Positions 1 to 64,000 of a DNA stretch of 64,000 bases are shown piece by piece. Position numbers and translations under genes: made by a program. Positions within the stretch are counted from its first letter, which is position 1. The number at the start of each line of letters is the position of its first letter. Source of the DNA: Periplaneta americana (lineage: Eukaryota > Arthropoda > Insecta > Blattodea > Blattidae); the NCBI RefSeq assembly GCF_040183065.1, contig NC_091131.1:104622830-104686829 (forward strand), in the 5' to 3' direction. The notes under the pieces were generated by a model. The model had not been told where the DNA came from and did not search any database. It was given only the letters and a program-made list of their open reading frames with translations.

Positions 1-169
1 CAGATGTCCATTAAATGGCACAGTGGTTCGCAAATGTGTCTACAGTTTGCAGCACTTCAGTATATCAACAAGAATGTCGACAGTTAAAAAACTATAAATG
101 AAATGAAAAATATTCTTTCTCCTGAGAAAATATTAAAGATCATGATTCAAATTATAAACAATCATACTA

Positions 170-259
170 TCCTAACAGCGCGATTTGTTCTATCAATATT
201 TTTGTTTGTCTGTCCGTCCGTCCGTCCGTCCGTCCATCCGCTCATCCATACATCAAGAC
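170..259. repeat. GTCC/ATCC-rich repeat flank
   Basis: The stretch contains a short (GTCC)n run and the phrase CGCTCATCCAT. The same phrase recurs near 1935-1975, where it runs directly into CAACCACCCACCAAT. Here that continuation appears only after the MITE at 260-938, so this is the left half of an interrupted repeat copy. Bases 1-169 show nothing recognisable. Confidence 0.5.
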
Positions 260-938
260 TAGAGATGAACAATGATCGAGAAAGCAAGACTAACAGCACT
301 CGCAAAGCCGAAAACCCGCACGACAATGTTGTATACGTCGCGTCGTGAGTGCTTCGAGACGTCGAGATTGATCACTCCCAAAGTCCCGAACGTCAAGCAG
401 CCTTGAATCGCCACAATTTTTTATACCTGACTGAACTTTTATCTACTTTGACAACTGTTATATAAGTACAAACAATCAAGTAACCTATTTGAAACATCAG
501 CTCTATCTTTCGGTGTATAATAATACGTTCCCCAGTCTTTATTTAATTACCAAGCCCTTATTAAAAGGCTAGGAATTTTCTTTTCATATGTTTGAGGTCA
601 AGTGTGCAATCTCAAGTAAAAAGATATTAACGTTATGTTTTATGTTTCTCAGAAATGCAAATTTATTTGAGAATTTTTTTTCTATTTATATAACCATAGG
701 TAATATCATATAATAGAACCAGAACATTTTGATAACTAAGATACTGTTTTGTTTTGTCTCTTTATCTAATTGAAACATTTATAATGTTATTTATTTCAAT
801 TATGTATGTTATTCAAAGTTACGAAATCTTTCCACGCCGACCAAATGCTATTTCGAGAATGACGAGACTCGAAGCGCACGAGAATGACGAGACGAGACTC
901 GAAAGACAAATGCAACGAACAGAGCGAGCGAGAGCTAA
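260..938 (-). mobile_element. Truncated hAT-like MITE (copy 1)
   Basis: It begins TAGAGATGAACAA, the terminal inverted repeat of the complete copy at 59141-59919, and runs in the opposite orientation to it. The shared blocks include the GACGAGACTCGAAGCGC region and the TTACGAAATCTTTCCACGCC region. The second terminal repeat is missing; similarity stops near the AGCGAGCGAGAGC motif. It has no coding capacity. Confidence 0.7.
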
Positions 939-1271
939 TCTAATCTTTAATCAGGACAACCATCCACCAATCCATCCACCTACAGTACCTACCTACCTGT
1001 TTTTGTGCTTATTTACCTATCTAGCTATGTACAGACAGTTTTTTTGCACACCAGTCACAGGTAATAATGCTCATTCGACTTAATAACTGTAGAGCGGAGC
1101 GCCCGACCCGAGGTAGATCTAAGAAGTAAGGGGTGGAGTGAGACTGGTCTGCATAGGGAAGCGTACACAGACCTCTCCGTACGCTGACATACAAACCACT
1201 CACCGCCCTCCAATAGATTTTGTTAGTTAGGCGTTGGAGTGGGACCGTTTGCATAGAAATTCTCTGTTAAG

Positions 1272-1525
1272 AGTCCACCACAGTGGAGTAGCGGTTAGCA
1301 TGTCTGCCCCTGCAACGAGCGGGGCTCGGGTTCAAATCCTGGTTGGTACAAATTACTTAGTTGAGGTTTTTCCCTGGGTTTTCCCTCAATCCATCAAGAG
1401 GAAATATTGGGTAACTTTCGGAGCTGCACCCTGGATTCATTTCGTAGGTATTATCATCTTCGTTTTACTGAGACTCTGGATAGTAATCGAAGTTGATAAA
1501 GTGTCGCAAAATAAAACAATTTAAC
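1272..1525 (+). mobile_element. tRNA-derived SINE (diverged copy)
   Basis: The tRNA-like head contains GTGGAGTAGCGGTTAGCATG (A-box region) and GGTTCAAATCC (B box). It is followed by the family body (TTGAGGTTTTTCCCTGGG, GGTAACTTTCGGAGC) and a tail, GTTGATAAAGTGTCGCAAAATAA, close to that of the copies at 18954 and 36868. Polymerase III SINEs of this type are known. This copy is older than the one at 36868. Confidence 0.8.
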
Positions 1526-1539
1526 CATGGCGAACAGCT

Positions 1540-1735
1540 GATTCGGAGCGGATTAGTTCCCTCATTCCATTGTTGTTTAGTCAACTGTCCGAAGAGAGGT
1601 CTGAACCTCATAAGTGATACCAACAATGCACCACTTAAGGCAACTAGGCCAGGAGACAATGGGATAGGGTGGTCAGTTTTTTCCCCCTCCATGCCATACC
1701 TCGCCGATTAGTTATATAATACACTAATCAGACTT
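1540..1735 (+). repeat. Dispersed repeat shared with 63180-63370
   Basis: It matches the inverted copy near the window end over the phrases GTTTAGTCAACTGTCCGAAG, AACTAGGCCAGGAGACAATG and ACTAATCAGACTTCAGATGC. Both copies keep the same short reading frame around CCLVNCPK, but there is no longer ORF. The family is unnamed by me. Confidence 0.65.
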
Positions 1736-1743
1736 CAGATGCA

Positions 1744-1745
<2 letters not shown>

Positions 1746-1789
<44 letters not shown>
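1746..1789. repeat. (TA)n microsatellite
   Basis: An uninterrupted TA dinucleotide run directly follows the dispersed repeat. Confidence 0.95.
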
Positions 1790-1796
<7 letters not shown>

Positions 1797-2044
1797 CTTC
1801 CTCTGACACAAATCGTCAAGTGAGCTGTACTGCCTGATAATAGATGTACATATCAGTCAGAACCTCAATCAAAGGCATCCGTTCCATTATAGTATCCTAA
1901 GTGTATCGCTATTTGTTCTATGTATATTTTTGTTTATATGTCCGCTCATCCATTCACTAGAACAACCACCCACCAATCTACCCACCTACCAACTTGCCTG
2001 GTGTCTGTTTATCCACCTATCTAGTTAAGTAGGCCTATGTACCT

Positions 2045-2215
2045 TACCTATATCATGGGCGAACGGCTGTTTTGGGGCGAAATAGCTCTCCCGTTTCATC
2101 GTGGTGATCCGGGTTCTATTCCCGTCTAGATTCTGAAGTTAACTTGTTTTGGACAAAGCGGGAAATTTTTTTCCGGGTTTTCCCGTTTCCCCTCACCCTT
2201 TATGGCTGTTTAATA
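2045..2215 (+). repeat. Possible tRNA-derived SINE fragment
   Basis: A B-box-like GGTTCTATTCC and the phrase TTCCGGGTTTTCCC, also found in other SINE bodies here, suggest a degraded SINE. No A box is clear. Confidence 0.35.
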
Positions 2216-2224
2216 AAGACTATT

Positions 2225-2430
2225 ATAAAGTGATTTTTCGAAAAGGAAGTGATAATGGAAGAGAATTGTGGAGAATGTTGTTAGAATGAAGAGGAAAAAA
2301 CGGGAATATTCCATGAAAATCCCCTCACAACTTTGTCTCTGTTCAGCACAAATACGACTCCGTCATCGCTGAGATTTGATCTTGGATCCGCGGTCGTCGT
2401 AAGCCAACTAAGCTACCACTACTAAATAGC
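2225..2430 (-). repeat. Possible tRNA-headed SINE fragment
   Basis: Read on the minus strand, the right end gives GGTAGCTTAGTTGGCTTACG, like a tRNA A-box region, followed by GGATCCAAGATCAAATC. The rest has no recognised similarity. Confidence 0.35.
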
Positions 2431-3221
2431 CTGATTTTATTATAGATGCTATATACTCTGAACTGGGTATAAGTCGATAGTGACGGAATTTATTAAATTT
2501 ACTGGAATACAATATTTTCACAGGGAAACGTCATAATGAAAAGTTTCCGTTTTACGAAGTATAGAACAAAACGTTTAAATAAATTAATACTGTACGGCAA
2601 TCCGCCGCTATGACTCACTGGATGGCGCGTGTACAGTGCGATTATTTAGTCCTGACAGTCGCCGGCATTGTGCGCCTGGGTCATGTGAGTCCATTTAGTT
2701 ACGTCAAAGGGTGTTTAGATTAGTCAGTCGCATGCCTTCAGAGCGATCAGATGCCATGCATGCTGTAGAGCAGTATGTTTCTAGTACAGTTAAGCTGTAC
2801 TGCATTCCTTTACCAACCGCTCGCCCTTATCTCTACTCGGAGCTCTCCCCACTACTCCTATTACTTCTTCTCTTTCGCGTCGCCGAGCTGTCAGGTCTAA
2901 ATAATCGGTCTGCACTCTCCATGAAGCGGTCCATGGGTGAATATTTATGTCAATTCTACGCGACTCCTTGAGAGAAGGGGAACGGACTAGGAATTGCCCT
3001 CGCATATAAACCGCTTGTGTGCGTCCATTGTACTACATGGAATGGAATGGTGTGCATGCCCTAAGGGGCCTAAGGCCTCCCGCGCTACGGATTCTCCCTC
3101 GTGCCGCCTCCGAACACCTTACAGCCTATAGAATCCAGAATCCTTTTACCTTTCCGCTTAGGTATCACAGTGGTTCCTTAACTCTGGTTCCACGAGCTAC
3201 CACGAGGCCACAGGAGAGTCC
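2431..3221. other. Unassigned sequence upstream of gene A
   Basis: No exon, transposase motif or clear inverted repeat was recognised. The short ORFs here have no family signature. It is relatively GC-rich between 2800 and 3200. Confidence 0.4.
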
Positions 3222-3363
3222 ACGGTAAAGTTACTCAGCAATTCTGCTTCAATTAGGTTGAGGGAAAACCTGAGATAAAATCTCAGCCAGTTGACTTGTA
3301 CCAACCAGGATTTGAACCCGGGCTTGCTCGTCACACATGCTGTCACTCCACAGTGGTGGTCCA
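3222..3363 (-). mobile_element. SINE fragment (tRNA head)
   Basis: On the minus strand it reads ACCACTGTGGAGTGACAGCA, then GGGTTCAAATCC (B box), then a body ending in CTCAACCTAATTG. This matches the 5' half of the SINE family at 1272 and 18954. Confidence 0.65.
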
Positions 3364-3490
3364 TTCTACGGGACTGAGTTTTTGTCCCTTGTCTTCTATT
3401 TGTTCTGTGAGGTCTTTGAGGTAGTCCATCTTCGCATCGTTCTCACTAAACTAAAAGGTTTGTCTTAAAAAAAAACCAAATTATCTAGAT

Positions 3491-4839
3491 CAGTGGTTCC
3501 CAAACTTTTTGAAGGCGGAACCCATTTTTTTATGAGATTTTCTTTTGCGACCCCCCCCCCACTACCGTACCGATAGACTACTTAACCCAATCCGAAAAAT
3601 ACAAATCCTTGTAAAATCGAAAATAACGATAATTTTACTCAAAACCATTGTATACCACCAAAGAATGACAAAAATAGAAGTAGGGTGGTGTATATGGTGT
3701 AACAATGGCATGAAATATTAAGTAAACATCATTGCTAATACTTCAAACTAATGGTAAATTTCATCAAAAGAAGAGCTTCACGAACTCATATTTTTCAGGA
3801 AAATTTGTTAAGACAGGATTCTTTATATGAAAATATTCTTTATCATACAAAAGTAAGACAGCTTTCGTGAAGTAATGTGTTGAAAAGTGTTTTACAGTTT
3901 ACTTTTATTGTACCTGTAAGTTCAAGAGGAGAAATCGGAATATGTAAACCTATTTCCCAATTCTCTTTGGCTTCTTAGATTGGTCTTCCCTGCTCATATT
4001 TCGAACACTTAGACACTTTTAATAGTAGTTTGCGAGGTCAAGGTGTTAATATAATAACAGCCAGCGAATTTATGAAGAAACTTGATTTCTGGTCCATATC
4101 ATTTGACCAAAAGAAATTTTATTGATTCCCATGTATTAAAGAACTCATTAAAGTTTAGCTATATATGATAGACAAATACTGAGTTTGTTTTTGCCGATAA
4201 GCAATTAAGGTTCCACAATTTTAAACAAATGTTGAAATATTTTTCGAAAAAAGCTCAAAACAGTGAATCTGTTTTTAGACATTTTCGTTGAAGTGACTGT
4301 AATCCCTGAAAATATGAAGGGAAAACGCATTCAAATATGAGCCTACTGTTGGAAAGTTTAAACTAGTTTTTTTCCGCCCCCCCCCCGAGGAGCGTAGGGC
4401 AGTTTTGTATCAAAAGAATGCAAGAATAACTCGAGCTTGCAAAAGTACGCAATTCTTAAGTTTTTGGTAATCTTTGCAACCTCGTCTTTATGCAAAATAA
4501 ATTTCTTGTCTATGATCATCATCAAAACGAAAGCGAGAGATTTCCTTGAATTTGAAAATAATATCACAGTGTGTAGAATATGGAGTCCATATTTGAGAAG
4601 CTGTGTTCTGAAAACAGACTCATTTATTACATTAATCATTTTTTAATCTATAACTAGAACTTTAATGAGCCGGTATACACTTTTTTATTCTTATGTTCAA
4701 CGTTGTTTATGTTTATAAATACAAAATAAATGTATGTTAACAAAACTTTTTTTGTATTTTTTGTAGATCATCTCGCAACCCCCTTCATCTTCTTACACTA
4801 ACCCGCTGGTGGTCGCGACCCTCACTTTGGGAATCACTT
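3491..4839 (+). mobile_element. hAT element, Charlie/ZBED-like
   Basis: The termini are CAGTGGTTCCCAAAC and the inverse TTTGGGAATCACT, typical of Charlie-type hAT ends. They are flanked by ATCTAGAT (3483-3490) and ATCTAAAT (4840-4847), an 8-bp target duplication with one mismatch. Inside is a plus-strand transposase relic (3960-4150). It lies about 0.5 kb upstream of gene A. At roughly 1.35 kb it is internally deleted. Confidence 0.8.
3960..4150 (+). pseudogene. hAT transposase relic (Charlie/ZBED5-like)
   Basis: One frame reads FEHLDTFNSSLRGQ, then FMKKLDFW, then KELIK after one stop. This is the order seen in the middle region of Charlie/ZBED5-type hAT transposases (a LN.LN.SLQGK-like block, then a F..KL..W block). 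The upstream frame reads WLLRLVFPAHIF, a diverged version of the preceding block. Stops and frameshifts make it non-functional. The assignment rests on my recall of the family motif. Confidence 0.6.
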
Positions 4840-4847
4840 ATCTAAAT

Positions 4848-5318
4848 GATGATGTAGCATCACAAGAAGAATAAGAAACCTACGTATATACGCTTAATTT
4901 TTCATGTGTTTTAAGATAGTACTTTAGAAATGTACGAAGGAAATCATTTCACTCAATATTTATGTAGCTCACAAAACCAATAACGAAAAGTCCAGAAATG
5001 TAGCCTATTTTACATAGGCTAATATGTAGAGCTTTAATGAGCTGGTATACCCTTCTAGCAAAGCTACAAATTCCATGTTGTTTAGCGCTTAAACTCGGAA
5101 AGTCAGGTTTAATTAGTATGGGTTGATGTTTGCACGTGAGGTGGCAGTGTTTGTGCATGTCATGAACGCCCATTTATTTATCTGGTATACGTACCTCATC
5201 CATCATTCACATTACTAATCAAAACGTACCCGAGCCAGCACAACAAAATACCAATTAGTTGCTTCCTTGTATTGTAAACATGATGGAGTATGATACGCTT
5301 TTTGCTGAGTCTTCGGAG
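4848..5318. other. 5' flank of gene A
   Basis: No TATA box is obvious. The phrase TTTAATGAGCTGGTATACCCTT at about 5034 resembles TTTAATGAGCCGGTATACAC at about 4660 inside the adjacent hAT element, so part of this flank may be element-derived. Confidence 0.4.
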
Positions 5319-5326
5319 TTAGTTCG
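5319..5326 (+). promoter_or_regulatory. Conserved octamer before the start codon
   Basis: TTAGTTCG ends two bases before ATGTAT of gene A. The same octamer ends two bases before ATGTAT of gene B (42863-42870). It resembles an arthropod initiator (TCAGTT), or it may be a conserved leader sequence. No function has been shown. Confidence 0.4.
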
Positions 5327-5328
5327 GT

Positions 5329-5476
5329 ATGTATGTCTTAATGGTGACGATGTTTATAGCTGCAGGAAGTGCCTCGTCTGAAGAACTTACACCGACGATA
5401 ATAAAAGAAGTCAGTCTAGCTGTACAGAGACAATATCAATCAACATGTGTCATTCTTCTGTATAGCGATGAACAAG
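5329..5476 (+). CDS. Gene A exon 1 (signal peptide)
   Basis: 148 nt, ending in phase 1 before GTAAAG. It encodes MYVLMVTMFIAAGSAS as a signal peptide, then a segment ending YQSTCVILLYSDEQ. Gene B exon 1 has the same length and phase and carries FQSTCVILC at the aligned place. An overlapping out-of-frame ATG at 5280 would make a short upstream ORF if the leader starts before it. Confidence 0.85.
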
Positions 5477-5611
5477 GTAAAGGAGAAGTGTGACAGAAAT
5501 TGTGTTGTTTGTTTCTTGAGATCATAATATGTATCACCATATAGACAGGAAAGATATCATCAGGTATTAAGCATCGACAACAATGGGATCATTACAAAGT
5601 TATAATTTTCA

Positions 5612-5666
<55 letters not shown>

Positions 5667-6917
5667 CATGCAATAACTTGGTGCATATTACTTATTTAAG
5701 AAACTCTCAAACATTTTATTGGCACGTTGTAAACACTCAATTTGAGAATTTCTTGTTACACGGCATACATCAACACAATAATCTAATTCTTGCCACACTT
5801 TCTCTAACATATCTCTGTTTATGGATGTAATCGCAGCAATGATATGATGCCTTCCTTCTTTAAAGTCTTTGGGTAGAGGTTGTACATAAACTGCATCCTT
5901 CACACTCCCAAAGAAAGAAGCGACATTGTGTCAAGTCTGGTGATCTGGGAGACCAAGAGCGATAGACCAGATCAGCGGCGATAGCACATCCAATCTAACA
6001 ATGTAGTAGATGATCAATTCGGAAAGGTCTACGAAACAACCTTTGTACCAATGTTACTGAATTTGTTTTCGCGAGCTGCACAACGCATCGCATATTTTAA
6101 AAATAACTCACGTGGCAACAGAAATAATACATCGTTCGAAACTTAGAACTTGAAACTATCAAAGTTTGAATATAAAATGATGTGTATTATATATACATAC
6201 TCGTACATACATAATACATGCACACGTTTATACTTAAATATACACAGACATACAAATTTTGCGAAGGATGTTTTAGATGAATAGAAATATAAAACTATAG
6301 TGAAAAAAAAATCATAAAAGAACAAAATAGATACACACATTCCCGAACTTGGGTGTCATTTAAGCTAAAATTACATTATATACCATTACAAAAATGTACG
6401 GTATTTATTTAAATTTTCAATCATATGTCTTATCATTCTTATTACAAATTAACATTTCCTAATACATGTTAATATGAAGAAATGTATAAACGTTTTCGCC
6501 TATAGGCCTACGGCATCATGAGATAGGCTACATGGTTGTTTTTGCAATATCTAACATAGGTTACAATGTGGAATGTGTTCACTCTTATAGTATGGGGCTA
6601 TATCCTCGTAATAAGTGCTTAATGTAATTCAAAAGGGATTGTGTTAATTTCAATTTAATGATTTGCATTTGAAATACTAATTTTTGCCAGATTCATATGT
6701 GATATGGTATATTTACATATAAAACTCATGTTACATATTATGTTACATGTGTGTGTTGAAATAACTGTTAAAAGTTTTTTTTAACAATTTATTGATCGAT
6801 CAGCGCATTTCGCGCAATACAGACTACTGTACTTATTAAATAAAATACAAATACAATACGTGACATAGAATTGAGAACAGCCTAGATTGGGTTCCTCAGT
6901 GTACAAAAAATGATACT

Positions 6918-6966
<49 letters not shown>

Positions 6967-7351
6967 TTGGTGTGATGATAAATTTTGATTATAATATGAG
7001 GTCCACTGGAATTTGGCTCTTGATTCTGGTGGGAAATGTGGACTTTCTTCCGAGAGAGTAATGGATGGCGTCTGGAACATTTTATAGGTTGTTATAGAAC
7101 TTCTTACCTTGTGAATGAATAAATTGATTGTGTCAATACCAGATTCTCTGTGTAATTGGCTGTTACGGACAAACCAAGGAAAATTGAGTGAAATTCATAG
7201 GGCTTTATTTTGAAATGATTGGATGTGTTTAATTTCACTTATTGCAGCTCCTTCCCAGACAGGACAGGCGTAAAGTAATAGAGGTCGTAATAGAGATGTG
7301 TAAAATAGCATGCCATTTTGTAGCTTTAGAGATAATTTCTTGTTGTTGTGA

Positions 7352-7408
<57 letters not shown>

Positions 7409-10400
7409 ATATATACACATACATAATACACACATACATACATACATACATACATACATAAATACATACATACGTACGTACATACAATTGAGGGGTGTTT
7501 AGCAAACACGTCAGTTGTCCAAAACCATATTTTTGTGAGAATCTTGAAAAAAAACTCACAGCATAAACAGTATTCGCATTTCACGTTGGTGATTTGTATG
7601 AACACACTTCTTAGTTATTGGATTATCTGCAGTATGTTTACACATACCGCACAATATTTTGATAATTGGAGCAAAAAATTCTTTGGACAAATGACATTTT
7701 TACTTTGAAAGTTCCACATTCACAATGCAGATTGCAAAATGCAACAAAGAACACTAGCGCCTGCAGCTGCTAGTTTGGTGCGATGTGTAGATCAATGAAA
7801 CATGGACAACTGACATTCTTACAAGAAATATTGTTTTTAACAGAAACAGAATTTTTTAGAAGCCATTCGACACTGTAGGCCTACTATTGACGTTTTCAAA
7901 GAACTAAATACATGTGTTCATACATGTCCCAGAGGAGCATCAGAAGGTCGCGCTAACTAAAATTACCAGATTTTGGACAACTGACATTTTCGTTAAACAC
8001 CCCTCAATTAGGCCTATGTTTGAATGTAGGTTAAAGTTCTATTTGTATTTGTTTCATATGTTATTGCAGTTACTTGTTTTTCAGATTGCTCTATAATTTG
8101 TAAAATATACGTGTGTTTAAACGGGATATAACTTAAGAAATAAAATATAATTAGTTAGTTTGATGTTGAAAAACATAATATTAATGTAAACTGTTAACAA
8201 ACTTACATCTTATATTTCGATGATTTTTCTAATTTTTGGGAGAAGAAAAGGAATTATTTACTATGATGTCATATTAATCTGAAAAAAGGGGAAGTGAAGA
8301 GTATATGAATTACATTCCAAATTTACATATGATGTGATGTTAAAGTTTTATTAAGTTAAATGAGGGAACTTACGTAGATATACGATGGATGCGTGAGCAG
8401 ACTACCACATGCAAATTCTTGCACGAATACAGGGCGGGCATGAGAGCGGCTCCATTTAGTCTGCCAGAGCTAACTTCCCTGCATTAATATAACAAGAGCC
8501 ACGGTTGTTCTAGTCATTCAGTCTGTCAGTACATAATAGTTTATAAGGATATTACATCAATCCATTGTACAGAATTTACGAGTATAACACTCTTATTAAT
8601 TTAATGAAATAAACTTCGCTCTATGCACACACAGAAATCATTAGGCTTATTTACATAACCCATACGCACATACTGCAATCTCCTCACCACGGTTCTACAA
8701 GAAGGCGTATGGCTTCCACTTCCCTTACTTGCTGTGGACAGAGTTCATCTGCCAATATAATTAAACATCGCTTGATGAAATGACGTTCGTTGAATGTTTT
8801 CAATTCCTGTGCAATTTCGTGGCAAATTTTGTAGCTAATTCTCATAGCCGATTCGTTAAATGCATTATTGTCATTCTGTTAATATATAATATAATATAAT
8901 ATAATATAATATAATATAATATAATATAATATAATATATAATGTAATATAATATATGATATGATATGATATATGATATGATATGATATGATATGATATGA
9001 TATGATATGATATGATATGATATGATACGATACGATACGATATATGATATGATATGATATGATATGATATGATATGATATGATATGATATGATATGATAT
9101 GAACATAAATTAATACAACTTAAAGAAAATGTTTCTCAGGTACATTATATTAGAGTATTTATTCGATATTTATATTGCATTATAAGTTATTATAGTACAT
9201 TTAGTAATATATAATTTTAAATTATACAAATATTATGATATATCATAGTATAGTATATTACAGTTCATGATATATAATATGATATATCATGAACTCCAAT
9301 ATACTACTATATATCATAATATCTGTATAATTAAAAATTATATGTTACTAAATGTATAATAACCTATAATGCAATGTAAATATCAAATAGATACTCTAAT
9401 ATAATGTATCTGAGAAACATTTTATTTAAGTTGTATTAATTTATGGCGTTCATTACCAACATATTTGTCATATTCAGTAGCATGTTGTAAAGAATAATGT
9501 CGTTGGATATTGAACCTCTTAATCAGTTGGGATGTTTTATGCCAAATTAAACACTTTGCTAATCCACTGCTCTCTACCAAAAAGAACTCCTCTCATGATA
9601 CATTAAACGCATTGGGAATAGCGGGACGGTTTAGTGTATGAGCGGAAGCTCCGTCTTCTAAGTTCATCATACTGCAGAGTCACCACTGCACCGACACTGA
9701 ATGACGTCCAGTAAGCGCTCGCAAGCGCGCTCTTTAAAGCACACAGCGCTCATTTCTCAGAATCACGTAATGTGCCCAGCCCTGCACTAATATGATGTTT
9801 GCTAGAGCTATAGATTTACATGAATTATACAGAATGTCTACCACATCATCCGACATTTTGAAAGTTAATTTTTAATTTAACATCAGGGTATATAGCTGTG
9901 ATTCTGATCGGAAATAATCGCAGACTCAAAACGTTTATGTAGCTATTTTGCAGTAACGCCAGAGCCATAGTAACGCTGCAATAATGAATCTAGCGAGGGT
10001 GCCCATGTTGTTTAGTGGTTAGTAGTAGGTTATTTTACGACGCTGTATCAACATCTTAGGTTATTTAGCGTGTGAATGAGATGAAGGTGATAATGCCGGT
10101 GAAATGAGTTCGAGGTACAGCACCGATAGTTACCCAGCATTTCCTCATATTGGGTTGAGGGAAAACCCCGGGAAAAACCTTAACCAGGTAACTTGTCCCG
10201 ACCGGGATTCGAACCGGGGCCACTTGGTTTCGCGGCCAGACGCGCTGTTACTCCACAGGTGTGGACTTGTTTGGTGGTGTGCAGAGACAAAATCAGTTAT
10301 TAAAGTGCAAAGAAACTTCTGTAGTGAATACAATAAGGACCCACCGACATTTAAGACTATCAAGGAGTGATGTGGTAAGTTTTTGGCCAACGGTAATATG

Positions 10401-13400
10401 TTGAATGGACACGGAGGCGGGAATCCCGGTATCTAGAAAGAGGCTATTGAAAATGTGCCGAGATCGTTTGAAAGAATTCAAAGAAGTCAAACAAGCAGCG
10501 AGAGAACTTGGGACGAAACTCTCAACGGTACACAAAATTCTTCACCAACGATTACATTTTCATGCCTACAAAGTACAGATTTTGCAGAAAATCAAACCCG
10601 ACGACCGGCCAAAGCGAGGATCATTTGAAGGATTCAGAGCCACAGTGGGCCAAGCGCCATTTATTAAAACAGAGAAAGCAAGAGTTAAAGTTAAGTTAAT
10701 GCCATAGTTTAATGAAGATTGATATATAATTTAGTTTTAATTGCATACTTTATAATGTGCACACTTTATATTACTTGCTAGGCCTATATGTTTCATTAAG
10801 TTATGGTAACCACTTAATTTTAAGCCTTGTTTTCTCCGTTTTTAATATATGGCGCTTGGCCCAATATGGCTCGAACCCTTCATTTGCAATCTATATGTCG
10901 GATGCATTGCTGATGACGATAACTTTTTACCGCGCTTAATGTTTTCAGACTAGGCCACCTTTCATCTTTCAGGAAAAGTCAATCACTACAATGTGCGAAT
11001 TTGGAGTTCCGAAAATCCCCATATAGTAACAGTAAATATGCTCTATGTCACATGAGGAGAACATTAATATTACAACACAGGTCTTGAGCTCTTCGCAAAA
11101 TGTATCGCTCTTGTGTGGAAGGGCTGAGGAATTAGAAAAATGGAAAAAGGAAGTCAACTCCATACCTATGATATGAAGGGAAACTAAAAAAAATCACGGA
11201 TATGATTGTTATTTTTGTACAGATGACATATCTGAACGTAATGCTAAAAGTAAGAAAAACATGTACATTACATTCCGGCCTGGCATTAGGCCCATACCTC
11301 ATAGTTCTGATATTCTTGTATTTTCTCCGTCAAATGTGTTACCATCAAAATCCAGAAGCTCGGAAACTGATTCTCCAATGGATCATACTTATGGACAGAA
11401 ATCGATGATGATAAAATACTTTTAAACAAAATGAGATTAATAATTTGGCGGTGGACTTAAATTTGCCTAGAGGTTAGCAGAACTTCCAGGATCAAGATTA
11501 AAAGAAAAGAATTTATTGGCTAAAGATAGGCATATATAATTTCCTTGGTATAGGCATTGTGAGGCCACGATATCGTGTTCGTAATGCAGTAGCGGCTCGC
11601 CGTAAAAAATAGGTGAAGTGCTGTTCACATACACAAATCCATGAACAGTTTTACCAATATAATGAGTAGGCCTACTATTCATAAACTACGCACAATTTTA
11701 CTAGTTCTAGAACACATGCAAACAGGAGAATTAATTTATTTCAGGACTCACCCAATTTCTTTCTTACCAAGTCAATCCTCCTATCTTTTAAAGCAGCAAA
11801 CCTGTCGAGGATGTCTTTATAAAATGTCTGAGTTTAACTGAGAGTGGATAGTATATCTCTATGCAATGCCATGGGGTTAATTACGAAAGTCGCTCCTGTG
11901 ATGTAACATTCCGAGTGAAATTTTCCATATTATAAAACAGAACAGCTTCTTTTATCGAAAGAATTTTTTAAAGTTATTTTATACAACTTCTGTATTTTCT
12001 TAACACTTTATAAAACAAAGAACAAAAACACTGTAGGTCGTGCAGAATTTAAACATTTTTTTTTATTCTCATATTTAAGTCTACAAAATGGTATTTCTAA
12101 TAAATTACAAACTGTATCATTTTCGGGATACATATTTCGCACTCATTTTTCAAAATTTTCTATGTACTGGTACCTAAATAGGCTATTTGTGTAATAGCAC
12201 TATAATGATTAAACATATAACATACACTATGAAGTATGATTAATACACTATTGGCGAAGTGCATGAACATCGGTTAAAAACGCAGTAATCATAGATTACG
12301 AAACGACGGTTATACAGTAACCGTGGTTAAAATGTAATTTCTGTGCACCATTCATAATCACCGATTACTTAAACATGGTTAGCTGACACCTCATTTAACC
12401 AGAGTAAAGTCTATGACGGTACACTGTTTCTACAAAATGACAAAAGGAAAGCATCCATACCGCTGCAAAGATAATAGTCAACGTCTAAAAACGACTGCGC
12501 TCACTCCATTCTACATCGAAATGAACGTGTCCTACATTTTCGCGTTGCATTTGTTTGTCTTTGGGCGCTGTTATATTTGCGAGTTGCATTTCTTTGTTTT
12601 TCAGTGCTGTTAGGTTAAAATCGTACAAAATAGAAAATTGAATGCAAAAATGATTATATTCCAATATGAGGTTAAAGTATCGATAGACTTACTTACTAGA
12701 TTTAAATATATTATATAAAAAAGAAGGAATATCCATAAAGGAAAAGGATGCAGAAGATTAGTAGGAATGTGTGTACGATCCAGGACCTCATTTACACCAG
12801 GTTACTGTTTATTATCCTAAGATCCATCCATAACCTCTCTTTGTTCAGCCAGTGACATAGAGAAAGAGATATTCAAGTATTCCCTCTTAAAATATAGAAA
12901 ATAAGTTATATAGAATCGTAATAGAAGAAATATGACTTTTTGTGTTATTTCAAGTGAGCCATTTGTAGATTTTGATAAACGAAATCCCTCCTGAAATGTT
13001 CTGTCACCTAATTCCACGTAAGAATCCTCTCTTTCCACTAAAGAAACTTCACACTCACGCTCTAGACCTATCCAAGTAATTCAAGTACTGTACAATAACA
13101 ATCGTCTTCGAAATAAACATCTGTGCCTCTGGCCGCCATTTTGCTTTACTTGCTCTACTAATCACTGGTTATCTCCTTTAACCGCTCGCATATGGCCGGT
13201 TAGAGATTACTGTGGTTAACCTCCTATTTAAGTCGTAACCGAGGTCGATCCACCGTAAAAATCCTTAACCAGGGGTTAGATGACAATTTTAACTAGTGGT
13301 TACACTAACCGACGTTGATGCACGTGGGCATTAAACTTCACGAATGTATGTGGGGTGTATTCCTGATAAAATAATATAGAGCCAGCTAATTTACCGCTGC

Positions 13401-16400
13401 AGTGATGGCTGCTTGGACACAAGTAATAAGGATACTATTCTCGAGTCAGGTAGTAGATATATACTGTAAAATTTCACAGCCCTTAAACAATAGCCGACAG
13501 CCTTGGAGACCAGCTTCAAACCTTCTCCATTATTAGTACCGTCAGATCTGTAAACTGGTTACTCCACCTACAAGTCTGATAGCTGACCGCCATAACTGAA
13601 AGACTCAGAAACGCACTTCACTCTTACAATCTTTCTTTAGTGCGTGACGTGACGTTACCATGGAAACCAAGTGCTGTATGAGAATGGAAGCCCAAATAAT
13701 GTCACCTCTGCAGTATTGTAAGTTCCAATAGACATCGCTCGGCGCTCGTAACAGTGTTGGCATTATTCTATTCAGCGGACGGTTACAGGTGCTATTTAAA
13801 CATCTAAACATTGTTCATAACGACTGAAAAAAAAATCTTTTTTTTTATTTTATAAATACGGTACCGGTAATAACTAGAATTAATTATTAATAAGAGACAA
13901 AATTGTGTTTTACATGTTAATAGGTGAAGTGACACTTCACCTACTCCACCTGAATAACCGCCCCTGTCGTAATGATGATAATTATTGTTTAGATTGTTAT
14001 AATATTTATACAAAACACTTGAATTCGTGCTTGTAATTCTCAGTGATATTTCTATCTCGTGTACCTCAATTTTAACAAGTTCATCACGAAAATGCCTCTT
14101 TGCTGCAGGAATGAGGAAACATGTTCATGAACTGAATTTGGAAAAGACTTTTGCTGGCCTCTTAATAAGCGTCACCCGACACTCGCTGTGGACGCTGAAC
14201 GGAACTCTGGTGGGGAAGCACTGCATTAGTCCTCTCTACATTATCCTGTCCTGTGACGAGCACACTCAACAAGCAGTGGAGCAGGTATTATTCGAGCTTG
14301 AGCTTAATTTCATCAATCAGCTCTAAAAGGAAGTAGGGTCAATGGAGTATCACTTTAAAATTTCAAATGGGAGTCTGGGTCAAATAAGGTACCATTTGAT
14401 AGAGCTCTTCAAAACAAACAACTTTCATAGGAAACGTTTTATTAATTCCTATTCTTTCAATGAGAAAACGTACGAAAGGCAATGGATGATTCGGACCACA
14501 CCTAAGCCATTTATTTCGGAATCTAGTGTATTAAAATTTTCGAGAAAAAAATATTTATAACTAAACCACATGTGAACTTTCACTTGAGCTTGATTTCATT
14601 AATCAGCTCTAACAGGAAGTAGGGTCAGTGGCGTATCAATTTAAAATTTCAAATGGGAGTCGGGGTCAAATAGCTCTTCAAAACAAACAACTTTCATACT
14701 CTTCCAATGCGAAAACGTACAAAAAGATAATCCTATCAATATTGAGAAATGTTACAAGACGAAAATGTAAACAAGACAATTAATGTTGACATTTTACTGA
14801 AAGACTGGACAATTTCATTAATTTTTATAAATGTTCAAACTGTCTGCCGTTCTGAGCAGCACACACCCGTACTCTTCTTCTAACACTGTCAGTGACTGGT
14901 AACATTTCGGCGTGGCCAAGTGACTGGCAGGTCTCCCGGATTCGCTGTTTTCTGTCATCTGTTATTGTGGGACAATCTTGATAGGCGATGTTTTTTAACC
15001 GTCCCCAAGAATAGAAATCCAAAGGATTCAAGTCAGGAGATAGTGCTGGCCATGCCACAGAACCGCATTTCCCAATCTATCGCCCAGCGAAGAGCTGATT
15101 GGCTGTATCACGCGCCACCAAAGAGAAATGAGCTGTGCAACCATCCTGCTGAAGCCACATTACTGCTCGTGTTGCCAGTGGTACGTCCTCCAAAAGTTGG
15201 TTGAGGATGATCTTCAGGAAGTCAGCATACATGACAGTGACGGCTCTTGCATATTTCTTAAGAGGAGGAAAGAAGTTAACAGCGCAAAATGACACATTCT
15301 TGAGAGAAACATAGGCCTACTACAAATTAGCCTACATGCATACATGTAAGACCAGATAGTGTTAGAGTTGGTCTTCTCTTTTGTATGGGAAATAATCTGT
15401 TAGGAAAGCGAGAACACTGCACCCACTTACGTGGTCTGTGTTGCCACATGTACATTTTACAAGTTCAGTATCACATGCTTTTGAAGAATGTCAGTTCTTG
15501 TAAAGTCATACTACCATTTGTTCAAAGCAGCCGATTAATTTTTTATGTTAAAAATAATGTAGTTTGGAGTACTTTCAATTTCAAATATATTTGTACAAAA
15601 CTGACAACTTGGCTGTTGTCCTGTCTAGTAGACAATGAATGGAAGTGAATTTTAGGGGTCAAAAAGATCTGCGATGCTAACGTAGAACTATTTCCTCTTT
15701 GTTTTATATAAATCTAACTTCAACTTTCAGATATTCTCGAAAGTTTCAAACCATGAATAGTAGCTTATATAAAGTGCAATGAATAATATATTTTGTTTTA
15801 TAATTTAAAAAAAAAAGTTTATATAGTATCTTTCATAGCTTTGCGTTAAAACTGTTTTTATTGTGCCTCCTCCTAGATGTGTTATAGTCTGGTTGAATGC
15901 AGCATCGTTAGATAGCCCATGCGCTGATTCAGAGGAGGATCTCCTCCCTCTCCGTTCATGTACTTGCTTTAAAACTCTGCTTCTGTCTCTCGCCGCTAAT
16001 GGGCTGTTGTCTATGTGTGTTAACTGCAGTAAAAAAGGAGGAAAGGATTGACTTTCCTCCACACAAACAACTCGCATCTTTCTCACAGTTTTCTAGCAGC
16101 ACATGAGTGCGCGTCGTTTAAAACTCGATCAACCGAGGTTTTCTTATAGCTGTGAACTTAAAAATTATCGAATCTTCCTTGAATTTCAAAGCATATATTT
16201 CATTTGGTATTTACTTTCAAAAGAAGAAAAATGTGAGGAGGACGTTCCTCCCTTCCCTCCCCCGAGAAACCGCCACTAATACATGACACTATTCAGAGTG
16301 CCTTCAAAGAAATAAGGTCCAATCATTCGGTGTCCGAAGATGTCACACTAGACGTTGACACTCTACCTATGCTGGCTGTCCACTTCTCTCAGCCAGACAG

Positions 16401-18882
16401 GACTGACCTTTAGACCAGTAGTGACCATTATGGATATTGACATCGCCATTGCTCTTGAATGTCGCTTCATCTGTGCAAAGAATATAGCGATGAAACCGAC
16501 AGATTTTACCTGACAATTAATTCTATTTTTGGGGACGGTTAAAAACATCGTTTATCAAGACTGTCCCACAATAAGAGATGACATAAAACAGCGAATCCGA
16601 GAGACTTGCCAGTCACCTGACCACGCCGAAGTGTTATGAGTCATTGATAGTGTTAGAAGATACGGGTGTGTGCTGCTCAGAACAGCAGACAGTTTGAACA
16701 TTTATAAAAATTAATGGAATTGTCCAGTCTTTCAGTAAAATGTCAACATTTTCGTCTTTTAACATTTCTTAATATTGATGACATTGTCTTTTTGTACGTT
16801 TTCTCAATGAAAGACTAGGAATTGGTAAAAACGTTTCCTATGAAAGTTTTGTTTTGAAGAGCTCTGTCAAATAGTATCCTATTTGACCCCGACTCCCATT
16901 TGAAATTTTAAAGTAATATGTCACTGACCCTACTTCCTGTTAGAGCTGATTAATGAAATCAAGCTCAAGTGAAAGGTCACATGTGGTTTGGTTATACAGT
17001 TTTTTTTTTTTTTCGAAAATTTTAATGCACTAGATTCCGATGTGTGCACTAGATGTGTGGTCCGAATCATCCATTGCCTTTCGTACGTTTTCTCATTGAA
17101 AGAATAGGAATCAATAAAACGTTTCCTATTAAAGTTGTTTGTTTTGAAGAGCTCTATCAAATGGTACCATATTTGACCCAGACTCCCATTTGAAATTTTA
17201 AAGTGATACGCTACTGACCCTACTTCCTGTCAGAGCTGATTGATGAAATTAAGCTCAAGTGAAAGTCCACATGTGCTTTAGTCATAAATATTTTTTTCTC
17301 GAAAATTTTAATGCACTAGTTTCCGAAATAAATTACTGTTACGGGTGGTCTGAATCACCCTGTTATATACAAAACTAAAACAAGTTGTTGGGAGTTAGAA
17401 TTATGAAGAAACACTTTATTGGTTCATTAAATCTATTTTCTTAATTTAATCTAGAGTCAATTCTCGCTCACTGAATACAACAAATTTGCACATGTGTGTT
17501 CTCTTCTAGTTGTCATGGAGAACGAGTCTGACATTTGGAAGGTGGCTGATGTTCCTGGACGCGAGGCCAATGGACCAGTTCTTCAGGGATGTCTATATTC
17601 CTTTCGACTGCGAATTTCTGGTGGCGCAGAGCGACACGTCGTCTGATGGCTTGCGGGTCTTGTTGACTGAAGTGTACCACATGCACCCAACTCATCAGAT
17701 GCAAATGCTTCACGCGGGAGTGTGGAGCCCTCGAGTCGGACTCACGTGGACTTCCATCCCCTTCTTGCTCCGAAGAGGCGACTTGCACGGTGTCACTCTC
17801 AAGGGCGCTGTCGTGACAAGTGTAAGTAGTCGTCGTCGTCGTCGTCGTCATCATCATCATCATCATCATCGTCATCATCATCAACTAGCCGAATTTTTAA
17901 TATAAACCAGACATTTCCAACTGCTGGCTCTGTGACATAACAAGTCTCTGCTCTCGTGCTCTTCGAGAGGGGAAGCATAGGTGAAAGAGCAAAGTAAAGG
18001 CGGTGGCGGTGGAAGGGATGCAGATGTTTAAATAGCGGAGACACAACATTACCTTCTCTCACGTGCTCTATAAGATCTGCTTCTATGGTCCGTCCGAGAA
18101 ATCTGTAGAGAAGAAAAACGAAACAAGACGTCTGCGCAAGTGGTATGTGGGAGAGCAAGGGCCAACGATCGTTCAGGGGGGAAATGTTGGTTGAACGAAG
18201 CCAACAATCGCTTGCAGGGAGAGAATTACTTCTATCTGAACACAAGTATTTATTATTCAGTCTATCTTAAATAAGAAGCAATTAATTGCAATCAGTTTCG
18301 ACCTGATATTTAGATAAATATTATCCTTATTTATCTAAATATCAGGTCGAAACTGATTGTAATTAATTGCTTCTTATTTAAGATAGATTGAATAATCAAT
18401 ACTTCTACCACGAGATCCTACCCCTTAGCGGCCCCGAGCTGATGCTGCCCGCAAAACACTCCGGCACAGATAGGCTCCGCCCCCAAATGCGTGAAGTTAC
18501 TCTACAGATTCCTGGGACGGACCATAGAGAGAAAACGCACTCCGACGTTACAGGTTGGTCAGCTGGAAATTACTGATATAAACACTAAAAATTACTGCGA
18601 TTAAGGCGAAAAACATGTGCAAGTTTCATGTGAGTTATAAATAAGCCATTGGCCCATTGGTATTTATATCACCGGGCGGGATGGGATAATCTCTGTAATT
18701 TACACTACTGCCCAAGTATGACCTTTATGTACCCATTATGAAGTGGGTTGCGTGCTGATTATGCTGTGCTATTCGGCTAAGTCTACATTTCATACTCAAA
18801 ACTGTTTAGGAAATAGCTACTTTTAATATGGTAGTAAACAAACTGCTGTTGCTGCTACTGCTGCTGCTACTGCTACTACTAG

Positions 18883-18950
<68 letters not shown>

Positions 18951-20196
18951 TCTAGTCCACACCTGTGGAGTAACGGTCAGCGCGTCTGGCTGCGAAACCA
19001 GGTGGCCCGGATTCGAATCCCGGTCGGGGCAAGTTACCTGGTTGAGGTTTTTTCCGGGGTTTTTCCTCAACCCAATACGAGCAAATGCTGGGTAACTTTC
19101 GGTGCTAGACTCCGGACTCATTTCACCGGCATTATCACCTTCATATCATTCAGACGCTAAATAACCTAGATGTTGATACAGCGTCGTAAAATAACCGAAT
19201 AAAATAAAAAAATAAAAACTATCACTATCTCTGTCATTACCACTAGCACTGCAGATTTCATGAAGAGTGGAGCTTTTGATTCCAGCGTTCCATCGGTCTA
19301 CCTTTTGTCAGACTGTTTCTCATGTTATTATACACATTGTTTCCGGGCTACTGTTACAAACTTTCAAGGATGATGGTGAAGGGCACATATATCAATTTGA
19401 GATAAGCAACCCTGGTCTGGAAATGACTGAGTCGAAAGTTATAAGCAAAAATAGTTGTGTGGAAATGAAATAATTTTATTCTTCTGTACACCTTATTTAT
19501 GTATATTTATCTGTATACATCTTACACATACTGTATTCATCTGACGTTTACGTTGTCTACTTACAGTATTCCATTCAGTGCGCTGTCTGAGAGGTGGGGA
19601 AAGGAAACTACACTAAAGCAATGCAGATAGCGTAATGTGTAACGGACATGGTCGGTCCTGATATGCACGTCTGTAGACAGCAGTGTCCAGTCGATCAGTC
19701 CTAGTGAAATGGAGGAGTACACGAGAGCGGAATAAGCAGACATGACTTTCGAATACGGATGAGCCAATGGGAACAGTAGACAAGCTTACAGATTGTATCG
19801 GGCCAACTTCCCACGTAGGAGACATCAGGCCCATACCATCTTTCCACGACTGTTCCAAAGGTTAAGGGAAGGAGGGCACATGGTGCGAAATTACAATTCC
19901 ATTTCCACACAACTATTTTTGCTTATAACTTTCGACTCAGTCATTTCCGGACCAGGGTTCCTTATCTCAAATTGATACATGTGCCCTTCCCCATCATCCC
20001 TGAAAGTTTTTAACACCAGCCCGGATACACCCTGTATATTTCAGCCAGTTTTGTTGCTGTTGTTATACTCTGTCCATTAGTTGAAATGTATGTAATTATG
20101 ATGCGATACCTTTATCAGGTTCTTCATTTACGTATGTCTTACTGCAAAGGGCCGGAGAAACTGAAGAAGATTTATGGCAAATTGATGGACGGATCA

Positions 20197-20233
<37 letters not shown>

Positions 20234-23200
20234 GTTGTTGTTGTTGTAAACTTGTGTTGGGCAAACCCATAGGTGGAGGGAGAACAGTTTCCTTGGGGGG
20301 GGGGCAAACAAAACCATAGAATCCCGATGTAACAATTTATGGGGGACATTATTTACCTCCTCCCCCCGTTATAGCTTGACCGTGGTACATTATATCGGAA
20401 AATGATCATTTAATTAAGTTATTTGGGGGGGGGCATATTTCTTACAGTGTTACATCCATATCCGCTATGTTTCGGACCGAGTTGTATAGGGCTTGAACTG
20501 TAGGTCTACTACAAATTATACTAGGGCATCACTTAAAACTATCTCCCTATTTTTTCTCTCTCATATACAAACACATGTATACATCAATAACACTGCGTAA
20601 CAGTGCTAACAGAAAACTTTTTTATCTGAAGCTTACCTTCCTGAAATGTAAATTCTAATTATTTTACTTAATCTCTCATCTTTAAATTTACACTTTATAC
20701 CGGAATCACTTTTCTCTTTTTTTCATTGTTCTGCAGTATATTATTCATATTTCTCCAAGTGACGGCCTGAACACCAGCAGACTTCTAACACATGAATACA
20801 GGCTATTACAAAAGAAACATTACAGTGCTTCCTTTCCTCAAATTAACTTAGGTATAGAAATTCTTATACATTCAGAAATTTAAAATAAATGTTATAGTCC
20901 AGACACATGATCTGAAGACATTAATTCGTCAATTTGAGCACAGAAACTTAATCGTAAACAGAAGCAAGAAAAATCTTTTGAATTCAATATTTTCTAATGT
21001 TAATAAAAAAAGAGTTCTGACAAGTTTGGGGGGGGCAGTCTCCATCAGCCGCCATCAGTGAATCTGAATGGTTCTTATATAGGGCAGGAATTAGCAGACG
21101 AATGACATCGTGCACTGTTGTGTAATGGCGGTGTGTTCTGCTTTAGTTCTGCTGTATTGCTTGTAATGAGCACAACGTAAAAACAATATGTTAATGGCTT
21201 ATGAGCAAACATGTCAACGGACCAGTTATTACTACTGGTTGAAGAAATAAATTGTTTATGCTCTCTTTTCTTTGAACGAGATGGCAGTACGGAAATTTCG
21301 CAAAATTTTGCTAGCGTAGCACAGACAACAACTTATACAGTCGCCATGACAGCCATCGATCCTTCCAGCAGTTTTGTTCCTATTTCGCTGCAGCGTGACG
21401 TCATTGTTGTCCACTGGTCCAATGAGATTCGGAATACGCTGTAAGATATGCCTCATGAAATTTTGTCCAGTGTATGGAATCGATGCCCACTCAGTATCGC
21501 AATAGATTTCAGAAGCAATGTTAAATAGCGAAATGCGGTTTCGGAAACCATCACCTCTGCTGAGACATGTGGAGGTGTGGCTAGTAGTCGGTTGGTCGGC
21601 CTTGGCCCTTCATAAGCTGTAGCGCTAAGGATTAAAAAAGTATACCTGTCTGATTATGAACTCTCTTGTGGTGTTTTGTTTTCTTGCTTAAATTTGTACC
21701 AGTCTTCCTGTATCTTGTATTCCTTCACCAGCTGCATACGATTTCGAGCACATTAGGAAGGAGTGGGACATTAGGTTACTCGATTTCGGCAGTATAGTAA
21801 CACGATGATACGATAAGGTGTTTATGATAAGAATATAAGAAGCAGGCATAATTAGGGAGCAATCAAAATTTTATTTACTTGATACATTATTTCCCTGTTA
21901 CATATTTTTCAGGGACGAGGTGAATCTACTGGCAAAGAGAGGAGGGCGTCTGGAATTGCTGGATATACTGGCAACATTTGGAAGGTTGTGGAAGAAGCTT
22001 CTAACTTCAAGTAAGTATTCAAGATTTATTCTTAGGATTAAATTATCATATCAAAACGATGATTAGCCTATCTATATGAACAGAATATAAAACATTCTTT
22101 AATTTTCTCATTTTACGAAGCATAAGGAAAGTATTATGACGTTACAAACACCTATTTTAATGTCCTTGTGGGAATACACATTTTCCCGGTAAATTGATTA
22201 TGGTATTTTGTGTATCTGTTAAAATGTTTGTCCACTAAACTATTGAATCGATTTTCTTTACACTCAAAATCTACCAATAAACTGATCAGAGAATTATTCG
22301 CAAATATAATGAAGCATTTTTTTTTTTTTTTTCGATTTCAGAACAGAGTATTTTTACACCAGCGACAACACTGTGGGCTTCATCGGCAACAATGGCACTG
22401 CGACCGGGATATTCAGAATGGTGCTCGACAACGATGTGGAAATCGGCTTAGAAACGTCAACAATTAATACAGATTACTTGCCGTACGTGAATTTCCTGTT
22501 CCCAACCTGGTGCTACAGGTACGTTCCTTTTGATATAGATTTATCCTGTATCTAAAATTCAACTTAAAATAAGACATTGATTTAAGTACGTATCGTATAG
22601 GGAGTGGAAATTAAGAGAATCGTCTTTAATTAATCCCTGCAATGGCTGGACTTGGTGTTATTTATTACTGTGCAATAGGCCTATTCTCCAGACAGATACT
22701 TTCGAGATATCTCATGTAAATTCTATTTCACGGAGAGGAGAATGTGGTTTTTCTTTGAACATCAGCACAACGGCAAGTTTCAAATCATTGTCAGTGGAAG
22801 ATCTACCAGATTATTTTTATATCTCTGACATGATCATTTCTCATGAAAAACAAGAACTGAAAAGACTACAATGGACTATAGTGGACTTTATGTTGTCAGC
22901 AAACAGCTGGATACATTAAGAAGATTGATGATAATTTTCTCTGAATTGCGCTTGTTAGATAGTTGACTGAGAAAAAGGTTACTGATTTGGACGAGTTTCG
23001 TTAAAAATTCTGCATATATTCTGTTGTGAAAGTATGTCTTCTGTCACCAAATTCTGACATCATCAGGATCTCAATTCTCTCATGTTCTGTTAACATTTTG
23101 TTGTACTTTAAAACTGCTTTTATAATACAAGGACTAACAGAATGAACCAGCAATAAAACTGTTACCACAGTAACCATAATTATAGCACAGTCTAGTACAT

Positions 23201-26200
23201 ACAGCCACGAAGCTTGAGTTTATGAGGGTACTAGGAACAATAGACTGTGCAGATAGGCCTACTATTTCGCATTGTCTGTAATGAGGCGACAGTAGCGATC
23301 CTAGTGGTTAGCAACTATCTATGGATGCATATTTACTACATATTGAGCTTCGTGGCTGTATATACTAGACTATGATTATAGTGCTTCTGTATAAAACAAA
23401 TGAAGTGCTGCATAGAAAATTATGCTCTTTGAGATGATAATTAGGAATATAAAGTGCCATTTTAAAAAGTTCTCTATATCGTCAAAACTAGACCTCGGAT
23501 TTTTAGGCCCTTGATACTAAGTTCTAGGCACCTAAAATAGGCTTTAAAATTATCAAAGTAGGCACTGAAAATACAGTTTAGGCACCTAAAAATATGATTT
23601 TAGACAGCTAAAAATACTGTTTCTTGCACTCAAAGTGTTTTTCTATCCACTCAAACTACAATAACTATAAAAATGCAATTAATTGGTGAATATTAAGCAT
23701 TACGGTGTACAGTGACAAAAACAGTGGCCTACTCATAAAAAGGTATTGTGGTTAGAAACTTTATTTTTGTTAGGCCTATGTGTTAAATTACGAATAATTA
23801 TTAATGAATTAATCGATCTCATTGCCCTATGACTGCTGATACACAAGTGTTAATATTATAATTAATTGATTTATCAATGAATTTACAATGAACACATTAT
23901 TCATAATTGGCACTGCAATACTTATTATAACAAGTTTTATTTCTAAATTTCTTTGTTGTGAAACTTTTCCTTTTCTTAGTCAGAACCATTTTACAGGTGG
24001 AAAAAAGTTATTTTAATGATAGACTACCGAAGTAATGGGTGAATATTTAAATCTAGCAGCATTTTCCATGCCGATTTCGTAATGGAGAAGTACATCCAGC
24101 CCTTTCATTACATTCCTACTGCATGTTCAAGTGGTCAACAAAACCACTTCCCAGCAATTTCATGTTGTATGATTTATCCGATAAGCAGGTTGTAATACAA
24201 TGTTAAAATTGAAATATACCGTCTATACTTATCTAGTATTATATGATTAATTATAACATAAACGTTTTCGGCACCAATGTGCCATTTTCAAATGTATGAA
24301 AATTTGCCTAATTACATGTTCAAATAGGTGCACATGAACTGTGTGATAAGTATAGACGGTATATTTCAATTTTAACATTGTATTACTTCCCAGCAATTTC
24401 TTAATTCCTATAACCGAACTATTACAAAGTATTTACCCCATGATATTCAAAACTTTCTCTTTCATAGTTACACGAAAAAATTAAAAACATATTGACAAAA
24501 TATAAATATGATGAAGGATGAGTGGAACAGAGAAAAATTCTCTCCCGCACCGGGATCTGAAACCGGGTCTTCAGATCCCAGTGCCGGAGAGAATTTTTCT
24601 CTGTTCCACTCATCCTTCATCATATGATGACGCAGAATTTCTGCACGGATATATCATATGTACTTCGGTACATCGTAATAATATAAAATATAAATAGTCT
24701 AGGCATTTTTAGGCTCTGATACCTTAAAATAGGTCACAATGGGCAAAATAGGCATTTTAGGCACCACAAAATCCCTTTTAAACGTTCATATTTTACGTGA
24801 AATTGAACGAAATGTAATAGTTGTAAGTTACATTATCTGTAGGCCTATAGAAAAGAAATGCATTTAGCCTAAAATCTGAGATTTAGTCGTAACTCGTACA
24901 ACAATAGTCGCAAAAGTATGTTTCTATAAAAATATTCCTTTCTAAATATAAAGCGTCTCTTAGCTTTTTGTTAAAAGTCCCCTTATTCAATTTTTTGCAA
25001 ATAGGCCTAATCGTTACTTTTGAAAACTTTGTTATATTCAATTAGTTACTAAGGGGCTAGTCTGCAGCACGACTTAACAGAAAGATTTCACCTTCTTTGT
25101 CTTCTCTAATAACGGTTTCGACATGTTATTCCGAAACGTTGGATGCATTTGCAACTACGGCGTGTTGCAAAAAAAGCATACGCCATTATTTACCTAAACT
25201 TATTCGGATATTGAGAGGTTTTAATACTCCTAGAGGATTTTCCTCAAGAACTATACTTTGTTTCTCTTTCCGACCTATGTTGGAGAGACACAAGGTGAGA
25301 TGCTCGTCATCTGGGGTGAGCACGGTACTAGACCTGCTCTAACACAAAAGAAGATATCATAGGTCGGATAAACATGGATGGTATGAAATATTTATCGACT
25401 GATGGTTGATTTTCAGGTTATCGATGTTCATCAAGAAGCCTTCAATTTACAACTCGTTGTGGGACGCCGTAGCAGCGCCATTTTCTCGCGGAATGTGGTT
25501 CGCAGTGTTGTCGGCAATGATAATGCTCGCGCTTGTCCTCACCGGCACCTGGTACATTGGGCGTGTCTGCGGAGAGAAGGGCAAGCAAAGATTGTGCCTC
25601 AAGGATACGTGGTTTTATATTTTTGGGGTTTTCTGTTCCCAGGGTAAGTCATTTTCTGGTAACAATATGTAACACCAATATGTATCCTACTGTGTTTTCT
25701 TTCATTATTATTAATCTATTATTTTATTGTGTACTTTTTATTTAGTTGTCTGTTTCCGGTTTAATTATGTGAATCCTACTTTCTTGTAATCTAATACTAA
25801 TATGTATTCCAATGTGTTTATTTTTATTTTTACTGTGTACATTTTTTATTGAATTATCGGCTTCTGTTTTTGTGTGATTCTTATTTGATTCTAACAACAT
25901 TAATATGTATACCACTATGTTTATTTTTATTTTATGAGATAAATTATGTAACTACCTTTTTTGATCTCATTATGTACCTAAATCGTATCAGTATGTAATT
26001 ACTTAATTCCGATCCAGTTGTTGTTCAACTATGTAAGCAAGTTTTAATCCTGGTTGAGTGTAAGAGAAGGCCTTACGGCCTTAACTCTGCCAGGTTAAAT
26101 AAAGCCATTATTATTATTATTATTATTATTATCATTATTATTATTATTGTTATTATTATTATTATATTAATATAGCCTACATTGTGAGGCAGAAGTCAGG

Positions 26201-28834
26201 TTACATAGGAAAATTTTCCGTTTTCTTTCTTCCATTCTGTTCAGCGATGAAGCCAATTTTTACATTAATGGTGAAGTCAATAAGCAAAATTTGTAGTATT
26301 GGAGTGATCAACTACATTGCCGGCAAAGAGAGAAGGAAAATTGTTATTGAACCCATTATAGAGATCTCATTCGAAAGGATCTTGAAGTTGAGCGGTCTGA
26401 AGCATTCTACCTCCTCCCAACTTCAAGCTTGAAATGAGATCTCTTGTCATTGGTTGAATAGCAATTATACTTCTTTCTTTCTCTGCGGCAATGTTTACGT
26501 CGCCTGTCAGACATTATGGTACGCAGTATAGTGCCCTGCATTGTTTGGGCATGAGAGAGACTATTAAGATATTACAAACTTCACCTACTGCATAGGCATC
26601 CAACAATACGTAGAAGTGAAGCATGTAAATAAAAATAACCGAATTCGTTAGAAGGCAATAAAAGGCCGTATATTCAATTCATATTTGCCGAGTTTCTGTT
26701 GACTCTTCGCTGCCTTTCTCATTAATTCCTCCACTCTTGTCCCTTTATGCTTTAGCTGCATAAGGATGTCAGTTACATATCTTACGAAGTAATGTACAGT
26801 AATGAGTACAGGTAATTTTTATTATCAATATGACTAATAATTCACATAAATATAAGTACAAGTAAATCAAAAGAAAATATATTTAAAAAAATGCATTTGT
26901 TCATAGTACCGACTCCTAGGTATCGTGCGATGTTGAAACATGAGAGAGGAAACCAAGACATTACAAACTTCGCAAGATATGTGCTCAGATCCTTAAACGG
27001 CTTAAAACATGAAGGGATGGGAGAAGAGGACAGAAAATATTTTCATAACATGTTCGAACACACAAGACAGGTTTCCTCCTGCAGAGCGAGAATAGGCGAA
27101 TATCGAACACTTCCGCTATACGGTACGATAGCAATATCTCAACACTGTTAGGTGATATTAGAATGCCCTAAAATTCTTGGGCATATGTTGTTTCTCAAAT
27201 ACCAGAAATATTTGCTATAAAATAGTTTGAATTTGTTTTGTATGTAAGCAAGTGAGAACAAAAGTTATATAAGTACAAATTTAATACATAATGTATTTTA
27301 TCTTTCGTATACGAAATTAAAAGAAAATCCTTAAAACGTTTTAAAATGAAAACACTGATATCTTATTGAAGTCCCACACCACAGCTCCTCAGGTGCGTCA
27401 TCTCTTGTTACGACTAGGCCAGGAATATATATACTGTATCTTCATAAAATCTTTTGATTTCATCCTCTTCAAGGAAATACTATCATAACATCATCACTTA
27501 AAATAAGGCGGACATATTCTATTTTCTGCTACAGACGTGCCAATGTATTAATGCCAGAAACATAATAAATTTGTTTTGGCTAAAAGTGGACTTGTGTGGT
27601 TTCTCAAATAACCGATTCATTTTCATTCACTTCAAGAAGACACTCTTGAGTTTGTTGTTACTGGCTATTTGAATAGTAGGCCCTAAGTGAAGTTATTTTA
27701 CCTGACTGTGAAAGAATGTATGTGACTGATATTAATAGTATAATGTTGTATTGCGCAGGTGCGGATGTCACGCCCATCAGTCTCTCATGCCGAGTCGTCT
27801 ACCTCGTAAGCCTCCTCACAGCTGTGATCCTCACGCAATCCTATTCTGCCATCATCATTTCCTACCTCTCTGTGGAACAATTCCAGCTGCCTTTCACAAA
27901 TTTTCAGACTTTCGTAGACGACAATTCTTATGAATTCGGAGTAGCGGCTTACAATGAAGTCATATTCAAGGTAAAAATGTTTATAGTGTAGTTAATTTTA
28001 TTTTGTTGAAATAGGGCTATTCAAAAGTCTATGGTCCGTCTCAGGAATCTGTGGAGTAGAAAGACGAAATAAGATTTGTGCGCATGTGGTATGTGGGAGG
28101 ACGAGGACCAATGACCGCTCTGAGGGGAGGCATTGGTTGAACGAAGCTACCAATCGCTTGCAGAGAGGGGGTCATTTCTATCTGAACTCTTCTCACCCCA
28201 TAACGGCCTCGAGCTGATACTGCCCGCAATACACTCCGGCACAGATAGACTCCGCCCTCATATGCGCCAAGTCACTCTATAGATTCCTGGGACGGGCCAT
28301 AGAAACATTTGAAATTACTCTAACTTTGTTAAGAACTAAGTTTATAGAAAAGTAATAATACAGTGTGACCGAGCTAAATGTATACATAAATAACAGCGTA
28401 TAATGGGAGAATTGTACACTGTGATCTTCTAGTCCCTATACACTGCTGCAGGTACACTCTGTTTCTGAAATCTGTGAAGTAAGTCGACGCATTTGGGTGA
28501 AGCCGATGACAAACGACTGGGCGGAGCCTATCAGTGCGGAAGTACATTGCGGGCTGCATCGTCTCACGGTCGCTAAGGGGTAAGATGCGCATGACAGAAG
28601 GTGACAGATTTTAGATGCTCGTTTTCAAGCAGTGCTTTCCCCCAAAGTGGTCATTGGACTGGCCCACTCCATTCACCACTTGTGCAAAGGACTTATTTCG
28701 TCTCCTATAGACTACTCTACAGATTTCAGAAACGGAGTATAGTATGGCGGTCAGTATACCCGCAAAGAAATTAATATCTTCCTTTAGACTCTGTCAAGGG
28801 TAAGAAAATTTTATCCTCCCCCATTGTAATAAGG

Positions 28835-28879
<45 letters not shown>

Positions 28880-31800
28880 GTTATTCTGCTGATTGTACAA
28901 TGTTATAACATTTTTCTGCTTCTACTTAGATTAGGCCTATAAGTATTCATCCTCCCAAACTCCCTCTGTTAATCCTTTCTTATCATTCCGCCAATTCCTT
29001 GCAACCAAGTAGCCTACGTTTGGGACTGCCTCGTTTCCAACTTCCTGGTGGATACCATTCCATAATTTCTTTGGTAACTGCCCACTTCCATTCTTTTGAT
29101 ATGTTCATTCCATTTTTATTGTTTTGTTTTAATATCGTCCAAACGAACCAATTACGTTGATTTTTTTATTAATTTTATTGTATTTTTACTTTTGTCCTTC
29201 CTAGAAATCCTAGCTGATTGTTTCCAAAAATCCATTTCTGTTTAGTTTAATTTTGTTACATTTCATTGCTAAAATGCACCTGTATAGGCCTATTTAAGAA
29301 TGTTTAAAAGAATATAAACTGCGCATTAATCAAAGAAAATGGAATAGGATCGAATGTTTGCTGCACAAAGAAACGTTTGTTAGGCCGAACAAGATGGCTA
29401 TTTAATTCCTCCAAACTGACTGAAAATTAATTTATTGTTTACAGGAAGCCTCCGACGAAATGTTACTTAAAATGCACAAAAAGTTGATAAGAAATGGCAA
29501 AGACAGAATTCCGGATACAGAAGAGGAGGGACTCAGGCGTTTGTGCACGTCGGACAAATACGCTTTCATGACTGCTGACTTCTTCGTAAGGATTTTCAGA
29601 CACGTCATCACATGCGAGATTGTTGAAATCCCGCAGATCAGCGTCGTTACATATGGAAGCATCGTCGTGAACAAGTCCATTCCGTACATCAAAACATTCA
29701 ATAAGAAGTGAGTAGCATCACAGTCTAGTAGCCTATATACAGTCACGAAGCTCAATACATAGTAAATATGCATCCATAGATAGTTGCTAACCACTAGGAT
29801 CGCTAATATCGCCTCATTACAGACAATGCGAAATAGTACCTGCACAGTCTATTGTTCCTAGTACCCTCACAACTCAAGCTTCGTGACTACGTACTAGACT
29901 GTTGTGACATTTCAACATTTCACCTTCACATGCTTTATTTCTCGTTGGGAAACGGATCGGAGATTTTCTACACTCCGATCTTCTTCTTCTTCTTCTTCTT
30001 CTTCTTCTTCTTCTTCTTCTTCTTCTTCTTCTTCTTCTTCTTCTTCTTCAGGGTATAGGCCTCAAGGCCTGTTCCGACTTCACTGTTCTTACCCTGCGCA
30101 GCGCCCGCAACGCGGCCAGGGGAACCTCATCTTGCAGATAATCTTCAAAGGAATAGCCTGACAGATTCAACAAGGACGGCAAGGAATACACTCCGATCTT
30201 AACCCTTAAATTGGCAAAACTTCATTTCTCACACTAGTTCATTAAACCGTGTCGGACTGTAAAGAAAACAACTATCACAATGTACATATTTTATATGTTG
30301 TACAGTATTATAGTATTGTAAAATTTTAATTTTCCTATCAGTTTTTTTTTCTATTGTTCTATTAAAGTTATAGCATATTATAGCCTATTAACCTGTTGTA
30401 TCCTATAGGATACTTTGCGAATTTAAGGGCTAAGATATACGTCCACCGCTGTAGTCTCATGGTAGCATATTCGCTCCCGAACCTAGCGGGACAGGGTTCG
30501 ATTCCCCGTTTGGGACGAGTTGCCTGGATAAGGTTTCTTCGGGGTTTTTCCCTCACTCCTATGGATGAATATCAGGTAACTTTATCAGGAGTATGGAACC
30601 CCACTCATTCTCGCCACTTCCTTCCGCCCCTCATCATCCTTTCCTTATCATTCCGATTGTCTTTCTTAGTTTTCAGATCGCGCCTGCGGCGGCCCTCCGA
30701 AACTGCTGACGCTCTCGGCCGGCCTCCATGGATATGCCAAAGCATGGTAGTTGGTGACCCAGCACCGGAACCCACCCCACTCACGACGAGAGGGGTGGCC
30801 TTCACCTCAGACCGTTTGAGGGGGGAATGTGGGGGGGGGCTGTTGGGGTGGAATGGTACACGGACTTAGAGGTATGGCAGAACTGGTCGTTAGGGTGTTG
30901 GGTTAGGTCTGTTCGGCGTGGGTGCGGTCGTTGGGCTACAACTCATCCCAGGGGCGCACAATAGACCTCAGGTCGCGGTGCATAGGGATGTTCCCCTCCC
31001 GGCCTCATAGAGAAACAATAAGATATACAGAGTGATTCAAAAGGTTGCGCTGAAACTGAAGGGTTGAAATATAACAATTTTATAACGAACTCATGCTCTA
31101 GGAAATAATTTTGAGTCAGTATAAGTCTTCGAATGTCAGGAACTACATGGCGAATAACATACCAATAAAGTAATAGTAATTTGTGTAAAAATTAAGTAGA
31201 CAAAGTTTGCAAGAACTTAATTTATTTTGTATTACACCAAATGTTATTCGAACTGGCGACCATCACATTCAGTGCAGGCATTGCATCTTCGAAGTTCTGG
31301 CCCAATCTCCCAAATACCCCAGGCTGATGTTAGTACGGGTTTCCGATATTCATATAGGTTATAAGGACTTAATATTCCGGGCCATGGATTGTCATGCTCA
31401 CCACTAGCTTTATAGCGACTGGCATTCTCGGGCGCCCGGCTCTGATGCTGTTAACTTTGCCTCTAGTAACATTCTTCAACTTTACTCCTCAAATGTTAAC
31501 CCAGTATGTGAATTTTTTGGAGGGACTTTTCTGCCTTCAAAATATTATAATTCCTGCAGTGTCAGAGAAGAAAACTCCGGAAGTGGAAAGCACTGCAGTG
31601 AGACTCCATCGGAACCGTAAAGATGTGCAAGTTAAATCGAAAGATGGCACCACACAGCTGAATCACGATATCTACAAAATCTAGAGACCTACAATAGGAG
31701 CGGTAGGACACAATAAGACAAATACCTGAAGAATGGAAAATGACAATTATACAACCAATATTCAAAAAAGGAGACAAATCTAAATGCCAAAACTATAGAG

Positions 31801-34800
31801 GAATATCTTTACTAAATGCAGCGTATAAAATTTACTCCAAAATAATAACAGAAAGGCTAAAACCTATAAGTGAAGCGATAATAATGGAAGAACAAGCAGG
31901 CTTTCGGAAAGGAAGAAGCTGTATAGATAACATATTTGTATTACAACAAATAATAGAAAAGCATAAAGAATTTAATAGAGAAACACATTTAACATTTATT
32001 GATTATATTAAGGCGTTCGATAGAATGAATAGAAATGAATTATGGAGAATATTATATAATAGAGGTATTCCATTGCATCTAGTTGAAGTGATTAGAAACA
32101 TATATATTAATTCTAAAATACAAATAGCTGGTGATACACAGATAAGAGTAGAGGAAGTTAACTTAGGTTTGAGACAAGCCTGCAGTATGTCGCCGATTCT
32201 ATTCAATATATATATGGACGAAATATTAAGAAAATGGAAAATAAAAATAAAGAACTATACACAGAATTTTAATGAAGATAATTTCATAATGACGATGCTA
32301 TTCGCTGACGATCAGGTAGTAATAGCAAATAATGAAAATAACCTACAGAGAGCAGTACATGAGTTATGGAAAATAAATAAGAACTATAATATGGAGATAT
32401 CTGTACATAAGACTAAAACTATGGCATTTTGTGGCAAATCTCCTGTAAGATCTAAAATAGTAATAGGAAACTGTATCATAGAACAGGTAAATAAATTTAA
32501 ATTTTTGGGTGTTACCTTATCTTATAAAGGAGACTATGATCAAAAAGAAAAAATAGAAAATTTTAATTACATAAATGGAACAATAAGAAGAACTCTGAAA
32601 TCAAAAGCTAGAAAAGATACATTGTTAAAATTTTATAAGGTGATGTCAGTGCCCAGTTTACTATATGGAAGCGAAACATGGGTTATGAAAAAGAGAGATG
32701 CCTCTAGATTACAAACAAATGAGATGAAATTTTTGAGAAACGTAGCAGGTTACAGGAAAATAGAACATAAAAGAAACGAAGAAATAAGAGAAGAACTTGA
32801 GATATATGAATTAAACAACAAAATAGAAGAATATAGAAATACATGGATGTCTCACATTTCAAGGATGCAGGAGGACAGGATACCATATAAGTTTTGGAAA
32901 TATAAACCTCGGGGAAGAAGAAATATTGGAAGACCAGCCAAAAGATGGATGGACCAATTTCAGTAGCTGCTACAGGAATCAATTTCCTAATGCATGAAGG
33001 ATGATGATGATGATGAGGACACAATAAGCCTACTAGAGTCTGCAATATTAGCCTTCGGAACTGGAGACTTTCCACCTCTTTTTGAGAGTTGAGTAGCTGT
33101 AATAGTTTAAAAGTTAGAGTGTTAGCCCGTGCAGTTTCAATTCCTTACAGTAGCTTATATAAAAATTGATAAAACGCAATTGCAAGGAAAATAAATTCAC
33201 AATAATTCAGTCAACTGTATATAAAAAAAAAACAAGTTATTATTGCCTCGGTATGATGAGCGACAGTTGAGAAGAAAAGAAACTGTCGTATTATTTTCGG
33301 TAAGAGCTGGCACGTCTTCTAAGAATAAGAATAACCTAGCTACTACATTTTTGCTCTATACAAGCAGTATCACAAGACATTATAATGTATAAAACTGAGT
33401 GAAAAAAGCGGCAACATACAATATTTCGACTTTGACCGTTGGAAAACAATGTGATTGGCGCGGGAGAACTTAAACGCCTGTCGACCTTCTTTGAGCCAAA
33501 CGAAGCTTGCCACCTGTCGTCGATAATAGCGATCCGTTAAAACTTTGACAACTGAAGATTGTATTAGAAACACATTCTTAAGATACAATGTCCAGGATTT
33601 TGGTATTGCATAAAAATTAGGTAGCGAATATATGAACAATTTAAACTTCATCAAAAAAGGAAAATCAACGTTATCCCATTGCAGGCCCTGAAAGACTCTT
33701 AAGGTGGCAGGATGGTTAGAGACTAAGAGAACCCCAGGGCCAAAGTGCGGTTAGAAGAATTAAATTAATAGAGGAAATCAATGACCCAAAGGGAATCGAA
33801 GCCGTGACTTTCCGCTTAGTCTTGCTTTTTCTGAACCTGCGCATGCGAGTTGCAAGGTGCAAGGCCCGTCTCCCACAAATCCGGACTATACGATGGATAG
33901 TGAGTGGTTTCTACTGGGTGTTCATTTCAAAGTGTGTCATGACGTCACTGTTGTGAGTCAGCGATTTGAAGCGAGTTTCAGCTTTTATGTCAGAGAAGTT
34001 GCCTATTAATCAAGGAGTTCAATCTGAACTTGAGAACGTGTACGTGTATGGTATAACTTGAACGTCCGTAGCAACAGATGGCGGTCTGTAAAGTCTGTGT
34101 GCTACCATAACCTCTTTCGAACTGTGTGCAAGTCGTACGCAGGGTATTTGTTATCATCGGTTGCGTACGGGAACATTCCACAATACAAATCAAATGCTCC
34201 GTGTCCATGTTGACCGTCGAAGTTAATGTCAACAAATACGTAAGTAATCGTCTTAACCCTCTCCTCATATCCCGACAGTAAGAAAAAACTCACCTCAGTA
34301 CGTGTTTCCAAACAATTCACATTCCTGCCACTACAGGTGTTACCGTACGTATCGGTAAGTACTCTTCAGAATGAACGCCGTACTTGCAAGGCAACTTCTT
34401 TGGCATATAAGTAATACGCCTCTGTGGAAGTGTAGGAAGATTGAATTCTCTAGGCTCATCGACTAGCCACATGACGGCATACAGCGAGCCATGACACACT
34501 TTGAATTGAACACGCAGTGTAGTTGCGAGGTACGCAGACTTCGCACCTCGCAGTTATAGAAACCACTCATTATCTCTCGTGCAGTCCGGATTTGTGAGAG
34601 ACGGGCCTCGCATCTCGCAACTCGAATATGTAGGTTCAGGAAAACCGAGGCTCTACATAGCAGCACCTCAACCGCGACGCTGGTTTGCGCCCCTTAAACT
34701 GCCTTTGCTTCCGATAAATGCTGTTTATCTTCTTATAATTCTTCTAATGGGTTGACATTACATCTTGTTAGAGTAGCTAATATTTCTGTGAGAATAAATT

Positions 34801-35060
34801 CAGGTTTCGCTGTAATCCACAGATTGAAAGATATGACTGCTTTTGGGATCATCAAGAGAGTGGCTGAGGACGACGCACCGTCAATGATGCGGGAGATGGA
34901 AGAGATGGAGGTGACCAGAGTGTCTCTGGAGATTGTGACGCCCATCTTCATGATTCTGGTTGCCGGAATCGCAGTGGCCGTGCTGTGTCTCTGCGCGGAA
35001 CGACTGGTTCACAGTCACCACAAGCGCGTACGGCTGCGCAATTACGTTCTTCAGATCTGA
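5329..35060 (+). CDS. Divergent ionotropic receptor (gene A), nine exons
   Basis: This is probably a chemosensory ligand-gated cation channel subunit of the insect IR family, in the plasma membrane of sensory neurons. I joined 5329-5476, 14109-14284, 17510-17821, 21913-22010, 22342-22518, 25417-25643, 27759-27970, 29445-29707 and 34823-35060. All splice sites are GT-AG, phases agree throughout, and the product is 616 residues, a usual IR length. Residues 1-16 form a signal peptide. Residues 196-205 (RRGDLHGVTL) form the motif that precedes lobe S1. S1 spans about 213-325, M1 330-351, the pore loop 367-385, M2 391-418, S2 about 419-574 and M3 575-596, with a short basic C-tail. The glutamate-binding arginine expected after the TI motif of S1 is replaced by tyrosine. 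M2 has SYSAIIIS instead of SYTANLAAF. The start was chosen because an in-frame TAG precedes it. It is tandem with gene B. Transcript evidence is lacking, so exon edges are predictions. Confidence 0.9.
5614..5663. repeat. (ATT)n microsatellite
   Basis: A pure ATT run next to a minus-strand transposase 3' fragment. Confidence 0.95.
5690..5990 (-). pseudogene. DDE_3-type transposase C-terminal fragment
   Basis: On the minus strand it reads SWSPRSPDLT..RFFLWE, then KDFKEGRHHIIAAITSI, NRDMLEKVWQELDY and VDVCRVT. These are the C-terminal motifs of the Tc1/mariner-related DDE_3 transposases common in insects (final catalytic Asp in SPD). A frameshift separates the two parts. Only the C-terminal quarter remains, in intron 1 of gene A. 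Confidence 0.75.
5991..6923. other. Unassigned intron 1 sequence
   Basis: AT-rich, with scattered poly(A/T) runs and one TAGGCCTA octamer (6503-6510). I see no exon or element ends. Confidence 0.4.
6924..6964. repeat. (TA)n microsatellite
   Basis: A pure TA run at one edge of the Jockey-like fragment. Confidence 0.95.
6965..7330 (-). pseudogene. Jockey-like reverse transcriptase C-terminal fragment
   Basis: The minus strand gives FYTSLLRPLLLYACPVW, then HIQSFQNKAL, one stop, then FPWFVRNSQLHRE and INLFIHKV. This order (Y.SL.RP...YACPVW, QNK.LR, PWFVRN) is typical of the region after the polymerase core in Jockey-clade non-LTR retrotransposons. It is bounded on both sides by TA microsatellites. 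Only about 120 codons survive. Confidence 0.75.
7345..7480. repeat. (TA)n then (CATA)n compound microsatellite
   Basis: A TA run of about 60 bases is followed by CATA tetranucleotide repeats. ORFs reading through it are artefacts. Confidence 0.95.
7487..8009. mobile_element. Non-autonomous DNA element with subterminal repeats
   Basis: The ends are TTGAGGGGTGTTTA and the inverse TAAACACCCCTCAA. A motif GTCAGTTGTCCA occurs four times, at about 7510 on the plus strand and inverted at about 7684, 7803 and 7975. Subterminal repeats like these are usually transposase-binding sites. The target duplication is unclear, so the superfamily is undetermined. Confidence 0.6.
8700..8880 (-). pseudogene. 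hAT transposase fragment (GTF2IRD2/ZBED-like)
   Basis: A continuous minus-strand frame reads NESAMRISYKICHEIAQ, then ELKTFNERHFIKRC and ADELCPQQVREVE. The pattern (S..I...IA...K.F.....FIK.CL......CP) matches the segment after the BED/N-terminal region in GTF2IRD2-like hAT transposases. The rest of the protein is gone. Confidence 0.65.
8881..9103. repeat. (ATAAT)n and (GATAT)n satellite block
   Basis: About 55 bases of ATAAT-type repeats pass into about 160 bases of GATAT pentamers with occasional GATAC variants. The 75-residue minus ORF of repeating YHIIS across it is a repeat artefact. Confidence 0.95.
9104..9453. repeat. Large AT-rich palindrome (about 170-bp arms)
   Basis: The left arm starts CATAAATTAATACAACTTAA and the right arm ends with its complement. 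The centre is TTCATGATATAT-AATATG-ATATATCATGAA near 9278. The arms match closely across their length. It could extrude a cruciform or fold as RNA. Confidence 0.85.
10024..10268 (-). mobile_element. tRNA-derived SINE
   Basis: On the minus strand: CACACCTGTGGAGTAACAGC, B box GGTTCGAATCC, body GGTTAAGGTTTTTCCCGGGG, tail GATGTTGATACAGCGTCGTA. Same family as 18954 and 36868. The A and B boxes are intact. Confidence 0.9.
10270..10640 (+). pseudogene. DDE_3 transposase N-terminal fragment
   Basis: The plus strand reads AETKSVIKVQRNFC, then KDPPTFKTIKE*CGKFL, the typical start of the HTH domain in Tc1/mariner-related insect transposases (a V..QR.F....PP....I..W...F pattern). After stops it degrades through ENVRDRFER-like codons and a frameshifted linker. 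It abuts the SINE head at 10268. Confidence 0.65.
10641..11578. other. Unassigned intron 1 sequence
   Basis: No element ends or coding motifs were recognised. It contains one TAGGCCTA octamer (10779-10786). Confidence 0.4.
11587..13966 (-). mobile_element. hAT element with perfect 8-bp target duplication
   Basis: The termini are CAGTAGCGGCTCG and the inverse CCGCCCCTG, each followed inward by TAGGTGAAGTG. The flanks are TCGTAATG at 11579-11586 and 13967-13974, identical. A minus-strand fragment near 11790 reads FYKDILDRFAALKDRRIDL, resembling hAT transposase linker sequence. A Harbinger-like element (12253-13329) is nested in it. Confidence 0.8.
12253..13329. mobile_element. PIF/Harbinger-like element nested in hAT
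   Basis: The inverted ends are GGCGAAGTGCATGAACATCGG and GCCCACGTGCATCAACGTCGG (read inward), followed by GTTA. Both sides are flanked by ATT (3 bp), as expected of PIF/Harbinger. The interior has no transposase. A partial copy of the left interior recurs at 35735-35880. Confidence 0.6.
14109..14284 (+). CDS. Gene A exon 2
   Basis: 176 nt, entering phase 1 after CTGCAG and leaving in phase 0 at CAG/GTATTA. It encodes the N-terminal extracellular region, including SPLYIILSCDE, aligned without gaps to SPLFIILSSSN of gene B exon 2 (same length). Confidence 0.85.
14825..16545 (-). pseudogene. DDE_3 transposase pseudogene, interrupted
   Basis: Minus-strand segments in order: 16545-16287 gives RYILCTDEATFKSNG (first catalytic Asp region), then IGPYFFEGTLNSVMY. 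After removing the hAT insertion it continues at 15234-14825 as ADFLKIILNQLLEDVP, WLQQDGCTAHFS (second Asp), WPALSPDLNPLDF and RLKNIAYQDCP, ending NGRQFEHL. The D-D-D/E core is recognisable but frameshifted. A second, inverted copy of its C-terminus lies at 16545-16720 on the plus strand. Confidence 0.8.
15235..16278. mobile_element. hAT-like element nested in the transposase
   Basis: The termini are CAGTGACGGCTC and the inverse CCGCCACTA. Flanks are ATACATGA at 15227-15234 and 16279-16286, identical. Removing the element and one flank restores the transposase frame across the joint, which independently confirms the boundaries. Interior coding was not recognised. Confidence 0.85.
17510..17821 (+). 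CDS. Gene A exon 3
   Basis: 312 nt, phase 0 at both ends (CTTCTAG before, GTAAGT after). It encodes residues 109-212, including FGRWLMFLDA and the IR-typical RRGDLHGVTL. Gene B exon 3 aligns over YGRWLMFMNP and RDDLQGIQL. The exon shows higher GC than its surroundings. Confidence 0.9.
17832..17884. repeat. (GTC)n/(ATC)n microsatellite
   Basis: The trinucleotide run begins about 8 bases after the exon 3 donor GTAAGT. Confidence 0.95.
18084..18526. mobile_element. MITE (TATGGTCCGTC family) with nested palindrome
   Basis: The ends TATGGTCCGTCC and the inverse GGACGGACCATA match the copy at 28030-28301. The extra 160 bases in the middle are the palindrome at 18245-18404. The shared interior includes TGGTATGTGGGAG and CGAGCTGATGCTGCCCGCA. 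Confidence 0.75.
18245..18404. repeat. Near-perfect palindrome, 75-bp arms
   Basis: AGTATTTATTATTCAGTC begins the left arm and the right arm ends with its inverse. The centre lies at TATTATCC (about 18321-18328). Only a few mismatches occur. It is absent from the homologous MITE at 28030, so it is a separate insertion. Confidence 0.85.
18846..18952. repeat. (CTG)n/(CTA)n microsatellite
   Basis: The trinucleotide run directly precedes the SINE head. The 110-residue Leu-rich plus ORF through it is an artefact. Confidence 0.95.
18954..19218 (+). mobile_element. tRNA-derived SINE
   Basis: Head CACACCTGTGGAGTAACGG with an A-box region, B box GATTCGAATCC, body CTGGTTGAGGTTTTTTCCGG, tail GATGTTGATACAGCGTCGTA, then an A-rich end. 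It is in intron 3 of gene A. Confidence 0.9.
19333..20037. mobile_element. MITE with about 150-bp inverted ends
   Basis: The left end (TTTCCGGGCTACTGTTAC onward to TTGTGTGGAAATG) is the inverse of the right end, which finishes AGCCCGGATACACCCTGTA. The interior retains only the N-terminal part of a DDE_3 transposase, so it is a deletion derivative of that family. Confidence 0.75.
19690..19885 (+). pseudogene. HTH (DUF4817-like) transposase N-terminus
   Basis: The plus strand reads MTFEYG*ANGNSRQAYRLY, then RANFPRRRHQAHTIF and LREGGHMV. This is the family pattern Y...A.GN...A.RLY...FP.R......F......LRE.G that also starts the ORF at 46216 (minus). One stop, and no catalytic domain remains. Confidence 0.65.
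20195..20247. repeat. (ATT)n/(GTT)n microsatellite
   Basis: A pure trinucleotide run. ORFs of Tyr or Asn repeats across it are artefacts. Confidence 0.95.
20248..21459. other. Unassigned intron 3 sequence
   Basis: It holds three poly(G) or poly(C) runs of 8-10 bases (about 20295, 20425 and 21030) that may mark ends of a degraded element, but no convincing inverted ends or target duplications were found. Confidence 0.35.
21460..21640. repeat. Dispersed repeat shared with 36040-36300
   Basis: It shares TTTTG-CCAGTG-ATGGAA, then GTAGTCGG-TGGT-GGCCTTGGCC with 36060-36290 at similar spacing. It is probably a SINE-like family of moderate age. Confidence 0.5.
21913..22010 (+). CDS. Gene A exon 4
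   Basis: 98 nt, entering in phase 0 after TTTTTCAG and leaving in phase 2 before GTAAGT. It encodes ASGIAGYTGNIWKVVEEASNF at the start of lobe S1, aligned with ASGLAGYTGDIWTVVQKAANF of gene B. Confidence 0.9.
22342..22518 (+). CDS. Gene A exon 5 (S1)
   Basis: 177 nt after a T-rich tract and TTTCAG, ending TACAG/GTACGT. It encodes GTATGIFRMVLDNDVEIGLE and then TSTINTDYLPYV. In glutamate receptors a TITY.R motif occupies this place. Here the arginine position is tyrosine. Gene B exon 5 is also 177 nt. Confidence 0.9.
22519..23178. other. Unassigned intron 5 sequence
   Basis: No exon, element end or transposase motif was recognised. One TAGGCCTA lies at 22676-22683. Confidence 0.4.
23186..23374 (+). 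mobile_element. MITE, CACAGTCTAGTA family (copy 1)
   Basis: The ends CACAGTCTAGTACATACAGC and the inverse GCTGTATATACTAGACTATG bound 189 bp. Flanks of ATTATAG occur on both sides (23179-23185 and 23375-23381). An inverted copy lies at 29719-29906. Confidence 0.75.
24192..24386. mobile_element. MITE with 42-bp inverted ends
   Basis: GTAATACAATGTTAAAATTG to CTATACTTATC at the left is repeated inverted at the right (GATAAGTATAG to CATTGTATTAC) with no visible mismatch. The interior includes ACGTTTTCGGCACC. The phrase ACTTCCCAGCAATTTC occurs shortly before and directly after it. Confidence 0.75.
24508..24624. repeat. Near-perfect palindrome, about 54-bp arms
   Basis: The left arm starts ATGATGAAGGATGAGTGG, the right arm ends CCACTCATCCTTCATCAT. 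The loop is ACCGGGTC. Mismatches are few (near GCACCGG and AGTGCCGG). Confidence 0.9.
25417..25643 (+). CDS. Gene A exon 6 (M1 and pore start)
   Basis: 227 nt between TTTTCAG and GTAAGT. It encodes IKKPSIYNSLWDAVAAPFSR, the first transmembrane helix (from GMWFAVLSAMIML) and WFYIFGVFCSQ of the pore loop. Phase 2 in, phase 1 out. It matches gene B exon 6. Confidence 0.92.
25660..26170 (+). mobile_element. Jockey/CR1-type 3' UTR with (ATT)n tail
   Basis: It ends AAGGCCTTACGGCCTTAACT, CTGCCAGGTTAAATAAA, then an ATT tail (26108-26170), a 3' end I know from insect non-LTR elements. Upstream, units starting AATATGTAT recur at about 25677, 25799 and 25902. It starts within some tens of bases of the exon 6 donor. 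No coding region is attached. Confidence 0.6.
26205..26340 (+). pseudogene. Transposase catalytic-core scrap (DDE_3)
   Basis: The plus strand gives LPSILFSDEANFYINGEVN, KQNL*YWSDQ. The SDEA.F..NG.VN....YW pattern is the block around the first Asp of the second catalytic region in mariner-like DDE_3 enzymes. It has one stop and nothing else recognisable. Confidence 0.6.
26341..27758. other. Unassigned intron 6 sequence
   Basis: The longest ORF (26891-27151) has no family signature I recognise. No element ends were found. Confidence 0.35.
27759..27970 (+). CDS. Gene A exon 7 (M2)
   Basis: 212 nt between TTGCGCAG and GTAAAA. It encodes the pore-to-M2 region CRVVYLVSLLTAV, SYSAIIISYLS, then the start of S2, YEFGVAAYNEVIFK. 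SYSAIIIS stands where glutamate receptors have SYTANLAAF. Confidence 0.92.
28030..28301. mobile_element. MITE (TATGGTCCGTC family), uninterrupted copy
   Basis: 272 bp with ends TATGGTCCGTC and the inverse GACGGGCCATA, located about 60 bp after the exon 7 donor. It is the empty-site counterpart of 18084-18526. Confidence 0.75.
28452..28738. mobile_element. Related MITE, subfamily 2
   Basis: ACTCTGTTTCTGAAATCTGTG at the left is inverted at the right as CAGATTTCAGAAACGGAGT. The interior CGGAGCCTATCAGTGCGG is the inverse of a block in the 28030 copy, so the two are relatives in opposite orientation. Confidence 0.6.
28834..28880. repeat. (ATT)n microsatellite
   Basis: A pure trinucleotide run in intron 7. 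Confidence 0.95.
29445..29707 (+). CDS. Gene A exon 8 (S2)
   Basis: 263 nt between TTTACAG and GTGAGT. It encodes the second ligand-binding lobe, including TSDKYAFMTADFF and ISVVTYGSIVV. Gene B's equivalent lies outside the window. Confidence 0.88.
29719..29906 (-). mobile_element. MITE, CACAGTCTAGTA family (copy 2)
   Basis: An inverted copy of 23186-23374, sharing GATAGTTGCTAACCACTAGG and ACTCAAGCTTCGTGACT. It begins 11 bases after the exon 8 splice donor. Confidence 0.75.
29979..30050. repeat. (CTT)n microsatellite
   Basis: A pure run of CTT. The sequence after it (30051-30190) is unassigned. Confidence 0.95.
30441..31017 (+). mobile_element. Long GC-rich SINE, different tRNA head
   Basis: The head TAGTCTCATGGTAGCATATT and GGTTCGATTCC form A-box and B-box-like elements. 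The body (GGTTTCTTCGGGGTTTTTCC) matches the common SINE body, but the 3' part (GCGCCTGCGGCGGCCC onward) is different and GC-rich. No coding meaning should be read into ORFs here. Confidence 0.65.
31200..31340 (-). pseudogene. DDE_3 transposase C-terminal scrap
   Basis: The minus strand gives GIWEIGPELRRCNACTECDG and then RQFE, matching the family ending R.....C....G..FE. TACAGAGTGATTCAAAAGG at 31021 looks like a terminal sequence of such an element. Confidence 0.5.
31718..33015 (+). mobile_element. RTE-clade retrotransposon, 5' truncated
   Basis: It is bounded by the 13-bp duplication AGGACACAATAAG (31705-31717 and 33016-33028). The 3' end is a GATGATGATG tail, as in the related element at 56677-58181. 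It carries an open reverse transcriptase reading frame and lies in intron 8 of gene A. The perfect flanks suggest a recent insertion. Confidence 0.9.
31719..32966 (+). CDS. RTE reverse transcriptase (C-terminal 5/6), transposon ORF
   Basis: An open frame runs from the truncation point. Domains in order: KKGDKSKCQNYRGISLL (RT block 1), GFRKGRSCIDNIF (block 2), FIDYIKAFDRM (block A, catalytic Asp), a degenerate RQACSMSPILFNIY in place of QG.PLSP, then FADDQVVIA (block C, catalytic Asp pair), and the thumb region ending GRPAKRWMDQF. The endonuclease domain and RT start are missing because of 5' truncation, so it cannot mobilise alone. RTE is inferred from the motif spacing and tail. Confidence 0.85.
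   Translation, partial: QIPEEWKMTIIQPIFKKGDKSKCQNYRGISLLNAAYKIYSKIITERLKPISEAIIMEEQAGFRKGRSCIDNIFVLQQIIEKHKEFNRETHLTFIDYIKAFDRMNRNELWRILYNRGIPLHLVEVIRNIYINSKIQIAGDTQIRVEEVNLGLRQACSMSPILFNIYMDEILRKWKIKIKNYTQNFNEDNFIMTMLFADDQVVIANNENNLQRAVHELWKINKNYNMEISVHKTKTMAFCGKSPVRSKIVIGNCIIEQVNKFKFLGVTLSYKGDYDQKEKIENFNYINGTIRRTLKSKARKDTLLKFYKVMSVPSLLYGSETWVMKKRDASRLQTNEMKFLRNVAGYRKIEHKRNEEIREELEIYELNNKIEEYRNTWMSHISRMQEDRIPYKFWKYKPRGRRNIGRPAKRWMDQFQ
33029..33824. other. Unassigned intron 8 sequence
   Basis: No element ends or coding motifs were recognised. Confidence 0.35.
33825..34647. mobile_element. Foldback MITE with 130-165-bp arms
   Basis: The left arm (33825-33955: CTGAACCTGCGCATGCGAG, AAATCCGGACTA, AAAGTGTGTCATGA) is inverted at 34481-34647. 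The right arm carries an extra 40-base tract. It ends about 175 bp before exon 9. There is no coding capacity. Confidence 0.7.
34823..35060 (+). CDS. Gene A exon 9 (M3, stop)
   Basis: 238 nt after CCACAG, ending in TGA. It encodes the end of S2, an acidic stretch (MREMEEMEV), the third transmembrane helix from IVTPIFMILVAGIAVAVL, and a basic tail HSHHKRVRLRNYVLQI. Confidence 0.9.
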
Positions 35061-35146
35061 GCCTGATGCTAAAATGTTATATTCCATGGATACGGGAAAA
35101 CTTTCAGGATAGTTAAACACAATCACATGTGGTAAATGACTCTGTG

Positions 35147-35152
35147 AATAAA
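35147..35152 (+). terminator. Polyadenylation signal of gene A
   Basis: AATAAA lies 87 bases after the TGA and is followed by a T-rich stretch. Confidence 0.6.
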
Positions 35153-35734
35153 ATTGTGCAATTGCAAAATTATGATCGCAACAAAAATACAGTGAAATCT
35201 TCATACAACGATTACCGATATAACAATAATACCCTCTATAATGTTAAAATATTGTAGTCTCAGCATTAATTCTGTTAATGTAATGTTAAAACACAATTGC
35301 ATTATTTTTCTCTATAATATTTTGTTTTTTATGCTAACAAACACAAGTGTTCATCGCAATTTTATTAAATACTATAAATTCTTAAATAATTTAATGTACA
35401 TCAATTATAGGAGTGGCTCCTTAAACGGTACTATACCTTCCAAATGGCATGCATTTTTTTTTCTTCGTAAATTCTCTATATAACAATAAATTCCTGTACG
35501 ACAATATATTTTTTTTTCTAGTCCACGCGGTATCGTTGTATCGAGATTTCACTGTAGTAGTATTTGAAGAAAATGTACAGCAAGTAGCATTAGAATAAAA
35601 TTATTTTTTCAAAAGAGTAAACTTAAATTTGGGCACCTAGAAGCTCATATTAGTTTCATATACTTCTTATATCCGTACCAGTTAACAGTGTAACTCACAC
35701 GTCTATAATGTAATCAACGGATGCTTACATATTA
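35153..35734. other. Unassigned 3' flank of gene A
   Basis: AT-rich (about 35170-35600), no motifs recognised. Confidence 0.4.
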
Positions 35735-35880
35735 TGATCAGCCGACATCTCATTTAACCAGAGTAAAATCTGTGATGGCAGAGTGTTTCTAAAAATGACA
35801 AAAGGAACGCATCCATATCTCTACCAAGATGATAGTCAACATCTAGAAACAACTGTGCTTATTTCGTTCTACATCAAAAC
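35735..35880. repeat. Fragment of the Harbinger-like element
   Basis: It matches 12375-12525 over CTCATTTAACCAGAGTAAA, AATGACAAAAGGAA and GATAGTCAAC, with scattered substitutions. Confidence 0.65.
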
Positions 35881-36039
35881 CCTGTAGGCCTAAGGAAGGT
35901 GTAAATTGTTAAACGCTTATTTATTGCTAAAAGACGGTATTTTCATCAGCTGAAATGTGGATTAGGTCTAGCGTCGTAAGTGAGGGGCCTTAGGTGTTAT
36001 CCTTTGGACTCACTTTATAGAATAAACGATGGTTCGAAT

Positions 36040-36300
36040 CTTCATGGGGAAAGAAATTTTCTCGTGAATTTTTGGCCAGTGCATGGAACCGGTTCCCACC
36101 CAGCATCGTGATGAATTTGGGGATCTACGATAGGTAGTGAAAATCAGCTATAACGGTTGGGGAATCATCGTGCTAACCACACGTTTAATCCCGTACTAGT
36201 TGGATCATCGATCACTTGTACTGAGGGATGTGAACGTGAGGCCAGTAGTCGGGTGGTAGGCCTTGGCCTTCCATGGGTTGTCGCTCAACGGATTTGTGTT
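36040..36300. repeat. Dispersed repeat shared with 21460-21640
   Basis: It contains GCCAGTGCATGGAACC and the phrase CAGTAGTCGGGTGGTAGGCC followed by TTGGCC. It is longer than the copy in intron 3 of gene A. Confidence 0.5.
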
Positions 36301-36363
36301 TTGTTCAAATGTCTAGTAGATAGAGATAAATAACCAGTAAATTTTGCCTTTAGTGTTAGTAAT

Positions 36364-36537
36364 TTACTGATGAAGAAGAAATTATCGCTGATCTAGAAAA
36401 TTTTACCACAGAATACCATCAAGAAGAAGAAAGAGGAGTAGACAAAGAAAAACAAGTTGTGTCACAGTGGAATTTCACAGAAGAAGAAACTTTTAACAGA
36501 GGAATATGGAGTCTGAACACGGGGAAAGAGTAATAGG
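36364..36537 (+). other. Acidic open stretch of unknown origin
   Basis: After a TAA, a frame without ATG runs for about 57 codons to a TAA: FTDEEEIIADLENFTTE, then a Glu-rich stretch, then WNFTEEETFNRGIW. It looks protein-like but has no recognised family. It could be a degraded transposon ORF. Confidence 0.25.
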
Positions 36538-36867
36538 TAAAAGTTACTGTACAACAACCCGTTAAATATAGTATTTTAAAAAATTCAATATTTTGAGAGA
36601 TGGTAGTATTCAAAAAACAAGAAACCAAAGTCTAATAAACATGGGTCCTAAAATTGATATCTTCCCAGACACGAATATGTGTTCATTAACATCAAATGAT
36701 ATGCTCAAAATAATTTTAATTTGTATAACGCAGCCTTCTGCCCTATGTCTTAAGGACTCAGACGTTGTTACCCTTTTGTTTACTGCATTTCCGATATGAT
36801 ACTATATACCCAATAAGAAATAAGCAAAGAGCTCACATTAGAAAATATGCTGTTCTTACAATACCAA

Positions 36868-37126
36868 GTCCACACCTGTGGAGTAACGGTCAACGCGTCT
36901 GGCTGTGAAACCAGGTGGCCCGGGTTCGAATCCCGGTCGGGGCAAGTTACCCGGTTGAGATTTTTTCCGGGGTTTTCCCTCAACCCGATACGAGCAAATG
37001 CTGGGTAACTTTCGGTGTTAGACCCCGGACTCATTTCACCGGCATTATCACCTTCATAACATTCAGACGCTAAATAACCTAGATGTTGATACAGCGTCGT
37101 AAAATAACCCAATAAAATAAATAAAT
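36868..37126 (+). mobile_element. tRNA-derived SINE with 10-bp target duplication
   Basis: Head CACACCTGTGGAGTAACGGT, B box GGTTCGAATCCC, body TTCCGGGGTTTTCCCTCAAC, tail TAAATAACCTAGATGTTGA, then an A-rich end. ACAATACCAA flanks both sides (36858-36867 and 37127-37136), a perfect duplication, so this is the youngest SINE here. Confidence 0.93.
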
Positions 37127-37172
37127 ACAATACCAATTTCAAAGCGCTTGTTTCGTACAAAATTTAATTTAA

Positions 37173-37564
37173 TAGTCGCGACGCTGTTATTTCCGGAGTG
37201 ACTCCGCCTCTTTGCTTACGTCTTAGGAAGTGAAGGCTCTATAAAGTCTAGGTAGGTAGTATCGTTCGCCATTTTTATTCTTTCGTTACCGAGCTACCAT
37301 AAGAGAAATCTATTTGCCACACGGTTAAACATTATCATGTCGTAGCTCCTATGTAATTCAGAAAATAATTGAGCGGCAAATAACGTGTTCGTGTGCTTTC
37401 TGCGAACGCCAACGAAAGAGCCAAAATGGCGGGCGATTATATTAAGTATTTATCGAGCCTTAAGAAATGAATAACGTCTTCGTAAGCGAATCACAAGACG
37501 CACACGTTTAAATGTAGCCAACCTGCAACGCGATTGGCTGCCGGAAATTAGAGCGACGGGACTA
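37173..37564. mobile_element. MITE with 24-bp inverted ends
   Basis: TAGTCGCGACGCTGTTATTTC at the left corresponds to the inverse of GAAATTAGAGCGACGGGACTA at the right, with three mismatches. TA may be the target duplication. The interior has no ORF of note. Confidence 0.65.
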
Positions 37565-37596
37565 TAGGATCCTTGTTTAGGCCTATTACCGGTACT

Positions 37597-37912
37597 AAGG
37601 TTCGGATAAAGTAGCTGTATCAAGATAGGTATCCTTGGTCGTGCGTTTTGTTTACAAACATTAACTAGTTGTCTCGTGTTCTCCAGCCGACAGTAGTGAC
37701 GACGTATATTCAGTTCCTATCGGCTGTACCTGTGCTCGTTGGGCTGTACTGTCCATCCACTGATGTTTCAGCTAGGGGGTGGGGAGCGCTCTTCCCAACA
37801 GGTAGAGTTTTAGCTTGTGGGAGGGGGTAATGTTTACTAGTCTGAAGCAATCAAGGCCCTATCCTATACAGCTATACAGCCTATGCTGATACAGCTACTT
37901 TATCCAAATCTT
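37597..37912. mobile_element. MITE with 26-bp inverted ends
   Basis: AAGGTTCGGATAAAGTAGCT and TGTATCA at the left are mirrored by TGATACAGCTACTTTATCC and AAATCTT at the right. Confidence 0.65.
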
Positions 37913-38204
37913 ATTTATTACACTTCTTTTATGTTCTGAGGAATTCTACCGTCTCTGAGGAAATGGAATGTTTTTTTAATGGAAATTACATTGGACATTG
38001 AACAACTACTCATATCTTGGAATATATTAATTTTAGGACACGTCTTTTTTTCTTGTTTTGATGAATACTACCGGCTCTCATAAAATTGAATGCTTTCTTT
38101 AACACTCTGTTTATGTAGGTCAGGGATGAAGATGAACTCTCAACTTAATATTATACCTTATAAAGGAAGCTATGACAAATATGTTTATTGTGCTTAAAAA
38201 TAAT

Positions 38205-38290
38205 TTTTTCCACGCTGGGGATTGAACCCGGATGTAATGACAAGCATGTTAACAACTGGACCACTGAGAATGACGTATCAAGGGTTCTCT
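38205..38290 (-). repeat. tRNA-like fragment
   Basis: The minus strand reads CAGTGGTCCAGTTGTTAACA and then GGGTTCAATCCCC, A-box and B-box-like. It is possibly a SINE head. A functional tRNA is unlikely. Confidence 0.35.
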
Positions 38291-38358
38291 AAGTAATAAA
38301 GTAAAAATTATTTTACTTATTTCATACTTGCACGTTTTTCACATTTATATATATATAT

Positions 38359-39073
38359 TGTGACAGCCACCTCGAGATTCGAACACGCGTCCCGCAAGAG
38401 TCGCGCGGGAGTCGACACGGGCTCCACGGAGCACTGGGGGGGGGCGGCATGGAGAGGAGAAACGGCGGCATTCTGGGCCGCGGGAGAGAGGGGAAGCGAG
38501 ATCGCGAACTCTCCAGAAACTATGGTTTTTAGTTATAAAAGAGAAGACGCAAGTGAAAGTCAGTCAGTAAGCCAGTGTTGTTACAGACAGATTTGGACAG
38601 TAAGCGAGTTAGTCTTGTGTAGCAGTGAAGCCAGCTTCGAGACCAGAGCGCGACTTGAGTTGTGTCCGTAACTGTGGAGCCTGAAGCCTGGAGTTCGAGT
38701 GCAGTGGACCGCAGTTGGGGGACCTGAGTTCGAAGTTCAGCGGATCGTCTCTGAAGGTCTGGGGTTCGAGATTCTGTGAACGCGAGTGACTGAGCTAGAA
38801 GAACTAGCCGAGTCAAACGAGCTGTGAACTGAGAACTGACAGTTCTGTGTTGTAAACAGTGCTTTGTGAATATTAGTTAAGATTAACAGTTCATTGTTGT
38901 TCGTAATAGTCCAAGTAAATTGACATTGTCGTCTGTGGAGTGCACTAACGAATACTGTGTTACTGTGTGGAGAGCAAATCCCATTGTTGACGGGAGTGGA
39001 ATTAAATTGTAGAAAGTGAAGAGTAATTGTTGAAATAATAAAATTACATTGTTGTTCAGTAATAAAATTTACA
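38359..39073 (+). mobile_element. Solo LTR (Gypsy-like retrotransposon)
   Basis: 715 bp starting TGTGACAG and ending TTTACA, flanked by ATAT on both sides (4-bp duplication). TATAAAA at about 38534 and AATAAA signals near the 3' end fit U3 and R regions. No second LTR or internal gag-pol is nearby, so it arose by LTR recombination. Gypsy is inferred from the duplication length. The plus and minus ORFs within it are incidental. Confidence 0.7.
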
Positions 39074-39595
39074 ATATTTTTTTGAAGTCCCGGCAAAATT
39101 CCTATAGGCTACGTTTCATGTTAATTTATTTCGGTTATACGTTTTTCGTTTATACATTTTTTACACTTACATAATCGTATTTTAAACCCCAGGAAATACG
39201 AAACTTTGTTTATATGTTCTGAACCAATTTTGCTAGAAATTACGTTTGTCGTGAATATGTAATACCGCACCTACATGTTAATTGTTAAGATTCGGGCCAC
39301 TGTGGTATCCGTAAGAATTCGAAACTACACATGCTTTCCTGCACCAATATTGTACCTTCAATGACATTATTACGATTTTAGGAACAATGAAATATTTTGT
39401 AACACAGCATGATGTAATTTAATAAATTATGGAACAGTTATTACAATTTGAGGAATAAATTATTTCTTAAGAGCAAACAAAAAATAATTAACTTTTTGTA
39501 AAAAAAAAATTACATATTTCTAAGCGAAAATCACATTGAAAGAACAAGGTAAGTCAATGTCTTAAAGGTTCTGGATTGGAGTTTGAAATGTAATA
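39074..39595. other. Unassigned intergenic sequence
   Basis: AT-rich, nothing recognised. Confidence 0.4.
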
Positions 39596-40285
39596 CAGGG
39601 TTGTTTCCGATCTCTGATAACGAATTTGAATGATGTTATGTGCGTCAGGAATCACACCGATAGCTGAATTGCGGTGAGAGGTGACAGACCAGTAGTGAGT
39701 GATTTCAAAATCAGAGTGCACGGTATTTCACAGTAGCAATGCCCAAGAAAATCGAACGTTTTTGGGAGTGGTACATAACAACTCTTTTCGATGCCAAGTA
39801 CAATTACGTGAAAATCATATAAGCCTGCAAAAAACGTGGTTTCGTTATTTCCAAGAAAGGCATCTTGTGTGTACCTAATAAGACTGGCAAAGCTCGGATG
39901 AGATTAATTCCAGAGTGGAAAAAGCAAGCAAATCCACCTCCCGTACAAGTCGCTGCATCCCACGAAATGATACAAATTAATTCCATTCGAGCTTTACCAA
40001 TCTTATTAACTACACAGAAGATGCCTTTCTTGGAAATAACGAAACCTCGTTTACTGCAGGCTTCTCTTATTTTCACTTAACTGTACTTGACATTGGAAAG
40101 GGTTGTTACGTACCCCCCAAAAAGACTCGATTTTCTTGGGAATTTCTGCTGTGAGTCGCCGTGCACTCTGACTATGAGATCACTCACTAATGGTCTGTCA
40201 CCTCGCGCCACAGTTCAGCTGTCGTGTGACTCCTGACGCACATGATGTCATTCAAATTCGTTATCAGAGATCGGAAACAACCCTG
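39596..40285. mobile_element. Foldback element with transposase start in both arms (copy 1)
   Basis: The arms of about 300 bp are inverted copies, starting CAGGGTTGTTTCCGATCTC. Each arm contains the reading frame MPKKIERFWEWYITTLFDAK and then CKKRGFVISKKGI. This is laid out like the N-terminal helix-turn-helix region of a Tc1-like transposase; the family is inferred. A spacer of about 90 bp separates the arms. Frames carry stops, so no protein is made. Confidence 0.75.
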
Positions 40286-41665
40286 CATATCAGTCAGCAG
40301 CTAAGATTTCCTACAAGTAATCTTAAATTCTTCAAGAATGTGTGTTATAAAATTGAGTACTGTGTTATAGACTCAAATAGCCTATCTGTGAAGTTCTAAA
40401 TTTCTCTTGTGAAAATTTTACTAAATTGACGTAACTTATTCTGCCCATATAGTCTTCGAATGCTATTTCAGATGTTATTAAATATAATTTCAGTTAGAAT
40501 ATTTTTCTCACTTAGCTTATAGGCCTACTTTTTTTTCTTTAGACTTCGTAAAAACGTATAGGGCCTAAATGAAGTTTTACTGTATGTCGAAATGGCGACA
40601 CGACTAGAAATTGTGCAGCAGAACAATAACTTATAGTACTAAATTGTTCTACAGTAGCTCCAAGTCAATACTCAATAAAATGAAATATTACTTGTCGCAT
40701 ACGTCAGACACGCTCATGCGGCTGCACGACATCCAACGTTGTAAACAACATTAGGAAAGGTAGCCTACAGGCACTACTTGTTTACAATTATAATTATATC
40801 CTCTAGCATTTGAATCTAATCATTATGCGATCAAGGAGCAACTGTGAACAAATATTTAGAGTACGAGTTGTAGCGCTTTATCCAATGAGATTAAAAATTG
40901 TATTTCAAAGCAATGTTTTGGAACAAAGCTAAATAATGTTTCCGAGACTACTTTGATTCCATTTGTCTTAACTGGCAGTTGTTTATAACAATTACAATCT
41001 TGTGATAAATTAAATGTCATAATTCATAATGCTGATTTGATGATTGCAAATGACCTATATTGAAGGAATCTACTCAAGTGAGATACAATTAGGACCAGCA
41101 TTTTAGGTGACATAAATGTGTTTCTTCTTTATGTAACAGACTAAAAAAAAATTAAAACTTTGCTATTTTTCGTTCTTAAGACCCCACAAATATTCTGCGA
41201 TTAGTTTATGTAGGTTTGGTTAAATATATAATTCAGTATAGTATAATCAGATGGGAGGAACAACAAAAGTTTACACTTTCTCAAAAGTGGATAATTAAAA
41301 TTTACTTAAAGAAGTCAATTGGTTATCCAAAAATTTGATTGAGCCAGAATTTAATGCTTTTCAAATTAAAGAAATACATAAATCTACATGATTAAAATAT
41401 TATCATAAAATCGTCAGAAATATAAAGAAGAACCGCATGTGTATTTCACCAGAAGAAATTTGACATGTCCTTATGTTACACAAGCATTGGACTAAAGCAC
41501 AATCAGATATTCGGACCAAGGTTATACAACTCCATATTGATAATAATAAATCCAGACGTAGGTAATTTCAATTTTGATAAATTTAAGAACAAAATTAAGC
41601 AAATTCTTTAATATTAATATCCTTTTTTTACTAATTATCAATATATTTATTCATTCAAACTTATA
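40286..41665. other. Unassigned intergenic sequence
   Basis: AT-rich, no exon or element ends recognised. It contains one TAGGCCTA (40520-40527). Confidence 0.4.
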
Positions 41666-42310
41666 CCGAGTTGTTTCCGATCTCTGATAACGAATTTGAA
41701 TGACATCATGTGCGTCAGGAGTCACACGGCAGCTGAACTGTGGCGCGAGGTGACAGATCAGTAGTGAGTGATTTCATAATCAGAGTGCACGGTGTATCAC
41801 AGTAGCAATGCCCAAGAAAATCGAGCCTTTTTAGGAGGGGTACATAACAACTCTTTCCGATGCCAAGTACAGTTACGTGAAAATCATAGGAGCCTGCAAA
41901 ACACGTGGTTTCGTTATTTCCAAGAACGGCATCTTCTGTGTACTTAATAAGAATGGTAAAGCTCGAATGGAATTAATTTGTATCATCTCGCGGGATGCGG
42001 CGCCTTTGCTTGCTTTTTCCACTCTGGAATTAATCGCATCCGAGCTTTCGCCAGTCTTATTAGGTACACATAAGATGCCTTTCTTGGATATAATGAAACC
42101 ACGTGTTTTGCAGGCTCCTATGATTTTCACGTAACTGTACTTGGCATCGGAAAGAGTTGTTATGTACCCCTCCTAAAAAGGCTCGATTTTCTTGGGCATT
42201 GCTACTGTGATACACCGTGCACTCTGATTATGAAATCACACACTACTGGTCAGTCACCTCTCGTGGCAATTCAGCTGTCGGTGTGATTCCTGACGCACAT
42301 GATGTCATTT
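41666..42310. mobile_element. Foldback element with transposase start in both arms (copy 2)
   Basis: It has the same arms as 39596-40285 (TTGTTTCCGATCTCTGATAA, ATGCCCAAGAAAATCGA, AAAACACGTGGTTTCG). The spacer is in the opposite orientation, so this copy sits inverted relative to copy 1. The right terminal 20 bases are lost. It ends about 560 bp before gene B. Confidence 0.75.
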
Positions 42311-42862
42311 GACTTTTAAATCTTTAATATGTTTTTAAAATGATGAAACACCTATATTTACGTCTCAGAATTGTGCTTATATTTGACTTCTGTGAAGTAC
42401 AAACACATAACCTCAACATTTTCTCGCCCTCTCCTATCATGTGCGAAATATCGAGAGCATTGAAATATCGCAGTGAGATGCTTTGATGAGCAGGGAAGAA
42501 AGAACTGTTCAGTGTTCACCTCGAACAAGTTCGCTGTTTATCACTGTCTAAGTTCACCGTGATCATAAATGAGCAATCACAGGTCGAACATTGATCACAA
42601 AAGGGCAGTTTATCTCATCACTAGCAAGAGACTATGGTTTTCTATTAATAGAAAATCAATGCGAACAATAGTGACAAACATGACTAGATAATCAGATGAG
42701 GCGCATACACGTGGAGACATGCGATAAGTATCTGTGCCGGTTTGTAGTAAACAAACGTTAATGCCATCGATCACTCCTACTACCAACGATACAAACAATA
42801 ACATAATTCTGTTATCCTAACGTAGGTAAGTAGTGCTAGTCTATTATAGATATAGATTTGTG

Positions 42863-42870
42863 TTAGTTCG
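42863..42870 (+). promoter_or_regulatory. Conserved octamer before gene B start
   Basis: TTAGTTCG, two bases before ATGTAT, identical to the gene A position 5319-5326. Confidence 0.4.
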
Positions 42871-42872
42871 CA

Positions 42873-43020
42873 ATGTATTGGTTAGTCATACTACTGATGC
42901 CTGTGACCGCTAGTCAATTCATTTCTGTTAAACAGAAGTCTATAATATTTACAGAAGTTAGCATAGGTGTACTGTATAGGTTCCAATCCACTTGTGTCAT
43001 TCTGTGTACTGAACAGGAAG
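42873..43020 (+). CDS. Gene B exon 1 (signal peptide)
   Basis: 148 nt, ending GAAG/GTATGG in phase 1. MYWLVILLMPVTASQF is the signal peptide. FQSTCVILCTEQE aligns with gene A. Confidence 0.82.
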
Positions 43021-46000
43021 GTATGGTTATACAGTTGTACATTTTTCATTTTGTAACTAATAGCCTAGATCATATATACCCAGATTGCTCGGCGTTATAG
43101 GTTTTGACGGTAACAACTTTTGTCAGGAATACTATGCTGCCATCTAGTTGTAACATAAGGAGTCGCGTCATAACTCCCATTTGAATTGCATTAGCAACTG
43201 TACTGACATCTCGTGTTCGTTTACGGCGGACGGGTGGCGATCCTGGCGGTTGTTCTCTTCAAAGTGCAACCGATTTTAACATAGGAATGATCAATCTATA
43301 TGTGATCTGGGCTAATAGCTGAACTTGAAGTTTCTGCTACGTAACCCAACGCTTTCAGGCCTCACTTTCGTGATTGACGTTATACAGTAGGCTACTTTGC
43401 TTCCGGCTTCATAGCTAAATTATTAAAAATCTGTGGCTTGAAGAAGCTACATTTTCACATTACATGTTAACGCGTTTCCCTCTTCACGTATTAGTCTTGA
43501 CTAAACCTTTTACGGCACCACTGGACCATTCCAATTTTTCCTTGGTCACTCTATAGAATTTACTTGTTTTCAGCTTATCTTTCCTAATGTATTAATGTAT
43601 TTTGTAAGTCTGTTTTGGTTCATTTTTAAAGTACACTGTGTCCCAAAAGTCATGGTGAGGTGTCAGAGAAATATATTTTCTGAATGAATGGAAGTAAAAA
43701 TGTAATATTGGTGCCAGATGAAAACAAAACTCTCAAAGTTTTTCGTCTGTAAATTTAAGGCACTGAAGGAAACAGAAGACGGTAACAATCAAACAAATGT
43801 AATCATTTTTATGGTTATAATTAATTATACAAGATGGATGTCCAAAGAAGAGTGAATGTCGTCGCGTATTTAATAAAGAAACACCACACAAGAATAACAT
43901 TCGTCGTTGGAATTAGACAGTTAAAAGAGACTGGAAGCCTATTGGAGAAAAAACGTACTGGAAGACTATCGACAAATATGATGAAATATTAGAAGCCATC
44001 CGAAGAGCATCTGTTCAGATTCCATAGAAAACGATTTGGAAATGTTCCCGACAATTAGGACGTCCTATAACAGTTCATAGAGCTTTAAAGAAACATCTTC
44101 ATCTGACTCCTTATAAATTTCAATTCTTAGATGCACTTCAGATGATTATCACAAAAGGTATAAGTTTGATGTGGATATGTTTAATGAAATTAACAACGAC
44201 GAACAGTTTCAGATGGTGTGCTGTTCAGCGATGAGGCCACTTATCACGTTTCTGGACATGTCGTACACGAGTCACAGATTCTAATTTTTACAGCCACAAA
44301 ACACATTGCACTTTTCTTCGGACAGCCATCTTGTATAATATATTGTAAGATTGAAAATTATTACATTTATTAGATTGTTACCCTCTTTTGTTTCCTTCAG
44401 TGTTTCAAACTTACAGACGAAAAACTTTGAGAGTTTTATTATCATCTGGCACCAATATTACATTTTTACCACTATTCATTAAAAAATACAATATAATCCT
44501 CTGAAACTCCACCATGACTTTTAGGACACAGTGTACGTTAACGTCAATTTTTGCTATAGTTATTTACAGTAGTCTCTGCGAATTGTAGTCTTTATCTAAC
44601 CGATTCTTTTAAAACCCATTTCTACTTCTATATAAACACGTGCTGATGGTCGTCGTTTTATAAAATTTGATTTGTGCCTCTACAATTGTTTCATTTTTGA
44701 CAAGAAACGCATAGATACTTACAAGGAGAGATGTAATGTAACGTTTTGACAATAAACTTTAATGTCACTCGTGGTACGCCATGGAAACCTGTAAGTGTAA
44801 AATGAATTAATGGATTTCCAAGTTCTCCGCTTCGCTCTATTTTCTTTTTAATGTGCCTCGAGGTTTTCCACGTGGTCCTTTTCACTCCGTAATCTAATTA
44901 TTGGTTAGGGTGTACTTATCCTGCCTGTGGTGGTATTTATTAAATTCTTTGATCTTTACCAATCTAAAACTATACAGGGTGTTAAAAAATACGGGGCATA
45001 ATTTAGGTATGTATTTCCCACATGTAGACAATCAAAATAGTTCATTACAACATGTGTCAGGAAATGCTTCATTTCCGAGATATGGCCTTTACAACATTGA
45101 AATTCACCGGAAAGTTTTTCTTTCCGCAGGTCGTTGTCATTACAGAAGATGTTCAAAATGTCCACCTCCTGCTTGAATACAGACCTCACATCGATGTCTC
45201 ATTGACCTGCGACCACGATCCCAAAGTCCAGGAGTACTGCGTATGTCCTCAAAACATGCCACAATTCAATTCCGAAGGGATTCCAAATCAGGCACCGGAG
45301 ACGAATAAACCAATGATTTTAAATGGCCACACAAGTAGAAATCGAGAGGGTTCAGATCAGGTGAGCGTGGAGGCCAAGCAATTGGGCCACCTCTACCTAT
45401 CCATCGCATCGATCAGGAAACCTTCGATCCAAGTACCGGCGAGCCGTACGACTGAAGTGTGCAGGAGCGCCATCATGCAAGAAGTGAATGTGTTGACGAT
45501 TGATCAGTGGAGTGAGTGTCTTCTAAAACATGAGGTATGGTGTTTTCCAGGAAGTTTGTGTACGCCTGCCCCGTAAGTCTGTTTACAAGTACATGGGGTC
45601 CAACTAATCGATCACCAATGATACCGGCCCACATGTTGAGGGAGAACCGCACCTAGTGATGAGATGGAACAGTTGCACGTGGGTTTTCATACGCCCATAC
45701 ATGCTGATTGTGGAAATTTGTTATGCCATCTCGTGTGAACTGTGCTTCATCTGTAAATAATACTAAGGCAGGAAAGTTCGGATTTACTCCACACTGCTGC
45801 AAGAACCACTGATAGAACCTAACTCGTGCAGGGTAATCTGCTGGTGACATGGCCTGTACACGTTGCAAATGATAAGGATACAATTGATACTCTTTCAACA
45901 GTCTCCAGACAGTCGTATGAGGAACATTGACTTGCAATGCTACCCTTCGTGTGCTGATAGAAGGAGTCATGTTCACAGCCTCCAGAATCTCCTCCTGTAC

Positions 46001-46770
46001 TTCTGGAGTTGTAGATCTTGGTCGTCCCCTTCCCAAGCCAGGAGAATTAAATTTTCCATACACGCACAGACGGTAATGGAGACGTACAAATGTCTTCCGA
46101 TCTGGACATTGTCGCTGTGGGTACCTCTCCTGGTACAAACGACGAGCCAGCGCAGCATTGCCGTCCGCCTTACTATACATTAAGTGTATCTCTGCCAAGT
46201 CTTGATTTGAATACATGTCGCACAGTCAAACGCCTACACAACACTGAAAGTAACCTTCGCCTCGGAATGAACTGTCAGAGTGCCCTCTTAATGTCTCCTT
46301 TGACGGCAACGACCTGCGGAAAGAAAAACGTTCCGGTGAATTTCAATGTTGTGAAGGCCATAACTCGGAAATAAAGCATTTCCGGACACATGTTGTAATG
46401 AACTATTTTGATTGTCTACATGTGGGAAATACATACCTGAAATTATGCCCCGTATTTTTTAAAAACCCTGCATATCAAGAATAAAGATGTTGCACACAAT
46501 CCAAGGGATTTCACTTTTTGTTTTTGTGTTCTGCTAATATTTAAGCACGATTACATCTTGATATTTGATTACTAGTGTCTTTACTTTTCGTACTTCTGTT
46601 TTATACGTCATGAGAAAGTAAAATCCTTCACAACACACGGTGCATTGTCTCGAATTATATACATGTGTCTGAAAAAAATGTATAAGGATAGGTGGCAGCT
46701 TAGTGGCATATTCAGATAATACAGTAATACAGTAAGGGAAGGCATGAGGAGCATTTTTTTATTTGGAACA

Positions 46771-46826
<56 letters not shown>

Positions 46827-47353
46827 TACAATGTACAAAGAGGGAAAAATTGTAACACATTTTTACAGAAAACGTTTACTCTGACGTCACTCGTGGTACC
46901 ATGAAAAAATAAGTGAAAGAGATGGACTTCGTGCATCGTGGTTTTTCTCGCGACCTGTCTCGTTTAATTCTCTATTTAGGCCTAATGTGCCTCGAGGTTT
47001 TCCATAAAAATCGGAGCCTTAATTTTCGTGTGCCAGCCTGGGTACTTCAGGGCGAGCTTACTCCATTGTTACTCGCAGAGACTAATGTCACAGATCCCTT
47101 GTACAGCAAAGATAGCAACGCTCCCTCTCACCAATCGCTCTGTTTGGGCTTTTAATATCTTCTTTGCGTTATTCTGTCCTGCTGCTATTCAGTAGTGCTG
47201 CTGATCTTGCTTATAAGTATGACATTCCTATTCCTTATGTAGTAGCTATTATGTTACGTCCATTTGCGGCTTTTACCCTTCTCTTACGGAGTGACACAAG
47301 AAGTCAACAGACTTGGAGCTCATATAAATTCTTCCCCACAGGCCCAAATTTTC

Positions 47354-47393
<40 letters not shown>

Positions 47394-49482
47394 TGTTTTT
47401 TCTTTCGTCTTCCTATCTTTATTTATACTCTTTTTCCTTCTTTCTCCTTTATTTCTTTCTTTATTATTTTTTCTTTCTTTCTCATTTCTTCTTTCTTTCT
47501 TTTTCCTTTCTTTCTTCTTTCTTTCTGTCTTATTTTCCTCTTTCTTTCTTTCTTCCTTCCTTTCTTTTTTCTTTCTTTCTTTCTTAGTTCATTCACTATT
47601 TTTTATCCACAAACAGTAATGTAAATATTGATTACATGTATTTGTAGATAAATATATATTAGATTAAATACACTCCTCAGGAATCAGTTATACCTATATG
47701 CAGGGAGAGAACTGAAGAAAACTGTTGTTAATAGATTTATATTAATAATAAACCGACTTTTGCCAGTACACAACTTTCCTGTTTGCATAGCTTACAACTG
47801 GCATTGTGTGTATTACTGCTATTTAATATTTTAACTCACAACATACGGCTTTTAATGTGACTATTACACCTTTACTATGTCATACTACTTTTGAGCAATA
47901 AAACGGATTGGAAAGGACGTGTTTCAACCAATAATGGCTGTTTATCGCTACAATTTTATCACATCCCTAGCGTTTGTTTTTATCACTTCCCTAGCATTTG
48001 TTTTTATCATTTTTCCTGGCATTTTTTTGCCAAAATTTCAAACTGCGAATTCTTTACGGTACTATAAAACATGCTTTGCGATCGTCATTTGTTTCCCGCG
48101 TAGATAGTCACTTGAAAATGACGGCTCCATTCAAACGTTTTTGTGAAGCTAACATTAGTAAAATATAATTTAATAAGTCAATTAATACCTATCTATTTCA
48201 TTGTATTAGACTACTTCATTTCTTCTAATCTTTATTATACTTTCTTCTGTTTTTATCAGCTCCCTACCACCTGTTTCTTTGTTTGTCAACATTTCAGACT
48301 GCAAATTCTTTACGGTACCGTCAACGCGGGCTACTTGGACCCTTAAGGTATTACTTGAACCCAGAAGAAAAAAATGTTTACTTATCATTGGAGTAACTTA
48401 GGTGAAAATATTTGTACAGATGAAAGTTTGCAGAGAAAAAAAACACAACTTTCGACACCAAACTGTTATTTTACTGAATTTAAATACTATTATAGTCACA
48501 ATCATGCCATGGTATGAAAGAAAAATTTCATACCATGGCATGATTGTGACTATAATAGTATTTAAATTCATTAATATGTCACATCAACGGACGTGTATAC
48601 GTCACCAAACATCGTAAGATGAAGATTACATTTGTTATTTTACATCGACGAAAACATTTTTTTCTTCTGGGTTGACACCTTAAGGGTCAAAGTATCCCGC
48701 GTTGACGGTACTATAAAACATGCTTTGCGATCATCATTTGTTCACTGCATAGATAGTCAACTGTAAATGGCAGCTCCGTTCAAACGTTTTGGTGAAGCTA
48801 ACATCAGTGAAATAGAATTTTAGTAAGTCAATTAATATTTTATTGTATTAGAGTACTTTATTTCTTTTAATTTTTATATAATTTCTTCTAATCGTGTAAT
48901 AGTCAATTAAATCTCACTCGAGTTTTGATTTTCTCTAGATAAATCAAAACCTCTAATGAGATTAGGCCTACTGTTGATAACATGTTATTCGTTATAGAAA
49001 CCAGAAATCGTGAACTTGAATTCCACGTTGCAAAAACAGTCGTGAATCGCCTCATCACTGTGATAACGCAGCCCCTCCAAGGTCTGAATGCAACACTGGT
49101 CGCAGATGAATGCTACAGTCCTCTCTTCATAATTCTCTCAAGTAGCAATCAAGTGAAGAAATCTCTGGAGCAGGTGAATTTTTCATTCTTTAAGTTATTC
49201 TTCTTATTCATCATCATCATAATCATCAGCATCATCATCATCACCGGCGTAACTCAATCGGCTGAGGCGCTTGCCTTCCAATCCGGAGTTGAGTTCGGGC
49301 GCGGGTTTGATTTCGGTTTGGGCTGATTACCTGGTTTGGTTTTTTCCGAGGTTTATCTCAACAGTAAGGTAATCCATGGCGAATCCTAGATCTCATTTCG
49401 CTAAGTACCATCTCGTTATCACCAATCCCATCGAAGCTAAATAACCACGTAGTTGATACGGTGTCACTAAATAACCAACTAA

Positions 49483-49513
<31 letters not shown>

Positions 49514-52500
49514 ACCACTTTAAGGAAAGCATTCTGCCAGTTATTTGCTGTTAATAGAAATTTGAACTTAAACTTACACTAGATTTTCACAAATAGAGGG
49601 AAACACATCCACGATTTCATTGACACATGCAAACCTACTGGTAGTCAAGTTTAGCTGAGGGTAATGCAATTCAGTAATGTAGTAATATTATGCTGTATGA
49701 TATTTCATGGTAGATTACTGATTACTAAGAGATTAAGAGATTTATTCCGAAGAAAATAATTTGCTACTTACATCTGTCATTTCAGAACAACATTGTTTTC
49801 TCCATTATATAACTTTGTGTCACACGGTATAAAAAAGGCCAAATTTCGAAGTATATTACCCTATGAGAAACAATAAAACGTATCCTAAGAAAAACAATAC
49901 AAGAAAAGAAACAATGTTGTAGTTCCATAGTCAATGGCCATACTTATTTGAAGTACGGTTCAGAAAATTGGAAAAGAAACAGAGTTGGCTGATAAAAGAA
50001 ACAGCTGAAATGAAGTTTCTGGAATACATTGCTTGGTGCACAGTGCGAATTAACGAGGGATGGGGGATTTCCCCCCTGTTGGAAGTTATCCCCTCATAAA
50101 TTCATATGAACATCCCTGCCAGGGATAACTTCTATCCCCCCTCACAAAATATAATTGTTTTAATACGAGTATAAGAGTATATGTATATGAGTATATGTAC
50201 TTTATGAAGTACAAAGTAAGCAAAGAAAATAATATTTCTGTATTATCATCACTGGCAAGCTGACAACAACCAATAACTTAGGAATTACACATCTTATCTT
50301 AAGCCTGCACACGGATATAATTATCATTATTATGATCAAGATGCAAGACAAGCAACTCAGTGCGACCAAGGGTTGAGCCGTATAGAATGAGGATAATAAT
50401 AATTTTATGTATGGTATTCTCTATCTAGGATTCTATCCCCCCATCAGAAATCTTAATTCGCACCCTGGCTGGGTGTACCCGTTATGATCACATAAACGTC
50501 ATAAACGATATTATGGAAGCAACTCAAAATTGTTACCTTAAATTAAAAAATGACTAAATATAACACGTTTCAGGTATGACTTCTGATAGCACGAAAGTTA
50601 TAGGCCTACATTTCCCTACAACAATGCGAGCCACAAAGAAGACGAGACTCGATATAAGGTAACACGACGCTGATTGCAAGATGACTTCTGAGTTGTGACT
50701 GGCCAGGAGATCTACCATGCAGTAGATGGTGGTGATGGTGATGGTGATGGTGATGGTGATGGTGATGGTGATGGTGATGGTGATGATGATGATGATGATA
50801 ATGATGATGATGATGATAATGAAAATAATTAAAGTGAGTGTTAGGCCTACAAGAAAACTTTATCAGACTTCTTTTATTCCAACAATGTACCACTTGCACC
50901 AATTTGACAGGTTTATACAGCACATACGACATACGAGGCGCGTCCATAAAGTAACTTTTCCACTCGCCTCACAGCTAGCAAACCATGTTGCGCAAAGCGA
51001 CTGCGTGTACGTGATAGAGTAATGCCCTGGTATGGCGCATGCGCTAGCGGAACTTCCCGAGTGCTCTCAGTAGCTTCGTTGCATTGGTTGACGATGGACG
51101 TTCCTATTCCAGCTCCCGCCGCCTGTGAAGTGCGGTCAGTGATAAAGTTTTTGAATGCACAGGGCATAGCACTGATTGAAATTGATCATCAACTGTGCCA
51201 GATCTATGAGCAAGCAGATGGTGCGTTGCTGCTATAGACAATTATCAGCAGGACGCCAAAATGTGCATAACGAAGAGCGCAGTGGGAGGCCAACCATAAT
51301 CACAGACGACCTTGTGGAGCAACGCAGCACCTGCTTGCTCATGGCGTTAGGCCCATAGACCTGGCACAGCTGATGATCAATTTCAATTGGCGCTATGCCC
51401 TGTGCATTCAAAAACTTTATCACTGACCGCACTTCACAGGCGGCGGGAGCTGGAATAGGAACGTCCATCTTCAACCAATGCAACGAAGCTACTGAGAGCA
51501 CTCAGGAAGTTCCACTAGCGCATGAGCCATGCCAGGACATTACTCTACCACGTACACGCAGTCGCTTCGCGCAATATAGGGTTTGCTAGCTGTGGGACGA
51601 GTGGGCAAGTTACTTTATGGAAGCGCCTCGTACATTAGCGATTATCACTTTTTAAGGGTGATATATTTACAGCTTCCGTCGAAGTCCAGTCTCTCTTACG
51701 GAAGGTGGCTGATGTTCATGAACCCAGTATCACCAATGAAAGAGTTCTTCCGCAATATCAGCGTTCTCTACAACTGCGAGTTTCTTGTGGCCGAATTATC
51801 TGAATCTGGAAAAGCCGATTTGGAAGTAGTCCTCACCGAGATTTATTACATCCACCCCTCTCTACCTCTGCAAGTGCATCGACTGGGAAGGTGGAGTCAG
51901 CACCAAGGATTCTTTTGGACCATCAGGCCACAGAATGAGATGAGAGACGACTTACAGGGTATCCAGTTAACGGCAGCTGTTGTGTCAAGCGTAACTATCC
52001 ACTTCTTTCAAATGTAGACTCTGTACATTGTGAAATTAGATATCAAGTGAAATATAAATGGACGGTCCACTGGGGCAAGATAATGGTAACCCACTTTCTA
52101 CTTCAGCATGCTTTTTAAAGTGCTTTTGCAACAAGAGTAAACAAACTTTATGTTCAGAAATTGTTTGATAACTAAAAGTTAGTGGTAAAACATATATCAA
52201 TTATCATTCTTAAATTTACTTATTAATAGGTTAACGACAACCTAAGTTTATGCTGAAGACCAATTGATGGCAACCATTAGGCTATCTTGCCCCGACGGGC
52301 TGATACTATTTCTCTTAAAAATGACGCATTAAATGTGTCATTGTGCATATTATACAGCAGAATAACAATTATTACACACCAGTATTTCAAAGTTACAGCA
52401 TAATTTACATATTTATAAAATATTCATCATAATTAGGCCTTTTATTAATTTAGTTTTTATCATTTTTATTAATATTGTTGTGTTATTATTGTAATTCATG

Positions 52501-53315
52501 TGCCATCAAATAAGCGCTGTTGGTTACCACATTAATATTAATAATACATAAATAATAATTACATAATAGTATATTATGAATAGAGCCCGGAATTTTAGGT
52601 GCTAAAAGTTAAGAATGACATTGGGTGTAGATGAAAAGATGTAGTGCCCGTGACAGTCTAGTTCACAAGAGTTCGATATGTAATAATAATCGACAAGAGA
52701 ATCACAAGGACTGGGCAATGGATCTTGTAAACCCTGCGCTAATTTTTAAGTGGTAGTTGCGAGGATTAAAGACCATTAACGGTACCAAAGAGAAAATATT
52801 GAATGACAAGAATGACATATCACAGAAGTGGGGGCATGGCTTCTATATTTATAAACTATAGCGAGGAACAATATTAACTTTTAGCACCTAAAATTCCTGG
52901 CTCTAATTATGAAACACGTTTATAATGTTATACTTTATGGCATTAATCAAATTTTAGGGAACGAGCGAAGCGAGTTTTCTAATTTTGACTAATGCAATAA
53001 CTGTATAACATTTTAAACGTGTTTCATAGATACGGTACGTTATTTTTTGTACGACAGCATTATAAAACAATTACTAAAGAAAATATAACATCAGATTTGT
53101 ATTGATGGGTAGTTTTATGAAGGAAGAGATGTACTAAATATTATAGCATGATAAATGGTTTCATAATGTTAACTTTATGACACGAGTTATGCCGTCATAA
53201 TAGAAGTCACGACGTTTTAGTTGGCAAGGTGGCTCTGGTACAATAATGTGACATATTATGAACGATTTTCACTAACGACAAAAACTGATTATAATACTAG
53301 AGAACAAAAAAATAA

Positions 53316-53388
<73 letters not shown>

Positions 53389-56300
53389 GCACTACAGCCC
53401 ATGAAGGGCCTGGGTTTCCTTAATCAGTAGAAACCATTCATCTCTATCTTGAGCCCGTTGTCTCCATCTCTTGCATCCAACTCTCCGCAGATCATCCTCC
53501 ACATCCTGAAGCCACCTCAGCCTTGGTCTTCCTCTCTTCCTTAATCCTCCTGGGTGTCCATATAATGCCCGTTTAGGTAATCGGTCTTCTGGCATACGTT
53601 CAAGATGTCCCAACCATCTTAGTCTGCCTTTCTTAATGAAGGAAACTATACTCGGTTCTCCATACAGTTCCATTAGTTCTTTATTTGTTCTACTTCTAAA
53701 CTGACCATTTTCAAAATGGGGACCATATATCTTTCTCAGAACTTTTCTTTCCCAAACTGCTAGCATATTTTCATTATTTATTGTTAAAACCCAAGCTTCG
53801 CTAGCATATGTAACCACTGGTCTTAGAATGGTTTTATAAATTATTTTCTTTGCACATCTGGATAATGAACTGAGTTTAAATAGTTTTCCAAGCCCAAACA
53901 GGCACCTATTACCGGCCATTATTCTTGTCTTTATTTCTGAGGATGTATCATTATTGTTTGTAATCATAGTACCTAAATATTTAAAACTTGTACAATTTTC
54001 AAAATTATGGTGATGAAAGACCACATTGTCCTGCTTCTGTACCTCTCTTCTGGATGTTTTCATATACTTGGTTTTCCTTTCATTTATTTCCAAACCAAGC
54101 TTTTTCGCTTCTTCCTCAAATTCTTGTAGTGACCCTGATAGTGCTGCCTTTGTTCTTGCAATTATGGCCACATCATCTGCATATGCTAGATGTTGGGTTA
54201 AGCGATTGTATATCGTACCTCCAGGGTTTGTTTTGATGGCTCTAATTGCTTTTTCGAGAGCCAAGTTAAATATGACTGGGGAGAGTGGATCACCTTGTCG
54301 TAAACCATTATACACATAAAACTCTTCCGATAAATCTCTCCCTATTTTCACTTGACATGTAGTGCTCTTCCACGTCATTTTTATTAACCGTATTAACTTT
54401 TTAGGTATTCCCAGCCAGTACATTGCTTCCAAGACTTCTTCTCTTATTATGGTATCATATGCTTGTCTAAAATCAATATATAGATGATGCAGGTCTATAT
54501 CATTTTCATAAAATTTCTCCAAAACCATTCTAAGATAAAAGATGTGGCCAATTGTTGATTTACCAGGTCTAAATCCACTTTGGTATTCTCCAATAATCTT
54601 TTCAACCCATTTCATTAATCTATCATAGATCTTTATAGACAGAATTTTATAAGCTACTGGGAGCAGTGCAATCCCCCTGTAGTTGGAACAGTCAAACTTA
54701 TCCCCCTTTTTGTATATTGGGCACAGAATAGCTTTAGACCACTCACGTGGCATTTCTTCTTTTTCCCACACTTCAGAAATCAACTCATGTAGGCTTTCTA
54801 TAACTCCTTGCTCACCATACTTAAACATATCTGCTGGAATACTATCACACCCAGGTGACTTATTGTTTTTCAAGCATTTTATCGTCCTCCAATTTCTTCT
54901 TTAGTTGGTGGTTGAGTTTCTTCATCATTTTCATCATCTTCAAAACTTATCCAGCTCTTTTCATCATTTCTATTTCTCTCCTTATTAAGAGTTTCCTTGA
55001 AATGTTCCATCCATCTATCTAATATTGGCTTTTGACCAGCCAAAATGTTTCCCTCCTTGTCTTTTATAATGTTAACTATGCTGTTAAAACCAATCTTAAT
55101 CTGTTTTATTTCCTTTTAAAATTTCCTTGTGTTTCTAGCTTCATAATGGTGTTGTATTTCTGTCAATTTATCTAGTTCATATTGCCTCTTTTTCTTTCTG
55201 CACATTTTCTTTGCCATATTCCTCTTCAGTGAATAGTCTTCTGATGTTGCCCTAGTGGTCCTTTGTAACATTTTTATGCGTGCTTGATTTCTTTCTTCTA
55301 TAGCTTGCTTACAATCCTCATCAAACCACTCATTTTTTACTTCCATCTGTTTCCAACCTAAGATCTCTTCTGCAACAGATTGCAATGAGTCTTTCAAATT
55401 CTTCCATTTTTCTTCGATGTCATTTCCACTCTTTTCTTTTATCTTATCAGTTATTTTCTTACTAATCTTATCCTTAATTTCTTCTTCCTCTAACTTTCCC
55501 ATGTTATATGGATTAATTTTATCCTTTATGTGATTTGTTCTTGACATTATCTTCTGCTGGTAAGCTACTCTTACTAAAAAATGATCGGATCCGCACTGTG
55601 CTCCTCTGTAGCTCCTAACATCAATTATGTCCGTTGCGTGTCTCTTGTCCATAATTATGTGGTCGATCTAATTTCTAGTATTTCCGTCTGGGGATATCCA
55701 AGCTTCTTTATGTATTTCTCTATGATCAAAGCAAGTGCTGCTTATTACCATACTTCTTGCGGCTGCAAAATCTACCAATCTCATCCCATTTTCTGTTGTC
55801 ATGTTATGTTTACTATATTTTCCTATTACTGGTCGTAGTGAGTTCCCTTTACCAATTTTCGCATTGAAGTCTCCTAGCACCATTTTCACGTCATGTTTTT
55901 GTATCTGATCATACGTTCTTTCAAGTTCCCCATAGAAAATATCTTTTCTTCTTCAGTAGCATCTTCAATTGGGGCATGTACACTAATTAGAGACATATTG
56001 AAGACTTTACCTTTCATTCTCAGCAAACATATCCTGTCGTTAACCGGTCTATAACCTATTACAGAGCTTTTTATTCTATTTCTGACCATAAAACCTGTAC
56101 CTCTCCTATTTTCCTTACTACCACTATTAAATATTGTATATACCTTTAATTTAACCACTTCCATAGTTCTCCACCTTATTTCTTGAAGCGCAAGTATATC
56201 CACTTTATATTTAACTAATACTTGTTCCAGATCTCTACTTGCTCCTGGCTGGAGTAAACTTCTTACATTCCATATTGCCATTTCCATCAGTCCATTTCTA

Positions 56301-56602
56301 TGCCTAGGTCGTTTCCATTTATCCATCCGGCTTCTACTTTCATGAGGATTCTCAACAATTTTTGTTTTCCGATATAGGGTAGTCGGCCCTATGATCAACC
56401 CCCAACCTGGAGGGCCAGGTAGTTTGTCATCAGGGTTTTCTTCCCCTAGCCTTTGTAGAGACAACTACTAACTGCATGGCAGCAGTGCTGATTTTGGTCC
56501 ACCCTGGGTATTTTATTTCCCCAGTACCCACCATATCTGGTGAACATTCCCCTATCCGCCACCTGGGGAGGCGCCCGATGGGAGATCAGCAACTCCACAC
56601 GG

Positions 56603-56667
<65 letters not shown>

Positions 56668-59600
56668 GTCCTTATTATGGACAACTCAACATTATGAGGA
56701 AAATTTACATGTCGACAAAGATACTTCTGTACCTGTAAGTGATATTGATCTTATAGAATATGAAGAAATGGAACAAATTCTACAGTCTTTGTCTAATAAT
56801 AAATCTCCAGGTAGCGACGATCTGAATATAGAACTTTTGAAATATGCCCCAGTTGGAATAAAACAACGCTTACTGAATATATTAAACAACTGTTGGATAA
56901 CATATAAAATACCAGAAGAATGGACAAAAGCAATAGTAATCCTAATATATAAAAAAGGTGACCGCGAAAATCCCAACAATTATCGAGGCATTAGTCTATT
57001 GAACACCACTTACAAACTCTACGCTAAAATAATTACTCGCCGTTTGAACACCATTAGTGAAACAAAATTAGACGAAATACAATGTGGATTTAGGAAAGGA
57101 CGGTCCTGTGCCGATTGTGTGTTTGTGATGCAACAAATAATCCAGAAAAGAAGAGAATTTAATCTCCCCCGTGGATTACGAAAAAGCCTTTGACAAGGTT
57201 TTAAGAAATAAGTTATGGAATATATTGTCCAAAGAAGGATATCCAACACACCTAGTGAAAATGGTTAAAAGCTTATACGAGACAAGAATATCAGTAAGAA
57301 TAGGAAACAAAACGAGTGATACAATAATTGTAAATCAAGGCGTTAAGCAAGGCTGCCCATTATCTCCAACATTATTCAATATATACATAGATAAAGCCAC
57401 AGAAGAATGGCAGAATAAAATAACAACCGGCATAAATATAGGCACGACATTATTGAAGTCCATGCTTTTTGCTGACGATCAGATCTTGATGGCAGAATCG
57501 GAGGATGACTTACAGGTGGCAGCTTATCAACTACAATTAATAATGGAAAAATATAATCTTAAAATTTCTAATCATAAAACAAAAACAATGGCATTTGAAG
57601 GAGTTGATCACAGAAGATGTAAAATAGTTTTAAATCATGAAATCATAGAACAGGTATCCTCATTTAACTATTTAGGCTGCAATATATCATACGTAAAAGA
57701 ACAAGATGTCAAAAATAAAATGAGTAAATTCCACCAGATGTGTGGAACAATACGAAGGACCTTAAAAAATAAAACACAACGTTCAACACAGCTAAAATTT
57801 TATACAACGTTAGCTGTCCTACTATTAACCTATGGTTCAGAAAATTGGTCTGTAAACCGAGCAACTAAAAAGAAAATTGAAACCAGCGAAATGAAATCCC
57901 TTCGAAGTGTTGCTGGTCTCACTCTTTTAGATCATCAAAAGAACAAAAATATACGACAACAATTAAATATTTTTAATTTGACTGATATAATACAATGACA
58001 AAAACATAATTGGTACCAACATATAAGAAGAATGAATGACGACCGGTTACCTAAAGTAATACTGAACTATGAACCAAGAGGACACAGAAATGTTGGTAGA
58101 TCAAGAACAAGATGGATAGACGACATAAACTTTGAAGATGGAACAGGCCAATAGGCCTAATCCCTGTGGTTGATGATGATGATTATTGTCCTTATTGCTA
58201 TTATTATTATTCTTATTATTATTATTATTATTATTACTATTATTATTATCATATTCCGTGTGCACATCTTCCATGTTAATTGATTAATGCATTTTGAATA
58301 TTAACAAAAATTTCCACAATAGTTCTACACAAAGCTATAAATAACAGAAAGGAAGCCAAAAACTACTTTTTCGAATCAGGGATACTGAAAAAAATCTCTA
58401 AAAGCGTATATTTGAACGAAAGATGTTTAAAACCTGTATTTATATGAAAATATGAAACTATATGCCTTGTTCAATGTTATGTTTTAGGGTTTGGGAAGTA
58501 TAAAAGTTGGCAACAGAACAAAGGCTTCGGGTCTTGCAGGATACACAGGAGATATTTGGACGGTTGTACAAAAAGCTGCAAATTTTCGGTAAGATTGTAT
58601 CAGTTTATTGTTACCCACTGGTTTATGTATTGATGTTTTATACATTTCTAATGCATACCATAAAATAATTCAAAGAACTTTCATTTTACTATTAACTAAT
58701 GCTTACTCTTTTATCAATTAATTAATTAATTCATTCATTCTTTCATTCATTCAGTCATTCTTTCGTTCGTTCGTTCATTCATTCACTCATTCATTCATTC
58801 ATTTATCCACTCATCTACTTATTCATTTGTTCATTGTTTTAAGACTTCTATATGTTATACAGTATGTATTTCACTCAAATCGCTCTGATTTTAATGTTTC
58901 AGTACAGAAAGTTTCTTCACTCCTGATCAAAGTTTAGGCCGGATCGAGAAGAACGGGTCAGCAACAGGAATATTCGAGATGGTTCTGAAGAAAGAAGTAC
59001 AGATTGGACTCGAGACAACAACTATAAATCCGAATTATCTACCATACATCAGTTTCTTATACCCAACTTGGAGCTTCAGGTATTCGCATGGTATAAATAT
59101 TTTCAACTTCCTCTGGAATCTTTATCGCAGTAGTCGGCAGTAGAGATGAACAAAACTAACTGCCGCTCTCGCTCGCTGTGTTCGCTGCATTTGCCTTTCG
59201 AGTCTCGGCTCGACATTCTCGTGCGCTTCGAGTCTCGCTCGTCATTCTCGAAATAGCATTTGGTCGGCGTGGAAAGATTTCGTAACTTTGAATAACATGC
59301 ACCTTTGAAATAAATAACATAAATGTTTAAATGAGATAAAAAGACAAAACAGAACAGCATCTTAGTTATCAAAATGTTCTGGTTCTATTATATGATATTA
59401 CCTATGGTTATATAAATAGAAAAAAAAACAATTCTCAAATAAATTTGCATTTATAAGAAACATAAAACATGACATGAATATATTTTTACTTGAGATTGCA
59501 CACTTGATCTTAAACATATGAAAAGAAAATTCGTAGCCTTTTAGTAAGGGCGTAGTAATTAAATAAAGACTGGGGAACGGATTATTATACACTGAAAGGT

Positions 59601-61648
59601 AGAGCTGATGTTTCAAATAGGCTACGTAATTGTTTATACACATATAACAGTTGCCAAAGTAGATAAAAGTTCAGTCAGACATAAAGAACTGTGACGATTC
59701 AAGACTACTTAACTTCGGGATGTCGGGACTCATCAATATGATATTGATATAGCAATATATCAATATCAATATGATATTGATGAGTCAGACAACATCGAGT
59801 CTCGAAAAACTCACAACCAGTCTTTACGTCAAGGACGCGACGTAATACAACATTGTCGTGCGGTTTTCGGTTTTGCGGGCGCTGTTAGTCTCGTTTTCTC
59901 GAGCGTTGTTCATCTCTAGTCGGCAGGGTTCGTGCTCCGTGATGTCATTCCTACGAACAGTTTTGCTCACTTGAGAATCGGCAGCTAGTGCTCTGGGTTG
60001 GCGGGGTGTAGGTCGTAGAGTCGTGCACAACCGATTACGAAAAATAGAAATTATATATTGCTATTGAACGCCTGGCGCTTTAGTCAGTATGCAAAGCTCT
60101 TCCGTCTCGCGGAGTGTCTCAGGTTTTACTTTTGTGGAAGAGGCCCTGGTTGTATCCACTGAGATTTTATACGAGGAAGGTTACTGTTGTTGGCACTATT
60201 GCAGGCTGTCGACGTACATTAAGAAGCCATCCATCTTCGGCTCGATGGGGGAGGCTGTGGTGGCGCCGTACTCGCGTGGTATGTGGCTGGCCGTGATACT
60301 GTCCATGTGCGTGCTGGTCGTTGCGCTGGTCGCCACGTGGCACGTGGGCTGCAAGCACGGAGGCTTGGAGGGCACGGGTCCAGACAGCTTCAGCCTCACT
60401 CACTCCTGGTTCTACGTTTTCGCTATATTCTGCAAGCAAGGTGAGCTCCATGGCAACCACGAGTCGTGTGCAGATTCGATATCTGCCGTTCAGATGGAGA
60501 AGACTTCAGTTCCTAAGTAGAATAAAGACGGTCAGTATGCTGTACGATTATAGGTTATTTGTTTCAACGTTGGATTGGATGAGGAGGCCCAATTCCTTGG
60601 GCACCGCGATCACCAGACGTCAGTCCACCTGGACTTTTTGCGTGTCACCTTCTTAGTTTATCGTTACAGAAAAGTGACGCATGCGTATAACATCAGTCAA
60701 CTGACGTTAACGTTTACCGTAAATGCTAGTAAGCTGGGCAAAAACTCTCTATTGTCGTCGGAAAGTAAACGTCGCATTTTAGCACAGAAAATAATTTTGT
60801 CCGTGAAGCTTAACTTCGTTACATTAACATTTCACTTGTAGACGAAAATTATACTTAGGCTGATGATAATTCAAGATTTCTGAATGGTGTCATATGTTGC
60901 TGATCATCCTAAATTCTCGCAAATATGAATAATTACAATATATGCACGACTATGCGATACCTTTATTGCACATATCTATTCAAACCGTATAACTGAAGTT
61001 AAACGTCTTAATTTTATTAACTATAAAGAATGCCTTCCGTTTGCAATTGCGACAACGAAAGTTCTCCCTCTTATTTAGTAATAGTGGCATTGCCCACGAT
61101 CCGAGAGCCTAAAAAGTTTGGCAGCATCTTCCTATTTCGGTGTATGAAATGATTTCACGTATCTATGTATGTTTTTGAATAGGCCTAACATTAAAAAAAA
61201 AACTATATACAGCAATATCATTCACAACATGATAAAAGAATAATTCATTGCTGCTAAAAAGCATTTAAAAATATAAATGATGAAGTATGTGTTATCTTAG
61301 TAACAGATACTCATATTAACTTCCTGTTTAGAGAGGGAAACATAACTTCCTTAATGTTTACTCAAAATTTAAAGCGAACTATTTTCTGCATAAGAGAACT
61401 CTATCGATTATTTACAGAATCTGATAACTTACTTCGCAGGTATTAATGCCACCCCTCACTCCAAGGCAGGCCGGATAGTGAACTTGGTGGCACTTCTCAC
61501 TGCTGTTATAGTGCTCGAAGCCTATTCAGCCATCATTATCTCTTTTCTGACAGTCAACAGAATCCAACTGCCGTTCACAGATTTCGAAGGTCTTATAGGT
61601 GGAGAGTATAAGTTTGGAGTCGCTGCTTACAACATCATTTTATTTCGG
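42873..61648 (+). CDS. Divergent ionotropic receptor (gene B), 3' partial
   Basis: A paralogue of gene A, with the same presumed role as a chemosensory channel subunit. Joined 42873-43020, 48998-49173, 51673-51990, 58488-58588, 58903-59079, 60205-60440 and 61440-61648. Phases agree and the exons give 455 residues without a stop. Residues 1-15 form a signal peptide. An RDDLQGIQL motif precedes S1. S1 spans about 215-330 and M1 333-354. The pore loop carries WFYVFAIFCKQ. M2 has GRIVNLVALLTAV and AYSAIIISFL. Exons 1, 2 and 5 equal those of gene A in length (148, 176, 177 nt). Others differ by a few codons, so the pair is an old duplication. The last two exons (S2, M3) should follow position 64000. 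The Arg of S1 is again replaced by Tyr. No frame defect is seen in the visible part. Confidence 0.88.
43021..43631. other. Unassigned intron 1 start of gene B
   Basis: No element ends or coding motifs recognised. Confidence 0.4.
43634..44533 (+). mobile_element. Tc1/mariner-like element with about 215-bp inverted ends
   Basis: It begins CACTGTGTCCCAAAAGTCAT and ends with its inverse, flanked by TA on both sides (43632-43633, 44534-44535), the Tc1/mariner target. The interior is a decayed, shortened transposase. Confidence 0.85.
43833..44270 (+). pseudogene. Decayed transposase (DDE_3)
   Basis: It starts MDVQRRVNVVAYLIKKHH, a mariner-like HTH start, then GIRQLKETGSLLEKKRTGR. After several stops and frameshifts, VLFSDEATYHVSGHV marks the catalytic Asp region. 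The C-terminal catalytic part is deleted. It lies on the plus strand, as does the host gene. Confidence 0.75.
44534..44974. other. Repeat-like spacer
   Basis: The phrases TGTCACTCGTGGTAC and AATGTGCCTCGAGGTTTTCCA recur at 46885-47005 in the same order, indicating another dispersed repeat on both sides of the element at 44975. Confidence 0.45.
44975..46470 (-). mobile_element. DDE_3 DNA transposon with about 185-bp inverted ends
   Basis: The left end CAGGGTGTTAAAAAATACGG and the right end (inverse CAGGGTTTTTAAAAAATACGG) continue as near-identical arms for about 185 bp (ACATGTGTCAGGAAATGC, GAAATTCACCGGAA). The left flank is TA and the right flank CA, so the expected TA duplication is imperfect. 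It carries a broken transposase on the minus strand. Confidence 0.85.
45100..46216 (-). pseudogene. HTH/DDE_3 transposase pseudogene (DUF4817-like)
   Basis: The first 187 codons (46216-45653) are open: MYSNQDLAEIHLMYSKADGN, RRLYQERYPQRQCPDRKTF, then a Pro/Arg linker GRGRPRSTTPEV, HTH SISTRRVALQVNVPHTTVW and the DDE start ALVLFTDEAQFTRDGI (first Asp of the core). A frameshift near 45655 moves to RFSLNMWAGIIGDRLVGP and FLENTIPHVLED, after which stops accumulate. The final Asp/Glu region is unreadable. It is the best-preserved transposase of this family in the window. Confidence 0.88.
46471..46772. other. Unassigned intron sequence
   Basis: No motifs recognised. Confidence 0.4.
46773..46816. 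repeat. (TA)n microsatellite
   Basis: A pure TA run. Confidence 0.95.
47353..47586. repeat. Polypyrimidine (TTTC)n tract
   Basis: About 230 bases of almost pure T and C, with TTTC and TTCC repeats, in the sense strand of intron 1 of gene B. The Ser/Phe-rich ORFs through it are artefacts. Confidence 0.95.
47920..48318. repeat. Tandem duplication, about 256-bp period
   Basis: TCTTTACGGTAC occurs at about 48051 and again at about 48307, with homologous sequence on both sides (ATTTCAAACTGCGAATT versus ATTTCAGACTGCAAATT). The second unit is split by the MITE at 48319-48707 and resumes as GTACTATAAAACATGC. Confidence 0.7.
48319..48707. mobile_element. MITE with known empty site
   Basis: The ends CGTCAACGCGGG and the inverse CCCGCGTTGACG are perfect. 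GTAC flanks both sides (48315-48318 and 48708-48711). The uninterrupted first tandem unit at about 48051-48130 shows the pre-insertion site. Inside is a 45-bp-arm palindrome. Confidence 0.88.
48475..48570. repeat. Palindrome with 45-bp arms, 6-base loop
   Basis: TGAATTTAAATACTATTATA begins the left arm. The loop is GAAAAA (48520-48525) and the right arm ends with the exact inverse. I saw no mismatch. It sits about 430 bp before exon 2 of gene B. Confidence 0.95.
48998..49173 (+). CDS. Gene B exon 2
   Basis: 176 nt, after GTTATAG and before GTGAAT. It encodes TRNRELEFHVAKTV, then SPLFIILSSSN. It has the same length and phases as gene A exon 2. The acceptor lacks a strong pyrimidine tract. Confidence 0.83.
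49245..49485 (+). mobile_element. SINE with alternative tRNA head
   Basis: The head GTAACTCAATCGGCTGAGGC and GGGTTTGATTTCGG are a different tRNA-like module from the copies at 18954 and 36868, but the tail GCTAAATAACCACGTAGTTG and the GGTTTTTTCCGAGG body follow the same layout. (ATC)n runs lie on both sides. Confidence 0.75.
49868..50560 (+). pseudogene. RTE thumb-region relic, interrupted by a MITE
   Basis: Frames give YLKYGSENW and AEMKFLEYIA, then after the MITE GCTRYDHINVINDI. This is homologous to LTYGSENW..EMKSLRSVAG and LLDHQKN of the RTE element at 56677. Stops throughout. Confidence 0.6.
50039..50467. mobile_element. MITE inserted in RTE relic
   Basis: CACAGTGCGAATTAACGAGG and ATGGGGG at the left are mirrored by CCCCCCATCAGAAATC and TTAATTCGCACCCTG. 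The flanks GCTTGGTG and GCTGGGTG (8 bp, one mismatch) and the restored codon order support a hAT-type insertion. Confidence 0.65.
50727..50822. repeat. (GGTGAT)n/(GAT)n microsatellite
   Basis: Hexamer repeats pass into GAT trinucleotides. His and Met-rich ORFs across it are artefacts. Confidence 0.95.
50934..51630. mobile_element. Mariner foldback with HTH-coding arms
   Basis: The ends CGAGGCGCGTCCATAAAGTA and the inverse TACTTTATGGAAGCGCCTCG are flanked by TA. The two arms (about 300 bp) each encode MDVPIPAPAACEVRSVIKFL and LNAQGIA.IEID.QLCQ, the HTH_48 start of a mariner-type transposase, in opposite directions. The catalytic domain is missing. The right end lies 42 bp before exon 3 of gene B. 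Confidence 0.85.
51673..51990 (+). CDS. Gene B exon 3
   Basis: 318 nt, phase 0, after ATTTACAG and before GTAACT. It encodes YGRWLMFMNPVSPMKEFF, NCEFLVAEL, EIYYIHPS and RDDLQGIQL. The upstream codons that extend this ORF belong to the foldback element, not to the gene. Confidence 0.9.
51991..52572. other. Unassigned intron 3 sequence
   Basis: AT-rich, no motifs recognised. Confidence 0.4.
52581..52905. mobile_element. hAT-type MITE with perfect target duplication
   Basis: The ends TAGAGCCCGGAATTTTAGG and the inverse CCTAAAATTCCTGGCTCTA are flanked by ATTATGAA (52573-52580 and 52906-52913). 325 bp, no ORF. Confidence 0.85.
53392..54873 (-). CDS. RTE reverse transcriptase ORF (transposon)
   Basis: 493 open codons. 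In order: NNKSPGCDSIPADMFKYG, YKKGDKFDCSNYRGIALL, GFRPGKSTIGHIF, YIDFRQAYDTI (block A, catalytic Asp), GLRQGDPLSPVIFNLALE (block B), YADDVAIIAR (block C, catalytic Asp pair), FKYLGTMI, RPVVTYASEAW, and the terminal RLRWLGHLERMPEDR..RGRPRLRWLQDVEDDL. All polymerase blocks are intact, which suggests recent activity, but the upstream endonuclease frame is broken. The M at the start is probably internal to the original longer ORF. Confidence 0.9.
   Translation of the reverse strand: MKNNKSPGCDSIPADMFKYGEQGVIESLHELISEVWEKEEMPREWSKAILCPIYKKGDKFDCSNYRGIALLPVAYKILSIKIYDRLMKWVEKIIGEYQSGFRPGKSTIGHIFYLRMVLEKFYENDIDLHHLYIDFRQAYDTIIREEVLEAMYWLGIPKKLIRLIKMTWKSTTCQVKIGRDLSEEFYVYNGLRQGDPLSPVIFNLALEKAIRAIKTNPGGTIYNRLTQHLAYADDVAIIARTKAALSGSLQEFEEEAKKLGLEINERKTKYMKTSRREVQKQDNVVFHHHNFENCTSFKYLGTMITNNNDTSSEIKTRIMAGNRCLFGLGKLFKLSSLSRCAKKIIYKTILRPVVTYASEAWVLTINNENMLAVWERKVLRKIYGPHFENGQFRSRTNKELMELYGEPSIVSFIKKGRLRWLGHLERMPEDRLPKRALYGHPGGLRKRGRPRLRWLQDVEDDLRRVGCKRWRQRAQDRDEWFLLIKETQALHGL
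55116..56464 (-). pseudogene. RTE endonuclease and linker, broken frame
   Basis: 56464-55886 reads IWNVRSLLQPGASRDLEQVL, ILALQEIRWR, GTGFMVRN and SLISVHAP, the AP-endonuclease core (the Glu of QEIRW and His of HAP are catalytic in the family). After a frameshift, 55889-55668 gives MVLGDFNAKIG (DFN). After a stop, 55652-55116 gives CGSDHFLV (SDH) and a Lys/Glu-rich linker. All key endonuclease residues are still present across the three pieces. Confidence 0.85.
56606..56676. repeat. (ATT)n microsatellite, RTE target
   Basis: This lies between the 5' end of the minus RTE and the plus RTE. Its last 15 bases (ATTATTGTCCTTATT) are repeated at 58182-58196 after the plus element. Confidence 0.9.
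56677..58181 (+). pseudogene. RTE element, 5' truncated, one frameshift
   Basis: Frame 1 to about 57170: NNKSPGSDDLNIELLK, YKKGDRENPNNYRGISLL, FRKGRSCADCVFVMQQI. Frame 2 from 57171: DYEKAFDKVLRNKLW (block A), QGVKQGCPLSPTLFNIYID (block B), FADDQILMAESEDDLQ (block C), LTYGSENWSVNR and SLRSVAGLTLLDHQK, then a stop and WYQHIRRMNDDRLPK. One frameshift and one stop disable it. The GATGATGATG tail and the 15-bp target duplication match a typical RTE insertion. It is a relative of 31718-33015. Confidence 0.88.
58182..58250. repeat. Target duplication and ATT microsatellite remainder
   Basis: Starts ATTATTGTCCTTATT (58182-58196), then ATT-rich. Confidence 0.85.
58488..58588 (+). CDS. Gene B exon 4
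   Basis: 101 nt after GTTTTAG, before GTAAGA. Phase 0 in, phase 2 out. It encodes ASGLAGYTGDIWTVVQKAA. One codon longer than gene A exon 4. Confidence 0.9.
58725..58810. repeat. (ATTC)n microsatellite
   Basis: ATTC and TTCG repeats fill part of the short intron 4. Confidence 0.9.
58903..59079 (+). CDS. Gene B exon 5 (S1)
   Basis: 177 nt after GTTTCAG, before GTATTC. It encodes GSATGIFEMVLKKEVQIGLE, then TTTINPNYLPYI, with Tyr at the site of the canonical Arg. Confidence 0.9.
59141..59919 (+). mobile_element. hAT MITE, complete copy
   Basis: The ends TAGAGATGAACAA and the inverse TTGTTCATCTCTA are perfect. GTCGGCAG flanks both sides (59133-59140 and 59920-59927). 779 bp with no ORF of note. 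Its interior carries a short ATATTGATGAGT palindrome near 59740-59790 that is absent from the copy at 260-938. Confidence 0.93.
60205..60440 (+). CDS. Gene B exon 6 (M1 and pore start)
   Basis: 236 nt after ATTGCAG, before GTGAGC. It encodes IKKPSIFGSMGEAVVAPYSR, the first helix GMWLAVILSMCVLVVALVA and pore WFYVFAIFCKQ. GC-rich relative to flanks. Confidence 0.93.
60560..60650 (+). pseudogene. DDE_3 transposase scrap
   Basis: The plus strand gives WIG*GGPIPWAPRSPDVSP, the block around the last catalytic Asp of the DDE_3 family. About 30 codons only. Confidence 0.6.
60651..61439. other. Unassigned intron 6 sequence of gene B
   Basis: No motifs recognised. One TAGGCCTA (61180-61187). Confidence 0.4.
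61440..61648 (+). CDS. Gene B exon 7 (M2)
   Basis: 209 nt after CTTCGCAG, before GTAACT. It encodes GRIVNLVALLTAVIVLE, AYSAIIISFLTV and the start of S2, YKFGVAAYNIILFR. Last exon of gene B inside the window. Confidence 0.92.
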
Positions 61649-62128
61649 GTAACTATAAGCTCAATATTTTGTAAAAGCAGAATGTTTAACGATTATTTGT
61701 ATTTTCTCACAACTTATAAAGGAGAAGACCTCCTATATGGACTACCTAATTTTTAAACACTTTTATACGTAACAGTAATAAAATTGTTTATACATAATTG
61801 TATTTGAATACAACTCTTTGTTCCATTACAAACATGTAACAACGCTAACAATTCTTAATATGTAGTACAAAAGTAAAAAAAAAAAAGTGTTTCGCTATAG
61901 GCTACTATTACAAAAGTCCAATTTAGGAATATATTATGGTCTTAATTTGGATCACTATGTGATTATATTGGACCATATGGAAAGAAGACAAAGAAATCTA
62001 GACATTTTTGCACTAAAAACTTAAACATGCCAATTTACATATACTAAAACTAGTACCTACATCTATCAGGCAGTAGGATATTTCGCTTGACGATATGTGT
62101 CAGGGGAAGAACAATTGTTTGTATGCAT
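61649..62128. other. Unassigned intron 7 sequence of gene B
   Basis: No recognised element or exon. The exon equivalent to gene A exon 8 was not found before 64000. Confidence 0.4.
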
Positions 62129-62138
62129 CTGAAGCCTG

Positions 62139-62140
<2 letters not shown>

Positions 62141-62211
<71 letters not shown>

Positions 62212-63178
62212 TGGCTTTTAAGGAACCCGAAGGTTCATTGCCGCTCTCACATAAGCCCGCCATCGGTCCCTATCCTGAGAAAGATTAATTCAGTCCTTAG
62301 CATCATATCCCACCTCCCTAAAATCCATTTTAATATTATCCTCCCATCTACGTCTCGGTCTCCCCAAAGGTGTTATTCCCTCCGGCCTCCCAACTGACAC
62401 TCTATATGCATTTCTAGATTCGTCCATACGTGCTACATGCCCTGCCCATCTCAAACGTCTGGATTTAATGTTCCTAATTATGTCAGGTGAAGAATACAAT
62501 GCGTGCAGTTCTGTGTTGCATAACTTTCTCCATTCTCCTGTAACTTCATCCCTCTTAGCGCCCAAATATTTTCCTAAGAACCTTATTCTCAAACACTCTT
62601 AATCTCTGTTCATCTCTCAAAGTGAGAGACCAAGTTTCACAACCATACACAACCAACATAACTTGTTTTATAAATTCCAACTTTCAGATTTTTTGACAAC
62701 AGACTAGATGATAATAGCTTCTCAACCGAATAATAACAGTCATTGCCCATATTTATCCTGCGTTTAATTTCCTCCCGAGTGTCATTTATATTTGTTACCG
62801 TTGCTCCAAGGAATTTGAATTTTTCCATCTGTTCGAAGGATAAATCTCCAATTTTTATAGTTCCATTTCGTACAATATTCTGGTCACAAGACATAATCAT
62901 ATACTTTTTTTTCGGGATTTACTTCCAAACCTATTGCTTTAAATACTTGCTTCAAGTAGAATTTCCGTGTTTTCCCTAATCGTTCATGGATTTTCTCCTA
63001 ACATATTCACGTCATCCGCATAGACAAGAATCTGATGTAATCCGTTCAATTCCAAACCCTCTCTGTTATCCTGAACTTTCCTAATGGTATATTGTAGAGC
63101 GAAGTTAAAAAGCAAAGGTGATAGTGCATCTCCTTGCTTTAGACCTCAGTGAATTGGAAAAGCATCAGATAAAAACGC
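62141..63178 (-). pseudogene. RTE element fragment with (AAGT)n tail
   Basis: Minus-strand frames: [18 protein letters not shown] (block B), [12 protein letters not shown] (block C), EQMEKFKFLGATVTNIND, and at 62592-62290 LRWAGHVARMDESR and GRPRRRWEDNI. The 3' tail is the TTAC run on the plus strand (62141-62211). CTGAAGCCTGAC (62129-62140) and CTGAAGTCTGAC (63179-63190) form a 12-bp target duplication with one mismatch. 5' truncated, several frameshifts. Confidence 0.85.
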
Positions 63179-63179
63179 C

Positions 63180-63370
63180 TGAAGTCTGACTAGTATAATA
63201 TATAACTAGTCGGCGATGTATGCAATGGAGGGGGGAAAGGAACTAGTCACCCCACCCCATTATCTCTTGGTCTAGTTGTCTCATAAGTGATGCCTTGTTG
63301 ATATCACTTGTGAGGTTCAGATCTGTCTTCGGACAGTTGACTAAACAACAACTAATTCTAGATACAATCT
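63180..63370 (-). repeat. Dispersed repeat, inverted copy of 1540-1735
   Basis: It shares CTGAAGTCTGACTAGT, TCGGCGATGTATGCAATGGA, and CTTCGGACAGTTGACTAAAC. The RTE fragment inserted at its edge: the repeat continues as TGCATCTGAAG at 62125. Confidence 0.65.
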
Positions 63371-63389
63371 TTACAGTACCGGTATAGTA

Positions 63390-63930
63390 ATTTTTTTCGA
63401 ATGGTCGCACTTTGGCACAGTCTGTATGGACCCACTGTTTGTATTTCGTGCAGTGAATCATATCTCTGGCGCCACACTTAATTTGCAGTTTTTGCAATAC
63501 TATGTTGCTTCTTCTTCTTTTTCTTCTTCTTCTTCTTCTTCTTCTTCTTCTTCTTCTTCTTCTGGGACTACAATAAGCTTCTTTATTTTTTTGAGCTTCT
63601 GAACATTTTGTTTCTGCTTAAGAGTTTCCTTGTAAGGAGAACTTGTCAGAACAGAGCAGCAGGTGTTGAAACTATTCTCCTCTTTCTTTCTCCTTTAGGA
63701 GGAGGTGATATTATGTCTTTACAGACGTGAAGTGTCCTGTTTTCAGTGAAGGTCCAGGAGTCATATTACTTTCCGGAACTGTCTGTTTGAGGGTCTTCGG
63801 CGTCTTCACTTCAATTCTGCATACTGGAGACTGCTTCCGATGCTGAAAAGCCATTGTCGTTGAAGACTTCTGGATCAACTGGTCAAATTCCGCACTACTT
63901 GAAACTGTTAATGGCAACTTATATGCTTGA
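63390..63930 (-). pseudogene. Pogo-like transposase C-terminus (PHD-like finger)
   Basis: The minus strand gives a basic linker VLTSSPYKETLKQKQNVQ, a Glu run encoded by the (CTT)n microsatellite (63508-63562), then YCKNCK, a frameshift and DMIHCTKYKQWVHTDCAKV. Insect pogo/Tigger transposases often end in such a linker plus a zinc-binding PHD-like finger (C..C...HC..C..W.H..C). One finger cysteine is Tyr here. The family call is inference. Confidence 0.5.
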
Positions 63931-64000
63931 CGATCTTACATATGCAAAAGAGTTTGGTAATGTCATTTCAGGGTGAGTGCGTATCCACTTGTTACACTTC

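Follow-up and report, generated by a model that had tools for sequence, protein, structure and literature searches.

An old tandem pair of candidate intron-rich ionotropic receptor genes in Periplaneta americana

The closest described systems are the ionotropic receptors (IRs) of insects, above all those of cockroaches and termites. For Blattella germanica, Robertson et al. 2018 (PMC6175461) report 897 IR genes with an expanded Ir75 lineage; in that account the first set of the remaining IRs, Ir101-196 in the cockroach and Ir101-155 in the termite, "generally contains eight introns", and the much larger remaining set of B. germanica is described as largely intronless. In Periplaneta americana itself 640 candidate IRs are listed by Li et al. 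2018 (PMC5861062), and an antennal transcriptome is reported to hold six IRs of the IR75 and IR64a groups (PMC4899716). Fly antennal IRs are stated to carry 4-15 introns (Croset et al. 2010, PMC2924276), and the authors of the thrips genome (PMC7570057) remark that IR families commonly include divergent members, some with introns. Tuning IRs are presented in review as being without a full amino-terminal domain, and an arginine in the S1 half of the ligand-binding domain as conserved among acid-sensing IRs.

Here we analysed a window of P. americana DNA, that is, the whole stretch of 64,000 nucleotides, and rebuilt two gene models from it. With a probability of roughly 0.9, judged from the sequence, we read them as products of an old tandem duplication, copies of a chemosensory insect IR gene with many introns that most likely encode tuning subunits and are predicted to be expressed. 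Literature searches, which were not specific to the pair, returned no description of it.

Two gene models and their shared exon layout

Exons were located through reading frames and by comparison of one copy with the other, the short exon 4 being found by pairing open AG...GT segments from the introns of the two copies. Gene 1 is complete, with nine exons, eight introns and a stop-terminated product of 616 residues; the exon ends reconstructed here from the DNA reproduce the 616-residue product that the initial annotation had proposed. An in-frame stop stands directly 5' of its ATG. A 19-residue hydrophobicity scan found no peak of at least 1.4 at the N-terminus of gene 1, and a hydrophobic peak at residues 578-596 corresponds to the membrane helix of exon 9. 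The exons of gene 1 are:

5329..5476, forward strand: exon 1 (148 nt), with the start codon, the beginning of the N-terminal region and a possible signal peptide; weak tblastn match with gene 2 exon 1 (E 0.02-0.03)
14109..14284, forward strand: exon 2 (176 nt), N-terminal domain; tblastn E 2e-7 against gene 2 exon 2
17510..17821, forward strand: exon 3 (312 nt), from the N-terminal domain into the beginning of S1; tblastn E 7e-23 against gene 2
21913..22010, forward strand: exon 4 (98 nt), S1; from the paired comparison of open reading frames, tblastn E 6e-6
22342..22518, forward strand: exon 5 (177 nt), S1; Tyr290 in the place of the glutamate-binding arginine
25417..25643, forward strand: exon 6 (227 nt), end of S1, M1 and pore loop (Ser378 at the Q/R site)
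27759..27970, forward strand: exon 7 (212 nt), M2 with the motif SYSAIIISY, and start of S2
29445..29707, forward strand: exon 8 (263 nt), S2
34823..35060, forward strand: exon 9 (238 nt including the stop), end of S2 and last membrane helix

For the start of exon 9, three open acceptors lie in 34600-34840; the one chosen in the initial annotation scores highest with the generic, untrained splice matrix described below, and the other two were rejected.

Gene 2 has seven exons in the window, 455 residues and at least six introns:

42873..43020, forward strand: exon 1 (148 nt), hydrophobic N-terminus with a peak at residues 1-19; in-frame stop upstream
48998..49173, forward strand: exon 2 (176 nt), matched by tblastn
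51673..51990, forward strand: exon 3 (318 nt), matched by tblastn; weakest donor of all sites
58488..58588, forward strand: exon 4 (101 nt), found by paired-segment comparison and tblastn; weakest acceptor of all sites
58903..59079, forward strand: exon 5 (177 nt), S1; Tyr293 in the place of the glutamate-binding arginine
60205..60440, forward strand: exon 6 (236 nt), M1 and pore loop (Lys384 at the Q/R site)
61440..61648, forward strand: exon 7 (209 nt), M2 and start of S2; GT directly 3'

Exons 8 and 9 of gene 2 were not found by tblastn in the remaining 2.35 kb of the window. The model of this gene, and with it the open frame, covers exons 1-7; S2 falls mostly beyond the window.

The initial annotation had described two IR genes on the same strand, head-to-tail and with starts 37.5 kb apart, sharing splice phases in all comparable exons and the lengths of exons 1, 2 and 5, and this layout is borne out. 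The starts lie 37,544 bases apart (42873-5329), the three exons measure 148, 176 and 177 bases in both genes, and the donor phases (gene 1, 1-0-0-2-2-1-0-2; gene 2, 1-0-0-2-2-1-0) agree at 7/7 shared exon ends. Five of the six shared introns fall at the same alignment column, and the first is displaced by one column, beside a gap. The phase match counts as partly dependent evidence, not fully independent, because exon ends were chosen in part by comparing the two copies. The correspondence of the exons nevertheless exceeds chance, since a tblastn search with gene 1 as query recovers all seven exons of gene 2: E-values run from 7e-23 to 6e-6 for exons 2-7, and exon 1 is matched weakly, at E 0.023.

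All eight introns of gene 1 and all six complete introns of gene 2 are bounded by GT...AG. When scored with a generic, untrained matrix, the median donor of the 15 ranks within the top 1.8% of 3,585 GT sites, and the median acceptor of the 14 within the top 11% of 3,483 AG sites; the lowest scores fall on the donor of gene 2 exon 3 (top 22% of GT) and on the acceptor of its exon 4 (top 33% of AG). In both genes a short intron separates exons 4 and 5 (22011-22341, 331 bases; 58589-58902, 314 bases); the other introns span 1.0-8.6 kb, and the two copies of the short one gave no blastn match to each other at E 1e-5.

Channel domains, ligand site and pore

Both proteins carry the channel domain of glutamate-receptor-type ligand-gated channels, by matches to Pfam Lig_chan (PF00060) above the curated cut-off (E 2.5e-15 for gene 1 and 1.1e-13 for gene 2) and by matches in the PDB. 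The Lig_chan-Glu_bd model also matches both, below its cut-off, from residue 224 in gene 1 and 225 in gene 2. In the PDB each protein had 171 distinct matching sequences (E up to 1 for gene 1, up to 0.001 for gene 2); the best 60 of the 171 are glutamate receptors, headed in gene 1 by kainate receptors (E 4e-16) and in gene 2 by delta receptors (E 1.5e-14). In both proteins S1 follows a stretch of about 200 residues, too short for a full amino-terminal domain, whose absence is a mark of tuning IRs.

In the PDB alignments the S1 arginine that holds the carboxyl group of glutamate is replaced by tyrosine in both genes (Tyr290 and Tyr293, respectively), so that both ligand-binding domains are divergent with altered glutamate contacts. 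In gene 1 the place of the S2 threonine, which we take from GluK2/GluA2, lands in a two-residue gap, a change less certain than that of the arginine. The S2 acid of gene 1 aligns with Ala494, next to which stands Asp495, and a shift of one residue would retain the acid. From these features we infer a role as tuning subunits partnered by a co-receptor, rather than as glutamate receptors or typical acid sensors. Together with IR8a or IR25a/IR76b as its broadly expressed IR co-receptor, each subunit would form a cation channel of four subunits, sited in the dendrite of a chemosensory neuron, where the two-lobed S1-S2 domain would close on a small molecule other than glutamate and pull the channel open.

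The copies also differ in the pore. By HMMER alignment to glutamate receptors, the Q/R site, taken as the first glutamine in QQG, is occupied by Ser378 in gene 1 (codon 25637-25639) and by Lys384 in gene 2 (codon 60434-60436), a difference that would predict different calcium permeability. Given lysine in gene 2 against serine in gene 1, the channel of gene 2 may pass little calcium. A more speculative extension, which we consider improbable as a whole, is that the copies have split in channel behaviour and in ligand, the lysine making gene 2 a low-calcium channel and a parallel, in a tuning subunit, to the effect of RNA editing in GluA2, and that the pair belongs to an intron-bearing lineage between the antennal IRs and the intronless expansions; the last part was suggested by the IR75-like N-terminus together with the retained introns.

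Age of the duplication and its surroundings

The two proteins are identical at 214/448 aligned positions, and identity at codon positions 1, 2 and 3 is 0.61, 0.72 and 0.40. By the NG86 method dN is 0.44 and dS 2.48, the latter saturated, and dN/dS is therefore unreliable. The frames run without stop or frameshift over 616 codons in gene 1 and 455 in gene 2. A blastn comparison of the gene regions (3001-37500 against 40501-64000, E 1e-5, low-complexity filter on) gave just two matches, of which one lies inside exon 3 and the other links two reverse-transcriptase frames. Together with the saturated silent sites this points to an old duplication, after which both frames appear to have been kept open. 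Retroposition as the origin was ruled out because the introns are kept; a whole intron-containing gene would have been duplicated, long enough ago that its introns no longer align and its silent sites are saturated. The earlier claim of an old tandem duplication of two IR genes thus holds on the saturated silent sites, the open frames, the shared phases and the Pfam and tblastn matches. Its companion, that similarity peaks in M1, the pore and M2, is right for M2 (identity 0.61) but overstates M1 (0.50) and leaves out S1, which reaches 0.58 over exons 4-5; the pore loop stands at 0.56 and the first 205 residues at 0.40. Among stretches of 30 residues, identity is highest in S1 (0.70, within residues 262-314) and next highest in M2 (0.67).

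Candidate mobile elements lie between and inside the genes. Nested long inverted and direct repeats occupy 39593-42309, between the genes and about 0.6 kb 5' of gene 2, with, for example, arms at 39629-39891 and 42047-42309 that are 90% complementary and a pair at 41727-41956 and 42051-42280 with 93%; the arrangement suggests a mobile element of foldback type that has been inserted or duplicated upon itself. Further frames in the introns are:

31707-32966, forward strand: LINE-type frame in gene 1 intron 8
53392-54900 and 55886-56464, reverse strand: LINE-type frames in gene 2 intron 3
56492-57998, forward strand: LINE-type frame in gene 2 intron 3
45653-46225, reverse strand: transposase-like frame in gene 2 intron 1, DUF4817 barely above cut-off

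The LINE-type frames comprise reverse transcriptase (RVT_1) and one endonuclease piece; those in gene 2 account for a large part of its 6.5-kb intron 3. The frame at 45653-46225 also matches Tc3-type and other helix-turn-helix models, below their cut-offs.

A larger IR cluster, which the initial annotation expected to extend past both ends, finds no support in the window as judged by similarity searches. Tblastn with both whole proteins on both strands gave a best match outside the known exons at E 2.0, and among the matches listed from a search of both strands with peptides of exons other than 1 and 4, none was accepted as a further IR exon or fragment. Pattern matches in IMG/VR (14, of which 0 were confirmed) and in GTDB genomes (42, likewise 0 confirmed) are uninformative on the family, since neither collection covers insects.

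Lineage and comparison with known receptors

Within the IR family we see about an even chance that the pair belongs to the lineage-specific eight-intron set of cockroach and termite (the Ir101 type), where it would probably be tuned to tastes or to odours other than acids. Gene 1 has eight introns, the number general in that set, and gene 2 is incomplete in this respect; the loss of the S1 arginine also fits, although the set is compared here by its published description.

A place in the expanded IR75 lineage, antennal, IR8a-dependent and sensing volatile acids, is a tentative second assignment. The antennal-type model IR75A_N is the sole subfamily-specific Pfam model matching at E up to 1 (25.2 bits, E 1.4e-5 for gene 1; 21.1 bits, E 2.5e-4 for gene 2), with its best stretch at residues 120-210, in exon 3, of gene 1 and a match in gene 2 that spans positions 19-199 of the 199-position profile; moreover, an expanded Ir75 lineage is reported from a cockroach (PMC6175461), and P. 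americana is reported to have six IRs in the IR75 and IR64a groups (PMC4899716). Both scores, however, fall under the curated cut-off of 27, and the arginine of acid-sensing IRs is tyrosine in both genes. The label "divergent" IRs is likewise uncertain for the pair: the sole subfamily-specific match is to an antennal-type model, below its cut-off, and the S1 arginine typical of acid sensors is replaced.

That one or both genes are unexpressed pseudogenes is unlikely: such genes are reported as common among the IRs of the German cockroach (393/897, PMC6175461) and exons 8-9 of gene 2 were not found in the last 2.35 kb of the window, but the frames are open over 616 and 455 codons, every splice dinucleotide is preserved, and the copies have diverged more at third codon positions than at the first two.

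The reading as old tandem duplicates of an intron-rich, probably tuning-type IR gene sets the pair beside four known groups. From the kainate and delta glutamate receptors, with which the proteins are alignable over S1 and the channel, and for gene 1 also over S2, they differ in being without a full amino-terminal domain and in having the glutamate-binding arginine and the SYTANLAAF motif changed. With the fly divergent IRs (for example the IR94 and IR52 clades) they share the family and the occurrence in tandem arrays, but the vast majority of those genes are described as single-exon (PMC2924276), against eight introns in gene 1 and at least six in gene 2. The contrast drawn in the initial annotation with the intronless divergent IRs of flies stands for the fly genes, which are mostly single-exon, but does not make the pair unusual, because fly antennal IRs, the eight-intron set of cockroach and termite and the thrips statement all document introns in this family. 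The IR75 group (fly IR75a-c and the cockroach Ir75 expansion) resembles the pair as intron-rich antennal IRs that are multiplied in some species, with a weak match of the N-terminal model; the differences are the tyrosine in place of the S1 arginine and the model score under cut-off. BgerIr101-196 and ZnevIr101-155 (Zootermopsis nevadensis), compared by description only, are alike in family, in having, as a rule, eight introns and in their duplicated members. The two gene models are thus an addition to a large, fast-evolving receptor family that changes no general view, and a clear case of a duplication keeping every shared intron. Intron-rich, duplicated IRs are already documented in cockroach, termite and other insects, and the pair follows this ordinary pattern of the family.
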